Positions 1 to 64,000 of a DNA stretch of 64,000 nucleotides are shown here, piece by piece. How positions within the stretch are numbered: position 1 is the first letter of the stretch; the number at the start of each line of letters is the position of its first letter. Below the pieces are notes generated by a model. It was not told the DNA's origin, searched no databases, and worked only from the letters and a program-made list of their open reading frames with translations. A program made the translations under genes and the position numbers. The stretch covers positions 1 to 64,000 of the forward strand of contig NZ_LQAQ01000019.1 in the NCBI RefSeq assembly GCF_001583495.1, given 5' to 3'. This DNA is from Flammeovirga sp. SJP92. GTDB taxonomy: Bacteria; Bacteroidota; Bacteroidia; Cytophagales; Flammeovirgaceae.

Positions 1-6
1 AAAGGA

Positions 7-543
7 TTATTTATTTGAGTGCAGTACCTCTCCATCATTAAAAATATAACCTGTCTTTTTTCCTGTCTGATGATCTAAAAAGTAGGCTTTATTATAACTA
101 GAATCAGAGAAATAAAATGCATAATCTTCCTCTGTACTCCCCCGAATAAATAATTCACTTACCACTCTTTCTAATTCATTTCCAGTTTCTTTATCAATAA
201 GAACCAAATCTGGGGAACTGCAACAGCCTGAACTCCATTGATGGATAAAACATAAGTAATTAGGATATTCTTTTACAAAAGTCAAACCTGTCCTTGAACA
301 CAGATAAGGCTCTGATTCCCTACATGATTTTAATACCTTTTTTGATGTTGTTTCAAAAGTTAGCCAAGTTGAATCACAGTTCCATTGATAGTATAGAAAA
401 GATCCATTTTGAAGAAATATTGTATCTGAAAAACTCTCATTTTGAGCATAACTCATGTGTTCATAACAATCTGTTTTTAAACCTTGAGAATATATATTTG
501 TAGATAAAACATAGAATATTAAGAGGGAGATAACGTATTTCAT
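7..543 (-). CDS. Secreted protein of unknown function
   Basis: Complete 178-residue ORF with an ATG start and a stop at the left edge of the window. Residues 1-19 form a typical signal peptide (MKYVISLLIFYVLSTNIYS) and cleavage is probable just before Gln20, so the protein is likely periplasmic or exported. The mature part contains several cysteines, including a vicinal pair in a Ser/Gly-rich stretch, which suggests disulfides. There is no transmembrane segment after the signal peptide and no catalytic motif that I recognise. The gene stands alone: a 412-bp gap separates it from the divergent sulfatase gene. No function can be assigned from sequence. Confidence 0.7.
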   Translation of the reverse strand: MKYVISLLIFYVLSTNIYSQGLKTDCYEHMSYAQNESFSDTIFLQNGSFLYYQWNCDSTWLTFETTSKKVLKSCRESEPYLCSRTGLTFVKEYPNYLCFIHQWSSGCCSSPDLVLIDKETGNELERVVSELFIRGSTEEDYAFYFSDSSYNKAYFLDHQTGKKTGYIFNDGEVLHSNK

Positions 544-820
544 TTATTAGTGATAATGATATTTTTCTTCTGATCTAATTCTTTTAAAGATTGCTATTCA
601 AAATGGAGACCAATTTATTTTTTAATTACATCCAAATAGATTCTTAAATCTATCTTACGTTTATTTTATTTCAAATGCTGTTTTAAAGATTCAAACACAA
701 CAACACTCGTAATACAAAACATAGCTTGCATCTATGTGAATACAGCACCAATCCACAATCATTCTATACAAGAATCTAATTTTCAATAGTTTTAATATAA
801 AACTGCTAAATTTTGATCAT

Positions 821-838
821 AAATACTAAGCCAAAAAT
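821..838 (+). repeat. Possible solo MITE terminal repeat remnant
   Basis: AAATACTAAGCCAAAAAT matches the terminal repeat of the 5222-5379 element (AGTACTAAGCCAAAAAT read outward) except near the first bases. No partner repeat was found within 200 bp, so this is at best a decayed end. Confidence 0.3.
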
Positions 839-841
839 AAC

Positions 842-876
842 GAATCTGTTGACCTAATAGGATGAATTTGTTGACC
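842..876 (+). promoter_or_regulatory. Two direct repeats GAAT(C/T)TGTTGACC, possible operator
   Basis: GAATCTGTTGACC at 842-854 recurs as GAATTTGTTGACC at 864-876. The period of 22 bp is about two helical turns, so both copies lie on the same DNA face. They sit 80-114 bp before the sulfatase start and run into the -33 area of the candidate promoter, a position suited to a dimeric activator or repressor. The binding protein is unknown. Confidence 0.4.
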
Positions 877-897
877 CTTTAAGAACTGCTATCAGCT

Positions 898-905
898 TAT
901 ATTTG
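898..905 (+). promoter_or_regulatory. Candidate Bacteroidetes -7 box (TATATTTG)
   Basis: TATATTTG fits the TAnnTTTG consensus of Bacteroidetes sigma-ABfr promoters. A TTG lies at 871-873, giving a 24-bp spacer, slightly longer than usual. It lies 50 bp upstream of the sulfatase ATG. Confidence 0.4.
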
Positions 906-955
906 TAATAGTCCTTGCAACGGTATTTTTACTAATCATTAATTCATCACTATCA

Positions 956-2560
956 ATGATACATTTGTCTAGATCTCTAATTGGGATATTTTTTTTGACG
1001 TCATTTATTGCTTGTAAAAGCGAGCAGAATAAACCATATCCGTCTAACAACACTGAAAAAACTCCAAATGTTCTTCTGATTATTGCAGATGATTTAGGAG
1101 CACATGATCTCTCAACTACCAGTTCAAAATACTACGAAACGCCAAATATTGATCAAATCGCCGCGAAGGGTATTCAGTTTGATCAAGGCTATGCCTCTTG
1201 TCAGGTTTGCAGTCCTTCAAGAGCAAGTATTATGACAGGTAAATCTCCTGCAAGACATGGCATCACCGATTGGATTGGGGCGAAAGAAGGAGAAAAATGG
1301 AGAACTCAGAAAAGATTTAATCAATTACTTCCAGCCTATTATCAACATCAATTAGACACCAACTATATGACCATGCCGGAAGCATTTAAAGCACATGGTT
1401 ATACTACTTTCTTTGCAGGAAAATGGCATGTGGGCGGTGAAGGATCACTGCCTGAAGATCATGGTTTTGATATTAATAAAGGTGGCTTCCATGCAGGGAG
1501 CCCTAAAGGTGGTTATTTTTCTCCTTATAAAAACCCAAGACTGGAAGACGGTCCGAAAGGTGAAAACTTAAGCAGCAGATTAGCACAGGAGACAGTTAAT
1601 TTTATGAAAGAAAATAAAGAGAAACCATTTTTTGCTTGTTTATCTTTTTATGCTGTGCATGGTCCTATTCAGACTACGGAGGAGAAATGGAAAAAATATA
1701 AGGATAAAGCAGTCGCTCAAGGAGTTGACAGCGTAGGTTATAAAATGGGTAAATTTCTTCCTATTCGTCAGCATCAAGATAACCCCGTGTATGCAGGTCT
1801 TGTTGAATCAATGGACGATGCTGTAGGTGAAGTGTTGGCGGGTTTAGAAGAATTGGGATTGAGTGAAAATACAATCGTTGTCTTTACAGGTGATAACGGT
1901 GGCGTTGCTGCGGGCGATGCTTTCTCCACTTCCAATTATCCGCTGAGAGGAGGTAAGGGTTATCAATTTGAAGGTGGATTAAGAACACCTTACATCATTA
2001 AAGTGCCTTGGCTGAAGCATTCAAACCTACATTCTAATGTTCCTGTTACTCATACTGATTTCTACCCTACTTTATTGGAACTCTCTGGACTTCCATTGCA
2101 CCCCGACCAACATCAAGATGGTGTCAGCTTGGCTCCAATTTTCAGTGGAGAAACGATTGATGAACGTTCTATTGTATGGCATTACCCACATTATGGCAAT
2201 CAGGGTGGTGAACCGTCTTCTGTTATACGTGCTGGAAAATGGAAGTTGATTCATTATTATGAGGACAACCGCGAGGAACTTTACAATTTGAATGAAGATG
2301 CTCAAGAACAACATGACCTATCCAATAGATATCCAGAAATGGTTAAGACACTTAGTAACGATTTATTTGAATATTTAAATGGTCTTGATGCCCAATACCC
2401 TGAAAGAGATACTACTTGGTCGAAAGAAAAGGAAGAGAAGTTTCTTAATAAAGTCAGAACCAAGAGAATGTCAGCCCTGGAAAAGAAGAGAATGGAAATG
2501 CTTGGTGATGACTTCCAGCCTAATTCAGATTGGTGGGGATCACAACGTATTGTAGATTAA
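956..2560 (+). CDS. Lipoprotein sulfatase, S1 family (arylsulfatase A-like)
   Basis: A 534-residue sulfatase that hydrolyses a sulfate ester, presumably on a sulfated glycan. The signal sequence ends in a lipobox (FIAC, Cys20), so the enzyme is probably a lipid-anchored periplasmic or surface protein. The metal-binding pair is Asp45-Asp46, and the formylglycine motif is Cys85-Ser-Pro-Ser-Arg89 followed by the usual ASIMTGKSPARHG stretch. A TGDNGG motif in the middle supplies the second metal-ligand pair. Length is normal for an S1 sulfatase with a complete C-terminal subdomain. The natural substrate cannot be read from sequence. It is a single transcription unit about 4.4 kb from the main PUL, with a hairpin after its stop. 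Activity needs a formylglycine-generating enzyme (anSME or FGE) that is not in this window. Confidence 0.93.
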   Translation: MIHLSRSLIGIFFLTSFIACKSEQNKPYPSNNTEKTPNVLLIIADDLGAHDLSTTSSKYYETPNIDQIAAKGIQFDQGYASCQVCSPSRASIMTGKSPARHGITDWIGAKEGEKWRTQKRFNQLLPAYYQHQLDTNYMTMPEAFKAHGYTTFFAGKWHVGGEGSLPEDHGFDINKGGFHAGSPKGGYFSPYKNPRLEDGPKGENLSSRLAQETVNFMKENKEKPFFACLSFYAVHGPIQTTEEKWKKYKDKAVAQGVDSVGYKMGKFLPIRQHQDNPVYAGLVESMDDAVGEVLAGLEELGLSENTIVVFTGDNGGVAAGDAFSTSNYPLRGGKGYQFEGGLRTPYIIKVPWLKHSNLHSNVPVTHTDFYPTLLELSGLPLHPDQHQDGVSLAPIFSGETIDERSIVWHYPHYGNQGGEPSSVIRAGKWKLIHYYEDNREELYNLNEDAQEQHDLSNRYPEMVKTLSNDLFEYLNGLDAQYPERDTTWSKEKEEKFLNKVRTKRMSALEKKRMEMLGDDFQPNSDWWGSQRIVD

Positions 2561-2590
2561 TCCAACAGTAAATAAAGCGTTAGTACTACT

Positions 2591-2615
2591 AAGAGCATGT
2601 TTGAAACATGCTCTT
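2591..2615 (+). terminator. Hairpin after sulfatase gene
   Basis: Perfect 11-bp stem (AAGAGCATGTT / AACATGCTCTT) with a 3-nt loop, 31 bp after the sulfatase stop. It lacks a clear U-tract (only TTAAAAT follows), so termination is probable but not certain. Confidence 0.5.
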
Positions 2616-2788
2616 AAAATGTAGTTCAACTAAAACATTTTCACGCCTCTATCTATCACTTTCCTAATAAAAACTATTTACCATCAAAGAAGATGGAACT
2701 TTGAAAGCTTGAAATAGTGGCTTTCTGCTTATTATTTCGCAAAATTTATAGCAACAAAAACTGCATAACAATTCTATTCTTAACGGTC

Positions 2789-3358
2789 ATGAAAAACCTT
2801 CAACTCTACCATAGAAAAGTATTACAAGCCTTGATTGAAGACAGGCGCTTTACTGTTGCTGAAATAGCAGAAGGTTTGGAAGTATCTCCCTCTACCATTT
2901 ACCGTGAACTCCAACGCAATACAAATCCTTTTACACAAAAGTATGATGCGGAGTATGCACATAAACTATACCTTGCTAGAAAAAAGCTAGCCGGTTCTAA
3001 AAAGAAAAATCAGTTTATACATCATACGTTCAGAAAAAATGATTATCAACTTTATGCTGAAAGAAAATATATCTATTGGTATTCTGATCAGTATTATGAC
3101 ATGAAAGTTCCTAATAGGTGGAAATTGGAGAACCTTGTTCCCAAACATTATGCTTACCGTATTGGTAAAAAATATCATCATCATAAAGATAATTGGGAAT
3201 ACTATGATCTTTGGATGGAACATTTTCAATTTATCATAGCACGGCAATCGCAATCCGGCCCAAAATATTATTGGATGCGTGAGTTGATCAAAGAAAAAGA
3301 CAACTTTACACTCTGGAAGAACCCAACCGTAGTGTTAAAACAGAAGAAGTGCGTCTAA
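2789..3358 (+). CDS. IS30-type HTH protein without DDE integrase domain
   Basis: I place the start at the ATG of MKNLQLYHRK (2789); the open frame extends 24 codons upstream, but those codons do not look conserved. Residues about 5-65 match the helix-turn-helix of IS30-family transposases: an EIAEGLEVSPSTIYRELQRN core, then a tyrosine- and lysine-rich stretch resembling the region after that HTH. The remaining ~120 residues are rich in Tyr, Trp, His and Lys and contain no DDE catalytic triad, so this is not an intact transposase. It could be a domesticated DNA-binding protein or a decayed transposon gene with a replaced C-terminus. No inverted repeats were found at its borders. It stands alone between the sulfatase and a convergent metallophosphatase. 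Confidence 0.6.
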   Translation: MKNLQLYHRKVLQALIEDRRFTVAEIAEGLEVSPSTIYRELQRNTNPFTQKYDAEYAHKLYLARKKLAGSKKKNQFIHHTFRKNDYQLYAERKYIYWYSDQYYDMKVPNRWKLENLVPKHYAYRIGKKYHHHKDNWEYYDLWMEHFQFIIARQSQSGPKYYWMRELIKEKDNFTLWKNPTVVLKQKKCV

Positions 3359-3429
3359 TCCATTCGTTTTACTCCAAAAATTGCCTTCATCTTCCCTTTT
3401 CCCTCCTCTTTTCTCTTACTTCTTCTTTC

Positions 3430-3455
3430 AAAACTCCCGACTTAGGGATTTTTTT
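3430..3455 (+). terminator. Weak rho-independent terminator
   Basis: AAAACTCCC and GGGATTTT can pair around a 6-nt loop (one C-T mismatch) and run into seven T residues. It lies about 75 bp after the IS30-HTH gene. Confidence 0.4.
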
Positions 3456-3586
3456 ATGTCTAAACTTTTCTATAATGGGCGGATCATCAACAATTTTCTG
3501 TCTTGATAAGGGAAATTGCATTTGCTCACGAATTAAAACGAAAAAAAAATTCTGATCACACCAATCAGTTCTTTTCATTTTTGATT

Positions 3587-4498
3587 TTAAACCGTCACAA
3601 ATTTTTCTTCATCCAACTCCCTTTCGTCATCAAATCGGTACGCCACCAACAATCCACCTTTCGCTACGCTGTAATCAAGGCAACAAACATTAGTTTTGTA
3701 AAACATTGGTTGAATTTTGAGCCAGTAGTGACCGAAGAACACAGGGCGTTCCACTTCTCTGTAGTAGCTGAGGTCTTTCACATCTGACGCTTTGATTTGT
3801 ACCGTCGGAAGGTTGTCCAATGCAAGAACACTGATCGACTGGAAAGTCATCTGCAAGGGGTCTTCCCACCATTTGTATCGAATATCTTTACGAATATTGC
3901 CGTCTTTATCACTAAACGATAGTCCATCAGGCAATCTCAACTCTTTTCCTTTCAATGTTTGCTCAATGGCATCGTTCAACGTTTCGTCTGTAGTATTGGC
4001 TTGCTCAATTAAAGATTTTGTCAATCGGTTTTGCTTCAGTTTACTTTTTAGCAACGTTATATTTTTTTCATCCCAACAAGCATGAACGGCTCTGAGATTT
4101 TTATCTTCATAAAATAAAGGCAAAGTCAAAAACCATTCGATATATTCATTGTATTCTTTTTGTCGGTTTTGAAATTGCTTTAAAGTCTCATAATGTTGAA
4201 TGATATTCTTGATCCAGTGTTTTCGGATATGCCCGCCTTCTTTGTTTTGCATATGGAAACAGATGGCATTGTATTCGTGATTTCCCATCAATGCAATAGC
4301 ATGCCCCATTTCGGTCATGCTTTTTACAATCTGAAGTGTCTCCCTGATTTTAGGACCTCTATCAATGTAATCACCTACAAAAAGTACTTTTCGGTCGGGA
4401 TGTCCATATACTCCAGATACTTTTTTGTAACCCAGTTTTTGTAAAAGGCTTTCGAGTTTATCGGCGTGTCCGTGGATGTCTCCTATGAGGTCTAGCAT
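3587..4498 (-). CDS. Calcineurin-like metallophosphoesterase (PPP-type)
   Basis: A 303-residue cytoplasmic enzyme of the Ser/Thr phosphatase / diadenosine tetraphosphatase superfamily. The three metal-site signatures are in order and spacing: GDIHG (residues 6-10), GDYIDRG (42-48) and GNHE (72-75), with a later GHYW that probably supplies the last histidine ligand. The bacterial PrpE/ApaH-like group uses this fold on phosphoproteins or dinucleotide polyphosphates, and the sequence alone does not decide between them. There is no signal peptide. The gene is monocistronic: its neighbour upstream is the broken DUF3592-like gene on the same strand and its downstream neighbour is convergent. A low-complexity TC-rich stretch follows its stop. 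Confidence 0.85.
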   Translation of the reverse strand: MLDLIGDIHGHADKLESLLQKLGYKKVSGVYGHPDRKVLFVGDYIDRGPKIRETLQIVKSMTEMGHAIALMGNHEYNAICFHMQNKEGGHIRKHWIKNIIQHYETLKQFQNRQKEYNEYIEWFLTLPLFYEDKNLRAVHACWDEKNITLLKSKLKQNRLTKSLIEQANTTDETLNDAIEQTLKGKELRLPDGLSFSDKDGNIRKDIRYKWWEDPLQMTFQSISVLALDNLPTVQIKASDVKDLSYYREVERPVFFGHYWLKIQPMFYKTNVCCLDYSVAKGGLLVAYRFDDERELDEEKFVTV

Positions 4499-4589
4499 AT
4501 TTTTATTTGGTTATTATTCTGTTGCAACTATATGGTTCTTCAGCCACAAAGCATTGTGACTCTACAATGGTTTACATTCAATTTTTTAT

Positions 4590-5517
4590 CTAAGATAATT
4601 GAAAATGTTTTCTCCAGTTTTCATTTATATATCTCGCGACACTTTCGGGTAAACTATTAATCAAAAATGACTTATTAGGATTGTGGGGATCATAAACCGC
4701 CGTTACTTTCTCAAGATAGATATATTTACTTGGGTTGCTTGTCATTGTTGTAACTTGATGTTTCTGACCTGTTTGATCTAAGAATGAAAACGTAAATTTA
4801 TATACTTTACTACCTTCTATTTCGATAACAGTAGGTTCTTTTTTAATTAGCTTGACGTTTGTAAACCTACCCATTTTCAGTAATCTATATCTTTTATGAC
4901 CATTGACGGCATTAAAAATCATCCAGATCAATCCTACCCAAAAAGGAATAGTAAATAGTAGAGATAAGCGACCTCCGGGGGTATTGCTCATGCCCTTAAT
5001 ACGATTTACATCTGGTCTAATGGAACTGTATTCAATTACCACTGAATCATTGACATCATAGATGTGCCCAATGCAATAGGAAGTCCAGTTGAAATTACCC
5101 ATTTCTGAAAAAAAGATATAATCATAACCATAAATATATTCCTCGTTGATTAAGGTATTGGTCTCAAAAATGTTTGTAATGACTCCTTTTCCTATCTGAT
5201 TTTCACCATATAAATACCTTAAGTACTAAGACAAAAATATTTAATACTAATTCTGTTTATTGTTTTGCGATTACTTCCTTCAAAAAACTTTAAATAGAAC
5301 CACTATTAATACGTTTTTCAGCGTCGTCCTCACAAAAAATAATTCAGAATTAGTTATCATCTATTTTTGGCTTAGTACTTATTTCTGCAAAATCAATTTC
5401 ATTTAGTGTTTGTGAAATCAAGAAGAGGCCTAATAGTAAAGTCGCAATGGGTATTGTACCGTATTTACCATTGACATAAAGAATAAATAGATCTTTAAAT
5501 GGAAGTTTTCTTTGCAT
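4590..5517 (-). pseudogene. DUF3592-like membrane protein gene interrupted by a MITE
   Basis: Two fragments of one gene lie either side of a 158-bp element (5222-5379). The 5' part begins at MQRKLPFKDL (5517; a GTG 45 bp upstream is also open) and carries a hydrophobic segment. It reads into the element, which supplies 10 foreign residues and a stop at 5350. The 3' part stays open from the element border to 4590, with a second hydrophobic segment and a beta-rich DUF3592-like tail. Removing the element plus one copy of its TA duplication joins the halves in frame (...DFAE-IRYLYGEN...), giving about 255 codons from this start. The inserted 160 bp is not a multiple of three. An internal ATG at 5102 could express a 170-residue fragment, but it would lack the N-terminal third. 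Function of the intact family is unknown. Confidence 0.82.
5222..5379. mobile_element. MITE family 1, copy A (158 bp, TA target)
   Basis: Non-coding element with 17-bp terminal inverted repeats matching at 16 positions (AGTACTAAGACAAAAAT at 5222-5238 against AGTACTAAGCCAAAAAT from the right end), flanked by TA at 5220-5221 and 5380-5381. A related 153-bp copy is at 45676-45828. TA duplication is the mark of Tc1/mariner-IS630 transposases, so this is probably a non-autonomous derivative of such an element. It breaks a DUF3592-like gene. Confidence 0.85.
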
Positions 5518-5633
5518 TGTAAATAAGAATTGAAGCATTGACGGGTTGAGAAAATCGAGCACTAGACATCATTTTCATCTACCTTTTATAATCCTAAAGG
5601 TCTAAAATAATGTATAAATTGTTATTCTTGAAT

Positions 5634-5663
5634 AAAAAAAGCCAAACTAATCATAGTTTGACT
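5634..5663 (-). terminator. Rho-independent terminator of the LTPEQ-protein gene
   Basis: On the minus strand a 10-bp stem (AGTCAAACTA / TAGTTTGGCT, one G-U pair) with a TGAT loop is followed by seven T residues, 38 bp after the stop at 5701. Confidence 0.85.
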
Positions 5664-5700
5664 TTTCGAATTTGAAGGTTTACATCTAATAGTACTTATT

Positions 5701-6345
5701 CTAAATATCGTCTGGCAAAAGAACATTGTACCCTTCCAAGACTGAATCTGCTTTCATATTCATGTAGTCTACTGAGGAAGTGGCATGTTCTTTTAATTTT
5801 TTGTCTCTGATAGAAGTGTAATAATTGTATTGTTCTGGCGTAAGAACACTTCCTAGGATCAGGTCTTTTTCAATGTCGAATGATTTTTCCATTTCTAGAA
5901 ACTTGATATTGAACTTCCCAAGCTTGATGATATGAATTACCATTCTTTTGTTGACCAATTGCATTTTGGATCTGAGTTCCTTTACTTTTTCTTTTTCTAA
6001 TGGAATTTCAGAGGTAATGATTTTTATTTCTCTAGAGGTGACCAAAAAAGAAAGCAATTCAGATTGTTGGTTCAGATCCAATATCTTATCACGGTCTTTA
6101 TAAAATTGTTTGTTCATTTTCACTTTTTCCTCATGACTATAGTAAGTCTTGGCTTCCAATGCGTCTTTTTTTATATTGTACTGTAGTCGTAATGCTTTCA
6201 TTTCCTTATACTGTTCAGGCGTAAGATGCACTACTTTGTTGACCCAGTCTGTAAATTTCCTGGCGTATAATTCCTGTTCTGCTGTTTGTCCACAAACGGT
6301 GGTGGAAAGTATCAAAAGAGTTCCTAGCAATAGTTTTGTTTTCAT
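5701..6345 (-). CDS. Periplasmic LTPEQ-motif helical protein (Spy/CpxP-like character)
   Basis: A 214-residue protein with an N-terminal signal peptide (about 19 residues, cleavage before Gln20). The mature part is almost entirely charged helix and holds two LTPEQY motifs (residues 41-46 and 168-173), the hallmark of LTxxQ/Spy-like periplasmic proteins, though the spacing is wider than in Spy and homology is not proven. In such families the protein acts as an ATP-independent chaperone or stress sensor; here that is only a suggestion. The gene is a single unit with its own terminator and is preceded by 570 bp filled largely by transposable-element sequence, so its promoter probably lies very near the ATG. 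Confidence 0.6.
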   Translation of the reverse strand: MKTKLLLGTLLILSTTVCGQTAEQELYARKFTDWVNKVVHLTPEQYKEMKALRLQYNIKKDALEAKTYYSHEEKVKMNKQFYKDRDKILDLNQQSELLSFLVTSREIKIITSEIPLEKEKVKELRSKMQLVNKRMVIHIIKLGKFNIKFLEMEKSFDIEKDLILGSVLTPEQYNYYTSIRDKKLKEHATSSVDYMNMKADSVLEGYNVLLPDDI

Positions 6346-6406
6346 GATTATAAATATTTAAAATGAATGAAATTTTGTGATGAAAATCGTATACAAATCA
6401 TCTTCA

Positions 6407-6461
6407 AGTACTAATGCAAAATTGTGTGCACGAAACATCTGTTTTCTTCTGCTCTAGCACT
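6407..6461. mobile_element. 55-bp deleted MITE remnant abutting MITE copy B
   Basis: Left end AGTACTAATGCAAAAT and right end TTTTCTTCTGCTCTAGCACT resemble the two ends of the family-2 element, with almost all of the interior missing. Its right-flanking TA (6462-6463) is also the left TA of copy B. Confidence 0.5.
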
Positions 6462-6463
6462 TA

Positions 6464-6669
6464 AGTACTAGGACAAAAGTAAACGGACATTTTATTTTAT
6501 CTTTTTTATCCTACTCTTCGTTAGATTTTTATCGCGTAACTAAGGCTATGCTCTGCAAATCTGCCTTTTAGATTTTTATCGCGTAACTAAGGCTATGCTC
6601 TGCAAATCTGCCTTGATTAGAATAAAAAATAACAAGCTAAAATTATCCCTTTTCTTCTGTCCTAGTACT
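6464..6669. mobile_element. MITE family 2, copy B (206 bp, TA target)
   Basis: Flanked by TA at 6462-6463 and 6670-6671. Ends are AGTACTAGGACAAAAGTAAA and, from the right, AGTACTAGGACAGAAGAAAA: a 12-bp perfect repeat then partial match. Without one copy of an internal 47-bp tandem repeat it would be 159 bp, exactly the length of copy D at 59860-60018, with which it shares most of its sequence. Confidence 0.85.
6521..6614 (+). repeat. 47-bp tandem duplication inside MITE copy B
   Basis: The unit beginning TTAGATTTTTATCGCGTAAC at 6521 is repeated from 6568 with no difference over its first 46 bases. Copy D has one unit only, so the duplication arose in this copy. Confidence 0.9.
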
Positions 6670-6873
6670 TAGTAAATTATCGTCAACTTTCAATCGACTT
6701 TTTTACAAATTGTCGATAATCTATTTTCAAGCTTCTTTCTTCTTCGTTTTTGTCTTGAAGCAAAAAATTCAAGGCTTTGAAGTCAAGGCCGAGGGAGCAC
6801 TACCAAACTAAAATGGTAGAAATTCCACTGGTGCGAATGTTAAGCGTTAGCGTCATTCGTGTCCTACAGATCA

Positions 6874-6895
6874 TTAGAAATCTCCTGATTTCTAA
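6874..6895 (-). terminator. Hairpin after the GH5-sulfatase gene
   Basis: Perfect 9-bp stem TTAGAAATC / GATTTCTAA with a 4-nt loop, about 22 bp after the stop at 6917 on the minus strand. There is no strong U-tract, so efficiency is doubtful. Confidence 0.45.
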
Positions 6896-6916
6896 ATGTT
6901 ATAAATATTCGAATAC

Positions 6917-9900
6917 TTAGTTTTTAATAAACTTCTTTCGGGTCTTATCAATTTGAAGGATATAAATGCCTTTTTGGAAGGTTGAAATATCCAACGTTTC
7001 TAATGATTTTGAGACCTGAAATTCCTTTACTTTTCTACCGTCAATACTATAAATAGAGACGTATTTTTTATTTAGATTTAGACCTTGGATATACAATAAA
7101 TCGCTGGCCGGGTTAGGATATAATTTAAAATGTAATTGTGGTGCAATGGATGTTGGAGGCTCTTCTGTCTCCTTTTTGATCACCGTTAAGTCGAAAGTTT
7201 TAATCAATTCATCATCACCCATTTTCAAGATGGCTGTGACTAGAATATTTTCGTTTTGTTCTGATTGTTGGACAACACCTTCAGTGCCATTTACAGTAAT
7301 GATTGTATTGTCTGACGAAATCCATTCCACTTCTAAACCGTCACTTTCTGGTATCATAAAATTGATGTTTTGAGTGACAGACTGAGCACTGTCACTCTCT
7401 TGGAAAGTAATGTAAACGTCCTTTTCCAATGCTTTTAATTCACTAGACACATCCCCTTTCAGCTTAATAACAAATGTCTTGTGTCCTACCAAATGCTTGT
7501 ATTTTATTTCCGCATCTAATCTTACTGAACGTTCAATCTCTGGTGTAGTGATAAAACCTGAATCCCCTTCCACTTTCACAAAATCTTCCGCATAAGAGGT
7601 CCATGTTACGGTAGACTCATAGCTTGATTGTGTAGGGAGATAGATATTTTGAGTCACGCTATTTTTATGATCTCCATTTTGATACCCGATCACCGTGGCA
7701 TTGATGGCTTCTTGCAAGAAAAGGTTATCATCTAACGCTCCATCTACAGAAACAAAAACATCATCAATGTGAATAGTACCCACCACTTTACCTAACTGAA
7801 ATAACAAGCGGAGATTTGTCATTCCCTTTAAATTGGATGTGATTTCTCTTTCAATAGTGTAGAGGCTGTCTTTCTCAATCACAATCGCATCACTGTTGAT
7901 TTTATCTGCTCCTTTATCCAACTGCAACTGAAATCTAATCTCTGTATCTACATCGGAATAAACGGAAAATCTAACTATAAATTTCTGTGCTTCTGGAATT
8001 GAAAAACCAATGACATGATCCAAAGTCCTATACCCCAAATTAGAGAAATTACCGCCGTTGGCAGTGATATGGAAACCCGCTGATTTTGATGAAGTGACAG
8101 GATGCAGGTCATTTTGAAGTTGGTATTCAATCCCTAATCCATCTTTGACAGTCGTAATCCAACCTTCTTCCACACCGCTCTCAAAACTAGGGTTGGTCTT
8201 GATGATATTACCACTGATTTTCTCTTCATTTGTAGCATAATATTGATTCCACCACTGCTCTACATCCTGTTTGATTTGAGCTATCTTAATGCTATATCCT
8301 GCATTATTGATTTCATTTTTGGTCTCAAGAGCCTGGTTATTCGCGTAAGCATAAAACTCTTCATGAAAGGCAGTCACTTCTGAAAATGGAACGTTCAATG
8401 GCGTCATGTCTTTATCGTTAGTCCAAAGCGTATAACGCTCATTCCCTTTCTTAAATGAATAACCGTTTTTACCGTTCTTTTTATAGTAAGTCACTGCCAA
8501 GTCTAATGGATAAGCTCTTTCTTCCTCATCATTATGATACAGCGAATTGCCTTGTAAAAACGTTGGTTTTGGTAAGTAAGCGTAGTCACAAATGGTAGGA
8601 TAAAGGTCTATCAACTGCACCGCTCTTTCCGTTTCTTTTAATCGTTTTGAAGGATCAATGATGATCAATGGCACCTGTGCTGAATTCTGTAAAAGATTAT
8701 GTTTGCCCCACATATTATGATCTCCCAAGTTGAAACCATGATCAGAAGAAACGACAATCAAGGTATTCTCTTTCTCACCAATTGCTTCTAAATGATCGAC
8801 CAACATACCAATTTGAGCATCGATATAAGAAGCACAAGCATAATAAGCCGTCAGTAATTCCTTTTGTTTTTCAAGGTCCAATACCTTCTCTGCATCCTTA
8901 TAAATATCATCCCAAGTCTGAGGAATATCTTTGTACCCCAACAGTTCTGTAGGCTCTTTGTAAGCAATAATATCCGTTCCTTCTGGCAGTTTTTGATAGT
9001 CTGCTAAAGTGATTTCTTTGTCTTTGTATAAATCAAAATACTTTTGTGGAGCGATAAACGGCAAGTGTGGTTTCTTAAAACCTACTGACAAGAAAAACGG
9101 TTGTTCAGTGACCGAAAACTTGTTCATCATTCTGATGGCCTCCAATGTAAACTGACCATCTTGATAGCCATCATCCCCTACGCCTTCAGGTCCTTTTTCA
9201 TACGACATTCCTTCTTCCACTCTGTAATTGTTTCCCGATACAAAATCACCGTATTCTTCAGGGTATTCATAGTGGCTTGGGTCTTTATAATTTTCCGTCC
9301 ATGAGTTCGCATTATGACCATCATCCACATTTCTAGGATCAAAAACTTTTCCTACAGCACCTGTTCTATAGCCATTCAACGCTAAGAATTGAGGTAATGT
9401 CGTCAGGTTTGGAGCGGTGTCTTCTAGTTTTAATGTAAGGTTGGTAATGCCATTTCTTTCAGGGTAAGTTCCGGTTAAGAAACTTGCTCTTGAAGGACCA
9501 CAAACGGGATAAGAACATTGAGCATTAGCATACTGAATGCCTTGTTGTGATAGCTTATCAAAAGTAGGTGTGATCACTTCCTCATTCCCGAAGGCTGTAA
9601 GGTCGGTGTTCAAATCATCTACCATGATAAACAGGATATTTTTTCTTTTTGGTTTTGGAAATAAAGGTGCTAATTGTCCTTCTACCCAATCGCCTGCTTT
9701 ACGGTTATAAACGGTTTTATTGGCTTTTGGACCCGCACACCAAATGGCTCTAGGGATTTCTAATTCTTCCGCTAAAGAAACTACCGCTTGATGGTATTTT
9801 GCTCTACTCAATGGAGAACATAAGTTGTTGGAGCCAAATTCACCTAAGTACAATGGCAAGTTTAAATTGTCAGCCCATTGTTTTACGTTTTTAAAATCAG

Positions 9901-10669
9901 CTCTAAGGGATGCAAACTCTTGTTCTGTTCCCCAATCTGGAATACTGTTATTGGTTTCAGGGTATTTTGTAAATGTGTTGGGCCAGTAATAATGGAACCA
10001 AGGAATGAGTTTGTCGTCATTTTCAAAAAGGGCTGGATCCATTTGCTGAGGAGCAAAAATGGCATTATCACCACCTCCAACAACCATCAAAATACGATCA
10101 GGGTTATCCTTTCTTACTGTCTCTACTAATTCAACATTCAGCTGATCCACCAATCCTTTATTCATATTAAAGTAAGGCTCATTGATCAACTCAAATACTA
10201 ATTCATCATTACTTTTATCTTTAAAATGAGCACTGACCTGTGTCCAAATAGCTAGAAACCTCTCCCATTTTGCAGGATCAGTATAAACTTCATCTTCCTT
10301 TGTTACTTCCTCAATAAACCAGTGTTCACCATGTGCATTCAACACCACGATCAATCCTCTCTCCGTTGCCCAATCCACCACTTCTTCTACCCTCGTCAGC
10401 CATGCTTCATCAATGATATAAGGTGCCGTTTCAGTCGTATGACTTCCCCATCGAACGGGTAGACGTATATGATCAAAACCTGCATTGGCCACATCATCCA
10501 TCATAAATTCTGTAATGGGATCAGCCCAGTCTCCTTCATTTTTGGCGCTCATCACATTTCCAAAGTTATAGCCATTGCCTAGCTTTTTGGCCATGTCATG
10601 AGCGGGTGTTTGTGCTTGAAGTAATAAAGAGGAAAAGAATAAAATATAAAGTAGTATAATTTTTTTCAT
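6917..10669 (-). CDS. GH5 glycanase-sulfatase fusion with CBM-like, Ig-like and T9SS domains
   Basis: A 1,250-residue secreted bifunctional enzyme. After a signal peptide (1-20), residues ~25-335 form a GH5 barrel: Arg69, His113, acid/base Glu164 in LINEPY, His226, nucleophile Glu277 in LYLGEFG and Trp310. Residues ~340-800 are a complete S1 sulfatase with Asp351-Asp352, the formylglycine motif Cys390-Gly-Pro-Ser-Arg394 and Asp643-His644. The CGPSR form resembles iduronate-2-sulfatase-like S1_7 enzymes; the subfamily is not verified. Then follow a CBM-like jelly roll (~820-977), two Ig-like modules (~985-1165) and a T9SS sorting domain (~1176-1250, with LYPNPASD and GIYILQI). It should cut a beta-glycan and remove sulfate at the cell surface. 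All active-site residues of both halves are present. Its C-terminal modules resemble those of the next gene upstream, with which it probably forms a unit. Confidence 0.92.
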   Translation of the reverse strand: MKKIILLYILFFSSLLLQAQTPAHDMAKKLGNGYNFGNVMSAKNEGDWADPITEFMMDDVANAGFDHIRLPVRWGSHTTETAPYIIDEAWLTRVEEVVDWATERGLIVVLNAHGEHWFIEEVTKEDEVYTDPAKWERFLAIWTQVSAHFKDKSNDELVFELINEPYFNMNKGLVDQLNVELVETVRKDNPDRILMVVGGGDNAIFAPQQMDPALFENDDKLIPWFHYYWPNTFTKYPETNNSIPDWGTEQEFASLRADFKNVKQWADNLNLPLYLGEFGSNNLCSPLSRAKYHQAVVSLAEELEIPRAIWCAGPKANKTVYNRKAGDWVEGQLAPLFPKPKRKNILFIMVDDLNTDLTAFGNEEVITPTFDKLSQQGIQYANAQCSYPVCGPSRASFLTGTYPERNGITNLTLKLEDTAPNLTTLPQFLALNGYRTGAVGKVFDPRNVDDGHNANSWTENYKDPSHYEYPEEYGDFVSGNNYRVEEGMSYEKGPEGVGDDGYQDGQFTLEAIRMMNKFSVTEQPFFLSVGFKKPHLPFIAPQKYFDLYKDKEITLADYQKLPEGTDIIAYKEPTELLGYKDIPQTWDDIYKDAEKVLDLEKQKELLTAYYACASYIDAQIGMLVDHLEAIGEKENTLIVVSSDHGFNLGDHNMWGKHNLLQNSAQVPLIIIDPSKRLKETERAVQLIDLYPTICDYAYLPKPTFLQGNSLYHNDEEERAYPLDLAVTYYKKNGKNGYSFKKGNERYTLWTNDKDMTPLNVPFSEVTAFHEEFYAYANNQALETKNEINNAGYSIKIAQIKQDVEQWWNQYYATNEEKISGNIIKTNPSFESGVEEGWITTVKDGLGIEYQLQNDLHPVTSSKSAGFHITANGGNFSNLGYRTLDHVIGFSIPEAQKFIVRFSVYSDVDTEIRFQLQLDKGADKINSDAIVIEKDSLYTIEREITSNLKGMTNLRLLFQLGKVVGTIHIDDVFVSVDGALDDNLFLQEAINATVIGYQNGDHKNSVTQNIYLPTQSSYESTVTWTSYAEDFVKVEGDSGFITTPEIERSVRLDAEIKYKHLVGHKTFVIKLKGDVSSELKALEKDVYITFQESDSAQSVTQNINFMIPESDGLEVEWISSDNTIITVNGTEGVVQQSEQNENILVTAILKMGDDELIKTFDLTVIKKETEEPPTSIAPQLHFKLYPNPASDLLYIQGLNLNKKYVSIYSIDGRKVKEFQVSKSLETLDISTFQKGIYILQIDKTRKKFIKN

Positions 10670-10714
10670 CTGTCGAATATTAAAAAATACTTGTAAGTAC
10701 TAGAAGGGTATAGT

Positions 10715-10863
10715 AATGAAGAATTAAGAATGATGAATGAAGATGGATCGTGTTATGGTACCCAGATTAGTTTTCAGGTGATAAATGAGAAGTGATACCA
10801 ATTACCTGAGTTCCATAGCACGAACCATTTCCATTTTTAACTCTTCATTCTTAATTCTTCATT
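10715..10863. repeat. Inverted-repeat element, 149 bp (copy 1)
   Basis: Arms of about 45 bp: AATGAAGAATTAAGAATGA begins the left arm and its exact complement ends the right arm, followed inward by ATGGaTCGTGtTATGG matching with a small indel. It fills the gap between two PUL genes. A second copy of the family is at 32758-32901. Confidence 0.7.
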
Positions 10864-10897
10864 CATTAAATGTCGTCTACTTATTCCAATTGATGGA

Positions 10898-13800
10898 TTA
10901 TTTTTTGATAAACAGCTTACTTTGAGTGTTCACCTTCACGATGTACTTACCGTTTGGCAATGACTGCACATTCAGTTTGTAACCGTTGGCTGTTTTCTCA
11001 GTTGTAAAGTTGTTTACCGCTCTGCCCAATAAGTCATACACTGCTATTTCTGCATCTCTCTGAGGAGTGGCAACAAACAAGTGATCTACTGTTGGGTTTG
11101 GATATACGCTTAAGATCAATTGATCATCTTCTACTGAAGTAGGGATATCCTTTTTAAGCACTACAATATCGAATACTTTTGTTTCCGACTGACCGTTCAA
11201 CGTTACTGTTGCTGTCAGTGCAATGCTTGTATTTTCCGAAGGTCTTACTACCTCACCAGAAGTTGAAACAACCGCCTCATCTGATGAAGCCCAAGTCACT
11301 GTAGTTTGGTGAAGCGAAGTGGTTGGTAGTACCATTGCTGAAGTTACATTTTCTGCATCATCACCCTCTGCGAAAGTAATTTCCAATGCTTCAGTTGCTT
11401 CTTTTAACTGTTGTGCTGTTTCATCACCTCCATTATCTTCTGTTTTGATGACTGTAAGGTCGAATGTTTTTGTTTGTGATTTTCCTTCTAAACTTAATGT
11501 CGCTGTAAGCGTTACCGTTGTATTTTCAGAAGGTCTGATCACTGTACCATTTGATGTAATTACTGCCTCATTTGAAGAAACCCATGTCACTGTTGTTTCA
11601 TGTAATGAAGACGCTGGTAATAAAATATTTTGTGTTACGCTTTCTGCATGATCACCTTCTGAATAACCAACACTTAATGCTACTGAAGCTTCCTGTAATA
11701 ATTCCTCCACAGGCTTTCCAGTATCTTCTTCTTTGATGACTGTTAAATCAAATGTTTTTGTACCTTCTTCACCAAGCAATGATAACGTTGCTGTCAATGT
11801 GATATTTTGATCTTCAGCACCTCTTACCACAACACCGTTTGATGATACAACTGCATCATTTGAAGAAGTCCATGTGATTGTTCCTCCAAATTCTGTTGTA
11901 GTTGGAAGAGTTACATCAGATGTCACAGTACTGCTTGTTTCACCTTCCGCATACGTTACTTCCACTGTTGCTAAAGCGTCTGTTAAGTAAGATCTTAAAG
12001 CCACTGTCAATGGGAATGCTACTGTCTCAGCGTATTCACCTTTAGCAATTGTTGCTGTCAATTTTACTGCTTGATCCGCAATTTGTTGTGTTACTACAGC
12101 CTGATCATTTTCTACTGTAATCGCTTCATGATCAGAAACCCAAGTGATGGTAGTAGCATGTCCTAAGTTGTCGGTTAAAGGAAGGGGAAAAGTAGTAGTC
12201 ACACTATCTTTTGTATCCTCCCCTTCTAACATTAGGCTTAAATCTACTGATGCTAACATCACATGTGCTTTGTCCGCAGGCATCTCTTTTATACTTACAT
12301 TATCGAATACAATCTCTCCCACATTGCCACCTACTTGAAGCAATAATCTATACGATTTTAGCCCTGCCGGTACTGCAATTAATGAAGTGTATTCTTTGCT
12401 TTCTGTTCCGAGTGTAAATGTTTCACCATTCGTTGATACATTTTTTCCTTCCTCATCATGTCCTTGAAGTTGGTATCTGATTTTAGCTCCTTCAAAGCCA
12501 TACGCTTCAGCACTGATTGTAATGTATCCTCCTTCCGAAGTCAATTCATTGAATGGATAAGTTTGTGTTCTGTACACTAGGTTTGGCAATGATACACCTC
12601 CATTTTCGATGTTCAATTTCACTGCTTTTGTACCATTAAAACCATGTGTTATGTGGTCCACAGTAAATACTACTGGAGGATCAAGACTTGCATTGAAGTT
12701 CGACTCCCATCCTACTAAGTCTTCTGCTTCAAAACCAGCATTCACAATGATCATATTACCTTCAGCGTCTGTATATTCTAATACTTTCACATTGAATTCT
12801 TTCGTCATCGACTCTTCTCCCAATGTTACCGTAGCCGTCAATACAACATCTGTAGGTTGTGCTCCTCTCACTACTTTTCCTTCTGTTGAAATTACCTCAG
12901 GGTGAGATGAAACCCATGTCACTGTTGTTCCATTGATTCCTTCAGCAGGTAAAGTCAATGGGTGTAAAATACCGTTTCCGTCTTGAGGATCTAAATAATG
13001 GAAAGCCACTTCTAATGCTTCTACAGCATCTTTCAAAGAAGTATCTTCTACTACCGTTACCTCAAATACTTTTTCTTCTTGGTATTCGCCTTTTGTAATA
13101 GTTGCTGTTAACTGTACATTTTGTGAACCTTCTGCAACTACCACTTCAGCAGTAGTTTCATTGATTACAATTGCAGGGTTATTTGATTCCCAAGTGATCG
13201 TTGTACCATAAGCCATTTCATCGGATTGAGGCAATGTAAAATTAGCCGTCACATTATCTTTCGTATCACCTTCTGCAAATACAAGATCTAATGCTTCTTT
13301 TGTGAATTTTACTTGAGCTACATCTGCATTGATTTCTTTCACAACCACATCATCAAAAACAATATTACCTGCAGCGTTTCCACCAATTTGAATCAACAAA
13401 CGAAGCGAAGAGATACCTGCCGGCATTTCCATCAACTGCACATAATCTGCTGTTGTTTCGTTGATTGTAAAGCTTTCCGAATTCACATTGACGTTTTTAT
13501 TCTCTGCATCTTTGCCTTGCAATTGATAACGAATTGTATTTTCAGCATCTGCATAAGCAGCAACTTTTACTTCAAAATATCTTTTGGCTGTTGATAAACC
13601 ATTGAAAGGATAATTGAATGAATTTCTAAATACAAGGTTTGAGAAAGAAACACCACCGTAATTGATTGTCATTTGTGCAGCGCCAGTGCCGTTATCCTTA
13701 TGCGTTACTTTGCTTAATGTATAATCGATTGGAGGATCTGATGATGCTAAAATTCCTACATTCCACCCGTCTAACTCATCTTGCTCAAAGTCTGCATTGA

Positions 13801-15982
13801 CTAAAATAATATTACCGTTTTCGTCTGCGAATGGTAAAACAACAGCATTAAATTCTTTTATATCTGACACATCACCTGAAGTGATTGTAGCGGTTAATGT
13901 TACGTTTTGAGCCGTTGCACCTCTATTTACATCACCTGTAATGCTGATTGCTTCTTCATCAGATGAAGCCCATGAGATTGTTGTACCATGCTTTCCTTCT
14001 GTTGACAATTCCACAATATCGAACATGATACCATTTCCATCCGAAGGATCTAAATAGAAGTATTTTACAAATAAAGCCGACTTCGCTTCCTGAACTTTCT
14101 CTTCTGCTGTGATTGCTAACACAGTAAGTTCAAAGGTCTTATCCAATGTCTCTTCACCGTCAATCGTCACTGTAGCTGTCAATGTGATATTTTGGTCTGT
14201 ATCTTTTCTATATACATTTCCTTCAGTATCAATCACGGTTTCATCTGTACTTGCCCAAGTTACTGTGGCATCGAAAGTGGAAGTGGAAGGCAGTGTAATA
14301 TTATTTTTTACAGTAGAAGCTGTCTCTGTTTCAGTATAAGTAATTTCAAGTGCATTTACTGATTTCTCTAAATCTGATAACGGTTTTATTACCCTTACAT
14401 CAAAAGTTTTTGTCACCGATGCACCTCCATTTGTAATAGTAGCCGTAAGTGTCACATTTTCTTCTCCAGCTACAGATTGAATTTCTGCAGTTCCTCCATT
14501 GATGACAATTGCATCTGTATTGTTAGATTCCCAAGAAATCACTGTTCCATAAGTGTCGTCTGTCAACGGTAATATTATATTCGATGTCACATTATTGGCA
14601 TCATCTCCTTCAGCAAAAATAAGTGCTAAGTCTTCTTTTACCATTTTCGCTTCCGCTTCATCCTTAGAGATTTCTTTGACCATAGCGTTATCCACTACAA
14701 CATTTCCAGTGTTTCTACCTACCTGAACAAAGAAACGGAACGAGCCAATACCTGCATCCATTTTTAAAATTGCGGTATAGTCTGTGGGTGTATCATTGAT
14801 ATAAAATTCTGTACTGTTCTTGTTGACAAAACTGCTAGAGGCATTTTTACCTTGTAACTGGTAACGTACTTTCTCTACGTCTCCATAGATATTGGAAGAC
14901 ACTTCATAATATTTTTCTTCCGTTGTAAAATCATTAAAAGGATACAAGAATGTTCTTAACACCAAGTTGGGAAGAGATACACCACCGCTAACAATATCAA
15001 AAGCTACAGCTGATGTTCCATTTTCTTTATGTGTTACAGACTGATATGTGAAGTCAATGGCTTGAGATGCATTAAAGTTAGTTTCCCAACCTGCATTCTC
15101 TCCTAAATCGAAATCAGCGTTGATCACAATTAAGTTGCCTTGAGCATCCATCATTGGCAATACATTTACTGTAAAGTCTTTTGTCAACGTTTCATCATTT
15201 AAAGAAATCGTTGCTTGCAATGTTACAGGAGTGGCAGAATTGGCTCTTTTGACTTCTCCAGTAGTACTGATCACATTTTCATCAGATGAAGTCCAAGCAA
15301 CTGTAGTTCCATTTACTCCTTCTGTTGGCAAAGTCACATCATATAAGATACCATTTCCGTCTTGTGGATCTAAACTATTGAAAGACAACTCCAAAACATC
15401 TTTGGCTTCTTGTACTGATTCCGCATCCGTTTTTGTGTTTTTGGGAGCAAAATAGACATTATCAAAATAGAAGTCACCAACGTTTTTTCCTACTTGAATC
15501 AACAAATACCACTTCTCTGCCCCAGCAGGAACTGTAATGGTTGTTTCAAAAGTCTGAACTGATTCAGTATTGTTGAATACCTCCGTTGTAATCTGAGATG
15601 GTCCATTATAATTCAACGCAAAACGAAAATTCTGCCCTGTTGTACCGTAAGCATCTACTTTACATACAAACTCTGTATCTTCTGCTAATGGAGATTCAAA
15701 GTTGGTATAACTTCCTGATTTTAATTGAATATTACTTCTGCTTAATCCTGCATTTTCAGGTGTGTCAGGAATTGCAATTTTGATAAAATAGTTTCCCTCT
15801 ATTTGTACTCTCTCAAAAGTGGGAGGGTTCGTCAAACCATTTTTCATTGTTAGGGTCCATTCGTTTGAGATAATTTCATCCTCAAACCCTGGGTTGGTTA
15901 TTAAATTGTCATTTGCAAATGCAGAGAGACACATCAGCCATGACAGGACAAAGGTTGTAAAAGTTAATTTCATATAATTCAT
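10898..15982 (-). CDS. Giant multi-CBM/Ig surface protein with T9SS domain
   Basis: A 1,694-residue exported protein with signal peptide (1-23) and a C-terminal T9SS sorting domain (~1618-1694; VYPNPTVD, GKYIVKV). Between them I count four CBM-like jelly rolls (~25-180, 281-438, 723-884, 1075-1234; each with NADFE- or NPGFE-type starts and RYQLQG cores in three of them) and ten Ig-like modules (~185-275, 445-533, 537-623, 629-716, 890-978, 983-1070, 1240-1327, 1332-1416, 1427-1514, 1523-1610), each with a TVTWxSSxExVI core and TLTATxxxGxxxxTKxFxxxV strand. No catalytic domain is recognisable. It likely holds or concentrates the target polysaccharide at the cell surface. It lies 228 bp upstream of the GH5-sulfatase gene on the same strand, and that enzyme carries the same kinds of module. 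An adhesin role is an alternative. Confidence 0.85.
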   Translation of the reverse strand: MNYMKLTFTTFVLSWLMCLSAFANDNLITNPGFEDEIISNEWTLTMKNGLTNPPTFERVQIEGNYFIKIAIPDTPENAGLSRSNIQLKSGSYTNFESPLAEDTEFVCKVDAYGTTGQNFRFALNYNGPSQITTEVFNNTESVQTFETTITVPAGAEKWYLLIQVGKNVGDFYFDNVYFAPKNTKTDAESVQEAKDVLELSFNSLDPQDGNGILYDVTLPTEGVNGTTVAWTSSDENVISTTGEVKRANSATPVTLQATISLNDETLTKDFTVNVLPMMDAQGNLIVINADFDLGENAGWETNFNASQAIDFTYQSVTHKENGTSAVAFDIVSGGVSLPNLVLRTFLYPFNDFTTEEKYYEVSSNIYGDVEKVRYQLQGKNASSSFVNKNSTEFYINDTPTDYTAILKMDAGIGSFRFFVQVGRNTGNVVVDNAMVKEISKDEAEAKMVKEDLALIFAEGDDANNVTSNIILPLTDDTYGTVISWESNNTDAIVINGGTAEIQSVAGEENVTLTATITNGGASVTKTFDVRVIKPLSDLEKSVNALEITYTETETASTVKNNITLPSTSTFDATVTWASTDETVIDTEGNVYRKDTDQNITLTATVTIDGEETLDKTFELTVLAITAEEKVQEAKSALFVKYFYLDPSDGNGIMFDIVELSTEGKHGTTISWASSDEEAISITGDVNRGATAQNVTLTATITSGDVSDIKEFNAVVLPFADENGNIILVNADFEQDELDGWNVGILASSDPPIDYTLSKVTHKDNGTGAAQMTINYGGVSFSNLVFRNSFNYPFNGLSTAKRYFEVKVAAYADAENTIRYQLQGKDAENKNVNVNSESFTINETTADYVQLMEMPAGISSLRLLIQIGGNAAGNIVFDDVVVKEINADVAQVKFTKEALDLVFAEGDTKDNVTANFTLPQSDEMAYGTTITWESNNPAIVINETTAEVVVAEGSQNVQLTATITKGEYQEEKVFEVTVVEDTSLKDAVEALEVAFHYLDPQDGNGILHPLTLPAEGINGTTVTWVSSHPEVISTEGKVVRGAQPTDVVLTATVTLGEESMTKEFNVKVLEYTDAEGNMIIVNAGFEAEDLVGWESNFNASLDPPVVFTVDHITHGFNGTKAVKLNIENGGVSLPNLVYRTQTYPFNELTSEGGYITISAEAYGFEGAKIRYQLQGHDEEGKNVSTNGETFTLGTESKEYTSLIAVPAGLKSYRLLLQVGGNVGEIVFDNVSIKEMPADKAHVMLASVDLSLMLEGEDTKDSVTTTFPLPLTDNLGHATTITWVSDHEAITVENDQAVVTQQIADQAVKLTATIAKGEYAETVAFPLTVALRSYLTDALATVEVTYAEGETSSTVTSDVTLPTTTEFGGTITWTSSNDAVVSSNGVVVRGAEDQNITLTATLSLLGEEGTKTFDLTVIKEEDTGKPVEELLQEASVALSVGYSEGDHAESVTQNILLPASSLHETTVTWVSSNEAVITSNGTVIRPSENTTVTLTATLSLEGKSQTKTFDLTVIKTEDNGGDETAQQLKEATEALEITFAEGDDAENVTSAMVLPTTSLHQTTVTWASSDEAVVSTSGEVVRPSENTSIALTATVTLNGQSETKVFDIVVLKKDIPTSVEDDQLILSVYPNPTVDHLFVATPQRDAEIAVYDLLGRAVNNFTTEKTANGYKLNVQSLPNGKYIVKVNTQSKLFIKK

Positions 15983-16408
15983 ACTTTGTTATAAGTAAAT
16001 GACAAGTTTCCTTATCGGAAGTTGTGCTGTGTTTATCACCAGATTATCATTTCAGAGTAGTTCACTACCAAGTCAGATATTGTACTTTATTATCTGGTGC
16101 TTTAGTCATAGTCAAAAGTAGGTCTGTTAAGGTTTATTTAGGGTGTATTTTCCGTTCTAGCACCTCTAAAAATGTTTCTAACATTGTCTCAATATGTTAT
16201 TTAAGTGATCAAAACGTCATTTTTATGTAACGACACGTTTTTTTCGATGGAAAATAAGACTGTTTATTTTTTAAACCTTGAAATCGGCTGGCTCTTTTGA
16301 GGTAGCAGGTGAAATTAATTATGTGTAAATAAATGAGAGCGTAGATATTTGAGAGGAAGGCTAGACACGTGTAAAGAAGGGTAGACACATAGGTCTACCC
16401 CTACGCGG
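15983..16408. other. 426-bp intergenic region upstream of the giant surface protein
   Basis: Should contain the promoter of the 10898-15982 gene, but no clear TAnnTTTG box was identified on the minus strand. CACCAGAT at 16037-16044 and ATCTGGTG at 16092-16099 form a spaced inverted repeat, and a 26-bp palindromic repeat lies at 16379-16404. Confidence 0.5.
16379..16404 (-). repeat. 26-bp REP-like palindromic repeat, copy 1
   Basis: GGGTAGACACATAGG followed by TCTACCCCTAC; self-complementary around GGGTAGAC/GTCTACCC. The exact reverse complement occurs at 19248-19273, so the two copies bracket the sulfatase pair. It lies 5 bp after the 16409 stop. Confidence 0.8.
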
Positions 16409-17818
16409 TTAGATATTCGTCTTTTTTAGAGCGTTCGCTAGCAATGCTCTATGCTTCTCTACTTCCTCTTTGTAATTCGGATCTTTGACGATGTTTTTAT
16501 TTTCATCAGGATCTTTTGTCAGGTCATACATCATTTCAGCAATGACGACACCTTTTTTATTTTTGAATAATGTATACCTAAAACCTTTGGTACGGATGGT
16601 GTCTCCCAATTTCCAACGGCTTAATGCATATTCTTTGATCTCTTTTTGATGATCTTGAAGCACTGGAACCAACGAACTCCCTTGAAGTTGTGCAGGTTGC
16701 GATAAACCAGAAAGGTCACATAGTGTAGGGAAAATATCTACAATTTCAGCAAAACCTTCCGCAGATCCTTTCTTAAATTTCTTTCCTTTGGGTGGTTTGA
16801 TCATCAAAGGAACTCTCAAAGCAATATCAAAGTTAGAATGCTTACACCAGAAAGTGTGTTCTCCTAATTGCCAACCGTGATCGCCCCAAATGACAATAAT
16901 CGTATTATCATACAACTTTTGAGCTTTTAATTCATCAATTAAATCACCAACCAAATAATCCGCAAAACTTACTGAAGCATAATAACCGTGTTTCAACGTT
17001 TTGGCCAATTGCTCATCCACATCACCTTTCTTCGGTACGCCATTATACGCTCTTAGTTCTCCCCAAGAGGTCTTTGCTACGTTAGGAATTCCTTCAGGAA
17101 GGAAGTTATTATCGGGTGCAGGAATGTCATTTTCATTGTATAAATCCCAAAAACGCTCCGGTGCTACGAATGGAAGGTGCGGTCTTGCCAAACCTACCGC
17201 CATAAAGAACGGTTGATCTTTTTGCTTCAATTCTTTCATCTTCTTTTTCGCTTTTGCGACCGTTCTGCCATCTAAAAAGTCTGTATCCTTACTGTTTTTT
17301 ACTTTTTCATAAGGTTGGGGACGTTTGTAAGGAGGAATTGGGTTTTCGCTTTCCTTTACCAACTCATCGGAGTGGTATTCAAACATATCTTCTGCAACCA
17401 CTAACTCCGACCAAGTTCTTTCGGAGGTGTCTTTTTTACCATGAATTACTTTACCAATCGAATATGTATAATAGCCATTTTCTTTGAAATGCTGACCAAT
17501 TGTCACTGCTCCAGGCATTTCCTTATCGATTTTTGCTCCCGCATCTACAAACCTTTTCAAAGTGGGACGCACGCCAGTATGCATAGAAGCTCTTGAGGCT
17601 CCACAAACGGGAACTTGACAAAATGCATTGTTAAACGTAGTAGAATGCTGACTGAGCTGATCAATATTGGGCGTTTTGATTACCTCATTTCCATAACAAC
17701 CTAATTCGGGTCTTAAATCATCAATTGTAATCAATAAGATATTCGGTTGATCTTGAGCGAGTGTCATAGCAGGGACACAAAGCATCCCCGCTAAAATATA
17801 TAAGAGTATTCGTTTCAT
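16409..17818 (-). CDS. Secreted S1 sulfatase with CGASR active-site motif
   Basis: I choose the ATG at 17818 (MKRILLYILAG), one base after the preceding stop, giving 469 residues; the frame is open nine codons further but that would overlap the upstream sulfatase gene. The signal peptide ends near the ALA-Q boundary. Asp-Asp metal ligands occur in TIDDLRPELG, and the modified cysteine is Cys72 in Cys-Gly-Ala-Ser-Arg, where alanine replaces the usual proline. Ala at this position is tolerated in known sulfatase signatures. WGDHGWQLGEH provides the later metal site, and HLPFVAP and YPTLCDLSG-like motifs resemble the iduronate-2-sulfatase-like group. Periplasmic desulfation of PUL oligosaccharides is likely. 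It is translationally coupled to the sulfatase at 17820-19232. Confidence 0.92.
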   Translation of the reverse strand: MKRILLYILAGMLCVPAMTLAQDQPNILLITIDDLRPELGCYGNEVIKTPNIDQLSQHSTTFNNAFCQVPVCGASRASMHTGVRPTLKRFVDAGAKIDKEMPGAVTIGQHFKENGYYTYSIGKVIHGKKDTSERTWSELVVAEDMFEYHSDELVKESENPIPPYKRPQPYEKVKNSKDTDFLDGRTVAKAKKKMKELKQKDQPFFMAVGLARPHLPFVAPERFWDLYNENDIPAPDNNFLPEGIPNVAKTSWGELRAYNGVPKKGDVDEQLAKTLKHGYYASVSFADYLVGDLIDELKAQKLYDNTIIVIWGDHGWQLGEHTFWCKHSNFDIALRVPLMIKPPKGKKFKKGSAEGFAEIVDIFPTLCDLSGLSQPAQLQGSSLVPVLQDHQKEIKEYALSRWKLGDTIRTKGFRYTLFKNKKGVVIAEMMYDLTKDPDENKNIVKDPNYKEEVEKHRALLANALKKTNI

Positions 17819-17819
17819 T

Positions 17820-19232
17820 TTAGATAGAAGCTTTTGTTTCTGCAATCCAAGAAGTGATCATTTGAGCCATTTGTTTTGACTTTGGATCGTTGGCATTGTA
17901 GATATTTTTGGTTTCGTAAGGGTCCGTCTTCAAGTTATACAACTCATAGCGTTCTTCTTTGTAAAAGTACATCATTTTGAAGTCGCCATCTCTTGCTACC
18001 GTCACATGTATATCTCCGGTTGAATTGGGTCTTGCCTTCGGCGAATGCCAGAAAATAGTTCGATCTTCTGACTTCCCTTTTTTGATATTATTTTTAATGC
18101 TAATACCGTCTAAATGCTCTGTAGGATAAAGGTTTAATCCACAAAGGTCCAGCAATGTAGGGTATAAATCCGTGTTCGTTGTCACTTGATGGACAACACC
18201 ATGCTTAGAAATCTTCGCTCCACCAAAAATCAACGGTACTTTTGTTCCGCCTTCATAAGTGTGTCCTTTTCCAGCTCTTAATGGAAGGTTTGAAGTCGCC
18301 AAATCTCTATTACTGTTTAAACCTCTGTTAGATAATCCGCCGTGATCAGAAGTAAATACAATAATTGTATTCTCATACATTCCTTTCGCTTTCAAAGTCT
18401 TTACAATTCTGCCCAAACTTTCATCTACTGAAGCTACCATTGCACCGTAAACAGGGTTGTTTTGATGCATTTTCATCGTGCCGTCTTGCTTGGTATATTC
18501 AGGCCCTTCAAAGGTCATTCCTTCTAACTTCGTTTTGTACTTTTTAATGTCTTTCTTTTTTGCCTGAAAAGGAGTGTGTACCCCATAGTGGCTCAATACT
18601 GCAAAGAAAGGTTTTCCATCATGATCTGTATTTAAGAATTTGATCGTCTCATCCGTCAAACGGTCCGTCAAATATTCACCTTCTTCACCTTCATCCAATC
18701 CAATGATTTTACCATGCCCTTTACCAATTTTCTTTGGATTTTTCGGAACGTTGTAAGGATAAAAATACGATTGGGGTGCTCCCGCCGCACATCCTGCTAC
18801 ATTAATATCATATCCTTTATTGTGAGGCCATTCATCTTCTTCATGACCCAAATGCCATTTTCCAGCAAAATACGTATGATATCCTTGGTCTTTAAAAGCC
18901 TGACCGATTGTTTTTTCATTGTCATAAAACTTCTTACCCTTGATCGTATTTTCATTTTTGGCAGGAATGCCCGCTCTTGCTGGATATCGTCCTGTTTGCA
19001 AAGCATATCTTGAAGGCAAACACCTTGGGTGCGCCACGTATGCATTGGTAAAATCAACTCCTTCTTGAGCTAATTGATCAATGTTAGGTGTTTCATAAAA
19101 ATCTGCATCGTGATGCGAAATATCGAAATACCCCAGATCATCTACTAAAAAAATCAAGACATTTTTCTTCTCTTGTGCCCAAAGCACATTACTGAACAGT
19201 AAAAGAAAAATGATGTTGTATATATTTTTCAT
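17820..19232 (-). CDS. Secreted S1 sulfatase (CLPSR motif)
   Basis: A 470-residue sulfatase with signal peptide (1-19, cleavage before Gln20). Metal ligands are Asp31-Asp32 in LVDDLGYFD, and the formylglycine motif is Cys71-Leu-Pro-Ser-Arg75 followed by YALQTGRYPARAG. A TSDHGG motif and LRAGKGHTYEGGTKVPLI in the second half match the arylsulfatase A-like subgroup that includes the 956-2560 enzyme, so this gene differs in type from its downstream partner, which has CGASR. The two genes are one base apart and surely co-transcribed. Together they could remove sulfates at two different positions of the same sugar. A 26-bp palindromic repeat lies 15 bp before its start codon. Exact substrate is unknown. 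Confidence 0.93.
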   Translation of the reverse strand: MKNIYNIIFLLLFSNVLWAQEKKNVLIFLVDDLGYFDISHHDADFYETPNIDQLAQEGVDFTNAYVAHPRCLPSRYALQTGRYPARAGIPAKNENTIKGKKFYDNEKTIGQAFKDQGYHTYFAGKWHLGHEEDEWPHNKGYDINVAGCAAGAPQSYFYPYNVPKNPKKIGKGHGKIIGLDEGEEGEYLTDRLTDETIKFLNTDHDGKPFFAVLSHYGVHTPFQAKKKDIKKYKTKLEGMTFEGPEYTKQDGTMKMHQNNPVYGAMVASVDESLGRIVKTLKAKGMYENTIIVFTSDHGGLSNRGLNSNRDLATSNLPLRAGKGHTYEGGTKVPLIFGGAKISKHGVVHQVTTNTDLYPTLLDLCGLNLYPTEHLDGISIKNNIKKGKSEDRTIFWHSPKARPNSTGDIHVTVARDGDFKMMYFYKEERYELYNLKTDPYETKNIYNANDPKSKQMAQMITSWIAETKASI

Positions 19233-19247
19233 TTCGTTTGTTTTTAT

Positions 19248-19273
19248 GTAGGGGTAGACCTATGTGTCTACCC
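19248..19273 (+). repeat. 26-bp REP-like palindromic repeat, copy 2
   Basis: GTAGGGGTAGACCTATG then TGTCTACCC; the exact reverse complement of copy 1 at 16379-16404. It lies between the sulfatase pair start and a cluster of other palindromes. Confidence 0.8.
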
Positions 19274-19351
19274 GTGTTTCAAATTATATGTCGCAAGTGT
19301 TACGCCGACTGGTATCACTTGAAACATTGGTAAAAACCAAAATACCGTGCA

Positions 19352-19477
19352 CCATGACTGAAGTTATGGGCTTGTGATACTAACTCCGCCAATACTAAAG
19401 TGTTGTTTCCGCTTTGAACCTTCAAGACTTTAGTCTTGATTAGGTTACAATATCACTTGCTCATAGTTTTAACTATG
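19352..19477. repeat. Cluster of three short palindromes
   Basis: CCATGACTGAAGTTATGG (19352-19369), TCAAGACTTTAGTCTTGA (19422-19439) and CATAGTTTTAACTATG (19462-19477) are three different near-perfect palindromes, each centred on an ACT/AGT-like core. They fill the 269-bp gap before the esterase gene's 3' end. A CAAGTG...CACTTG pair lies just to the left. They resemble REP-type repeats. Confidence 0.6.
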
Positions 19478-19501
19478 GTGCTCAAAACACTTGTACTAAA
19501 C

Positions 19502-20431
19502 CTATTTTAATCGTACCGGATAAATGGCTTTTTCTGGAATGCTGAATTCAAAGCTTCCTTCTAAATAACCTTCAGTCACCAAGAAATCATCCATTTCCTG
19601 CATTGTTTCATAGTACCATCTATTGATTGTACCTTTTTCATATCCTTTTTTTCTCCAATAGCCTTCATTAAAAAACGAGTGTTCAGCACCTTCATAGACT
19701 TTCATCTCACATTTTACGCCGAGTGCTTCGCATTTTGATTGCACGTCTTTGGCTAATGGCAATGGAATGACTTTATCTCTATCTCCCAACATCACCAACA
19801 TATCTGGAAAACTTTTATGAATATTCTGACGAGGGCTAAACGATTGCCAAGTTCTTCCTTTCTCCTCTAATTCTTTTGCCACTAACCTATGTGCATATCC
19901 TTCTTTACTCATTCCCATCACTGGATTAAATAAAATCAACAAATTAGGCTTGTAATCTTTTGCTTTGATTCCATCAGTTAATGGCTCAATAAAAGCTAAA
20001 CTTAAAGCGAGTTGCCCACCTGCAGAACCACCTCCAACTACTATTTTGTTCGGATTTGCTCCATATTTTTTAGCATGTTTTCTCACATAACGCATTGCAA
20101 TTTGTACGTCTTCCACGGCTTCAAAAATAGTCGTGTTATTTCTTTTTCTTACTCTGTATTCTGGACAAAAAACAACTAACCCTCTATCCGCCAAATGTCT
20201 TGCTTGCGAATAAAAGGCTGAAGGACTACCATTATTCCAACCTCCACCGTGAATCAAAACTACTGCACCTTTCGATGATGCCATTTTTTCAGGTTTAAAA
20301 ATATGAAGTTTCAATTGCAAAGAATCCAAATCTCTATAAGTCACTTTTTCATCAGGACTTACATTTTGGGCTTGAATTGAAAAAGAAATAAAGAAGCTAA
20401 TTAGTAGTAATAATATTCGTTTCATTGTCAT
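19502..20431 (-). CDS. Secreted alpha/beta hydrolase, carbohydrate esterase-like (BD-FAE type)
   Basis: A 309-residue hydrolase with a signal peptide (to about residue 22). Oxyanion motif HGGGW is at 61-65, the nucleophile elbow GGSAGG places Ser136, the acid is Asp217 or Asp219 in LGDRDK, and the base is His251 in GAEHSF. This is the architecture of the BD-FAE/acetylxylan-esterase-like group that removes acyl groups from hemicellulose or other glycans. In this locus deacetylation or deferuloylation of a xylan-like oligosaccharide is a reasonable inference. It lies between the GH3 gene and the sulfatase pair, all on the minus strand, but palindromic repeats separate it from both, so it may have its own transcript. 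The second Met (residue 3) is an alternative start. Confidence 0.85.
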   Translation of the reverse strand: MTMKRILLLLISFFISFSIQAQNVSPDEKVTYRDLDSLQLKLHIFKPEKMASSKGAVVLIHGGGWNNGSPSAFYSQARHLADRGLVVFCPEYRVRKRNNTTIFEAVEDVQIAMRYVRKHAKKYGANPNKIVVGGGSAGGQLALSLAFIEPLTDGIKAKDYKPNLLILFNPVMGMSKEGYAHRLVAKELEEKGRTWQSFSPRQNIHKSFPDMLVMLGDRDKVIPLPLAKDVQSKCEALGVKCEMKVYEGAEHSFFNEGYWRKKGYEKGTINRWYYETMQEMDDFLVTEGYLEGSFEFSIPEKAIYPVRLK

Positions 20432-20438
20432 ACATCTT

Positions 20439-20464
20439 GTAGGGGTAGCCCCATGTGTCTACCC
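20439..20464 (+). repeat. 26-bp REP-like palindromic repeat, copy 3
   Basis: GTAGGGGTAGCCCCATG then TGTCTACCC, differing from copy 2 at two positions. It begins 8 bp upstream of the esterase start codon. Confidence 0.75.
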
Positions 20465-20557
20465 ATGTTTACGTTTGTACATTCCAAATTACAGGAATAA
20501 ATACATGTTTAAATATACATAATTACTCCATAAAATTATCAACAAATAACCAACAGT

Positions 20558-20583
20558 GGGCAGACACATAAGTCTGCCCCTAC
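20558..20583 (-). repeat. 26-bp REP-like palindromic repeat, copy 4
   Basis: GGGCAGACACATAAG then TCTGCCCCTAC, in inverted orientation to copy 3. It ends 2 bp before the GH3 stop codon. Copies 3 and 4 together can pair into one long hairpin in the 154-bp gap. Confidence 0.75.
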
Positions 20584-20585
20584 GG

Positions 20586-22964
20586 TTACATCGATGGATA
20601 ATTAGGTTTGTAGTCGTTTAAGTTCAACTTCTTCGTTTCACTTACTTCAAGCTTCACTTTCTTCAGGTCTTTATCTCTTGAAGAGTTACCTACCATAATA
20701 GTGAACGCTCCTTTTTCTACACCCCATTCCATATTTTGATCAAAGAAAGCCAAATCTTGAGTCGTTAATTCAAACGATACCGATTTTGATTCCCCTGCCT
20801 TTAAAGCTACTTTTTTATACGCTTTTAATTCTTTCACCGGACGAGTAACTGATGAATAATCATCTCTGATATAGACTTGTACCGTTTCTTCACCGTCTTC
20901 TTTACCTACGTTTTTCACATCACAAGTCACTGTAAATGTATCATCACCTTTGATTTTTGATTTATCTAAAGCGACATTTCCAATCTCATATTGTGTATAA
21001 GACAAACCAAAACCGAACGCATATAATGGATCTTTGTTTGTAAACTTATACTTATGGAAGTAATGCGAAGGCTTGTGATTATAATATAGTTTAACTTGAC
21101 CTACTGTACGAGGTACCGTGATTGGTAATTTTGCCGTTGGATTCACATCACCAAATAAGATTTCAGTAATGGCCTGGCCTCCAAAACTACCTGGCTCCCA
21201 TGCTTCTAACACTGCACTCATGTTATCTTCTAACCACTCTTCACCGATTGGTCTACCGTTTACTAATACTGCTACTACAGGCGTTCCAGTCTTTTTGATG
21301 GCTTTGATCAATTCTAACTGACGACCAGGAAGATTGATATGTGCTCTATCCGTATTTTCTCCACAAGTCTTGTTTTTCCAATCATAACGTAACGAGTTCT
21401 CACCTACTACTACAATGGCAATATCTGCTTTAGAAGCTTTTGATGCTGCTGTAGAAATCGCTTTGTCTGTTGTTTTACCAATGATTTCACCACTGTTATA
21501 ATAATCCAACTCAAAACCTTTGTCTTTTGCTACTGCTTCTAAACCTTCTTTTACCGTTATAATTCTATCTTCCGGCTGATACCAGTGCCAGTCACCCAAA
21601 ATTGTTTCGTTGTTAGCGTTTGGTCCAGTGATAAATACTTTTTTGTATTTATTTTTTGGTAAAGGTAAAATACCATCGTTCTTTAACAGCACAATCGACT
21701 TTCTTGCAATCTCTAAAGCTGTTGCTTGGTGTTCTTGATTGAAAACGACTTCCTCTGCTTTTTCCTCTAATACATAAGGGTTCTCGAAAAGACCTAAACG
21801 GAACTTCACTTCCAAGATCTTCGCTACAGCATCATCTACTCTTTCTTCAGGAACGATTCCTTTCTCTACTGCTTCAACAATTGATTCTGTAAACTTAGGA
21901 CCGTGCATGTGCATGTCCATACCATTATTCACTGACATACGGAAAGCGTCATCTAAACTTTCTGCTTGACCATGTAACGTATGAATACGCTCAATATCCA
22001 TCCAATCAGACACATAGAAACCTTCAAATCCATATTCCTTTCTCACAATATCGGTCATAAACTCTTTGCTAGAGTGACAAGGAATACCGTTAACTTCGTT
22101 ATGTGCTGTCATGATAGAGAACACATTTGCTTCTTGTACTGCTCTTCTATAAGGAGGTAAATGCACTTCACGGATAGATCGCATAGAAAGGTCTAATGGA
22201 GAAGCATTTGTACCGTTTAATGGCTCACCACCACCGATAAGGTGTTTCGCACAAGCAATTACTTTTTCAGAACCCGTAAAATCATCTTGCTGGAAACCTT
22301 TGATCATTTCCACACCCATATTACCTACTAGGTAAGGATCTTCACCAAATGTTTCACCTACACGACCCCAACGAGCATCTCTTGCAATATCAATATTGGG
22401 AGTAAATGCCCAGTGAGAACCCGTTGCTCTCATTTCTTTTGCCGTCTCTTTTCCTACTCTGTATGACAATTCTTCTTCAAAAGTACTTGCCAAACCAATT
22501 GGTGTAGGATAGATCGTTGCCCCATAATTTAAGCCATTACCATGAATCGCGTCGATACCTATTAATAGAGGAATCTGTAAACGTGATTTCATTGCTAAAC
22601 CTTGAAGGTGATTGGCCTCCTTCGCAGAGATAACATGTAAAAAAGAACCTATTTTACCTTCTTCAGTCATTTTTGCAATATCCGAAGAATGTAAACCAGG
22701 ATAAAAACCTAACGCATCATTATTATGTAACTCTTCCGGTGACAGATCTTCCTCTGCCTTTTTCATATGTTCTAAACCAACATATTGTGCCATCTGCGCT
22801 ACTTTTTCCTCTAGCGTCATTCTAGACATTAAGTCTGCTACTCTATCTTTTACAGCTACCTCGCTGCTCTTGTAAATTGGTTGATCATTACTAGCTCTCG
22901 TCTCGCATGATACCATACCATATGCCATTGCCAGAATGACAATGCCTGTCATTAATCTTTTCAT
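20586..22964 (-). CDS. Lipoprotein GH3 glycosidase (beta-glucosidase type)
   Basis: Start set at the ATG of MKRLMTGIVIL (22964), giving 792 residues with a lipobox ending in SC; the frame is open 11 codons further up. The catalytic nucleophile lies in a FYVSDWMD motif (Asp320 by this start), preceded by the KHLIGGG and NGTNASPLDLS regions, and a normal (alpha/beta)6 sandwich domain and Fn3-like C-terminal domain follow. The SDW form is typical of GH3 beta-glucosidases and broad exo-beta-glycosidases. It would release terminal sugars from oligosaccharides in the periplasm or at the inner face of the outer membrane. It starts the minus-strand arm of the PUL and shares a 471-bp control region with susC. 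Sugar specificity cannot be read from sequence. Confidence 0.92.
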   Translation of the reverse strand: MKRLMTGIVILAMAYGMVSCETRASNDQPIYKSSEVAVKDRVADLMSRMTLEEKVAQMAQYVGLEHMKKAEEDLSPEELHNNDALGFYPGLHSSDIAKMTEEGKIGSFLHVISAKEANHLQGLAMKSRLQIPLLIGIDAIHGNGLNYGATIYPTPIGLASTFEEELSYRVGKETAKEMRATGSHWAFTPNIDIARDARWGRVGETFGEDPYLVGNMGVEMIKGFQQDDFTGSEKVIACAKHLIGGGEPLNGTNASPLDLSMRSIREVHLPPYRRAVQEANVFSIMTAHNEVNGIPCHSSKEFMTDIVRKEYGFEGFYVSDWMDIERIHTLHGQAESLDDAFRMSVNNGMDMHMHGPKFTESIVEAVEKGIVPEERVDDAVAKILEVKFRLGLFENPYVLEEKAEEVVFNQEHQATALEIARKSIVLLKNDGILPLPKNKYKKVFITGPNANNETILGDWHWYQPEDRIITVKEGLEAVAKDKGFELDYYNSGEIIGKTTDKAISTAASKASKADIAIVVVGENSLRYDWKNKTCGENTDRAHINLPGRQLELIKAIKKTGTPVVAVLVNGRPIGEEWLEDNMSAVLEAWEPGSFGGQAITEILFGDVNPTAKLPITVPRTVGQVKLYYNHKPSHYFHKYKFTNKDPLYAFGFGLSYTQYEIGNVALDKSKIKGDDTFTVTCDVKNVGKEDGEETVQVYIRDDYSSVTRPVKELKAYKKVALKAGESKSVSFELTTQDLAFFDQNMEWGVEKGAFTIMVGNSSRDKDLKKVKLEVSETKKLNLNDYKPNYPSM

Positions 22965-23435
22965 AGTCTCACCAAAAAAATAATAATTCATGTTCACAAA
23001 GCTCTTGATTATTCCCTATAAGTAGGTTCAGAAATAATTCTTAATACTTTGAAAAAAGTTCTTCCCCTTGGGTTGAAGAATCACACACATTCATCATTAT
23101 TCACTGATAAATAGTGTTTTAAGTCGATTTTTAAACATTGAACTATTTTCAAACCTCCCGGAACTATTCCTCATACTAGCGTTTGAAGTACACTTTATAA
23201 TATTGCAGTAGAACATTAACATAATGGATTAATAAAGTTTAATTAAAAAACAGTAATTTTGGAATGAAAAGATACTACGAAATGGAATGAAATGATCACT
23301 TATTAATGTATGAGTTCAGACGCTAAACTCATTATTAACTACATGTTATCAGCACGATCTGATATATTTTTTTAATAACTAAAGATACTCTCAGTAGCCC
23401 TTATATAATAGGCCTGCTGTAAAACAAATACGAAT
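22965..23435. other. 471-bp divergent control region of the PUL
   Basis: Separates the GH3 gene (minus) from susC (plus), so both promoters should be here. It holds TAATTTTG (23254-23261), direct copies of GGAATGAAA near 23260-23290, and an inverted repeat TGAGTT...AACTCA around 23310-23330. Any of these could be the binding site of the hybrid regulator at 33047. Confidence 0.5.
23254..23261 (+). promoter_or_regulatory. Candidate susC promoter -7 box (TAATTTTG)
   Basis: TAATTTTG fits TAnnTTTG. No good TTG at the -33 distance. It lies 182 bp before the susC ATG, which would leave a long 5' leader. Confidence 0.3.
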
Positions 23436-26400
23436 ATGAAGCAGTATAAATTTATACTCTCAACTCTCTTTTTGTTTCTCTACACTATTAACTTCTCTTT
23501 TGCACAAAATCAAGAAAACTATACAGTAGAAGGTATAGTAAAAGATGAAAACGGTATTTCTTTACCCGGAGTTAATATTTACGATAGAGAAACTAGAAAA
23601 GGAGTAAAAACTGATTTTAATGGCAAGTTCAAAATCCAGCTTGAAAGAGGAACGACACTCGTTTTTTCTTTTATTGGAATGAAAACGCAAAGAATTGAAG
23701 TAGATGCTTTCGATACTTCTCTCCACAATCTAGAGGTGACACTTAAAGAAGATTTAGAACTACTCGATGAAATCGTAGTAGTAGGTTATGGCAGCCAAAA
23801 TGCCAGTGACCTTACAGGTGCTGTTTCCCAATTGAAGGAATCAGATGATGTAGTAAGACAATATCAAAGCGTAGACGGTTTACTTCAAGGTAGAATGGCA
23901 GGCGTGCAGGTAACAAGCAACATTGGTCAACCTGGCGGTGGTATCAGCGTAAAAATTAGAGGTGTGAATTCACTTCGTGGCAACAACGAGCCTCTTTATA
24001 TTGTGGATGGTATTGTGATCAGTTCTGCTGGTGAAGACACGAACAGTGCTTTTTCGGATGGCAACGAGGACCAAGGCGTACATAACGGTCTAGCGGGGAT
24101 CAACCCAAGAGATATTGAATCCATTGAAGTATTGAAAGATGCTTCTGCTACGGCTATTTATGGTTCAAGAGGTGCCAATGGTGTCGTTTTGATCACTACT
24201 AAAAAAGGTAGTAAAGGCGCGGCCAAAATCAATGCTTTTGTGAGTACTGAAGTAGCAACTATTTCAAAAAAAATAGACGTACTTGATGCCCCTGCTTATG
24301 CTCAAATGACCAATGAAGTAGCCATCTTGAAAGGTTTACAACCAAAATTCCATTTGGAAGGTGGTAATATTTATCCTATTGAAAACGGAAATATAAATCC
24401 TTCTCCTCTTACACAGGTCAATTGGCAAGACGAAATCTATCAGCCTGGTGTAAGCACAATGGCACAGCTGTCTGCTTCTGGTGGTTCTGACAAAACGAAA
24501 TACTACATTTCAGGTGGTTTTAATGACTTGAATGGTATTGTAGAGAATTCCAACATGAAAAGTGGTGATTTGAGAATGAACCTCCAAAGCAACCTGACTG
24601 ATAAATTAAAAGTAGATGCAAGAATGTCCGCATTCTATTCTCAAGGTCAATTTGCTCAAAGTGGTTCTAAAGGTGGCAGTAGCCGTTCATTTACTAAATC
24701 AGTAGTGAACTTTCAACCGATTTATGAAAATGATGCTTCTATCTCAGACATCGGTTTATCAAGCCCGCTTTCTTTCATCCAAGATTACGAGGACCTCACC
24801 AATGAGTTAAAAATTCTAGCTTCATTAAATGCTACTTATTCTTTCAATAAATACTTCAAATACCAAGTAAGAGCAGGTACAAGCTATAGAAGCAAAGACC
24901 GTTCGATCTGGTACGGAAAAGATACGCAGAAGGGTAGTCAGACAAATGGTGCTTTAGGTATTTCTGGTTTAAACCGCTACTCTTACACGATTGATAACTT
25001 ATTGATGTTCAATAAAAAATTCAATAAAAAACACAGAGTAGATGCTGTTGTAGGTTTTGTAGTGGATGGAATTACGAGTACACAAAGTAATTCAGAATCT
25101 GAAAACTTCCCTGTTCATTCACTAAAAGCAAGAGCTCCGCATTTAGGACAGACAATCGTAAGACCTTATACAGAGTTGACAAGTACAGAACAGTTGCTTT
25201 CTGGATTAGGTAGAGTTACTTATACATATGATAATAGATATACAGTAACAGCAACAATGAGGGCTGATGGTTCATCAAAGTTCAAGGAAAAAAATCAGTT
25301 TGGTTACTTCCCTTCAGCAGCGGCTGCATGGCACATTTCTGAAGAAACTTTCTTGAAGGCAAGCGATATCGTTTCTAACCTAAAATTAAGAGGTTCTTGG
25401 GGTCTGACGGGTAACCAAGGTATTACGCCTTACCAGACTTTCAACAACTACGGTATTGTTTATTACACTGATTATAATAACAATATCCTTATTGGTGCAG
25501 GACCAAACAACATTGCCAATCCTCATTTGAAATGGGAAACAACACAACAAACTAATGTTGGTTTAGACTTTGGTTTCCTTGGCGGAAAGATCTACGGATC
25601 GATTGACGCTTACTATAAAACAACGGATGATTTATTACAGCAAATTCAAATTCCGCCATCAACAGGATTTACGGCTTACCTAACCAACAGAGGTTCTATT
25701 GAAAACAAAGGTATTGACTTGATGTTGGAAACTGTGGCTTATGCGAAGAAAGACTGGACGATCACTGTAGGTGGTAATATTTCATTCGTAAGAACAAAAG
25801 TATTGGATTTAGGTATCCCTGAAGCTCCTGTTTACATCAATGGTCAAGAGCAAATGGCTTCATATTATTTAGGCAACAATATTTCTTCAGGAACTTATTT
25901 CAAGCAACCTGCCAATATCTTTATGAAAGGACAAGCTGTAGGTGCATTCTGGGGTTATAAAACCAATGGTATTTACCAATCAGATGAAGCGGCCGCAAAT
26001 GGTCCTACTGTAAACGGCAACACTCCTCAAGCTGGAGATATCGCTTTTGTTGATCAAAATGGAGACGGAAATATCGATACTAACGACATGACCATCATTG
26101 GTAATCCAAACCCTACCTTCACTTTTGGTTTCAACACAAAAATCACTTACAAAAACCTTACAGTGAGTGCATTGTTTACAGGAGCGTATGGAAACGATAT
26201 TGTTAATGGTAACCTTCTAATTGAAACAGATGCTTACCAAACCAACAAAAATGTAAGACCGGAAGCGTATTACAATGCATGGAGACCGGGTGACACTAAT
26301 GCCACTTCTCCACGATTAGGACACAACGATCCTACGGTATTCACAGACCGCATTGTAGAAGACGGAAGCTATGTGAGGTTATCCAACCTGACTATCGGTT

Positions 26401-26600
26401 ATGATGTTCCTTTAAAATCAGGAAGTATAGAGCGTATGAATATTTTCTTTGCAGGAAGAAACTTATTCACTTTGACAAATTACTCTGGTTACGATCCTGA
26501 ATTGACAACATTCATGGGCGATGGAAGCATCATGGGCGTTGATTGGAACTCTTTCCCTAACGCGAGATCATTTTCATTAGGTCTTAATGTCACTTTCTAA
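23436..26600 (+). CDS. SusC/RagA-type TonB-dependent outer-membrane transporter
   Basis: A 1,054-residue importer, of usual SusC length. Signal peptide 1-23, a carboxypeptidase-regulatory-like domain (~29-105, with GIVKDENGISLPGVNI), then the SusC-class TonB box/plug region with DEIVVVGYGS and RGVNSLRGNNEPLYIVDG, the ATAIYGSRGANGVVLITTKKG plug motif and a 22-strand barrel ending in a terminal Phe (LGLNVTF). It would import oligosaccharides using TonB energy, with SusD as lid. The susD start follows 10 bp after its stop, so the two are co-transcribed. It is the first gene of the plus-strand arm of the PUL. Confidence 0.96.
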   Translation: MKQYKFILSTLFLFLYTINFSFAQNQENYTVEGIVKDENGISLPGVNIYDRETRKGVKTDFNGKFKIQLERGTTLVFSFIGMKTQRIEVDAFDTSLHNLEVTLKEDLELLDEIVVVGYGSQNASDLTGAVSQLKESDDVVRQYQSVDGLLQGRMAGVQVTSNIGQPGGGISVKIRGVNSLRGNNEPLYIVDGIVISSAGEDTNSAFSDGNEDQGVHNGLAGINPRDIESIEVLKDASATAIYGSRGANGVVLITTKKGSKGAAKINAFVSTEVATISKKIDVLDAPAYAQMTNEVAILKGLQPKFHLEGGNIYPIENGNINPSPLTQVNWQDEIYQPGVSTMAQLSASGGSDKTKYYISGGFNDLNGIVENSNMKSGDLRMNLQSNLTDKLKVDARMSAFYSQGQFAQSGSKGGSSRSFTKSVVNFQPIYENDASISDIGLSSPLSFIQDYEDLTNELKILASLNATYSFNKYFKYQVRAGTSYRSKDRSIWYGKDTQKGSQTNGALGISGLNRYSYTIDNLLMFNKKFNKKHRVDAVVGFVVDGITSTQSNSESENFPVHSLKARAPHLGQTIVRPYTELTSTEQLLSGLGRVTYTYDNRYTVTATMRADGSSKFKEKNQFGYFPSAAAAWHISEETFLKASDIVSNLKLRGSWGLTGNQGITPYQTFNNYGIVYYTDYNNNILIGAGPNNIANPHLKWETTQQTNVGLDFGFLGGKIYGSIDAYYKTTDDLLQQIQIPPSTGFTAYLTNRGSIENKGIDLMLETVAYAKKDWTITVGGNISFVRTKVLDLGIPEAPVYINGQEQMASYYLGNNISSGTYFKQPANIFMKGQAVGAFWGYKTNGIYQSDEAAANGPTVNGNTPQAGDIAFVDQNGDGNIDTNDMTIIGNPNPTFTFGFNTKITYKNLTVSALFTGAYGNDIVNGNLLIETDAYQTNKNVRPEAYYNAWRPGDTNATSPRLGHNDPTVFTDRIVEDGSYVRLSNLTIGYDVPLKSGSIERMNIFFAGRNLFTLTNYSGYDPELTTFMGDGSIMGVDWNSFPNARSFSLGLNVTF

Positions 26601-26610
26601 ATCAATTCTT

Positions 26611-28155
26611 ATGAAAAATAGATTAATCCTATTCTTAGCCTCCTTACTTATTGCAACTTCGAGTTGTTATAAAGAGGACCCTCCGTTTTTAAGTGATGAA
26701 AATCTTTTTATCACAGATGAAGGCGTAAAAACAGCAGTGAATGGTATTTACTCTTCCGTTGCAGGTTTTACGTATTACAGTTCTGATTTAATTCAGCTGA
26801 CCAACTTCCACTCTGGTATGTTTCAGTCCAGCAGAAATCAGGATCAGAATGGCATTGCTTCATTAAACCCCTTGCCTAACCTTACTTTTGTTGAAAACGT
26901 TTGGAAATCTTCATACACTTCTATCAACAGAGCAAATTCAACGATCCAAGGTATCAAGGAGTTTCAAGCAGAACCTTCTGAAACCGTGTTGAATGAACTG
27001 GGACAGACACACTTCTTGAGAGCATTAGTGTATTTCAATTTGGTAAGATTATACGGTGATATACCATTGAGATTAGAAAGTGTAGACAGTGAAACATTGC
27101 ATGCTCCTAGAGTGGCAACTGACAGCATCTATACTGTGATTATTGATGACTTGAAAATTGCGGAAGCAAATCTGTATGAAAATGGCCTTCAAACTATTGG
27201 AAGACCTGCAAAAGAAGCGGCAAACATGCTTCTGGCTCAAGTTTATATGACATTGGCAGGTAATGAAGGAAGCGGTTCTCCGTATTGGGAAATGGCCAAA
27301 GAAGAAGCTTTGAAAGTATATGGTAAATATACGCTAGTGAGTGATTTTAATTCTTTATGGGAATCTGGCAGTAGAAATAATAATACAGAATCCATTTTTG
27401 AAATTCAATATAACCAAGCCAATAGCGGAAATGTGATCCGTTTGCATACGCCGAGTAATGCATTTATCGGTCAGTCTTGGGGTAGAATTATGTTGAATCC
27501 TGAAGTAATTGATGCTCATCAGAGTCAATATCCTAACGATCCTCGTTTTGAGGCTACTGTTATGTACAATTACATGAAGTACAATGCGGATGGTTCAGAA
27601 GCTGGAGAGCAAAAAATTTACCCTTTAGCAGCAAGAACTTCAAAAGCTAGAGCTTTCCCATTTGTGGCAAAACACTGGATTACTGATCCTAAAACACCTA
27701 CACCTTATTCTGACGCCAACTTTGTAGTGATGCGTTATGGTGAGTTGTTATTGATGCTGGCAGAAATCACGAATGAAGTAGATGGCCCTGCGGCGGCTGA
27801 AATCTATGTCAATGAAGTGATTTCTAGAGCTAGAAACTCTGCAGGTGGTGATGGTATTGCTCCAGAAAACTGGGCAGGTTTATCACAGGATGAGTTCAGA
27901 CAAAGAATTATGAGAGAATACCAGTACGAATTGCTTGGTGAAGGCGGTGCTTGGTATAGAAATAGACGAAGAGGTTTAGACTACTTCAAAACGGAGGTGA
28001 TTGATGTACACAACAACAGAATTGCAGAAGACGGCTTTCAGGATTTTGATCTTCTTTATGAAAACCCTGAAAAAGCAATGTTGCTTCCAATTCCAATGGC
28101 GGAAATCAACACCAACTTGGAAATTAATGCTGACGATCAAAACCCTGGCTACTAA
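26611..28155 (+). CDS. SusD/RagB-type glycan-binding lipoprotein
   Basis: Start set at ATG 26611 (MKNRLILFLAS); the frame opens eight codons earlier inside susC. The 514-residue protein has a lipoprotein signal with Cys19 (ATSSC), an alpha-helical TPR-like SusD fold (QTHFLRALVYFNLVRLYGD is the typical helix) and the family C-terminal ending with NPGY. SusD proteins cap the SusC barrel on the cell surface and bind the oligosaccharide. Aromatic residues that would contact sugar cannot be pinned down without structure. It sits directly after susC and 3 bp before the sulfatase-GH10 gene, so the three form one operon. Confidence 0.96.
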   Translation: MKNRLILFLASLLIATSSCYKEDPPFLSDENLFITDEGVKTAVNGIYSSVAGFTYYSSDLIQLTNFHSGMFQSSRNQDQNGIASLNPLPNLTFVENVWKSSYTSINRANSTIQGIKEFQAEPSETVLNELGQTHFLRALVYFNLVRLYGDIPLRLESVDSETLHAPRVATDSIYTVIIDDLKIAEANLYENGLQTIGRPAKEAANMLLAQVYMTLAGNEGSGSPYWEMAKEEALKVYGKYTLVSDFNSLWESGSRNNNTESIFEIQYNQANSGNVIRLHTPSNAFIGQSWGRIMLNPEVIDAHQSQYPNDPRFEATVMYNYMKYNADGSEAGEQKIYPLAARTSKARAFPFVAKHWITDPKTPTPYSDANFVVMRYGELLLMLAEITNEVDGPAAAEIYVNEVISRARNSAGGDGIAPENWAGLSQDEFRQRIMREYQYELLGEGGAWYRNRRRGLDYFKTEVIDVHNNRIAEDGFQDFDLLYENPEKAMLLPIPMAEINTNLEINADDQNPGY

Positions 28156-28158
28156 GCC

Positions 28159-30930
28159 ATGATTAACATGAAAAAGTATTTTTTAAGCTTATTTCTTCTG
28201 ACTGTACTCTCTACGGGGTACAGTCAGGATAAAAAAAATGTTCTTTTTATCGCTATCGATGATTTGAAACCTACTATTGGTGCTTTTGGTGATGACTATG
28301 CTAAAACACCCAATATGGATCGATTGGCGGATAAAGGAACTGTATTCTTAAACAACCATTGTCAGCAAGCAGTTTGTGGCCCTTCAAGAGCCAGTTTGAT
28401 GACAGGTTTAAGACCGGATATTGTAAAGGTTTGGGATCTGAAAACAAAAATCAGAAAGCAACGCCCTAATGTGGTGACTTTACCTCAATACTTCAAAAAC
28501 AATGGTTATTTGACGTATGGTGTGGGTAAAATTTATGACCCTAGAAGCGTTGATAAACAACAAGATCAACAGTCTTGGACAGAGTACACGTTGCCAAATC
28601 AATTAAGATACCCTGAAGGGAAGCAAGCCCCTGCCCTTTCTTATTATCAAAACCCTGAAAATGTAAAAAGGGTCAGAGAATTGAGAAAAGAAGCAGAAGC
28701 AAAAGGCATTGAGAAAAAGAAAATCAACAAGTGGGTACAAGAGCGTTTTAAACCTGCTTTCGAAAAAGCAGATGTTTCTGATGATGCTTATATCGATGGT
28801 GCTATCACAAAACAAGGTGAGGCTTACATCAAAGCATTGGCAAAACAAGACCAACCTTTCTTTTTAGCGGTAGGTTACAAACGTCCTCACTTACCTTTTG
28901 CAGCGCCTACAAAATACTGGGATTTGTATAATGAAAATGAAGTTCCATTAGCCAAATTCCAACAAAAAGTGGAAGGTGGTTATGAGAAAGCATATCATAA
29001 TTCAAGTGAGCTTCAAGGATATAAAACGGAAGGTTTAGATATCAGTGAGGTAGACGGTGTTGTCAAAATTTCAGAAAAAGGACAACGTCAGTTAATTCAC
29101 GGTTATTATGCGGCTACTTCTTATGTAGATGCTCTGGTAGGCCGATTGATTACTCAATTGGAAGAAAATAAACTGGACAAAAATACGATCATCATCCTTT
29201 GGGGTGATCACGGATGGCACTTGGGAGATCACTTATTATGGAACAAGCACTCTAACTTTGAGCAAGCTACACGTTCGCCAATGATCATTGTTGATCCTTC
29301 TCAAAAAACGGTGAAGCAAGTAAGCAGTGTCACTGAGTTTGTCGACATCTACCCTACTTTGGCTGATATGGCTGGACTTCCTGTTCCTACTGAAGGTTTA
29401 TCTGGTAAAAGTTTAAAACCGCTATTGGATGGCAGTAAGAAGACGATCAAAAAATATGCAATGACGCAAATTGCAAGAGGAAAAATCAACGGATATTCTT
29501 TAAAGTCTGGAAATATCAGATATACTGCTTGGTATGATGGTAATCCTCGATTGAAGAAAACGCTAGAGGGATGTACACTGAAAGCGGAGGAATTGTATGA
29601 TTACAAAGCGGATCCTTTAGAGACTAGAAACCTTGCGAAAGACAAAGCTTACAAGCAAAAACTAGATGAGATGAGAGATCTGTTTATGGAGTTTTTCAAA
29701 AATGACAGGGCTTATCATTCTCATAGTTTTGGTGCTGTAAATGGTAAAAAGGCGGATTGGAGAATTGAAGCTGAAGCAAGAATTGAAGAGCATAGAAAAG
29801 GGGATGTGAAGCTGACTGTTTTGGATAAGAAAGGGAAGCCTTTTAATGGTAAAGTAAAAATTGAACAAGTGAGACATCAATTCCGTTTTGGAGGAGTGAT
29901 CAATACGCAATTGTTTACTTCTGAAAAAAAGGAAAAATACCAAGAAGCCTTCCTTTCATTGTTTGAAAACGCCGGTTATGAAAATGCCTTCAAAATCAAA
30001 CACAAAAGACTTTACGATAAACGTCATCAAGAAATCGCTCCTTTCTTAAAGGAAAATAATATTCCATTGAGAGGTCATGCATTGGTTTGGGAAAAGACGA
30101 AGAATATGCCGAAAAACATTCAACAATACGTGAATGAAACGGATACAGCTACGTTAATTCAACAATTGGAAAACTATGTAAAATATGGTTTGACGGAGTA
30201 TGATGTAATGGAATGGGATGTTTTGAATGAACCAAGAGAATGTCATGTAGTGCAAGACTTGACAAAACAAAACACATGGGCTTACTGGTTTGAATATGCT
30301 GACAAAGTAAGAAAAAACAAGCAAGTGAAATTCTACTTGAATGAAAATAAAGTCATTTCTGCTCCTTATAAAGTGGCGGATAAAAATATTCAGTTCCATT
30401 ATAAAGTGATTGAAGACATCTTAGCGGTCAACGCCCCTTTAGAAGCTTTGGGTTTTCAATCAAGAATGAAACAACACATCAAACCTGAAGACTTATACGC
30501 TAGACTAGAAAAGTTCGCCTCTTTTGGACTTCCTATGCTAGGCACCGAGTTTGAAATTGTAGATTCTCCTTATCAGAAATTTACAGAAGCAGATAGAGCT
30601 CAAATCACTGAGGAAGCAATGACAGTTTACTTCTCTCACCCTCAAGTGGAAGGTTTTTATGTTTGGACACCTTTTGGTGAAGACCGAAAAGCATTTTTTG
30701 ACCTTGATGCCAACCCAAGAGCAGAAGCGAAGGTGTGGGCAAAGAAACTAAATGAATGGTCTACTTCTTTAGAAGCAAATGCCGACAAAAAAGGAAAAGT
30801 AACCTTCAGAGGTTTTAAGGGAACTTATAAAGTGACGATCACTCAAAATGGAAAGACCTTCTCTAAATTATTCGAAGCAGAGGACAGTCAGAACGACATC
30901 AAAGTAAAACTTAAGGATCTCACAAACTAA
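28159..30930 (+). CDS. Sulfatase-GH10 endoxylanase-type fusion enzyme
   Basis: A 923-residue bifunctional enzyme with signal peptide (1-22). Residues ~25-515 are a complete S1 sulfatase: Asp34-Asp35, formylglycine motif Cys73-Gly-Pro-Ser-Arg77, RPHLPFAAP and Asp350-His351, again of iduronate-2-sulfatase-like type. Residues ~540-870 are GH10: a leading beta domain with RHQFRFGG, the barrel motif RGHALVWE, acid/base Glu691 in WDVLNEP, FQSRMKQH and nucleophile Glu797 in LGTEFEI, closed by a small beta domain. This gives a xylanase-family endo-hydrolase joined to a desulfating domain. No T9SS tail is present, so it is probably periplasmic or outer-membrane associated. It lies 3 bp after susD and 11 bp before the next gene. 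ATG at 28168 is an alternative start. Xylanase activity is a family expectation, not proven. Confidence 0.93.
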   Translation: MINMKKYFLSLFLLTVLSTGYSQDKKNVLFIAIDDLKPTIGAFGDDYAKTPNMDRLADKGTVFLNNHCQQAVCGPSRASLMTGLRPDIVKVWDLKTKIRKQRPNVVTLPQYFKNNGYLTYGVGKIYDPRSVDKQQDQQSWTEYTLPNQLRYPEGKQAPALSYYQNPENVKRVRELRKEAEAKGIEKKKINKWVQERFKPAFEKADVSDDAYIDGAITKQGEAYIKALAKQDQPFFLAVGYKRPHLPFAAPTKYWDLYNENEVPLAKFQQKVEGGYEKAYHNSSELQGYKTEGLDISEVDGVVKISEKGQRQLIHGYYAATSYVDALVGRLITQLEENKLDKNTIIILWGDHGWHLGDHLLWNKHSNFEQATRSPMIIVDPSQKTVKQVSSVTEFVDIYPTLADMAGLPVPTEGLSGKSLKPLLDGSKKTIKKYAMTQIARGKINGYSLKSGNIRYTAWYDGNPRLKKTLEGCTLKAEELYDYKADPLETRNLAKDKAYKQKLDEMRDLFMEFFKNDRAYHSHSFGAVNGKKADWRIEAEARIEEHRKGDVKLTVLDKKGKPFNGKVKIEQVRHQFRFGGVINTQLFTSEKKEKYQEAFLSLFENAGYENAFKIKHKRLYDKRHQEIAPFLKENNIPLRGHALVWEKTKNMPKNIQQYVNETDTATLIQQLENYVKYGLTEYDVMEWDVLNEPRECHVVQDLTKQNTWAYWFEYADKVRKNKQVKFYLNENKVISAPYKVADKNIQFHYKVIEDILAVNAPLEALGFQSRMKQHIKPEDLYARLEKFASFGLPMLGTEFEIVDSPYQKFTEADRAQITEEAMTVYFSHPQVEGFYVWTPFGEDRKAFFDLDANPRAEAKVWAKKLNEWSTSLEANADKKGKVTFRGFKGTYKVTITQNGKTFSKLFEAEDSQNDIKVKLKDLTN

Positions 30931-30941
30931 AAAGTACTGAA

Positions 30942-32759
30942 ATGAAACAACTTATATATTTCGCATTCATAAGCCTGTTTTTCATGATCATAGGTTGTGA
31001 AAAGCAAGACCCTCTCAGAACCATAGAAACAGAGTATTTAGATTCTGTACACTATGATGCTAGTGTTTTCTATCCATTAGAAGATATGATTTCTCCCGAA
31101 CCTGTTTTTGAAAACAAATACGGCGTTTCTTTTGCCATCGAAGAGTTTTATAATGACAAAGGAGACAGCTCGCAGATCAATAATGTAGCTATTGATAAGA
31201 AAACAGGTATTATCAGCGTAAGAGATGCTTCTCTTTTAGATCAAGAAGCAACGTATCACGCCAACATTGCCACTTTTACGGTAAGTGGAAAAACGGTACA
31301 TGAAAAAGCTTGGTCAATGGGTATTACTCAAGTGACAGGCGAACTGTTTTACTCTACTCCTCAGCCTTCATATGAAAGAAATTTCGAAGGTGAAGTGCTT
31401 CATTTAGACAGTGCCTTCTTTGGAGAAGCGAATGCTGTTGTATCTTATGAATTAGTCAATTCAGACAAAGGACTTTCTATTGATGCTTCAAATGGACATA
31501 TCTCTAAAGTAAGTTTTATGGAAGCTGGAGAATATGATGTTGCTGTAAAAGTATTGACAGAAGGTGGTGAAACTACATTAACGGAAGTGGCTAAAGTAAA
31601 AATCTACGGTGCTCCTGAATTAGTATATCAGCCTAATTTCTTTAAAATTCAAGGAGATTACAGCATTCAAGCGACGCCAACCGTGAAAGAATTCTTAGAC
31701 GGTGCTACTTATGAACTGAAAGTACAAGGCGATCTGACATTGAACAGTCTTGCAATTGATGAAAATGCAGTTATTACTTTACCAGAAAACCACAACAATG
31801 CTGTGGGTGAGTATAAGGTAGATATAATTGCAACAGTAGACGGTCAGGCTTTTACTTTTGAAGAGGCAATTACAATTGAAATTGTAGCTCAAATCAACCC
31901 TGAAATCTCCTATGCAGAAAACAAAGTAACGCTTTCTCCTTGGACGGGCTATACTTTCACTCCAGAGTTGTATTCTCTTCCTAGAAATGCAGTAGTGACA
32001 CTGACTACAGTATTGCCAGAAGGCATGACTTTCGATCCTGAAACGGGATCTATTACAATTGCGGAAGAGCAAAACTTTGCAGATGCCACTTATACTATTG
32101 ACATCAATGTCAACACGCCAAGCCACGGTGATACGCCATTGACTGCACTGACGCAAATCGTTATTGAAACAAAAGCACAAATTCTTTTGGAAGATGATAT
32201 GACAAGTGATGTATTGAAAACGGATTATATCCGTCAGCAAGTAGTGATCAATGATGATGAAAGAAGTGGCGCAAGCTGGAACACTACAGCTTCAAGAGAA
32301 TATTGTAGAGCACAAGCCAATATCTGGTCGGGTGACTATACAAGATGGTCTTATATCGCGGTAAGTTATACGGTAGATAATATCCGTAGAGCCACTGTTT
32401 CTTTTGACAACGGTGTAAACAAAGACTTAAGAGATACTGATGAATACACTGAAAATTACTTCTCTGTCAACTACAATGCAGATTATAATGGCAGTGAAGC
32501 TATTCATGATTTCGCTTGGGAGAAAGATAGCAATGCCAATATTTCAAGAGTAGGAACTGATATTGACAACGGGCCTTATGAAGCCTCTGGTCTTTTAGAA
32601 ATTGATGCTAAATACCTTGTCAACAACAAAGTGAATATTGCTTGGTTGGCACATAAGGATATGACTGAAATTCCTGAAAGTTTCAAAACGGGTCATACAT
32701 TCGGCTTCAACAACATTGTTGTTACGGCATATACAAAGTATGATGCAGTGGTAGAGTAA
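30942..32759 (+). CDS. Putative surface glycan-binding lipoprotein of the PUL
   Basis: A 605-residue lipoprotein with lipobox MIIGC (Cys19). The body is beta-rich, with several repeated Ig/cadherin-like segments (for example the LPEGMTFDPETGSITI motif typical of bacterial Ig-fold repeats) and a C-terminal domain of ~200 residues rich in Trp, Tyr and Asp, which may bind sugar. No catalytic motif is seen. Genes in this place, straight after susCD and an enzyme, usually encode surface glycan-binding proteins (SGBPs) that hold the polysaccharide at the SusCD complex. The link rests on context, architecture and lipid anchor. It is the last gene of the susC operon, which ends in an inverted-repeat element. 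Confidence 0.7.
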   Translation: MKQLIYFAFISLFFMIIGCEKQDPLRTIETEYLDSVHYDASVFYPLEDMISPEPVFENKYGVSFAIEEFYNDKGDSSQINNVAIDKKTGIISVRDASLLDQEATYHANIATFTVSGKTVHEKAWSMGITQVTGELFYSTPQPSYERNFEGEVLHLDSAFFGEANAVVSYELVNSDKGLSIDASNGHISKVSFMEAGEYDVAVKVLTEGGETTLTEVAKVKIYGAPELVYQPNFFKIQGDYSIQATPTVKEFLDGATYELKVQGDLTLNSLAIDENAVITLPENHNNAVGEYKVDIIATVDGQAFTFEEAITIEIVAQINPEISYAENKVTLSPWTGYTFTPELYSLPRNAVVTLTTVLPEGMTFDPETGSITIAEEQNFADATYTIDINVNTPSHGDTPLTALTQIVIETKAQILLEDDMTSDVLKTDYIRQQVVINDDERSGASWNTTASREYCRAQANIWSGDYTRWSYIAVSYTVDNIRRATVSFDNGVNKDLRDTDEYTENYFSVNYNADYNGSEAIHDFAWEKDSNANISRVGTDIDNGPYEASGLLEIDAKYLVNNKVNIAWLAHKDMTEIPESFKTGHTFGFNNIVVTAYTKYDAVVE

Positions 32760-32901
32760 TGAGTTAAGAATTAAGAGTGAAGAATGAAGAATAGATGGTC
32801 CGTGTTGTGGTTCGTGTGAATATAGATTACAATGCTCTCACAAACTACTTTAACATTAAGAACCATTTTTTCTTCATTCTACATTCTTAATTCTTCATTA
32901 A
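32758..32901. repeat. Inverted-repeat element, about 144 bp (copy 2)
   Basis: Left arm has AAGAATTAAGAGTGAAGAAT and the right arm ends ATTCTTAATTCTTCATTAA, complementary over most of 40 bp including an ATGGTyC box. It resembles the element at 10715-10863 (shared AAGAATTAAGA and ATGG boxes). It begins on the stop codon of the lipoprotein gene and could act as its terminator. Confidence 0.65.
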
Positions 32902-33046
32902 TACTTCTTTCGCTTAACACTATAGAAAATGGTGTTAGTAGCAATTAAATCAACCGATTCGTTGATTCCTTTTACTTAAATACTAACTTTACTAACAGAG
33001 ATTGAATACTTATTGATTTTTTTAACGACTATCAATTACCTACTCC

Positions 33047-36000
33047 ATGAATTTGAAGAGAATATTACTTACATTTTTTATCCTTTTTATCAATACTTTC
33101 ATTGCTTTTGCACAATGGGATGAGAACTTGCTTTTTGACAATTATAATGTTCAAGACGGTCTAAGTAGTCATATTGTCTATGATATTGCCAATGATCAAG
33201 ATGATTTCACATGGGTTATTACTCCTAACGGAATTCAACGTTTCGATGGAAAAAACTTTAAAAACTATACCATTAAAAACCCTGCCGGTGATGACATTAT
33301 TTTCTATAAACACAATTCAGGGCTGTACATTGACCAAGTCAAAAAACTATGGGTCTTTTGTCAATTTGGGCTGTACACTTACAATCCTGAAATTGATTCT
33401 TTTGAGCCTTTTGAAATCACAGACATCAATAACAAAAGAGCTTATACTTCTATCATAGAACATAATGGCTATTACTACTTTCTTTCTTGGCAAATGCTAG
33501 TAAGATGGAACCCTAAAAAAAATGCCTTCAAAAAAATATTCCTGAAAAAGAGAATTACAGCCACCACTCCATACGGTACACAAGGGCTTTTGATTGCGAG
33601 TCCTAACGGTCTTCAAATCATTAAAAGAGGGGAAGCAAAAGAATTTCAATTGTATGGTATCAATCTAAAAGGCGCAGGTATTACATGTCTTTACAAAAGC
33701 TCTGACAATGCCGTTTGGGTAGGTACTTACAACAAAGGTATTTACTTGATTAAAGACAATAAAATCCAGCATATCAAGAAAAATGTAGACTATAAAATCA
33801 GCAAGTTTAGTACTTATAAAAATAAGATTATTGCAGGTACGGACGGACATGGTATTATGGTGTTTGATCATGATGGACATGAAGTCAGCGGTACGAATCT
33901 AAAAGCCATTAATGGACTGCCAATTAATAGTCTGACCGTGGATCAGCATCAAAGATTATGGATTGCCACTTATGGAAAAGGGCTTTTCCTCCACAACCCT
34001 CACAAACCTTATTTAAGAAAAATCAATACCGATCCCGATCCCAACATGATTGCGGATCATGGCTACAGTTCTTTTAAAGATTCTAAGAAAAGAATCCTTT
34101 TAGGCACCAATAAAGGGATGGTTATCAAAGATAAAAACGGGAAGAAAAGGTATCTTAGACCCAATCATTTCATCAAGACATTTGACCGTAATGAAAGTTT
34201 TGTCGTCAATAATATTGTAGAAGATAGACATCACAACTTCTGGGTGTCGAGTTATGGTTTTGGTCTGTTTTACTTGGATGGCAAAAACTTCAAAGTGCTG
34301 AAATCCATCAAGAATTTCCAAGTGGGAGAACAGCACTACAATTGTAAATTTATCCTTCAGCTGGAGTTATACGGAGATAAATTGTGGTTTAGACTGGTGA
34401 AAGGAACTGTATTCGGTATGAATATCATTGATCAGCAGTTTAGCAAACATCCACTGAGCAGTACATCGTATATTTATTACAGTCCACAGCAAGGAAAAAT
34501 GTATGCGGCCAATCATGAAGGAATTTATGAAATAGACCAAGAAAAGCCGAAACAAATCATCAAATCACCCAACCTTTCTGTCAGTGCAATTATGCCGATC
34601 GATGATAAGAGTTTTATGTTGGGAACGGAATCAAAAGGTGTGCTGATTTTTGATGTGGTGAAAAAGAAAATCTCTCCTATTCAAGATAATCAGAGAAACC
34701 TACTGCCAAGACGAATCAAACAGATCTTGAAAACGGATTTGAATAAGTATGTGATCATTGGTGACAACGGGCTATTCACTTTCCATTACAACAAAGGAAA
34801 AATATCGGATATCCACGAACCGCTTCAGAAGTTTGAATCTCACCAAGGAGCATCCATTTTGAATAACAACAATATTATTCTGGGTTCATATGATGGTTTT
34901 TACCAATTTCCACTTCACTTTGAAGAAAACATTACTACTGCTCCAAAAATCACGTTCAATCACCTTACCGTTGATGGTAAAGATATCACAGCACTTAATT
35001 CCAAAATGCTGGACAAGGACATCAACCTTGTTGAAGAAGTAGTACTCAATCACCCCGACCGTGGTTTTTCACTCAATATCATTTCTCCAGAATACAGAGA
35101 CGATCCTAACTTTTTCAGCTGGAAACTGGAAGGTTATGAAGACAATTATAGCAAAAAAAGTACGCTTCAAGAGATCAATTATCAAAACCTCCCTTATGGA
35201 AGTTATGAGCTAAAAATCAAAATGTATTCTGGTAGAAACACCAGAGAGGAAGTAGCACGAAGTTTAATCATTTCGGTAGCACCTCCTATCTGGGCCACTA
35301 CATGGGCCAAAGTTTTATATACAATTGGTGTGCTGATCTTACTTTGGTTGATTTACAAATCGTATGCTGATTATATCCAACAAAAACATTTACAAGCTAG
35401 AAATACGGTTTTTGCTGAGATTGCCCATGAACTGAGAACACCGCTGACATTAATACAAGGTCCGCTTCAAAAGCTGGAAGAAGATACAGATTTAGATGCT
35501 TCAGCCACTCGACTAATTGGTATGATCCGTAGCAATCTCACAAGGCTGAATAAGCGTATCACACAATTATTGGATTACGAGCGCATCAATCAAGTCAATG
35601 AAGAATTGGTTGTCAAAGAGTTTGATATTGTTCACCTCATCAAAGTGCTGATCCGTGACTTCGATCCATTATTACAGAAGAAAAACATTGAAGTACAAAT
35701 TGATTCTTCCAAAGAGAAAATCATGGTAGAATTAGATTTTGATAAAATGGAGAAAATCATCTATAATTTAGTATCCAATGCTATCAAATATTCTAAGGAA
35801 AATGATAAGATCTTTATTGACATCAAAAAAGTAGAAGATCAAATCAAGTTCTCTATCACTGATCATGGTTTAGGAATTCCGAAAGGCAATCAAAAACACA
35901 TTTTCAAACGTTTCTACAGAGCTGAAAATGTAATTAAGAATAAGAAAATTGGAAGTGGAATTGGTTTGGTACTTTCTTACAAGTACACTTCCATGATGCA

Positions 36001-36916
36001 CGGTAAACTCTTCTTTGAAAGTGAAGAGAACAAACAAACCACTTTCTTCTTAGAGCTTCCACTGAAAGTGAAAGGCATGCGAAATGATGCCGTTCCTCAA
36101 GAAATATCACATTATGGTGATGAGTTTGTGGAGAAGGACAAAGAGAAATACGATTATAGAATTGCGGTAGCGGAAGATAATGAAGAGTTGAGAGCATTTA
36201 TCAAAACTTCACTTTCTGACAGTTTTGAAGTCGAGGTCTTTGAAAATGGCAAGGAATGTTTTGACGCTCTACTAGAAAACGATTTCCATCTAGTACTATC
36301 AGATGTGATGATGCCTGTGATGAACGGTTATGAACTTTGCAATCAAATCAAAAGCAATGTAGCTACCTCCCACCTTCCGATCATTATGTTGACGGCACTT
36401 AACGCCTCTATGTACAAAGCGGAAGGTTATATGCACGGTGCAGACCACTATGTCATCAAACCTTTTGACATCAGAATGCTGAAATATAGAATCATCAGTC
36501 TGATTGAAAATAGAAAGGCACTAAGTCAGTTGTACAGAAAGCAAATTCATGAGGATGAACCTGTCAAAGTACAGCCTGTAGTAGAAGAAACAATTGACAG
36601 TAAATTCCTCACCGAATTCAAACAGTTAATTGAAACCAACTTAACAGACTCCAATTACAATGTCTCTGAAATCTGTAAAGACATTGGGATGAGTAGGCCC
36701 GTTTTATATCGAAAAATTAAGGCACTCACCGATCTTTCACCTAAAGAATACATCCAAACCAAACGTCTCAATCACGCCAAGAAGATGTTGATGGAATCTG
36801 ATGAGAGTATCAGTACAATTGCCTATGAAAGCGGTTATTCTGATCCAAAATATTTCTCTACTGTGTTTAAGAAACAGTTTGGAGAAAGTCCAAGTGAGTT
36901 TAAGCAACATTGTTAA
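33047..36916 (+). CDS. Hybrid two-component system regulator (HTCS) of the PUL
   Basis: A 1,289-residue one-protein signalling system. Signal peptide 1-23; periplasmic sensor of beta-propeller repeats (~30-650) and a Y_Y_Y domain (~680-745); one membrane helix (~753-775). Then a histidine kinase with phosphoacceptor His794 in FAEIAHELRTPL, N-box NAIKYSKEN and G-boxes DHGLGIPKG and GSGIGLVLSYKY; a receiver domain with Asp1086 in LSDVMMPVMNGYE; and a C-terminal AraC-type HTH (~1185-1289). HTCS proteins bind an oligosaccharide in the periplasm and switch on the neighbouring PUL. All catalytic residues are present. It follows the SusCD operon on the same strand with a 287-bp gap. Confidence 0.95.
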   Translation: MNLKRILLTFFILFINTFIAFAQWDENLLFDNYNVQDGLSSHIVYDIANDQDDFTWVITPNGIQRFDGKNFKNYTIKNPAGDDIIFYKHNSGLYIDQVKKLWVFCQFGLYTYNPEIDSFEPFEITDINNKRAYTSIIEHNGYYYFLSWQMLVRWNPKKNAFKKIFLKKRITATTPYGTQGLLIASPNGLQIIKRGEAKEFQLYGINLKGAGITCLYKSSDNAVWVGTYNKGIYLIKDNKIQHIKKNVDYKISKFSTYKNKIIAGTDGHGIMVFDHDGHEVSGTNLKAINGLPINSLTVDQHQRLWIATYGKGLFLHNPHKPYLRKINTDPDPNMIADHGYSSFKDSKKRILLGTNKGMVIKDKNGKKRYLRPNHFIKTFDRNESFVVNNIVEDRHHNFWVSSYGFGLFYLDGKNFKVLKSIKNFQVGEQHYNCKFILQLELYGDKLWFRLVKGTVFGMNIIDQQFSKHPLSSTSYIYYSPQQGKMYAANHEGIYEIDQEKPKQIIKSPNLSVSAIMPIDDKSFMLGTESKGVLIFDVVKKKISPIQDNQRNLLPRRIKQILKTDLNKYVIIGDNGLFTFHYNKGKISDIHEPLQKFESHQGASILNNNNIILGSYDGFYQFPLHFEENITTAPKITFNHLTVDGKDITALNSKMLDKDINLVEEVVLNHPDRGFSLNIISPEYRDDPNFFSWKLEGYEDNYSKKSTLQEINYQNLPYGSYELKIKMYSGRNTREEVARSLIISVAPPIWATTWAKVLYTIGVLILLWLIYKSYADYIQQKHLQARNTVFAEIAHELRTPLTLIQGPLQKLEEDTDLDASATRLIGMIRSNLTRLNKRITQLLDYERINQVNEELVVKEFDIVHLIKVLIRDFDPLLQKKNIEVQIDSSKEKIMVELDFDKMEKIIYNLVSNAIKYSKENDKIFIDIKKVEDQIKFSITDHGLGIPKGNQKHIFKRFYRAENVIKNKKIGSGIGLVLSYKYTSMMHGKLFFESEENKQTTFFLELPLKVKGMRNDAVPQEISHYGDEFVEKDKEKYDYRIAVAEDNEELRAFIKTSLSDSFEVEVFENGKECFDALLENDFHLVLSDVMMPVMNGYELCNQIKSNVATSHLPIIMLTALNASMYKAEGYMHGADHYVIKPFDIRMLKYRIISLIENRKALSQLYRKQIHEDEPVKVQPVVEETIDSKFLTEFKQLIETNLTDSNYNVSEICKDIGMSRPVLYRKIKALTDLSPKEYIQTKRLNHAKKMLMESDESISTIAYESGYSDPKYFSTVFKKQFGESPSEFKQHC

Positions 36917-36922
36917 TATAAA

Positions 36923-36956
36923 ATTGTGCACCTTAGTTCAAACTTTAGTGCACAAT
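36923..36956 (+). terminator. Hairpin after HTCS gene
   Basis: Perfect 9-bp stem ATTGTGCAC / GTGCACAAT with a 16-nt loop, 6 bp after the HTCS stop, followed by CCATTTTA. Confidence 0.55.
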
Positions 36957-37177
36957 CCATTTTAGAATGAAATTCATTTAATTGTTATTTGTAAATAAAA
37001 ATCCTAATTTTGAGACTCATACCAATTAAGTATTACATACTTTTTTGACAGAAATCTTTGATTTAAACTTTTTTTGCAAACTTATTTTTAATACAGATAG
37101 AAGTGTGTATCACTAAGCATTCTATTCAATTTACTTTGAAACACACTTTATTTATTCAATCTTTAAAATCGACTATT

Positions 37178-38380
37178 ATGCTACTGAAAAACAAACTGTG
37201 GATGAGTTATCTAATCGTTATCTCTTTATCATTTTTTATATATAGCTGTACTACAGAGGAAATAACACCTTCTGATAGTCAGGAGGAAGTTGACGATTCA
37301 ACAGATGAAACGGAAAAACCTTCCAATGAAGTTGTTGATAAAGAAATCAGCCTGGGAAATGGACAAGTGTTCAATATGAAATACTTTATGATTTCTATTA
37401 ATCAGATTTTATTTAACCCTTCTGAAAGAAAAAGAATGTTTATGACACATGACATCGATAAAGAAGGTATAATCAATCAATCATTTTGGAATTTTTCATA
37501 TGTTGGTTCTTTCGGGAATAGAGTTGTTACGATGCAACATTCCTTAGACTCTAAAGATGTAATTAACAGCTCTACAATTGAAATTTATGACACTCAGATT
37601 ACCTATGAATATATCTATGACGAAAAAGGACTAATCAGTTCAATGAATGAAAGTGCATTTGGTATTCTTGTGAATCGTTACAACTATGAATATAATGAGA
37701 AGAATCAGTTGATGAAAAAGCAAAATATTAATAATAACGTTACTTACTCATTTGTATATAATACAGATGGTAAAATTATTAGTTTAACTGAAGAGTTTGA
37801 ATCCATTTTCACCACTTATAATTACAGTTACGATGCTCAAGGGTATTTACTTTCTGAAAAATCGAATTGGAACTATAAAAGAGATTATAAATACGATAAT
37901 CAAGGACGAATTTCTGAAAGTTTAGGAGGAACAAGTGCTGAATATCTTAGTAAATATGAATACACAGATAATCAACTGACACTAAAAATATACCCACCAG
38001 AAAATAGCACAAACATTTACATTAGAAAAGACGAAGTATATATGGATAAGATTACTAATCTTAAATACTTTGTTTACTATTATGAAGAATTTGCAATTAA
38101 AGGTCTATTAAATACTAAAAACAAAATAGATGAAAGGCAATATTTTACAAATAACAATTTTGATTTGAAACTTGTTGGTAATAGTAAAGTTGACTCTAGA
38201 TACAGGGATGGATATGGACATAAAAAGCAAGAATCATTTTATAATACAAAGGGAGATAAAATATATGTGATCACTTATACAGAAGAAGGAGAATTTACTT
38301 ATTACAAAGGTGATGGAACGACTAAGATCTCTAAAAGTGATATTACAGAACAATGGGTGCTAGAATTATTAAATCACTAA
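37178..38380 (+). CDS. Lipoprotein with YD-like repeats, unknown function
   Basis: Start set at ATG 37178 (MLLKNKLWMSY); the frame is open 25 codons upstream. The 400-residue protein has a lipoprotein signal with IYSC (Cys24 by this start), a Glu/Asp/Ser/Thr-rich linker (~28-50) and then about six short repeats of the form Y-x-Y-D/N-E/Q-x-G-x-I/L (YIYDEKGLIS, YEYNEKNQLM, FVYNTDGKII, YSYDAQGYLL, YKYDNQGRIS). These resemble RHS/YD repeats but the copies are few and no toxin domain is present. It is probably an outer-membrane-anchored protein. It lies between the regulator and a GH3 gene. It may belong to the PUL, but nothing in it points to sugars, and its base composition (very AT-rich) differs from the PUL genes. 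Confidence 0.6.
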   Translation: MLLKNKLWMSYLIVISLSFFIYSCTTEEITPSDSQEEVDDSTDETEKPSNEVVDKEISLGNGQVFNMKYFMISINQILFNPSERKRMFMTHDIDKEGIINQSFWNFSYVGSFGNRVVTMQHSLDSKDVINSSTIEIYDTQITYEYIYDEKGLISSMNESAFGILVNRYNYEYNEKNQLMKKQNINNNVTYSFVYNTDGKIISLTEEFESIFTTYNYSYDAQGYLLSEKSNWNYKRDYKYDNQGRISESLGGTSAEYLSKYEYTDNQLTLKIYPPENSTNIYIRKDEVYMDKITNLKYFVYYYEEFAIKGLLNTKNKIDERQYFTNNNFDLKLVGNSKVDSRYRDGYGHKKQESFYNTKGDKIYVITYTEEGEFTYYKGDGTTKISKSDITEQWVLELLNH

Positions 38381-38420
38381 TCAATTAATCTTGATCATTA
38401 TAAAAAAATATTACTTCCTT

Positions 38421-38457
38421 AAAACATCTTAATTCCGGTTAAGATGTTTTTTTATTT
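38421..38457 (+). terminator. Rho-independent terminator
   Basis: Stem AAACATCTTAA / TTAAGATGTTT with a TTCCGG loop and a following T-run, 41 bp after the lipoprotein stop. Confidence 0.85.
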
Positions 38458-38582
38458 AAAAGTTCTTTTTGCAAACGGTTTCATGTTAATAAAAAATAGA
38501 AAAGTTACCCAAAATTTTAAAGATAGAGGCAAGTAAACGAAATTGAAAGAGACAATTAACTACAACCCTGAATGAATGAATT

Positions 38583-40790
38583 ATGAACAGACGATCTTTC
38601 TTAATTTTAATTTTAAATGTATTTACTGTAACCTCACTAACATTTGCACAACACCCTTGGTCCGATACTTCTCTCCCGATGGAGGAAAGAGTGGATTTAT
38701 TGGTGAAAGAAATGACACTAGAGGAGAAAATTGGGCAGCTTGGAAATGCTGCTCCGGCCATTGAAAGACTTGACCTTCCAGAATACAACTGGTGGAATGA
38801 AGCGTTACATGGTGTTGCAAGAAACGGTAGAGCTACTATTTTCCCACAGGCTATCGGTATGGCCGCTACTTTCGATAAGGAATTGATATATGATGTTGCT
38901 TCAGCAATTGGCAAGGAAGCAAGAGCGAAATATCAGATCTCGCAATCTATCGGCAATCGTACCATGTATTCAGGGCTTACGTTCTGGACTCCGAATGTCA
39001 ATATTTTCAGAGATCCAAGATGGGGACGTGGGCAGGAAACGTATGGTGAAGATCCTTATTTGACCTCTCAAATTGGTATTCAATTCGTGAAAGGTCTTCA
39101 AGGTAACGACCCTAAGTATCTTCAAGCTTCTGCATGTGCCAAACACTATGCTGTCCACTCAGGACCTGAAGCTTTAAGACATGAATTTGATGTTACCGTT
39201 TCTAAGCAAGACCTTTATGAAACCTACCTTCCTGCTTTTAAAGCATTGGTAACTGAAGCAGATGTAGAATCCGTTATGGGTGCTTACAACAGAGTGTACG
39301 GAGATCCTGCCTGTGGAAGTGATTTGTTATTGAATCAGATCTTAAGAAATGACTGGGGATTTGATGGACACGTTGTTTCTGACTGTGGTGCTATTGAAGA
39401 TTTCTTTAAGTATCATAAAACGTCCAAAGGACCAAAAGAAGCAGCCGCTTTAGCGTTGAAAATGGGTACAAACTTGAACTGTGGATGGGTTTATCAGGCT
39501 CATTTGAAAGGTGCTATTGAAGATGGTTTAGTAGACGAAAGTATGGTGGATCAGCGTTTGAAGGAATTGATGATGACTCGTTTCAAATTAGGTTTCTTTG
39601 ACCCTGCCAATATGAACCCTTTCAATAATGTAGATGAATCAGTAATTGAAAGTAAAGAACACCAACAATTGTCTTATAACACGGCAGTAAAATCATTAGT
39701 TTTACTGAAAAACAAAAACAATGTTTTGCCTCTTAACAAGGACATTAGAAACTTATATGTGTTGGGTCCTAATGCCGCTTCAACTGAGGTTCTTTTAGGA
39801 AATTACTACGGATTAGCGGCAAATACTGTATCGATTTTAGATGGTATTGTGGGTAATGTAAGCAAGGGAACAACGATTGAATACAAACAAGGTATTTTGC
39901 TGGATGAACCGAATAAGAACCCTATTGACTGGGCTACTGGAGCTGCAAGAAGTGCTGATGCTTGTATTGCAGTTATGGGTATTTCTCCATTGTTAGAAGG
40001 TGAAGAAGGTGAGGCTATTGCTTCAACAACAAAAGGAGATAGAATTGCGTTAGGTTTACCTCAAAACCAAATTGATTTCTTGAAGAAAATTAAGAAGGAC
40101 AGTAAGAAACCTCTGATCTTAGTGCTTACTGGAGGTTCTCCAATTGTGATGCCTGAAGTAGAGGAAATTGCTGATGCTATATTATTTGCTTGGTATCCTG
40201 GTCAAATGGGTGGTCAAGCGGTAGGTGATGTATTGTTCGGAAAGGTGTCTCCTTCTGGAAAACTGCCGATCACTTTCCCTCAATCTTTGGAGCAACTTCC
40301 TGCTTATGAAGATTACACAATGAAAGGAAGAACGTATAGATACATGACTGAACAACCTCTTTTCCCATTCGGGTATGGTCAGACTTATACCTCTTTTGAG
40401 ATTGAAAGTTTAACAGCTTCTGTTGAAAAGGTAAAAGCGAATGAAAATGTTGAATTGGAGGTAAAAGTAAAAAATACAGGAAGTTTTGATGCTGAAGATG
40501 TAATTCAAATCTATTTGACAGATTACAATGCTGATTTTGAAACTCCTGTGCAATCATTGAAAAAATTTGAAAGAGTGATATTGAAAGCCGGTGAGACAAA
40601 AACACTCACGTTTACGCTTACACCTGAGGATCGTTCTGTATTTAACAATGAAGGTCAATTAATACAATCTTCTAACACAGTAAAAGTAATTGCAGCTGAT
40701 GCTTCTCCAGGAGCAAGAAGTGAAGAATTAGGTTATGCCAAGAAGGAATTGGTATTGAAAATTAAAGGTGGTGGAAAAGTAGTACAATAA
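38583..40790 (+). CDS. GH3 glycosidase of beta-xylosidase type
   Basis: A 735-residue enzyme with signal peptide (1-22). Motifs EYNWWNEALHGVAR near residue 70 and VVSDCGAIEDF with nucleophile Asp267 are characteristic of the GH3 beta-xylosidase group, in contrast to the SDW form of the other GH3 gene here. The second domain and a C-terminal Fn3-like domain are complete. It would release xylose or a similar pentose from the non-reducing end of oligosaccharides in the periplasm, matching the GH10 domain encoded at 28159. It is a single-gene unit with terminators on both sides. The tail EELGYAKKELVLKIKG is normal for the family, and no domain is missing. Substrate is inferred from motif, not tested. 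Confidence 0.92.
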   Translation: MNRRSFLILILNVFTVTSLTFAQHPWSDTSLPMEERVDLLVKEMTLEEKIGQLGNAAPAIERLDLPEYNWWNEALHGVARNGRATIFPQAIGMAATFDKELIYDVASAIGKEARAKYQISQSIGNRTMYSGLTFWTPNVNIFRDPRWGRGQETYGEDPYLTSQIGIQFVKGLQGNDPKYLQASACAKHYAVHSGPEALRHEFDVTVSKQDLYETYLPAFKALVTEADVESVMGAYNRVYGDPACGSDLLLNQILRNDWGFDGHVVSDCGAIEDFFKYHKTSKGPKEAAALALKMGTNLNCGWVYQAHLKGAIEDGLVDESMVDQRLKELMMTRFKLGFFDPANMNPFNNVDESVIESKEHQQLSYNTAVKSLVLLKNKNNVLPLNKDIRNLYVLGPNAASTEVLLGNYYGLAANTVSILDGIVGNVSKGTTIEYKQGILLDEPNKNPIDWATGAARSADACIAVMGISPLLEGEEGEAIASTTKGDRIALGLPQNQIDFLKKIKKDSKKPLILVLTGGSPIVMPEVEEIADAILFAWYPGQMGGQAVGDVLFGKVSPSGKLPITFPQSLEQLPAYEDYTMKGRTYRYMTEQPLFPFGYGQTYTSFEIESLTASVEKVKANENVELEVKVKNTGSFDAEDVIQIYLTDYNADFETPVQSLKKFERVILKAGETKTLTFTLTPEDRSVFNNEGQLIQSSNTVKVIAADASPGARSEELGYAKKELVLKIKGGGKVVQ

Positions 40791-40807
40791 TTTGAAACTA
40801 CCTCACA

Positions 40808-40856
40808 AAAGAAGGCCATTTTATCAGAATTATCACCTGATAAAATGGCCTTCTTT
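40808..40856. terminator. Strong bidirectional terminator
   Basis: A perfect 20-bp stem (AAAGAAGGCCATTTTATCAG and its complement) around a 9-nt loop, with T-rich ends both ways. It lies between the convergent GH3 and small lipoprotein genes. Confidence 0.9.
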
Positions 40857-40870
40857 AGGTTAAGAAAGAT

Positions 40871-41305
40871 TTACTTTACAAGCGTACTCGTTTCATCTTC
40901 TACTTCAAAGTAAAGTGTAATTTTATTTTCTGATACTGAAGTTATTTTTAAAATAAATTCAGAACCATCATTTGTCACTTTTAATACTTTTCCAAATTCG
41001 ACCCATTCCCAGGCTCCTGTTTCTTCGACTACTTGAACAGAGCAACTTTCACCATCCTCAATAGTAACATACTCCCCATAAACATTTTTGGTAAACATGG
41101 TTCCATCTGCGTTAAAAGTCACCTCTGCTTCATACTCTTTGTCTCCACATTTCATGTATGATTCTTCCACAGTCCATTTAGAACCAATTAAGATATCTGC
41201 AACTTTCTGCAACTCTTCAGGAAATACTTCTTCTTTAGAATCAGAACATGACTGGAACAGGAATAAATTGAATAATAGGGCTACGATAAGTGATCGCTTT
41301 AGCAT
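40871..41305 (-). CDS. Small lipoprotein with lipocalin-like fold
   Basis: A 144-residue lipoprotein: the lipobox ends at Cys20 (FLFQSC). The mature part has the outline of the lipocalin-like small lipoproteins of Bacteroidetes (ILIGSKWTVEESYMKCG start, then a beta-rich FNADGTMFTKN strand and a closing EITLYFE-type strand). Two cysteines in the core could form a disulfide. Function of this family is unknown. It is a single-gene unit convergent with the GH3 gene through a shared terminator and is unlikely to belong to the PUL. Confidence 0.7.
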   Translation of the reverse strand: MLKRSLIVALLFNLFLFQSCSDSKEEVFPEELQKVADILIGSKWTVEESYMKCGDKEYEAEVTFNADGTMFTKNVYGEYVTIEDGESCSVQVVEETGAWEWVEFGKVLKVTNDGSEFILKITSVSENKITLYFEVEDETSTLVK

Positions 41306-41440
41306 AATAATAAATATTTAATTTGAAAATAGTTGTTGTGTTTGTGATTGAAGTTTTTAAAGTAAAAGTTTGTATAGATTGAATCACAAAATTATTTCTA
41401 AAGCTAACTCAGTCGATTTAAATATAAAAGATATTACAAT

Positions 41441-41475
41441 AAAAAAATCCCAAACAGCCACAGCTATTCAGGATT
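41441..41475 (-). terminator. Rho-independent terminator of the polyprenyl synthase gene
   Basis: On the minus strand a 13-bp stem (AATCCTGAATAGC / GCTGTTTGGGATT, with three G-U pairs) with a TGTG loop is followed by T residues, 60 bp after the stop at 41535. Confidence 0.85.
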
Positions 41476-41534
41476 ATTCACAATACTCTTAACAAGATAC
41501 AAACAAACATTGTCAAGAATTATTTTTAGTTCTA

Positions 41535-42515
41535 TTAATGATCTCTATTCTGTAAATAGATACCAAAATTCTTTAATAACTCGATTTTATCTTCAGTAAC
41601 GTCTAATCGTTCTAAGGCTTTGTAACCTTTATTAAAATACTCATTAGCTCTGTCTGTAGCCATTTGTTTAATGCCCAAACGGTCATAAATTGCTGTAACG
41701 GCTTTTACTTTCTCAGCCTTATCAGTATTATTGTCATGCAACCAATAATTCAACTCTTCTGCATCCTTCCCTTCTGCTTGTTTTAAAGCCTTGATCAGCA
41801 TTAATGTTTTCTTATTAGAAATGATATCACCTCCAACTTGCTTACCGAATTTATCTTGATCAGCATACACATCCAAAATATCATCATTCAATTGGAAACC
41901 AAGCCCCACGTTAACACCAAATTCTTCGATCACCGCTGATTGTTCATCTGATGCTCCTCCGATCAATGCTCCTAATCGTAATGCGAAACCTACCAAAACA
42001 GCCGTTTTCAGACGGATCATATTGATATATTCTTCCTCACCTACTTCATCTCTTTCCTCAAAGTCCATATCAAATTGTTGTCCTTCACAGACCTCAATTG
42101 CACATTTGTTGAACAACTCAATGGCAGACCTTAAAATACTATCCTCCACTTTAATAATGTGTTCATATGCTTTCACAAACATGACATCACCGGATAGAAT
42201 ACCAATATTCGGATTCCATTTTTTATGAACAGTAGTATGCCCTCTTCTCAGTGGAGCTTCATCCATAATATCATCATGCATCAAAGTAAAGTTGTGAAAT
42301 ACTTCTACCCCAAGTGCCGGTTCCATAGCTTTTTCAAAATCCTCATCGAAAACATAACAACCTAATAAGGTTAATGCCGGGCGAAGTCTCTTCCCTCCAA
42401 GAGATAAAATGTAACGTAAAGGTTCGTAAAGGTTCTCTGGTGTTTCTCCAAACCTTTTCTTCTCTAATTCTTTGGCAAGTAGTATACCTGCTTCTTTTAT
42501 ATCAAATGATGTCAT
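41535..42515 (-). CDS. Polyprenyl diphosphate synthase
   Basis: A 326-residue trans-prenyltransferase that condenses isopentenyl diphosphate onto an allylic diphosphate. GGKRLRP is at 40-46, the first Asp-rich motif is DDIMD (81-85) with RRG after it, and the second is DDILD (211-215), all intact. The residues before the first Asp-rich motif (FHNFTLMH) include an aromatic that may set chain length, but whether the product is geranylgeranyl, hexa-, hepta- or octaprenyl cannot be decided here. It supplies quinone side chains or carotenoid precursors. Its start is 9 bp after the GldF-like stop, so the two are co-transcribed. Confidence 0.93.
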   Translation of the reverse strand: MTSFDIKEAGILLAKELEKKRFGETPENLYEPLRYILSLGGKRLRPALTLLGCYVFDEDFEKAMEPALGVEVFHNFTLMHDDIMDEAPLRRGHTTVHKKWNPNIGILSGDVMFVKAYEHIIKVEDSILRSAIELFNKCAIEVCEGQQFDMDFEERDEVGEEEYINMIRLKTAVLVGFALRLGALIGGASDEQSAVIEEFGVNVGLGFQLNDDILDVYADQDKFGKQVGGDIISNKKTLMLIKALKQAEGKDAEELNYWLHDNNTDKAEKVKAVTAIYDRLGIKQMATDRANEYFNKGYKALERLDVTEDKIELLKNFGIYLQNRDH

Positions 42516-42524
42516 CTTTTATAA

Positions 42525-43256
42525 TTATTCCCAGCGTCTGCTGCCAATAGATAATTTTGCCAGACTTAAGGCGATTCCAATTAAACTAAAAAAATATAGA
42601 ATATCACGAGAATCAATTAATCCTCTACTTAATGATCTATAATGGAAATCAATTCCCCATAAACCAATACTGTAAGCATAATCACCCAAAGCAGGAATTG
42701 AGGCCACTGATGAAATACCATCATAGCATATAAAACAAAAAACGACCGCCACTATAAAAGAAACGATTTGGCTTGAAGTGATAGAGGAAGCAAACACGCC
42801 AATGGATGCAAACCCACCTGCCAGAAATACAAGACCTATATAAGATCCTAAAACGGCTGCTGTATCAATATTTCCTTTTGGTGCTCCCAACTCATACACC
42901 GAATAATAATAAATCACCGTTGGAATTAGTGCCAGAATAGCGGTCATCCAAGCGGCAAAAAACTTTCCTCCAATAATTTGAAAGTCGGTTAGTGGCCTTG
43001 TAAAAAGCAATTCTAATGTTCCTGTTTTCTTCTCTTCTGCCAAACCTCTCATCGTTATGGCCGGCAACAAAAACATGAACACATAAGGGGCTACATTAAA
43101 TAATGGGTCTAATGTGGAAAAACGTCCTTCCAAAATACTTGTTTGAGGGAAAACCCAAACAAACATTCCCATCATTACTAAAAATACGGCCATTACTAGA
43201 TACCCCAATACCGCACTGAAAAAACTACTTAATTCTCTTTGAAAAATTTGCCACAT
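42525..43256 (-). CDS. gldF: GldF-like ABC-2 permease (gliding motility)
   Basis: I set the start at ATG 43256 (MWQIFQRELSSFF), giving 243 residues, the usual GldF length. The frame is open 29 codons further, but that part is AT-rich or lies in a 29-bp tandem repeat (43292-43378). The protein has six membrane helices with the GldF-type loops: FPQTSILEGRFSTLDPLF, RGLAEEKKTGTLELLFTRPL and an SLSRGLIDSRDILYF end. GldF pairs with the ATPase GldA and with GldG in an ABC transporter needed for gliding in Flavobacterium; gldA and gldG are not seen next to it here. Its stop is 9 bp before the polyprenyl synthase start. Confidence 0.85.
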   Translation of the reverse strand: MWQIFQRELSSFFSAVLGYLVMAVFLVMMGMFVWVFPQTSILEGRFSTLDPLFNVAPYVFMFLLPAITMRGLAEEKKTGTLELLFTRPLTDFQIIGGKFFAAWMTAILALIPTVIYYYSVYELGAPKGNIDTAAVLGSYIGLVFLAGGFASIGVFASSITSSQIVSFIVAVVFCFICYDGISSVASIPALGDYAYSIGLWGIDFHYRSLSRGLIDSRDILYFFSLIGIALSLAKLSIGSRRWE

Positions 43257-43291
43257 AAATAAAAAAATTTGCGAGATGACGCTTATGTTCA

Positions 43292-43378
43292 TTCCCATTT
43301 TGAATAGGAAATGACGTCCGTTCCCGTTTTGGATAGACGACATGACCTGTTCCTGATTTGGGTAGACACATTTAGATC
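43292..43378 (-). repeat. 29-bp tandem repeat, three degenerate copies
   Basis: Units start at 43292, 43321 and 43350 with TTCCCATTTTGAATAG, TTCCCGTTTTGGATAG and TTCCTGATTTGGGTAG. The first 16 bases are conserved, the rest diverged. It covers the upstream open frame of gldF, and 29 is not a multiple of three, so this part is unlikely to code. Confidence 0.65.
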
Positions 43379-43387
43379 TATCCCTAT
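43360..43387 (-). repeat. REP-like palindromic repeat, divergent copy 5
   Basis: GGGTAGACACATTTAG then ATCTATCCCTAT resembles the 26-bp repeats of the PUL but is 28 bp and diverged. It overlaps the end of the 29-bp tandem repeat. Confidence 0.5.
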
Positions 43388-43396
43388 ATATTGATG

Positions 43397-44026
43397 CTAA
43401 TATGGAGTTGCACCTTGGTATACATTTGAAAGATTAGAAGGAATAACATTTCCTCTAAACCTCACTTCAGTATTTGTGGTTTGTGCCCTTACTGTTGCAT
43501 CGGCCCAATTGTCAGCACCATTCAAATTGATTCGAATTGATGCCTGCATCATTGAACCTTGCACATTAAAAGACAACTGCAAACCTCCATGTTCATTTTC
43601 TGTCACTTTGAGTTCTGATATTTTACCATCTAAAGTGATTCCACCAACACCATTAAACCCTATAATTCCCTCAAATCCCAACTGTACCACACATGTTTCA
43701 CCTTCCATTTTAATGAAGTTGATGGTGTTAGTCACCTGTGCAATATTACCATATCGATCATACACCTGATTGGCTTGAAGCACAAAATTTTGTCCTTTCA
43801 TCGCTTCAAATGCCATTTGATACCGTGCTTGTTCTTCTGCTTTTGCTTGTTTCTTTGCTAGTTCCTTTGCTTTCTTCCGCTCTTCCTTTGCCTTCTTTTT
43901 GGCTAGCTTTCGCTGTTCTTTCTCTGTCAAAGGTTTTTCAGCAGTTTCTTGAGCGTAAGAGTTCGTTACTGAAACGCACATCACTATTATGAGTAATGCA
44001 AAAACATTGAATAAGATCTTTTTCAT
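43397..44026 (-). CDS. DUF4251-like exported protein
   Basis: A 209-residue protein with a signal peptide (1-25, ending NSYA-Q). A Lys/Glu/Ala-rich charged helix (~33-72, likely coiled coil) precedes a beta-rich domain of about 130 residues matching the DUF4251 pattern (NFVLQANQVYDRYGN start, VQLGFEGIIGFNGVGGIT core, SIRINLNGADNWADATV end). The function of the family is unknown; it is common in Bacteroidetes periplasm. It lies 140 bp upstream of gldF on the same strand and divergent from a TetR gene. Co-transcription with gldF is possible but the intervening repeats argue against it. Confidence 0.8.
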   Translation of the reverse strand: MKKILFNVFALLIIVMCVSVTNSYAQETAEKPLTEKEQRKLAKKKAKEERKKAKELAKKQAKAEEQARYQMAFEAMKGQNFVLQANQVYDRYGNIAQVTNTINFIKMEGETCVVQLGFEGIIGFNGVGGITLDGKISELKVTENEHGGLQLSFNVQGSMMQASIRINLNGADNWADATVRAQTTNTEVRFRGNVIPSNLSNVYQGATPY

Positions 44027-44294
44027 AGTAACTATTTAAATAAAGGAATTGAGTTATTTAATTAGGTATGAATTCCATTAAACACACCTCCACTGAAGGA
44101 AATCAGGTTTAATTTTATTCATTATTGTTGCGAAAAATAACCAATTAATTGTATAGTTATAGTTTTTCATAACATAGTTAAATGAATTCTCACAAATATA
44201 AACTATTCCAACAACGAAATAGTTTTTTCACTTTATTTTTTGAGCAAGATATGTAACTTTACATAGCAATTATTCATACGATTAAATTATAATT

Positions 44295-44903
44295 ATGAAG
44301 AACAATAGAGAACACGTTCTCAAGGTAGCAACCCGATTAATTTCCCAAAAAGGATTTGATGGTGCAAGCACTAGAGATATTGCACAAACAGCTGAAGTAA
44401 GCCAAGGAATGATCAATTATTATTTTGGATCGAAAGAAAATTTACTAAAAGAAATCATTACTAATTATTCTAAGCAAATAAATGCTGTTGTCACAGAATT
44501 AAACAACTCTGATAAAGAAGGTATTGAATTTTTGAAGTTAGCCTTATTGAAGTTCTTTAAAATTGCGTTTGAAAACAGAGACCTCGCACGAATTATGAAT
44601 GTGGAGGAAATGATGGCAATCAGAGAAGATGTGATCACTAAAAACGATGAATTGGCCAATATTATCAACCTTCTTTTTATGGAAAAAATTGAAGAAGGAA
44701 AAGACAAAGGAATTTACAATCAAGAGGCAGATGCAGAGCTGATTGTTGGTTTTCTAGTCAATGCATTAAACGATTATATCATTAGATCAGAAAGGATAAT
44801 CATTACTGAACCTACTAAAGGAGTTTCAAATTACAATGATCATCAGCAAAAGAGAATAATTGAATTCAGTTATCTGTATCTTGAAAAGATGCTGCTCCCA
44901 TAA
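44295..44903 (+). CDS. TetR/AcrR-family transcriptional regulator
   Basis: A 202-residue one-component regulator. The N-terminal HTH (~8-55) is typical: ISQKGFDGASTRDIAQ, then AEVSQGMINYYFGSKENLL. The C-terminal ligand domain is all helical and gives no clue to its effector. It should bind DNA as a dimer and repress nearby genes until a ligand is bound. The divergent DUF4251 gene, 268 bp away, and the TMEM175-like gene 111 bp downstream are the natural candidate targets, but no clear palindromic operator was seen between them. Confidence 0.92.
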   Translation: MKNNREHVLKVATRLISQKGFDGASTRDIAQTAEVSQGMINYYFGSKENLLKEIITNYSKQINAVVTELNNSDKEGIEFLKLALLKFFKIAFENRDLARIMNVEEMMAIREDVITKNDELANIINLLFMEKIEEGKDKGIYNQEADAELIVGFLVNALNDYIIRSERIIITEPTKGVSNYNDHQQKRIIEFSYLYLEKMLLP

Positions 44904-44918
44904 TTCAACATATGAGGC

Positions 44919-44952
44919 AAGAGTACCGAGTGTAAACCACCTCGTTACTCTT
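44919..44952 (+). terminator. Hairpin after tetR gene
   Basis: 12-bp stem AAGAGTACCGAG / CTCGTTACTCTT with one mismatch, 15 bp after the stop; no U-tract. Confidence 0.4.
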
Positions 44953-45014
44953 AACTCAACTCTCCCTTACCCTACGCTATCCATTAACCTGACAACAACA
45001 TTATATTCTCTGCT

Positions 45015-45665
45015 ATGTCTTTGAAAAACAAAAAACCTGCAATTGTCTCTGAAAGCTGGCTCTTTAGAATCAATCGACTTTCAGATATCATCTTTGCCAC
45101 TTCCATGACGATGTTGCTTCTAGCATTTGATTTTTCAGCAATCGATGGCATTGAGAGTAATAAACAGCTGCTTAATGCGTTATCTAATCAACTACCTATA
45201 TTGGGTATTTACCTTACTACATTTATACTTTTGGCTGTGTATTGGCTGAAACATACCACTACCACCCGCTTAATGAAAGGTGCCGATAGTATATACATGT
45301 GGTTAGACATTATCACATTAGCATTTGTGGCTTTACTTCCATTTTCTAATAGTTTAGCAACAGCATTTCCAGATTTTTACGCTGCAATTTTCCTGTACAG
45401 CGTTAATGTGATTGTCATTGGCATTTTCTCCTACTCGTCATGGCGGTATGCAACACATCATGACCGACTGTTGAAAGAGCCTTTAGAAAAAGAAATTGCA
45501 GACGAAATAAGTCAAGATAAATGGATGGAACCTTTATTGGCACTTATTTCAATGATTGTTGCCTATTTTTATATCGATTATGCTCAGGTTCCCTATATTC
45601 TTGTTCCTGTAATTTATGCTTTAAGAACAAAATGGATCGAATACAGAAGCACTAAAGCACGTTAA
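45015..45665 (+). CDS. TMEM175-like (DUF1211) potassium channel family protein
   Basis: A 216-residue membrane protein. The first helix carries RLSDIIFATSMTMLLLAF (from Arg21), matching the RxxxFSD-type motif of bacterial TMEM175 channels with a conservative Phe-to-Leu change. Five further hydrophobic segments follow, the right number for one six-helix repeat. Bacterial members form tetrameric K+-permeable channels. Charged residues rise at both ends. It follows the TetR gene at 111 bp and precedes MITE copy C. It may be controlled by TetR. Confidence 0.8.
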   Translation: MSLKNKKPAIVSESWLFRINRLSDIIFATSMTMLLLAFDFSAIDGIESNKQLLNALSNQLPILGIYLTTFILLAVYWLKHTTTTRLMKGADSIYMWLDIITLAFVALLPFSNSLATAFPDFYAAIFLYSVNVIVIGIFSYSSWRYATHHDRLLKEPLEKEIADEISQDKWMEPLLALISMIVAYFYIDYAQVPYILVPVIYALRTKWIEYRSTKAR

Positions 45666-45675
45666 TTGCTTAATA

Positions 45676-45828
45676 AGTATCAAGACAAAATTATTTAATA
45701 CTAATTATTGTTTTGCGATTACTGCCTAAAAAAAAACGATTAATAGAACCACTATTCATACGTTTTTTCACGTTGTTCTCACAAAAAATAATTAAAAATT
45801 AATTATTAACTATTTTTGGCTTAGTACT
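45676..45828. mobile_element. MITE family 1, copy C (153 bp, TA target)
   Basis: Flanked by TA at 45674-45675 and 45829-45830. It shares most of its sequence with copy A, for example TATTGTTTTGCGATTACT and ATTTTTGGCTTAGTACT. Ends are AGTATCAAGACAAAAT and, from the right, AGTACTAAGCCAAAAAT. It lies 60 bp before the parA start. Its right end carries TATTTTTG, which fits the TAnnTTTG promoter box and could help to drive parA. Confidence 0.85.
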
Positions 45829-45888
45829 TAATTTTAATAAGATATAATTCAGTAGTAACAATTTTTTAATTTAATAAAATCACTAACA

Positions 45889-46656
45889 ATGTCAGCACAA
45901 GTCATATCTATCAGTAACCACAAAGGAGGTGTTGGAAAAACCACCTCGGTCGTCAATTTAGGCGCAGGTCTTCATCAGCTTGGAAAGAAGGTGTTGATGA
46001 TTGATATGGATCCTCAGGCCAATTTAAGTCAATCTCTTGGTGTATTTGAACCTGAAAACAGTGTATACAAACTTCTTAGAGGAGCATCAACTATTGAAGA
46101 TGCTATTCAAGAATTGGAATTGGATCTTCATATGATTCCTTCTGAATTGGACCTTTCTGGTGCGGAATTAGAACTAAGCATGGAAGCCGGAAGAGAGTTT
46201 ATTTTGAAAGGATACATTAATAAAGTAAAAGAAGACTACGATTATATTTTAATTGACTGTCCTCCAAGTTTAGGGCTTTTAACCATCAATGCATTTACCA
46301 CATCAAATCAAGTATTTTTTCCACTTCAAGCACAGTTTTTAGCCACTCAAGGCTTAACAAAGCTTCTGGAAGTGATTGAAAAAGTACAACAGCGTTTGAA
46401 CTCTGATTTAGAAATAGGTGGTGTGTTTATTACACAATACGATCAGAGAAAAATATTGAATAGAAACGTCAGAGAAGCGATCACAAAACACTTTGGAGAC
46501 AAGCTCTTCAAAACAGTTATTCGCGAAAATGTTGCGTTGGCGGAAGCTCCATCAAAACAAACCAATATTTTCAGGTACAACCCTAAAAGCAACGGGGCAA
46601 AAGATTACTGGGATTTAGCTCAGGAAGTACTTGAAAGAACAGTCATCAACGCATAA
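45889..46656 (+). CDS. ParA/Soj-family partition ATPase
   Basis: A 255-residue ParA. Deviant Walker A is KGGVGKTT (12-19), followed by IDMDPQANLS (Asp39, Asp41) and the LIDCPPSLGLLT Walker B region. There is no N-terminal DNA-binding extension, as in chromosomal Soj-type and plasmid type Ib proteins. ParA forms ATP-dependent dimers on DNA that move cargo through a ParB-like partner. The partner here is probably the 89-residue product 20 bp downstream. No large ParB is adjacent, so this is likely not the main chromosome-segregation locus and may position another cargo. It is preceded closely by MITE copy C. Confidence 0.93.
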   Translation: MSAQVISISNHKGGVGKTTSVVNLGAGLHQLGKKVLMIDMDPQANLSQSLGVFEPENSVYKLLRGASTIEDAIQELELDLHMIPSELDLSGAELELSMEAGREFILKGYINKVKEDYDYILIDCPPSLGLLTINAFTTSNQVFFPLQAQFLATQGLTKLLEVIEKVQQRLNSDLEIGGVFITQYDQRKILNRNVREAITKHFGDKLFKTVIRENVALAEAPSKQTNIFRYNPKSNGAKDYWDLAQEVLERTVINA

Positions 46657-46676
46657 ACCTTTACTACTTACTCATT

Positions 46677-46946
46677 ATGGCAAAGAAAAATTTCTCTGGT
46701 GGATTGGATTCTCTTTTAGGAGGATCTCCTATTTCAAAAAGTAATACCACTCCCCAGACTCCTCAGAAAGAACCTGTAAAAAAAGAAGAAAAAGTTATTC
46801 CTCCTTCTCCGAAAAGTCCAACACTAGGGCTAACTGATGCACAACAAAAAAAGATTACTGCACTTGCTCAAAAAGAAGGACGAACAGAAGAGGAAATTAT
46901 TCACGAAGCAATTAGTTTCTATCTAGATTTTCAAGTAGATTTATAG
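46677..46946 (+). CDS. Mini-ParB-like partner of ParA (GLDSLL motif plus RHH)
   Basis: An 89-residue protein with two recognisable parts. The N-terminus (KKNFSGGLDSLLGG) resembles the GLGRGLDALLG box at the start of ParB, which contacts ParA. A Pro/Lys/Glu-rich disordered linker (~18-45) joins it to a C-terminal segment (TDAQQKKITALAQKEGRTEE and the following helix) that looks like a ribbon-helix-helix DNA-binding or dimerisation unit. The CTP-binding ParB core is absent. It starts 20 bp after parA and is surely co-transcribed. I infer an adaptor that links ParA to DNA or cargo. Homology to ParB is by motif only. Confidence 0.6.
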   Translation: MAKKNFSGGLDSLLGGSPISKSNTTPQTPQKEPVKKEEKVIPPSPKSPTLGLTDAQQKKITALAQKEGRTEEEIIHEAISFYLDFQVDL

Positions 46947-47042
46947 ATGAAGGAAGAGGTATAAAGAAAGCGGGAAGAAATAATACTCCTCTTCATGTGT
47001 ACCTCTTACTTGTTTACTAATTAAATCTAATGAGCAACCCTT

Positions 47043-49196
47043 ATGATCAAAAAATTAATTCCATTACTTCTAATCCTTTCCTTTACAAACTTTTCATGGA
47101 GTCAGCATATTGGACTAACATTACAACAAAACATCACCATTAATGAAAATGGAAACAGCATCGCAGATCCTTGGAACGGCGGTATCAATGCTGTTCAATT
47201 TTTTGAAATAGATTTAAGCTTAGACGGCAAAAATGAACTGATTCTTTTTGACCGAACAAGCCGACGAATTTTACCTTATCAATACCAAGAAGCACAGTGG
47301 GTATATACACCCGAGTTTTTATCTTTCTTCCCTTCATCTATCCGTTTCTGGATACACTTACAAGATTTAGATGGTGACGGTAAAAAAGACTTAATCATTG
47401 GAGAAGAAGACGGCATTTATTTTTATAAAAACAATTCAGGTTCCAATCAATTTGCGTTTTCTACTAATGGGTTATTAATAGAAACTACTTCTTTTTCAGG
47501 TGCTGCAGTTCCACTTTTATCATCACTTTTAGACACTCCCGCCTTTTATGATATTAATAATGATGGAGCTTTAGATTTCTTCACTTTTGTACCTTCTGTG
47601 GGTGGATCTATTGAGTATCATCAGCATGTTGGGCTAAATGATCAAGGTGCTCCGACATATAAAAAAGTCACTAACAATTGGGGTGATTTTCACGAATGTG
47701 GTGATTGTGCCACTTATATTTTTGATGATCAGAACTGCTCTTCCAATGACAGAATAATGCACCTTGGTTCTGCTGTGACTATTTACGATATTAATAAAAA
47801 TGGACTGGGTGATGTTTTAATTGGCGAAATGAGTTGTTCCAACCTAGTTGCTATTCCGAACAAAGGAAACAACGACGCTCCGCTTTTCAATGAGAGTATC
47901 ACCAATTTCCCAAGCCAAGATCCTGTCAGTATCCCTATTTTTCCAGCCGCCTTTTTTGTTGATTTCACAAAAGACAACGAGAAGGAAATGTTGATTTCTC
48001 CAAATTTAACATCCAATGAAGGTGATCAAACTGATTTCAGCAACAGTACATGGATGTATGCTTTCAACAACAGTACAAAAGAATGGGAATACAAAAGATC
48101 TCAACTCTTTCAAACCTTGGATTTTGGAGAAAGAAGCAGACCTTTTGCTGTCGATGTAGACCAAGACGGCAACCTTGACCTTTTGGTCGGGTATAGAAAC
48201 TCTTTTAGCGAAAACCTTGAAAGCTTTGGCGGCAGTATTGCCTATTTACGCAATACAGGTTCAAATGAAAACCCAAGTTTTGAAGTGGTAAATAGAGATT
48301 ACCTGTCGCTATCCGATTGGGGTAAAATTGATATTATTCCTTTTTTAGTGGATTATGACAACAATGGTTCTAAGGAATTACTGGTCAGTGCCAGAACTCC
48401 AAATTCTAATGAAGCGGCTGTTTATTTAATACCGATTGATGATAATAAAGCACTATTTGATAATGCCTCTAAACTCGTCAGTCATCGACCAGAAGAGAGC
48501 GTTTCAATGTATGACATAAATAAAAATAACCTTATTGATATTATTATTGGCTCATTTAATGGAGAATTAAAAACATTTCTACAAACTGACAGTCAATCTT
48601 TTGAAGAAAGTAGTGATAATTTATTCCCGCAAATTGAAGCAGATTTATTAAGAAAATACCCTAATTTACTGATAGAAGACCTTGATGATAATGGAAGTGA
48701 AGACTTACTTGTATTTGATGAAGGAGGCCTGCCTAGAATTTGGAGAGGATACAATAACGTATCAGAAAATAACTATCAGAAAGAAGTACTTTTTGATCCT
48801 TCAACCAATGCTTTTCAAGCTATAAGTTTAGGAAAGAAAACGTCAGGAACTAAGATTGGAAATTATATTATATCAGGATCTGAAGGAGGCGGATTACAGT
48901 TATCGAATATTGGAATTCATGAATCTCCAACAAGTATTCTCCCTTTACCTTCTGCTCAATTGAATGTAACGATTTATCCTAATCCGACCCACTCCGATGC
49001 CACTTTACAGAATAAGAGTGATGAACTATTGGATTATACAGTATTATCAATGCAGTCTTCTCAAATTACACAGGGAAAACTTTTACCTCTCTCAAAAATT
49101 AAGTTATCAACACAAAATTGGGTGAAAGGTGTTTATATCGTTCAGTTGAAAAGTCAAAATGGAAAGTTATTCACAAAGAAGCTACTTGTTCAATAG
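47043..49196 (+). CDS. FG-GAP/VCBS-repeat protein with T9SS sorting domain
   Basis: A 717-residue secreted protein with signal peptide (1-20). At least seven FG-GAP-like blades carry calcium-binding loops of the DxDGDGxxD kind (DLDGDGKKDLIIG, DINNDGALDF, DINKNGLGDVLIG, DVDQDGNLDLLVG, DYDNNGSKELLV, DINKNNLIDIIIG, DLDDNGSEDLLVF), which should fold as a beta-propeller. Residues ~635-717 are a T9SS domain (IYPNPTHSD, GVYIVQL). Such proteins are cell-surface or secreted binding proteins; no enzyme motif is seen. A cluster of cysteines (~residues 219-240) is unusual for the family. It starts 97 bp after the mini-ParB gene. Confidence 0.85.
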   Translation: MIKKLIPLLLILSFTNFSWSQHIGLTLQQNITINENGNSIADPWNGGINAVQFFEIDLSLDGKNELILFDRTSRRILPYQYQEAQWVYTPEFLSFFPSSIRFWIHLQDLDGDGKKDLIIGEEDGIYFYKNNSGSNQFAFSTNGLLIETTSFSGAAVPLLSSLLDTPAFYDINNDGALDFFTFVPSVGGSIEYHQHVGLNDQGAPTYKKVTNNWGDFHECGDCATYIFDDQNCSSNDRIMHLGSAVTIYDINKNGLGDVLIGEMSCSNLVAIPNKGNNDAPLFNESITNFPSQDPVSIPIFPAAFFVDFTKDNEKEMLISPNLTSNEGDQTDFSNSTWMYAFNNSTKEWEYKRSQLFQTLDFGERSRPFAVDVDQDGNLDLLVGYRNSFSENLESFGGSIAYLRNTGSNENPSFEVVNRDYLSLSDWGKIDIIPFLVDYDNNGSKELLVSARTPNSNEAAVYLIPIDDNKALFDNASKLVSHRPEESVSMYDINKNNLIDIIIGSFNGELKTFLQTDSQSFEESSDNLFPQIEADLLRKYPNLLIEDLDDNGSEDLLVFDEGGLPRIWRGYNNVSENNYQKEVLFDPSTNAFQAISLGKKTSGTKIGNYIISGSEGGGLQLSNIGIHESPTSILPLPSAQLNVTIYPNPTHSDATLQNKSDELLDYTVLSMQSSQITQGKLLPLSKIKLSTQNWVKGVYIVQLKSQNGKLFTKKLLVQ

Positions 49197-49270
49197 TTAT
49201 TCACACTTATTTAAGCTTCTCCCCTAAAAACCATGGTAGAATCAGACTTTGAATAAAAGAAATGTGAATA

Positions 49271-49311
49271 AATCGCTGTTTTTCATAATCAGTTTATGAA
49301 CAACAGCGATT
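49271..49311. terminator. Long hairpin between convergent genes
   Basis: 18-bp stem with one mismatch (AATCGCTGTT and TTCATAA on the left, complement on the right) and a 5-nt loop. It overlaps the last codons of the 49294-49545 gene. No strong U-tract. Confidence 0.45.
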
Positions 49312-49545
49312 GGAACGTAATAAATAAGCTACATCAAACTTCAAGATGGCCTTAAAAGTATGCAAATAAGTATCTGTAATGACTACTTTTGACTCATTTC
49401 CTTCCTGTAGTTTATCCAACATTCTAACAATATGTTCTTTGGGCAACTGTTCCACCTCATCTTCGGACTGAATTCCTTGATCATTAATAAGCAGGTCAGC
49501 GATTGTTAAGCTTAAATACTTGTCTTTCTTTGATAATTCAACCAT
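49294..49545 (-). CDS. Small unknown protein
   Basis: An 83-residue soluble protein, start ATG at 49545, ending in the RSNRCCS tail. It is probably helical, with no signal peptide and no motif I recognise. It follows the 213-residue unknown gene by 16 bp on the same strand, so the two form an operon. The two C-terminal cysteines are notable and could bind metal or form a disulfide. No function assigned. Confidence 0.6.
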   Translation of the reverse strand: MVELSKKDKYLSLTIADLLINDQGIQSEDEVEQLPKEHIVRMLDKLQEGNESKVVITDTYLHTFKAILKFDVAYLLRSNRCCS

Positions 49546-49561
49546 AGTCTTCTGTCTTGAG

Positions 49562-50203
49562 TTAATGTCTATCTTGGACTAAATGTTTTCTTAAAATCCA
49601 CAGCACTGACGGTAAATTGTCATAAACTGTATCTTGCACCTCAATGATTTCCAATACGTCTTCATCCATATATTTATCAACAAAGAACTCTTTTGGCGGC
49701 TCATACAAGGCGTCTACTATATCATAAAAGTCATTTTCATCTACTTCACCTCTTCCGCTAAGGTAAGCAGCATTGACAATGCGAGTTGCAACATCATCAG
49801 CCTCTTTTTGATTGTATCCGTAATAAGAAGAGTAAAGGATAAATTCCAATATCTCCGGAATTGGGTCTTTTTCAACAGGTAATTTCCCAGCAAATTTTCT
49901 CAGCGCAGAAACAAAATCCAATATATCTATTGTTACATGATTTCCTTTTACTTTCACTTCAAAAAGAGATGACATGGCGTATCTTGTTTCCTGTATTAAA
50001 ATACTATTAGTCTCCTCTTCAAAAAACAATGTGATGAAAATTTGAGAGGGGTCTCCCTTTTCTTGAAATTCCTCTATCCCTTCAATGGCTTCCCACATTG
50101 CTCCCATCACTCTAGAGCCTTCTTTAAAAAACTTCGGCAACCTTTTAAATGTTACCTCTTTTCCGTTCAAATATTCTTCTAAAGTGATCTTTGCTGCTGT
50201 CAT
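49562..50203 (-). CDS. Unknown cytoplasmic protein
   Basis: A 213-residue acidic protein without signal peptide or membrane segment. Mixed alpha/beta composition, with an aromatic acidic middle (EFILYSSYYGYNQKEADDVA) and an acidic end. No catalytic motif recognised. It is the first gene of a two-gene unit with 49294-49545 and has a 386-bp upstream gap containing a possible MITE relic. It may be specific to this lineage; no function assigned. Confidence 0.65.
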   Translation of the reverse strand: MTAAKITLEEYLNGKEVTFKRLPKFFKEGSRVMGAMWEAIEGIEEFQEKGDPSQIFITLFFEEETNSILIQETRYAMSSLFEVKVKGNHVTIDILDFVSALRKFAGKLPVEKDPIPEILEFILYSSYYGYNQKEADDVATRIVNAAYLSGRGEVDENDFYDIVDALYEPPKEFFVDKYMDEDVLEIIEVQDTVYDNLPSVLWILRKHLVQDRH

Positions 50204-50276
50204 TACTTTTCTATTAGATGGATGAAATAATTTTTTCGTTTATAGAATCCAATAGCAAAGTTATGAACTATTACTG

Positions 50277-50441
50277 AAGTAATAAGTCAAAAATAATTTA
50301 TTAGTAATTATTCCATTAATTTTTCATGAATGTCACACTAAAAACACACAACTGTAATGTTTAGTCGATTCAATTTTTTGACAGTAATAACTGTGAAACA
50401 ATAACAAGAATAGTGTCTGAATTAAATTTGTCTTGGTACTT
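50277..50441. mobile_element. Possible degenerate MITE relic (165 bp)
   Basis: Left end AAGTAATAAGTCAAAAATAA and, from the right, AAGTACCAAGACAAATTTAA agree at 14 of 20 positions, and the length fits the MITEs of this window. No TA flank remains and the interior does not match. Confidence 0.3.
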
Positions 50442-50479
50442 CTTTACTATAAGTTAAACAATACTTTTGTAAAATGATA

Positions 50480-50539
50480 AAAAGAAGAGGCAATCCCATC
50501 AGAATTATTCAATTCCATACAAAGATTGCCTCATTTTTT
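50480..50539 (-). terminator. Terminator of the DUF2911-like gene (bidirectional)
   Basis: GAGGCAATC (50487-50495) and GATTGCCTC (50524-50532) form a 9-bp stem with T-runs on both sides, 50 bp after the stop at 50590. Confidence 0.7.
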
Positions 50540-50589
50540 ACGATTATGTAATACAAATTAAAAGCATAAACCGCCTTTAATTATTTTTA

Positions 50590-51153
50590 TTATGCTTTGT
50601 CTACATCAACTTCAATTAAAGTCTGATCCCAGCCTAATTTCAAGTTATATTCATCTGATTTATCACCTTTTTCGATCCAGATTCTCAAGCTTTCCATGGT
50701 CTTATCACTGTAAATAACATCCGTTTCAATGACCACTTTATCAAAGTTTTCATCTCTGCTTGCCTTCCCTCCAAAGCTAACTCCCCAATTATAATGTTTA
50801 TCATTGAAGATAATTGTCCATGTTTTCGATTCTGGAATAGTCCATAGAGTATATTTTCCTGCTGGTAAATTTTTACCATTTATATTCAAAGGAACATTTG
50901 TCTTAAATGTCGTAGGCTCATTGGCTCCAGTTCTCCATACTTGACCGTAAGGCACAAGGTTTCCAAAAATTACCCTTCCTTTTTTATAAGGAGATGAATA
51001 ATGAATATCAATTTTAGTGTCTCCATCCACAAAGTTCTGCTCCATTTCCGGGCTGTGTTTCTTTGTTTCTGAGATCATCATTTTCTGACCGAAATATCCT
51101 AAAATCCCCAATCCTAAAAGAACACCTAAAACAATAACAAAAATTTTACGCAT
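50590..51153 (-). CDS. DUF2911-family membrane-anchored protein
   Basis: A 187-residue protein with one N-terminal membrane helix (~4-24) that probably acts as an uncleaved anchor or signal. The periplasmic part has the DUF2911 pattern: YSSPYKKGRVIFGNLVPYGQ, WRTGANEPTTF, INGKNLPAGKYTLWTIP and a closing beta domain. The function of the family is unknown; it is widespread in Bacteroidetes. Single-gene unit with its own terminator. Confidence 0.88.
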   Translation of the reverse strand: MRKIFVIVLGVLLGLGILGYFGQKMMISETKKHSPEMEQNFVDGDTKIDIHYSSPYKKGRVIFGNLVPYGQVWRTGANEPTTFKTNVPLNINGKNLPAGKYTLWTIPESKTWTIIFNDKHYNWGVSFGGKASRDENFDKVVIETDVIYSDKTMESLRIWIEKGDKSDEYNLKLGWDQTLIEVDVDKA

Positions 51154-51260
51154 AGCTATTATTTAGTATTTAACATAGATGGCACATTTGATGAAAAAGG
51201 GTTGTACTTCTTTTCACATCAAGTTTTACACTTTCTGAACTAAGTATTTTAAGCACTATG

Positions 51261-51333
51261 AAAAAAAGAGTAATAAAGAAAGTGATGGCTGCTTTACATA
51301 CTGTACTACGAAACATCACTTTCTTTATCACTC
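51261..51333 (-). terminator. Strong rho-independent terminator of the amine oxidase gene
   Basis: On the minus strand a 20-bp stem (GAGTGATAAAGAAAGTGATG paired with CATCACTTTCTTTATTACTC, one G-U) with a 26-nt loop ends in seven T residues, about 55 bp after the stop at 51388. Confidence 0.8.
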
Positions 51334-51387
51334 CTTCCTCTTCTCTTAAAACGTCAGTTCAGATATGTATGAGTGATTACGCAAAAA

Positions 51388-52641
51388 TCATACACTCTTT
51401 AGATCGGGAAAATAATTATTCGCTAATTCTTCCGCCGTTTCCATGGCACCATGCACCGTTGCACTATGTCCGTTGGTTCTACAAGCTTCTCCAATAAAGA
51501 ACACTTTATTGCTAATTGGATGTCTTAAATTTTCTCTTCCTTCCAGTGTTCCCTTCGTGGAATAAGAATAGGTCCCTTTAATAAATGGATCTTTGGTCCA
51601 ATCTTTTCCGTGATGACTGACATACATGGACATCACTTCAACGTGTGGGAAAATTTCCTGTAAATCATTTAACAAAACTTCAGCTAATTCATCATCTTCC
51701 AGCTGATCCAATTCCTTTGATGCTTCACCCATCAAATAAGCTACAATATGTTTAGGGTTAGAAGGTCGGACTAAATAGCTAGGGCATTTTTTTCCTCCAA
51801 TAATTTCTACTAAATCGCCTTCCCAGAAAGCCTCAGAAAATTCAATAAATAGTTTACGTCCCTTTCCAAAACCAATATCTTCTATAGCTTTTTGCTTTTC
51901 AGCTGGAAGTGCGGGAGTAAAATTGATTTTCTTCTCTTTCAAAACGCCTAAAGAAACACTTACAATCACTTTATCAAAAGGAAGTGTTTCTCCTTTTTGT
52001 GTTAATATACTCACCTGATCTCCTTCATAATTCACATCTACAATAGGAGTATTCAGCTGTATTTTATCTTTTAATTTTTGCTCAAAATAAGTGACTGCAG
52101 CACTGTATTTTCCCCAGCTAAAATAATTCTTATCCCCAGAAGACCAACGCCACTCCTCTTCACCTAATGTAGAAGCATGCACTTTTTCTACGTGAGCACT
52201 GTACTCACTGAGCATTCCTCTTATAATAAATTTCAAATTAGGATGATAGATTCCTTTCTCTTTTAAAGAGTCCAAAATAGAACCATCATATTCCTCTTCT
52301 TCTATGGAATAAAAATAATCCAATAATTTCTGCAATGTATCTGGAAGTCGTTCTGCCTCATCAATGTCAGTTAGTTTTTGATCATACCATACATACTCAT
52401 TTCCTGCAATAGGCTCCAGTTTTTGATCCAAGTGTTTCAACATTTCAAAAATAACACTTCTGTTGCCATGTATTTCAGCAGCACCCATTTCCAGAAACAA
52501 ACGTTCATGTATTGTTTGAGTGGCAATTCTACCACCTATTCTATTCGAAGCTTCAAAAAGTGAAACATCATAACCTAACTCCGTTAAAATATGACCGGCA
52601 TACAAGCCTGATATTCCTGCTCCAATTACTGCTACTTTCAT
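51388..52641 (-). CDS. FAD-dependent amine oxidase (flavin monoamine oxidase family)
   Basis: Start set at ATG 52641 (MKVAVIGAGISG), giving 417 residues; the frame opens 13 codons earlier but the Rossmann fold should begin at the N-terminus. The dinucleotide-binding motif VIGAGISGLYAG and the following RIGGR (a GG doublet typical of amine oxidases) bind FAD. The C-terminus has VFFIGEACRTNGHSATVHGAMETAEELA, the usual FAD-contact region of monoamine oxidases. No signal peptide, so cytoplasmic. It could oxidise polyamines, aromatic amines or a carotenoid-type substrate. Terminated by a strong hairpin and divergent from a SpoIIAA-like gene. Confidence 0.9.
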   Translation of the reverse strand: MKVAVIGAGISGLYAGHILTELGYDVSLFEASNRIGGRIATQTIHERLFLEMGAAEIHGNRSVIFEMLKHLDQKLEPIAGNEYVWYDQKLTDIDEAERLPDTLQKLLDYFYSIEEEEYDGSILDSLKEKGIYHPNLKFIIRGMLSEYSAHVEKVHASTLGEEEWRWSSGDKNYFSWGKYSAAVTYFEQKLKDKIQLNTPIVDVNYEGDQVSILTQKGETLPFDKVIVSVSLGVLKEKKINFTPALPAEKQKAIEDIGFGKGRKLFIEFSEAFWEGDLVEIIGGKKCPSYLVRPSNPKHIVAYLMGEASKELDQLEDDELAEVLLNDLQEIFPHVEVMSMYVSHHGKDWTKDPFIKGTYSYSTKGTLEGRENLRHPISNKVFFIGEACRTNGHSATVHGAMETAEELANNYFPDLKSV

Positions 52642-52860
52642 ATGATTTATTTGGTTTTCTTCTACATCGAAAATACTCAAATCACTACTATATAAAAAGT
52701 GATTTTGATCGTAGTACGTTCTATTTTATCAAAAAGAAATCACGAAATATCAATTTCTGTCTTTTTATTCCTTGGGGAGAATATATTCAGTGATTATTAC
52801 TAATTTAAACGTAACAAATTGAACTTGAAGGCGTATTTAAATCCCAAAAAAGAAAAAAAT

Positions 52861-53607
52861 ATGATAAAAATTAATTCAACACTAGGCTCAAATGTCATTG
52901 GCTTCACTATTAACGGTAAAATTGATGATGAAGGACTTCAAGAATTTTTCAAAGCATTAGAAGAAAAAAAGAATGAAAATGGAAAAATAAAGCTTCTTGG
53001 TGAAGTGGAAGCCATGGGTGGCATCGAAGATTTTAAAGCTTTTTTTGATATTCTAAAAGCAAAAGGAATGGCCATCAAAGCCCTTGAGAAATATGCTTTT
53101 GTGGGCAATACAGAATGGATGCAAAAAGTATCTGGCATGATGGATTTTATGATTCCCAATATCCCTATTAAAATGTTTAAGACAGAAGAACGTGATGATG
53201 CTTTAGTTTGGCTATTACAAAAAGAAGAGGCATTTGTTCCTGGTATTCATAAAATTGAAGTGGAACAAAATGACAACTTCCTTGCTTACCGTTTTACTGG
53301 AAAAATCAATCCTCAAGAATACATTGGCCTTGATAGTGAGTTTGCTGCTCAAATCAATTCTGGAAAACCTCTGAACCTTTATATGGAATTTGCTGGTTTT
53401 GAAGGATACAGCAATATCTTAGCCATGTGGGATGATTTTAAAACAGGAATTAAATATTATTCAGACATTAAAAAGGTGGCCATAGTCAACAGTGGTAAGT
53501 GGATGGATTTCCTTGTTAGAATTGGAGATATCTTCACGCCGGGTATTAATATGGAACACTTTGAAGAAAGCGAAAAAGAGCGAGCAAAGACTTGGCTGAA
53601 TATGTAA
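52861..53607 (+). CDS. Tandem SpoIIAA-like (STAS-type) protein
   Basis: Start set at ATG 52861 (MIKINSTLGSNV); the frame opens 14 codons earlier without conserved sequence. The 248-residue protein is a duplication of a SpoIIAA-like unit, ~1-120 and ~126-248. Both copies begin with a beta strand and glycine turn (FTINGKID, RFTGKIN) and both end with a metal-free P-I-x-M/H-F-x-x-E-E motif and a final helix (IKMFKTEERDDALVWLL, MEHFEESEKERAKTWLN). Such units resemble lipid- or regulator-binding STAS domains, but the conserved phosphoserine of true SpoIIAA was not identified. Cytoplasmic; partner unknown. Confidence 0.75.
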   Translation: MIKINSTLGSNVIGFTINGKIDDEGLQEFFKALEEKKNENGKIKLLGEVEAMGGIEDFKAFFDILKAKGMAIKALEKYAFVGNTEWMQKVSGMMDFMIPNIPIKMFKTEERDDALVWLLQKEEAFVPGIHKIEVEQNDNFLAYRFTGKINPQEYIGLDSEFAAQINSGKPLNLYMEFAGFEGYSNILAMWDDFKTGIKYYSDIKKVAIVNSGKWMDFLVRIGDIFTPGINMEHFEESEKERAKTWLNM

Positions 53608-53688
53608 GGATAAAATGATACCCAAGTACTGTCAAAAGAAAGGTCAATGTTGTAACACACTACGCTGGCCTTTTATTTTGATATAAAA

Positions 53689-53721
53689 AATGACACCCTT
53701 CAAATTTTGAAGAGTGTCATT
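53689..53721 (+). terminator. Strong hairpin after the SpoIIAA-like gene
   Basis: 15-bp arms AATGACACCCTTCAA / TTGAAGAGTGTCATT with a 3-nt ATT loop and one mismatch, 81 bp after the stop. A weaker hairpin precedes it. Confidence 0.7.
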
Positions 53722-54290
53722 ATTGGTAATACTTATGTTGGAACAATTTTGATGATAAGTTAATAAATAATTGAATTGGAATAAAAACACGTTTTTAATA
53801 AACGCTTCAAACTATTTACATGGCAAAAAGTATGAGAACATTACTGTTACATTAATTCCGATTGTTGTTGTTATTATTATCAATAAATCTATCTAGTATG
53901 AAATGAAATACATATTTTTTGTTTTTGTACATTACAAATGTAGAGAGTTTCCTAAGAGCAATTTATGGGATATGAACACCTTTCAATGCTTTTTTTAACC
54001 ATACACCTAACTGCTAAAAATCAGTTTTTATATATTTTATATAATTCACCATTCAATGATACTTATTATTAAAAAATCACTACAAAAAGCACTATTTATT
54101 TACAAATAACATAACAACACTCTTCACAATCTGCATGGAAAAAGAGTAATATTTTATAAAAAGTTAGAATTAATCAAAGATTTTTTTTGAGAACACAGTT
54201 TTTTAGCTGTGCTGGAAGAGAAAAAGTACAGCAATTACACAAGTGTTATTTTAACGTTTTTAGGAAAGGTTTTCTATTAATTAGAATGAA

Positions 54291-54419
54291 ATGAGGAGAA
54301 ATCATCAAGTATTCTATAAACTTATTTCTATTGCTTTAAAAGTAATATTGTTCTTATCATTCTATAGAGGTGCTGTATTGCAACGCCCTCGTGTACCACA
54401 ATACAAAACTATTTATTAA
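54291..54419 (+). CDS. Possible 42-residue membrane peptide
   Basis: An ATG-to-TAA small ORF (42 codons). It starts with a basic stretch (MRRNHQVFYK), has a hydrophobic helix (LISIALKVILFLSFY) and ends with a basic/aromatic tail. It is followed 15 bp later by a terminator-like hairpin, so it could be a short transcript unit in an otherwise empty 1-kb gap. No clear ribosome-binding site or promoter. It may equally be a non-coding RNA with a chance ORF. Confidence 0.3.
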   Translation: MRRNHQVFYKLISIALKVILFLSFYRGAVLQRPRVPQYKTIY

Positions 54420-54433
54420 TCATAAAAGAACTC

Positions 54434-54477
54434 AAAACAAGGAACGAAAGCTTCATCTGCTGTAGACTCCTTGTTTT
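54434..54477 (+). terminator. Terminator-like hairpin after small ORF
   Basis: AAAACAAGGA and TCCTTGTTTT pair perfectly (10 bp) across a 24-nt loop, ending in TTTTACACC. Confidence 0.55.
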
Positions 54478-54497
54478 ACACCTTCAAAAGTTTGGAC

Positions 54498-54527
54498 AAA
54501 AAAAGAACGGCCTCCAATCGGAAGCCG
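54498..54527 (-). terminator. leuA terminator
   Basis: On the minus strand CGGCTTCC / GGAGGCCG (one A-C mismatch) with a 4-nt loop runs into seven T residues, about 80 bp after the stop at 54607. Confidence 0.8.
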
Positions 54528-54606
54528 CACTTACCACATACTAACCATAAATGGTTTTTAACCATATATAAACACATATAAACATAAATTCTCTTTAAGG
54601 GCTGCA

Positions 54607-55761
54607 CTAGGCAACCTTAAGCACTTGAAGTAATTCTTCAAGATGCTCATCTTCTACAGTTTGCACTGTATCTGCTTTTTTCAAGAAAGCTTGGTAAGCC
54701 TCCTCTAAAGCGTCGTGATCTAACGTATGACCTAACTTTTGGATGCGATAGAATAATGCTGCTCTACCACTTCTTGCTGTCAATACAATCGATGATTCAG
54801 AAACTCCAACTTCTGCAGGATCGATAATTTCATAATTATCTCTACTCTTAATTACACCGTCTTGGTGAATACCAGAGGAGTGTGAGAATGCATTATCCCC
54901 AACAATCGCTTTGTTTGGCTGAACAGGCATGTTCATAGTTCCTGAAACCAAACGACTGATCTCATAGATCTTTTGAGTGTGAATAGCAGTGTCAAAGTTC
55001 AACATGTTGTGCTTGCGCATTGCCATCACTACCTCTTCCATTGAAGTGTTTCCGGCACGTTCACCGATACCATTTACTGTACACTCAATTTGTCTAGCAC
55101 CATTGCTTACACCTGCTAAAGAGTTGGCTGTTGCCATACCTAAGTCATTGTGACAGTGTGTAGAAATGATTGCTTTATCAATATTTTTAACGTTCTCTTT
55201 TAAGAACTTGATTTTAGCTCCGTATTCTTCTGGAATACAATATCCTGTAGTATCTGGGATGTTTACCACTGTGGCCCCGGCTGCGATTACAGCCTCTATG
55301 ACTCGAGCTAAATAGACATTATCTGTTCTTCCTGCATCTTCTGCATAAAACTCCACGTCTTCTACAAAAGTTTTGGCTAACTTCACTGCTGCAACTCCTC
55401 TTTCGATCACTTGATCTCTGTCTAATCTCAATTTAGTGAAGATATGCTGATCGGATGTTCCGATCCCTGTATGAATTCTTGGTTTTGCAGCAGGTCTTAA
55501 TGCCTCTGCCGCAACCTCAATGTCTTTTTTTACCGCTCTTGTTAGACCACAGACCGTCGAGTTTCTAATTTCTCTCGCAATTCTATTTACTGCTTCAAAG
55601 TCACCAGGACTTGAAATCGGGAAACCCGCCTCTATAATGTCAACGCCCAGATTTTCGAGAGCACGTGCAATAACTAACTTCTCCTCTGTATTCAAACGGC
55701 ACCCTGGTACCTGTTCTCCGTCTCGCAACGTTGTGTCGAAAATAAATACTTTATCGTTCAT
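54607..55761 (-). CDS. leuA: 2-isopropylmalate synthase, short form
   Basis: Start set at ATG 55761 ([17 protein letters not shown]), giving 384 residues. The HMGL-like catalytic barrel is complete: [23 protein letters not shown] and [11 protein letters not shown]. It condenses acetyl-CoA with 2-oxoisovalerate in leucine synthesis. The C-terminal allosteric LeuA dimer domain (~120 residues) of the long form is missing, as in other short Bacteroidetes enzymes, so leucine feedback through that domain is not expected; homocitrate or citramalate synthase is a less likely alternative. It is a single-gene unit here without leuB, leuC or leuD nearby. Confidence 0.85.
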
Positions 55762-55916
55762 AGGCTTAAACACTTCTTGAAAGGTGTCTGTTATAATCTA
55801 TTTTTAAAACAATTTTATTGGTATTGTTTTGCTAATGTAAAGGGTGATCAAAAGCATCAAAAACAAAAAATTATACATTTTACGATGTTTAATTTAATAT
55901 TTATGTGAATAGAATG

Positions 55917-55924
55917 TAAATTTG
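55917..55924 (+). promoter_or_regulatory. Candidate -7 box TAAATTTG for the 55962 gene
   Basis: TAAATTTG fits TAnnTTTG exactly and lies 38 bp before the ATG. No clear TTG at -33, so support is partial. Confidence 0.4.
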
Positions 55925-55961
55925 GCAATGTGTAAGGTTATTAAAGATCATAATAAATACG

Positions 55962-57533
55962 ATGCCTAAAGAAAGATCAAATCACTTATATCAGTTAATT
56001 AAATCAATGTCGAGAAGTGAGAAACGGTATTTTAAACTTGTTTCTAACGAATCGAAGAGTAATTCTTCGAAGAAATTCATGCTTCTTTTTGAACTAATTG
56101 ACAAGCAAGATATTTTTGATGAAGAACAATTATTAGCTTCCACTCCCGAGTTAAAACCTATACAATTTTCAAATCTTAAAGCTCATCTTTACAAACGAAT
56201 TTTACAGGCATTAAGGCAGTTTCATTTGACAAAAATGGAAGACGCCGAAATCAGAGAAATGATTGATCATGCTGAATTATTATATAACAGAGGGCTTTAT
56301 GATCAATGTGCGGACATCTTAAGAAAGAGTAAGAAAAAAGCACAGAAGAGTGATCATCTAGAATTGCTCTTGGAAATTTTGAGATGGGAGAAAAGTTTGC
56401 TGACACATACGCTCGACAAACATAATCAGAGAAGGGTAAATAAATTGATTCAAGAGGTACAGGATACCAATGACCGAATCAATCAGATCAATAAATTTTC
56501 TAATATTTCCGCAAAGCTGAATGCCTTTTATCTAAAGGTAGGCTATGTTAAAAGTGAAAAAGACCTTAAGAAGGTCAACGACCTTGTCAATAATGATATC
56601 TTATCTATTGATGAAAATAAATTTTCAATCAACGAGAAGCTATCATTGTATGAGTTGTATATCGGGTTTTATTACTTCACTCACAATGTGGAAAAAGGAC
56701 ATGCTTATGCACAGAAATGCCTCAACATTTTCCATAACGATCCTGACCTGATTCCTTCCCGATTGGACGTTTACATTAGAACTATCAACAATCTTCTGAT
56801 AGGGCAATATAAGCTTTATAAATACAAAGAGTTTATCGATACAAAGTCTTTGTTCAGAAAAATCCGTTCTAATGAAAAAATTGAGTTGAGTGAAAACATT
56901 AAGATGAAATTGCTGAAATACTCTTATGTACATGAATTTAACCGACTGTTTATGCTCGGCGACTTCACCGGGGGGGTACAAAGGGTAAATCTGTTATTAA
57001 ATAATATTGAGTTTTTTATTGAGAAATTGAATAAGCACTCAAGACTTATTTTATATTACAAAATTGCCTGTTTGTATTTTGGGGCAAGTGACTTCAGACT
57101 CTCTTCAAAATGGCTGAACAGAATTATAAATTCCGATGCACTAGAGATGGACGTGCGTGAGGATGTCCACGTTTATGCAAGAATTGTCAATCTGATTTGT
57201 CATTATGAAATGGGAAATACTGACTTGGTGGATTATTATGTAAAGTCCACTTACCGTTTCATGCTTCGCAAAGACAATCTCTTCAAATTTCAGATTTACA
57301 TTATGAAATTCTTGAAAAAGCTTTCTAGAAATATGAACGATTATGAACTGACAAATGCCTTTATTGAACTGAAGGATTTATTAAAGCCATTGGAAAGTGA
57401 TCAATTTGAGAAGCACCCTTTTATGTACTTTGATATTATTTCGTGGCTGGAAGGAAAGATCGAGAAAAAATCTGTTCAAGAAGTGATTCAAGGCAAAGCA
57501 AAAGCATTAATTGGAGAAGACTATCCTTCATAA
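55962..57533 (+). CDS. Large helical protein of unknown function (TPR-like)
   Basis: A 523-residue cytoplasmic protein without signal peptide or membrane segments. Charged helices run throughout and several two-helix repeats have TPR-like spacing (for example AELLYNRGLYDQCADILRKS near residue 110), so it is probably an alpha-solenoid. It is conserved in character among Bacteroidetes, but I do not recognise a named family. Divergent from leuA with a 200-bp gap; no operon partner. No function assigned. Confidence 0.65.
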   Translation: MPKERSNHLYQLIKSMSRSEKRYFKLVSNESKSNSSKKFMLLFELIDKQDIFDEEQLLASTPELKPIQFSNLKAHLYKRILQALRQFHLTKMEDAEIREMIDHAELLYNRGLYDQCADILRKSKKKAQKSDHLELLLEILRWEKSLLTHTLDKHNQRRVNKLIQEVQDTNDRINQINKFSNISAKLNAFYLKVGYVKSEKDLKKVNDLVNNDILSIDENKFSINEKLSLYELYIGFYYFTHNVEKGHAYAQKCLNIFHNDPDLIPSRLDVYIRTINNLLIGQYKLYKYKEFIDTKSLFRKIRSNEKIELSENIKMKLLKYSYVHEFNRLFMLGDFTGGVQRVNLLLNNIEFFIEKLNKHSRLILYYKIACLYFGASDFRLSSKWLNRIINSDALEMDVREDVHVYARIVNLICHYEMGNTDLVDYYVKSTYRFMLRKDNLFKFQIYIMKFLKKLSRNMNDYELTNAFIELKDLLKPLESDQFEKHPFMYFDIISWLEGKIEKKSVQEVIQGKAKALIGEDYPS

Positions 57534-57822
57534 AAGCTTCATTTTCAGATAAAATAAAAAAGGTATTCAGGAAGTGTATTAGACAGCGTATCAGGGAGTA
57601 TGTCTTTGGTTTGAATATTTGTCTTAAGATAATGAAACTCAATGAAACAATTTAACGTCTAGTTTATTTATACAATTAACTTACATTTCCATATTATACA
57701 TTTTACATTAAGTCATTTTTTTGTTTAATTACTTAATACTCAATCAGAGATAATTTACATTAAATATATCTTGATCTAAAATAAACACATATGGAAAAAT
57801 CACTATCAAAATAATTTACTAG

Positions 57823-58743
57823 ATGTCAAATTTAATATTATCACAAAAAGACCTAAAATACCTGCCCTACTCCATGATAGTAGAGTTTAAAGAAATGCCT
57901 GAAGAAGCGCAATATGAGTTCTTTCATGAAATGAAAAAATTCAAGCGTTCAAAAGTCATTATGTATTTATTGCATTTCTTTCCGCTCCATGTGTCATTAG
58001 GTTATGTAGGAAAATGGATTGAACAGTTTTTATTCTGGATTACAGCAGGTGGATTCGGGGTTTGGTGGCTTGTTCTACTTTTCACTATCCCTTCAGAAAT
58101 CAAACAATTCAATAGAAAAGTAGCACAGGAGATTTTTAAAGATATTGCTTTAAAATATGGGTTCAAGAAAAAATACAAGCATGTGCCTACTAAAGCAATT
58201 GTAAAACCTCAAGCATTAAACCTTCCTGAGTTTGACCCAACACTTCCAACTTTAGATCATCTAAAAGAAGGCTTTATGTTTGACTTGGATGGAAAAACCT
58301 GGCAGATTGTAGAAGAATATCAGCAGGATTTTGAAAATAAAAATTCAGAACGTCTTTTTATCTGTCATCATGATTTAGAAGAGAAGTTTTTAAGGTATTC
58401 TAATGAAGGGTATTTCAAGAAAGTACTTTGGAGTAAAGCAGTCAGTGTATTTCAGATCGACCCTGAGTTAGAAAAGAAAATTAAAGTACATGGAAGCCCT
58501 GCCAACATTTTATACCTGAACGGTCATCGTTTCTTTAAAGAAGATAAAGAAAAAGGGCTGATGTTTAGAATTTCTAAAACAGTGGCAGCACCTCTTGGAG
58601 AGTCAATTAAAACATGGCATTTCTTCAATGAAGACCGCACACTGACTTTAAAAATAGAATCCTCAAGAAATAAATTAAAAGCTTACCAAGGAAAAGTAAT
58701 AGATGAAAATGAAATTACTGATATTCTTCCTTATAAAATTTAA
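57823..58743 (+). CDS. TM2-domain protein with DUF4178-like C-terminus
   Basis: A 306-residue protein. Residues ~45-100 hold two membrane segments with a turn, the pattern of a TM2 domain (LLHFFPLHVSLGYVGK, then TAGGFGVWWLVLLFTIP). Residues ~150-300 resemble DUF4178 (GFMFDLDGKTWQIVEEYQQD start, beta-rich with a WHFFNEDRTLTLKIE strand). The function of this combination is unknown; it may be a membrane-anchored sensor or stress protein. The gene is followed by a strong bidirectional terminator. The DUF4178 link is by pattern only. Confidence 0.6.
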   Translation: MSNLILSQKDLKYLPYSMIVEFKEMPEEAQYEFFHEMKKFKRSKVIMYLLHFFPLHVSLGYVGKWIEQFLFWITAGGFGVWWLVLLFTIPSEIKQFNRKVAQEIFKDIALKYGFKKKYKHVPTKAIVKPQALNLPEFDPTLPTLDHLKEGFMFDLDGKTWQIVEEYQQDFENKNSERLFICHHDLEEKFLRYSNEGYFKKVLWSKAVSVFQIDPELEKKIKVHGSPANILYLNGHRFFKEDKEKGLMFRISKTVAAPLGESIKTWHFFNEDRTLTLKIESSRNKLKAYQGKVIDENEITDILPYKI

Positions 58744-58748
58744 AAGCT

Positions 58749-58794
58749 AAAAAAATACCCTTGCAATTCTTCAAAACTGCAAGGGTATTTTTTT
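58749..58794. terminator. Bidirectional terminator
   Basis: AAAAATACCCTTGCA and TGCAAGGGTATTTTT form a 15-bp perfect stem with 12-nt loop and T-runs on both strands, between convergent genes. Confidence 0.9.
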
Positions 58795-58797
58795 GCC

Positions 58798-59244
58798 TTA
58801 TTCTTTTATGATTTGATGTAAATGATGCTCTAAATGTTCTACATAATCTTTCATCAAAAACTCTAAATCTTTCACCTCTTCATTACCAAGCAAAATAGGA
58901 TATGCTAAGGTATCAGAAGTCTGCTTTTCCATTATTATTTTAATTCTGATATTTATTGCCTTCCAAAAAGCAACCAATTCCATTATATCAGCACTCTGAT
59001 AATCATTCACTCTTACTAAATCATCTTGACTATAACTTACCACTTTATAGGGTTTACTACTGAATTCAATTTCTGTAAATCGCTGAAGGTTATTAATTCC
59101 TGAATCGATAAGATGACCTAAAATCTCTTTTTTTGACCATTTTTCAGGGTTTACCTTTGTTTCCAAATCCAGTACAGAGGCTTTTGATAAAAATTCAACA
59201 CATTGATGAACGTGTTGTTCCAGTTTTTTTGTTATGTCCTTCAT
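58798..59244 (-). CDS. DinB-like superfamily protein
   Basis: A 148-residue four-helix-bundle protein. KWSKKEILGHLIDSGINN is the typical DinB second helix with His44, and the C-terminus has a His cluster (residues 137-143 in VEHLEHHLHQ), so three His ligands can bind a divalent metal. Family members are thiol S-transferases or of unknown role; this one cannot be assigned further. Its start is 34 bp after the stop of the membrane protein gene on the same strand, so the two may be co-transcribed. Confidence 0.8.
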   Translation of the reverse strand: MKDITKKLEQHVHQCVEFLSKASVLDLETKVNPEKWSKKEILGHLIDSGINNLQRFTEIEFSSKPYKVVSYSQDDLVRVNDYQSADIMELVAFWKAINIRIKIIMEKQTSDTLAYPILLGNEEVKDLEFLMKDYVEHLEHHLHQIIKE

Positions 59245-59278
59245 AATTAGTTAATGATTGATCTATTAATTAGAATTG

Positions 59279-59794
59279 TTAATCCTCCTCTCTTTCTATC
59301 AATTCCACTCTTTGAATAACTTTATTAATTTTTGGTTGAATTATCCAGATTCCTATAGGCCAAAAAAGCAACATAAAAAATAATGATATAGATGATTCTT
59401 CTTCTTTTCTACCTGCTGTTCTATAGAGTCTATTTAAAGAATTTGCACCAAAAATATAAATTTGAAGGAATGCAAAAATGAAGTAAAAACCAATCAATGC
59501 ATACCAACCTGTCACGGTAATATTATTGATCCCTGACATTATCAAAAAGATATAAAGTCCAATCACCAACACTATATTTAAAAGAAAAAAAGCATTACTT
59601 TTTTCCTCTGCCTCTGATACATAATTATTGGTTTCTAAACCTATAATAATTATCCAAAGGTGGATCAAAACAAAAGAAACAGAGTGTACAATTTTAGTAA
59701 GAAAAGGATCTGAAAATGAAACATAAAGTAATACTAATCCAATAATTTGAATGAAAAATACTTGCCAATGCTTAAGTTTAAAATAGAAGTCCAT
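59279..59794 (-). CDS. Five-helix membrane protein, unknown
   Basis: A 171-residue integral membrane protein with about five hydrophobic segments (VFFIQIIGLVLLYVSF near the start, FVLIHLWIIIIGL, FFLLNIVLVIGLYIFLI, WYALIGFYFIFAFLQIYIFG and LFFMLLFWPIGIWII). No signature motif. Ends in a charged EREED tail. MITE copy D lies upstream. Confidence 0.65.
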   Translation of the reverse strand: MDFYFKLKHWQVFFIQIIGLVLLYVSFSDPFLTKIVHSVSFVLIHLWIIIIGLETNNYVSEAEEKSNAFFLLNIVLVIGLYIFLIMSGINNITVTGWYALIGFYFIFAFLQIYIFGANSLNRLYRTAGRKEEESSISLFFMLLFWPIGIWIIQPKINKVIQRVELIEREED

Positions 59795-59859
59795 AATCGA
59801 TAGTTTACTTGTGTTCGTTGATTTTACTTATACAAAGGTAAAAAAGAATAGGTATATTA

Positions 59860-60018
59860 AGTACTAGGACAAAAATAAACGGACATGTTATCTTATCTTT
59901 TTTACCCTACTCTTCGTTAGATTTTTATCACGTAGCTATAGCTATGCTCTGCAAATCTGCCTCGATTAGAATAAAAAATATTAAACTAAAATTATCCCTT
60001 TTCTTGTGTCCTAGTACT
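59860..60018. mobile_element. MITE family 2, copy D (159 bp, TA target)
   Basis: Flanked by TA at 59858-59859 and 60019-60020. Ends AGTACTAGGACAAAAATAAA and, from the right, AGTACTAGGACACAAGAAAA share the first 12 bases. It matches copy B over nearly the full length, including GCTATGCTCTGCAAATCTGC, but with one copy of the 47-bp unit. Confidence 0.88.
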
Positions 60019-60041
60019 TACAAAGACAAACAATAGTTTAC

Positions 60042-60072
60042 AAAAAAGGCCTGAAATTTTCATTTCAGGCCT
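60042..60072 (-). terminator. Rho-independent terminator of the MATE gene
   Basis: On the minus strand a perfect 11-bp stem AGGCCTGAAAT / ATTTCAGGCCT with 4-nt loop and six T residues, 9 bp after the stop at 60081. Confidence 0.92.
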
Positions 60073-60080
60073 CAATATTT

Positions 60081-61463
60081 TTATGCTATTTTTCTTTCAA
60101 AAGGAATATGTTGTTCTTCCACTTTTCGAAGTCGATAACTGAATCTTTTGACAAAAAACAGGCAAATAATTCCTAAACCAAGTGGGAATCCCATCCAAAT
60201 ACCTTGCTCTCCCTGTCCCCAATGAAACGCACACATGTAAGAAAAAGGAATGGCAATAATGAAATAGGAAGAGAAAATAAACCACATAGGTACTTTAAAA
60301 TCATGCAAACCACGGCAAGCTCCTGAATAGGCGATCTCAATGGCATCAAAAGTTTGATAAGATGCCAGCCATACCATAAATAGCTGTGCAAATTGAATCA
60401 CTTCCTGATCATCTGTAAAAAGATAAGGCATCCATGATCTTCCAGTCAAAAAGAAAACAACAGCTCCAAAAGACATCAAAGTTACAATGATTAAAGAAGC
60501 ATAGGTTACTTTTTTCACCTCCCTGAAGTCTCTTTTACCAAAACTTTGACTGACTAGAATACCTGTAGCGGCTCCTATTCCTTGATATACCATAAACCCT
60601 AAAGTGCTCAAACTGATTGCAACCTGATGTGCTGCCAATCCTACTTCAGAAATCCAGCCCATCATTATTGTAGAGATAGAGAAAGCGGCACTTTCCATCA
60701 ATAACTGAAAAGCCATTGGAATACCATTGGTAAAAAATTCTTTTACCTCATGTGCAGTAACTGTCACTTTATTAAAAAGTGAAGCAAATACAGCATATTT
60801 TTTATACGAGTAGAAAACATAAATGGCCCCACCGGCCATCACCAATCTGGCCAGAAGTGTACCTACTCCGGCTCCAATCAATCCCATTTTTGGAGCACCT
60901 ATTAAACCAAATACAAATACAAAATCACCAATGATATTCACAATATTACCTACCAAAGTAATTTTCATTCCCATTTTAGTGTCTCCAATTCCCTCAAAAA
61001 GTTGTTTAAAGGTCAAGAAAATCATCTGAGGAATGAGTGAAACCATCAAAATGATTAAATAAGCTTGAGAAGAAGCTATAATTGTTTCGGGTTGCCCCAT
61101 ATAAGGCATGTAAAAATACAGTACAACTAAGAGCAGTAATAATACCAACGACAAAATTCCATTGGCCATAAAACTGTTTTTTAATGCACTTGTGGCCTTT
61201 TTGTTATTGTTGAGACCAATGGCTTCACCAATTTTGGGTGTAAGAATAAAGGTGAATCCCATTCCAAAAAGAAGCACCAGGTTAAAAATGGTGTTGGAGA
61301 ATGAGGCGGCGGCTAAGGGTGTTCTTCCGAGCTGGCCGATAATCATATTATCCACCAATCCAACAGAAATTTGGCCTACTTGAGCTAGAATTACAGGCCA
61401 ACCGAGTTTTAAAATTGTAGAGAATAAAGGATTGTACTCCTTCCACTGTCTTTTCAATTGCAT
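60081..61463 (-). CDS. MATE-family multidrug/Na+ antiporter (NorM-like)
   Basis: A 460-residue efflux protein with twelve hydrophobic helices, the usual MATE length. The N-terminal half has GWPVILAQVGQISVGLVDNM and the PLAAASFSNT loop typical of the NorM branch, and the C-terminal half repeats the fold with EVGLAAHQVAISLSTLGFM and the GAATGILVSQSFGKRD loop. It exports cationic drugs or metabolites with Na+ or H+ coupling. Single-gene unit with its own terminator. Substrate unknown. Confidence 0.93.
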   Translation of the reverse strand: MQLKRQWKEYNPLFSTILKLGWPVILAQVGQISVGLVDNMIIGQLGRTPLAAASFSNTIFNLVLLFGMGFTFILTPKIGEAIGLNNNKKATSALKNSFMANGILSLVLLLLLVVLYFYMPYMGQPETIIASSQAYLIILMVSLIPQMIFLTFKQLFEGIGDTKMGMKITLVGNIVNIIGDFVFVFGLIGAPKMGLIGAGVGTLLARLVMAGGAIYVFYSYKKYAVFASLFNKVTVTAHEVKEFFTNGIPMAFQLLMESAAFSISTIMMGWISEVGLAAHQVAISLSTLGFMVYQGIGAATGILVSQSFGKRDFREVKKVTYASLIIVTLMSFGAVVFFLTGRSWMPYLFTDDQEVIQFAQLFMVWLASYQTFDAIEIAYSGACRGLHDFKVPMWFIFSSYFIIAIPFSYMCAFHWGQGEQGIWMGFPLGLGIICLFFVKRFSYRLRKVEEQHIPFERKIA

Positions 61464-61686
61464 TTTCTTAAATGTTTTAAAAATTGAATTGAAACAGACG
61501 AGACCTTCCCCTTTATTACCTCTCCTGCATAGTTATTTTGGCAGCTGGACAGCTGGGCTTTAAGGTGAAAAACTAACTAGCATTCCACGAGATAACAAAG
61601 TCGTTGTTCAGAAAATCTATTATTATTTTTCGGGATGCAAAAATACAACAAACAATCCGAAAGAGTAGTTTATGATAAGTTTTATT

Positions 61687-61725
61687 AAAAGAAAACCCCT
61701 TTTATCTTCTACAAAATAAAAGGGA
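61687..61725 (-). terminator. Terminator after the HPt gene
   Basis: On the minus strand CCCTTTTAT and ATAAAAGGG pair (9 bp) with a 10-nt loop and run into TTTTCTTTT, 12 bp after the stop at 61737. Confidence 0.7.
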
Positions 61726-61736
61726 TAAGTTTAGTT

Positions 61737-62084
61737 TTACTGTGATAAAGTTTTTTTAATTTCTTCCACTAATAGCTTGCACTCGTCGAAAAGTAATTTG
61801 TACTTCTCTTTTAATGTACTCACAGATGTTTCTTCTTTTGCAATCTTCTCCATTGCCAATACCTGATCTTTGATCTCTTGTATTGCAATAAAATTAAGAG
61901 TAGACTTAAAGTTGTGAAGATTTTTGTACGCAGATTTCCAATCCCCAAGATTGATACTCTCATCAATACTTTTGAGTTGATCAGGGGCGTCAAGTACAAA
62001 ACGTTCCATCATCTCTGCTATCAGTATTTTGTCCCCTCCTGAAAAGGTTTCGAGGTAAGACAAATCTACCCTAGAATTTCCCAT
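61737..62084 (-). CDS. Stand-alone histidine phosphotransfer (HPt) protein
   Basis: A 115-residue four-helix HPt domain. The phosphorylated residue is His57 in NLHNFKST, fitting the HxxKxx(S/T) pattern. HPt proteins carry phosphoryl groups from hybrid kinases to response regulators. It lies 94 bp after the sigma-54 regulator gene on the same strand, with a terminator after it, so the regulator is a plausible partner. The kinase that feeds it is not in the window. Confidence 0.85.
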   Translation of the reverse strand: MGNSRVDLSYLETFSGGDKILIAEMMERFVLDAPDQLKSIDESINLGDWKSAYKNLHNFKSTLNFIAIQEIKDQVLAMEKIAKEETSVSTLKEKYKLLFDECKLLVEEIKKTLSQ

Positions 62085-62178
62085 GATTTTTAAATAAACA
62101 CACTAATTAGCATTTTATCTACCTGCAAAAATGACATTAAGTTGAATAGGTGTCATGCAGTAGATTTTTAGATTGAAT

Positions 62179-63534
62179 TTAGCTATTTGTATCCATTTCC
62201 TTCAAATAACGGTAAATGGTTACCTTACCAATATCTAACTTTTTTGCCACTGTAGCAACGTTGTCATGATATCGATCCATAAAACTACGAATAATTTCGA
62301 AAGTATACTCCTTTAATGTAAGGTCTTTGTTCAATAAAGAGTTTACATCTTGGGATGAAGTGAACTGAATATCAGTATCTGAGATTGTATCATTCTCACA
62401 CATTACGGCTGACAACTCTACAATTGCCTTCAATTCTCTGATGTTTCCAGGGAAATGATATTTGAGTAATTTCTCTTTCGCTTCCTTGGTAAAAGTGAGC
62501 TTCTTCATACCATTTGAAGCAGTAAATTGATCTGCCAGAAACATTGCGATCAGAATCACATCATTTTCTCTTTCTCTCAACGGAGGTAAATGTATTGGCA
62601 AACCTAACAATCTGTAATAAAGATCTTCTCTGAACAACTTTTCATTCATACGAAGGGAAAGATCTCTGTGCGTGGCTGTAATAATTCGCACATCTAATTT
62701 GAGTGTCTTATTACCTCCAATACGTACTACTTCCCTTTCTTGAATTACCCTCAACAGCTTTGCCTGAAGGTTGATGTCCATTTCACCAATTTCATCCAGG
62801 AATATTGTTCCGCCATTTGCTTCTTCAAATTTCCCGACTCTTTTAGCAATCGCCCCAGTAAAAGAACCTTTTTCGTGGCCAAATAATTCACTTTCCAATA
62901 AAGATGTTGGAATTGCGGCGATATTGACAGCAACAAAAGGTTTATTTTTCCGGTTGGAATTATAATGAATTGCTTTCGCAATGACTTCTTTACCTGTACC
63001 TGTTTCTCCTGTAATAGAAACTGTGATATTATTATTTGTGGTTTTATGAAGCATCTGAAAAACTTTCTTCATTGGAGTACTATTACCAATGATTGAATTA
63101 TCAAATTCATATTTATTTGAAAGTTCCTGACGCAGTGTCTGCACCTCTTCTTCTAACGACTGCTTTGTTTTTATTTTATTCAAAGCATTCAGAAGCCGCT
63201 CTCTGATATCCTCTTCTTTTGTGATGTAATCATACACCCCCAGTTTAAAGAGACTGACAGCAGTTTGAATATCATTTTGACCAGAAATTACAATAATCGG
63301 AACTTGAGGTAATTTTGCTTTGATTTTATGAATCACCTCCTCTCCTGTCATGTCTGGCAAGGAATAGTCGACAGTGATCACCGATGGATTTTCATCCAAG
63401 GCATAGAGAAGGTCCCTACCATTAACAAACATCTTCACCTCATGTTCATCATCCATAGATAGGATATAATGAAGCATTTTGGAGAAAACGGCATTGTCCT
63501 CTAAAGCAAATATTTTCAGTTCAGATGAATTCAT
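62179..63534 (-). CDS. NtrC-family sigma-54 response regulator
   Basis: A 451-residue regulator: receiver domain (~5-120, Asp56 and Lys106), AAA+ ATPase (~140-370) with Walker A GETGTGKE (176-183), the sigma-54 contact loop as GSFTGA (223-228; GAFTGA with a common Ala-to-Ser change) and Walker B TIFLDEIGEM, then a Fis-type HTH (~408-445). It should activate sigma-54 promoters when phosphorylated. It follows a TPR gene by 8 bp and precedes an HPt gene, suggesting one signalling unit. Target genes are unknown. Confidence 0.93.
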   Translation of the reverse strand: MNSSELKIFALEDNAVFSKMLHYILSMDDEHEVKMFVNGRDLLYALDENPSVITVDYSLPDMTGEEVIHKIKAKLPQVPIIVISGQNDIQTAVSLFKLGVYDYITKEEDIRERLLNALNKIKTKQSLEEEVQTLRQELSNKYEFDNSIIGNSTPMKKVFQMLHKTTNNNITVSITGETGTGKEVIAKAIHYNSNRKNKPFVAVNIAAIPTSLLESELFGHEKGSFTGAIAKRVGKFEEANGGTIFLDEIGEMDINLQAKLLRVIQEREVVRIGGNKTLKLDVRIITATHRDLSLRMNEKLFREDLYYRLLGLPIHLPPLRERENDVILIAMFLADQFTASNGMKKLTFTKEAKEKLLKYHFPGNIRELKAIVELSAVMCENDTISDTDIQFTSSQDVNSLLNKDLTLKEYTFEIIRSFMDRYHDNVATVAKKLDIGKVTIYRYLKEMDTNS

Positions 63535-63542
63535 ATAGTCAT

Positions 63543-64000
63543 TTATTCGCAGTATTTCTGCAGTGCAGCTGTAGCTTGTGCGTATCCTAATGCTTCTGAC
63601 ATTGAAAGCATTTTACATACCTGTTCGTCTGCTTTTCCTTTAGTTCCACTTAGTGCTAAGGCCTTATAGTAGAAAGCCTCCGCGTATTTATCGTCTAATT
63701 GTATAGCTTTATCCAAGTCTTGAATGGCATCATCAAAGTTCTCAGTAAGCATTAACACTCTAGCTTTATGTAAAAATACTCTTTTATCTTTACCTTCCGA
63801 CAAATTCACAGCTTTTTCGAAATCTTTTAATGCTGAAGACAGCCCAACAACCTCTACATTGACCAATGCTCTATTCAAATAAATATCATAAATGGTAGAG
63901 TCTAACTGAATGGCCTGTGTATAATCATTGACAGCACCTTCTTGATCTTTCAAGAAGCGTCTTACATTTCCTCTATTATAAAAATACTTATAAGCATCAG
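63543..64000 (-). CDS. TPR-repeat protein, 5' end cut by window edge
   Basis: The frame is open to the right end of the window, so the true start lies outside; a TTG at 63953 is not a credible start. The visible 152 residues hold about four TPR units (YNRGNVRRFLKDQEGAVNDY, then AIQLDSTIYDIYLNRALV, SALKDFEKAVNL and DAIQDLDKAIQLDDKYAEAF). A final helix ends in LQKYCE. TPRs mediate protein contacts. It overlaps an operon: 8 bp from the NtrC-type gene, so its product may take part in the same signal path. Confidence 0.8.
   Translation of the reverse strand, partial: DAYKYFYNRGNVRRFLKDQEGAVNDYTQAIQLDSTIYDIYLNRALVNVEVVGLSSALKDFEKAVNLSEGKDKRVFLHKARVLMLTENFDDAIQDLDKAIQLDDKYAEAFYYKALALSGTKGKADEQVCKMLSMSEALGYAQATAALQKYCE

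Follow-up and report, generated by a model that had tools for sequence, protein, structure and literature searches.

Four substrate classes together account for most PULs of Bacteroidetes in North Sea blooms, and predicted sulfated-xylan PULs form one of them (Krüger et al. 2019, PMC6794258). In pattern 1 of that paper a GH10 with a sulfatase domain is accompanied by a GH3 and by two more sulfatases. A predicted sulfated beta-xylan PUL with SusCD is also described by Kappelmann et al. (PMC6298971): PUL136 of Formosa sp. Hel3_A1_48. The gene set of pattern 1 is also present in Flammeovirga sp. SJP92, whose locus is tied to the North Sea PULs by gene pattern only. It differs from the published sulfated-xylan PULs in a GH5 fused to a sulfatase and in a large CBM/aBig protein; its fused GH10 belongs to a lineage other than that of the GH10s in the flavobacterial fusions of this analysis. 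A sequence-only reading of the same DNA had called such degradation little described. The gene pattern itself has appeared in print as a predicted "sulfated xylan" PUL type, and what is new is the fusion, with sulfatases of one clade joined to GH10 domains of two lineages; the earlier remark holds in that no report of biochemical proof of the substrate of a sulfated-xylan PUL was found in the literature searched.

The window analysed is a stretch of 64,000 nucleotides (contig NZ_LQAQ01000019.1, positions 1 to 64,000). A conserved SusCD-type PUL occupies 6917-36916, with SusC and SusD adjacent, glycan-active enzymes and a regulator co-localised, and four sulfatase domains, two of them within fusion proteins. 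The minus strand carries, by Pfam matches, a single protein composed of GH5 (residues about 19-325), S1 sulfatase (about 340-740), a CBM4/9-like module, aBig_2 repeats and a T9SS tail (6917-10669); a 1694-aa protein in which ten aBig_2 stretches and a T9SS tail accompany four CBM4/9-like modules (10898-15982); S1 sulfatases with the motifs CGASR (16409-17845) and CLPSR (17820-19232); an accessory BD-FAE/alpha-beta hydrolase esterase (19502-20431); and the conserved GH3 exo-glycosidase with an SDW motif (20586-22997). The plus strand carries the SusC TonB-dependent transporter (23436-26600; NCBIfam TIGR04056, 849 bits, above cut-off), the SusD glycan-binding lipoprotein (26587-28155), a fusion of S1 sulfatase (residues about 22-510) and divergent GH10 (about 540-880) at 28159-30930, an SGBP-like surface glycan-binding lipoprotein (30942-32759) and the hybrid two-component system regulator (HTCS, 33047-36916). 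Every gene listed by the sequence-only reading is an open frame, and Pfam matches above gathering scores support SusC, SusD, the HTCS and the enzymes named there; the 1694-aa protein was missing from that list.

No catalytic domain is found by Pfam in the 1694-aa protein, for which glycan binding or a scaffold role is probable. The CBM assignment relies on weak Pfam scores (CBM_4_9 weak in four of five modules scanned, best E 2.7e-4). The esterase matches the NCBIfam acetylxylan esterase AxeA1 weakly (72.9 bits vs a cut-off of 700). Pfam matches of the lipoproteins at 30942-32759 and 37103-38380 all lie below cut-off, those of the former being Ig-like; its Persicobacter homologue matches the SGBP_BT4661-like family PF16319 (34.8 bits vs a cut-off of 28.8). 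No GH43, GH67 or GH115 is found among the scanned frames of the cluster.

All eight congeners examined carry the GH5-sulfatase, an aBig protein (in five of them a partial match of only about 40%), both single sulfatases, GH3, SusC, SusD, sulfatase-GH10, lipoprotein and HTCS; the esterase is missing from the G296 locus. Sulfatase-GH10 is thus present in nine of nine Flammeovirga genomes, that of SJP92 included. Full-length matches to the GH5-sulfatase are confined to the genus among 194 sampled genomes of the order, with three candidates scored per genome; this and the other homologue counts made with two or three candidates scored in each genome are lower bounds.

The earlier range of 6917-40790 as one system contracts accordingly. 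The SDC-type GH3 (38583-40790, plus strand; SDCGAI, beta-xylosidase-like) was rejected as a core gene: it follows the HTCS in just two of eight congeners (G300, G301), and in G296 a 94% match lies on a separate contig from the PUL, so that adjacency cannot be read there. The edge gene 37103-38380 (plus strand), an RHS-repeat-like lipoprotein by eye, occurs in two of eight congener loci. The S1 sulfatase near the contig end (956-2560, plus strand; Pfam) was likewise rejected as a member and is assigned to a neighbouring PUL, because its orthologue in G300 (89%, locus L128) is flanked by a different HTCS on one side and a different SusCD pair on the other.

A syntenic copy of the PUL is present on megaplasmid CP012861 of Persicobacter sp. 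JZB09. It shares SusC, SusD, lipoprotein, HTCS, esterase and both sulfatases in synteny, together with sulfatase-GH10 (58%) and GH3 (72%), and has two additional sulfatases; no match to the GH5-sulfatase or aBig protein is found in the 42.6 kb read. Recognisable homologous loci occur in another family, presumably Flavobacteriaceae. SusC matches 11 loci with related genes at 42-49% and two other SusCs at 29-31%, the GH5 domain is found at 30-36% in all six homologous stretches tested, and the conserved GH3 at 54-62% in eight flavobacterial loci. The GH5 of a flavobacterial PUL has the locus GH5 as its best match in the SJP92 genome (153 vs 134 bits).

The motif C-x-(P/A)-x-R is kept in all five sulfatase domains of the window, each with PF00884. 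The count of four sulfatase domains plus a nearby fifth therefore stands, with the corrections that two are fused to glycosidases and that the fifth belongs to another PUL. The nearest solved relative is 6hhm for three of them, including the domain of the GH5-sulfatase and the sulfatase 16409-17845. Of the remaining two, the sulfatase 17820-19232 is closest to 9fo1, a named k-carrageenan sulfatase S1_16, and the other to 6ust. Three sulfatases also match 6hr5, in each case more weakly than 6hhm. By its title (alpha-L-rhamnosidase/sulfatase, GH78), 6hr5 is likewise a sulfatase from a sulfatase-glycosidase protein, from a Formosa ulvan PUL; its partner is GH78, whereas the Flammeovirga partners are GH10 and GH5. 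A 913-aa sulfatase frame in G085 was rejected as a further GH10 fusion, consisting of sulfatase and PF05426.

The fused GH10 domain matches PF00331 with 82 bits (gathering score 22.1). The catalytic glutamates are kept, WDVLNEP and TEFEI aligning with NE and TELD/SELD of the canonical GH10s of the same genome. Other motifs differ: RGHALVWEK, QSR and NEN are found vs GHTLVWHSQ/GHALIWHAA, QxH and NDY in the two canonical enzymes (L001, L002), which are taken here to be the subsite motifs of canonical GH10 xylanases. QxR occurs in all five Flammeovirga/Persicobacter rows shown and QxH in the other 18. Judged from the alignment, the active site is altered, and in the tree the domain stands on a long branch, unlike the canonical pair. 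The nearest solved relative is the beta-xylanase 7d88 (132 bits; near-identical 7d89, 128; next, 45), which has no sulfatase fusion, unlike the Flammeovirga GH10, and whose tested substrates were plain xylans and cellulosic polymers; its source is given as Bacillus sp. KW1 in one paper and as B. safensis in another.

Sulfatase parts of the Flammeovirga/Persicobacter and flavobacterial fusions fall within one clade (support 100/99). One clade is rejected for their GH10 parts (AU p 0.0001, 0.012 and 0.015), with the caution that long branches impose on GH10 trees. The flavobacterial fusion was accordingly rejected as a full-length orthologue of the Flammeovirga sulfatase-GH10, the GH10 parts being of different lineages. 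In related loci the sulfatase and both kinds of GH10 occur as separate genes. Because sulfatases of one clade are joined to GH10s of two lineages that are separate in related loci, the coupling probably arose, or swapped partner, more than once. Fused sulfatases alone are rejected as a clade (p 0.0027; p 0.0014 with f129), because two 637-638-aa sulfatases (L125, L126) and a 523-aa sulfatase (L105) nest inside; leaving out L105 and f129 brings p to 0.050. A clade of the fused set together with L125, L126, L105 and the f129 fusions is not rejected (p 0.157). The scan finds no GH10 in the L125 sulfatase; a GH10-like frame on the opposite strand adjoins each of the L125 and L126 sulfatases.

Sulfatase trees were made under the simpler LG+G4 model; near-copies were left out, as were rows scoring below 220 bits or shorter than 400 residues. 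The GH10 trees exclude near-identical copies and domains of less than about 250 residues, and later also three long rows and then three more. The GH10 sets constrained as one clade were completed after the first tree had been seen: unfused neighbours were a named group beforehand, whereas one Flammeovirga GH10 joined later, as did the f129 rows. A GH10 p of 1e-60 was set aside because the constrained set omitted two nested f129 rows.

Conservation and the homologous loci give good support to a single PUL whose glycan is sulfated and probably beta-1,4-linked, and this part of the sequence-only reading is retained. Its xylan backbone is weaker than stated, though plausible, with the SDC-type GH3 peripheral, the conserved GH3 ambiguous and the GH10 altered. 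The favoured substrate, at somewhat better than even chances, is an algal hemicellulose with beta-1,4 linkages and sulfate, most likely sulfated xylan or a xylose-rich glycan. Xylose isomerase above cut-off and FGE-family proteins in the genome are consistent with it. The canonical GH10s lie outside the locus (C63), which makes plain xylan an improbable target of this PUL. Sulfated xylan in the form first proposed, in which the GH10 would be an ordinary endo-xylanase and the terminal xylosidase would be the SDC-type GH3, is improbable: a GH10 and a xylosidase-like GH3 are present, but that GH3 is peripheral and the GH10 is long-branched, with changed motifs, unlike the two canonical enzymes.

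The nearest solved relatives of the GH10 and GH5 are reported active on xylan and cellulose alike, and a sulfated beta-glucan, such as sulfated mixed-linkage glucan, therefore fits too; the GH5 and GH10 would then be endoglucanases, and the conserved GH3 would serve as beta-glucosidase. The GH5 (PF00150, 153 bits; both catalytic Glu motifs present, LINEP and LGEFG) is nearest to the cellulase/xylanase 4u3a, whose GH5 subfamily is entered as unknown in one paper. XynA of Bacillus KW1, tied to 7d88 by one paper, cleaves cellulosic substrates too, but BsXyn10 (89% identical to 7d88) is inactive on CMC and Avicel, and no cellulase activity is listed for rXynAHJ14 (88% identical to XynA). The conserved GH3, with SDW, matches NCBIfam beta-xylosidase (579.6 bits) and exo-1,3/1,6-glucosidase (579.1 bits) equally, both far under cut-off, and on these scores is ambiguous between the two; its best solved relative, 7zb3 (532 bits), is a named beta-xylosidase. 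Sulfated mixed-linkage glucan is known from the red alga Kappaphycus (PMC5460208), whereas published predictions for such PULs name xylose-rich substrates. On balance a glucan backbone is unlikely, at about one chance in five. Slightly less likely again is a heteroglycan, such as sulfated xyloglucan, with xylose merely one constituent: Kappelmann et al. place sulfated xyloglucans among the likely substrates of beta-xylose PULs, and a complex polymer would match the presence of several sulfatases beside GH5, GH10 and GH3, but no fucosidase, rhamnosidase or alpha-xylosidase family is found among the scanned frames of the cluster.

For the favoured sulfated hemicellulose, localisation and order of action are proposed from the genes, domains and motifs observed. 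The GH5-sulfatase and the 1694-aa multi-CBM protein, both putatively T9SS-exported, would bind and open the polymer extracellularly. The SGBP-like lipoprotein and SusCD would bind and import sulfated oligosaccharides. The sulfatase-GH10 fusion would strip a backbone-blocking sulfate before cutting the backbone. Desulfation, deacylation and exo-cleavage would be completed by the GH3 and the esterase together with the two single sulfatases. The HTCS would sense oligosaccharides and turn the locus on.

Named Flammeovirga species have the same locus, and purifying one or two of its proteins could put the substrate to the test. The repeated joining of sulfatase and GH10 points to two activities needing to act together. 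A tentative proposal, given rather less than even chances, is that sulfatase-GH10 is a desulfate-then-cut enzyme assembled at least twice from sulfatases of one clade and unlike GH10 lineages, both remodelled away from plain-xylan cleavage. The remodelling in Flammeovirga and Persicobacter would then include the arginine that replaces the conserved QxH histidine. If true, the fused GH10s would be new functional classes of GH10 for sulfated chains.

Every gene named in the sequence-only reading is present in the window (bases 1–64000 of contig C19 in an 8.49-Mb genome). The GH5, GH10 and sulfatase genes are not all separate, two sulfatases being fused to glycosidases: GH5 and sulfatase form a single protein at 6917–10669 (− strand), and sulfatase and GH10 a single protein at 28159–30930 (+ strand). 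That inventory also missed a 1694-aa protein at 10898–15982 that carries ten aBig_2 stretches and four CBM4/9-like modules and ends in a T9SS tail. The formylglycine motif is kept in all five sulfatase domains, and both glutamate motifs in the GH10 and in the GH5. FGE-family proteins are encoded in the same genome; the family being broad, this is at most consistent with the proposed system. A xylose isomerase of the genome scores over the cut-off.

In a tree of 58 GH10 domains, the fused domains of Flammeovirga and Persicobacter lie in a 7d88-like half (named from the PDB search, 7d88 itself being outside the tree); those of the flavobacterial fusions fall in the opposite half, alongside unfused flavobacterial neighbours. 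A single clade for both fused kinds is rejected (p 0.0001; 0.012 with family f129 added; 0.015 with long rows removed), which, because of long branches, is good, not final, evidence for the split. The PDB search agrees: the Flammeovirga fused GH10 matches 7d88 at 132 bits, and one flavobacterial fused GH10 has 5ay7 as its top match, with 7d88 absent among the best 60 of 76 matches. The sulfatase parts of the fusions form one clade in two trees (100/99 support), together with two sulfatases of 637–638 aa and one of 523 aa; the f129 fusion's sulfatase lies outside it.

In family f56, presumably Flavobacteriaceae, at least 76 of 349 sampled genomes match the fusion protein (E 1e-70), at least six with intact frames of 860–887 aa (two longer frames with internal stops, in G860 and G1050, excluded). 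PF00331 matches within the frame in all six, five being Pfam-scanned over the whole frame. The surrounding stretches hold GH3 homologues (55–62%) in four, GH5 homologues in four, a BD-FAE homologue in two and a SASA esterase in one. The homologous sulfatase is a stand-alone gene in five other f56 genomes. Three of these (G394, G918, G862) carry a flavobacterial-lineage and a 7d88-like GH10 as separate genes in the same locus as the sulfatase; the 7d88-like GH10 is present in the other two loci, where the flavobacterial-lineage GH10 is a short frame only (G805) or undetected (G905). GH3 occurs in four of the five loci, GH5 in two and BD-FAE in one. In genome G1036 a flavobacterial sulfatase-GH10 fusion shares its contig stretch with a 596-aa 7d88-like GH10 (L117, 8661–10448). 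SusC identity is 42–49% across 11 related loci, versus 29–31% for two other SusCs.

In f129, another family of the same order (genomes 1.0–1.6 Mb, 54–93% complete), two CBMs stand between sulfatase and GH10. The Pfam-scanned protein of G1137 is sulfatase-CBM4_9-CBM4_9-GH10 (L171, 11417–14944, − strand); that of G1228 (L172, 8204–11785, + strand) has a GH10 85% identical to that of L171, the domains being assigned from L171 only.

On the simplest reading of these trees and loci, a sulfatase and GH10s that had already worked together in one locus would have fused on more than one occasion, the GH10 partner differing between fusions. The alternative for the shared sulfatase clade and split GH10s is one fusion event, the GH10 part being later replaced.

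The system is taken as 6917–36916. The sulfatase at 956–2560 was rejected as a member and belongs to a neighbouring PUL. An FG-GAP repeat protein with a T9SS tail lies outside the PUL at 47043–49196; its match to a lambda-carrageenase propeller model is weak, below cut-off. The fused GH10 is 66–99% identical to those on contigs of Flammeovirga OC4, EKP202, aprica and pacifica, pointing to a Flammeovirga strain probably close to F. aprica. All eight congeners have the GH5-sulfatase (in G300 and G301 on a different contig from the rest), an aBig protein (about 40% and partial in the five more distant congeners), the sulfatases at 16409–17845 and 17820–19232, GH3 (20586–22997), SusC (23436–26600), SusD (26587–28155), sulfatase-GH10, lipoprotein (30942–32759) and HTCS (33047–36916). 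One congener, G296, lacks the esterase (19502–20431); identity across the rest of its matched conserved set is 96–100%, apart from the aBig protein at 82%. The SDC-type GH3 (38583–40790) follows the HTCS in two of eight; G296 has a 94% copy on a separate contig, and among the remaining five, two lack a copy at E 1e-150 while the other three carry copies elsewhere that reach no more than 61%. In Flammeovirga G295 (L050, 15878–18802, and L051) there is a second GH5-sulfatase copy, and an extra flavobacterial-lineage GH10 adjoins an S1 sulfatase, so both GH10 lineages lie within about 30 kb.

A syntenic copy occurs in Persicobacter sp. JZB09 on a 632-kb plasmid (CP012861), of non-mobilizable PLSDB type. 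Identities are 62% (SusC), 52% (SusD), 58% (sulfatase-GH10), 72% (GH3), 52% (esterase), 56% and 63% (sulfatases) and 41% (HTCS). The locus has two sulfatases more than that of Flammeovirga, and GH5 was not found in the 42.6 kb covered. A reverse-transcriptase gene close to the PUL edge (L085, 3556–4605) may hint at mobility.

At E 1e-40 the fusion protein has matches in at least 13 of the 295 genomes sampled from the class. A profile of the GH10 part, searched against 395 genomes of the phylum (E 1e-40), matches 2, and against 395 of the class (E 1e-8) it matches 13; every count includes the own genome. The Flammeovirga form of fused GH10 is therefore rare in these samples. Frames listed for the class are 473–563 aa, save the own genome's fusions and a 913-aa frame in G085, rejected as a GH10 fusion. 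The latter (L060, 7697–10342, − strand) is an S1 sulfatase fused to a PF05426 alginate-lyase-like domain, on a stretch also holding a TonB receptor, GH88 and a SASA esterase.

The predicted substrate is most likely xylan or a xylose-rich glycan. The S1_7 membership of 6hhm and the origin of 6hr5 in an ulvan PUL carry no weight in the argument. Assignment of PULs to sulfated xylan by Krüger et al. (PMC6794258) is a prediction, as are the naming of PUL136 for sulfated beta-xylan and the listing of sulfated xyloglucans by Kappelmann et al. (PMC6298971). XynA is described as acting on xylans, CMC, Avicel, filter paper and cellobiose (PMC6408826), and 4u3a as a cellulase/xylanase (PMC12099637). 7d88 is assigned to Bacillus KW1 (PMC13288935) or B. 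safensis (PMC9221164); the latter source describes an enzyme 89% identical to it as inactive on CMC and Avicel. Kappaphycus is described as having a sulfated mixed-linkage glucan (PMC5460208).

Compared with the canonical GH10s of the same genome (L001 and L002), the Flammeovirga fused GH10 reads RGHALVWEK, QSR and NEN. Its flavobacterial counterpart has R-x-HGP(I/V)SPQA, QxH and NQ; the glutamates are kept in both. These changes may suit a sulfated chain. Contig C63 carries both canonical GH10s, with about 12 kb between them, so plain xylan is probably handled by that locus.
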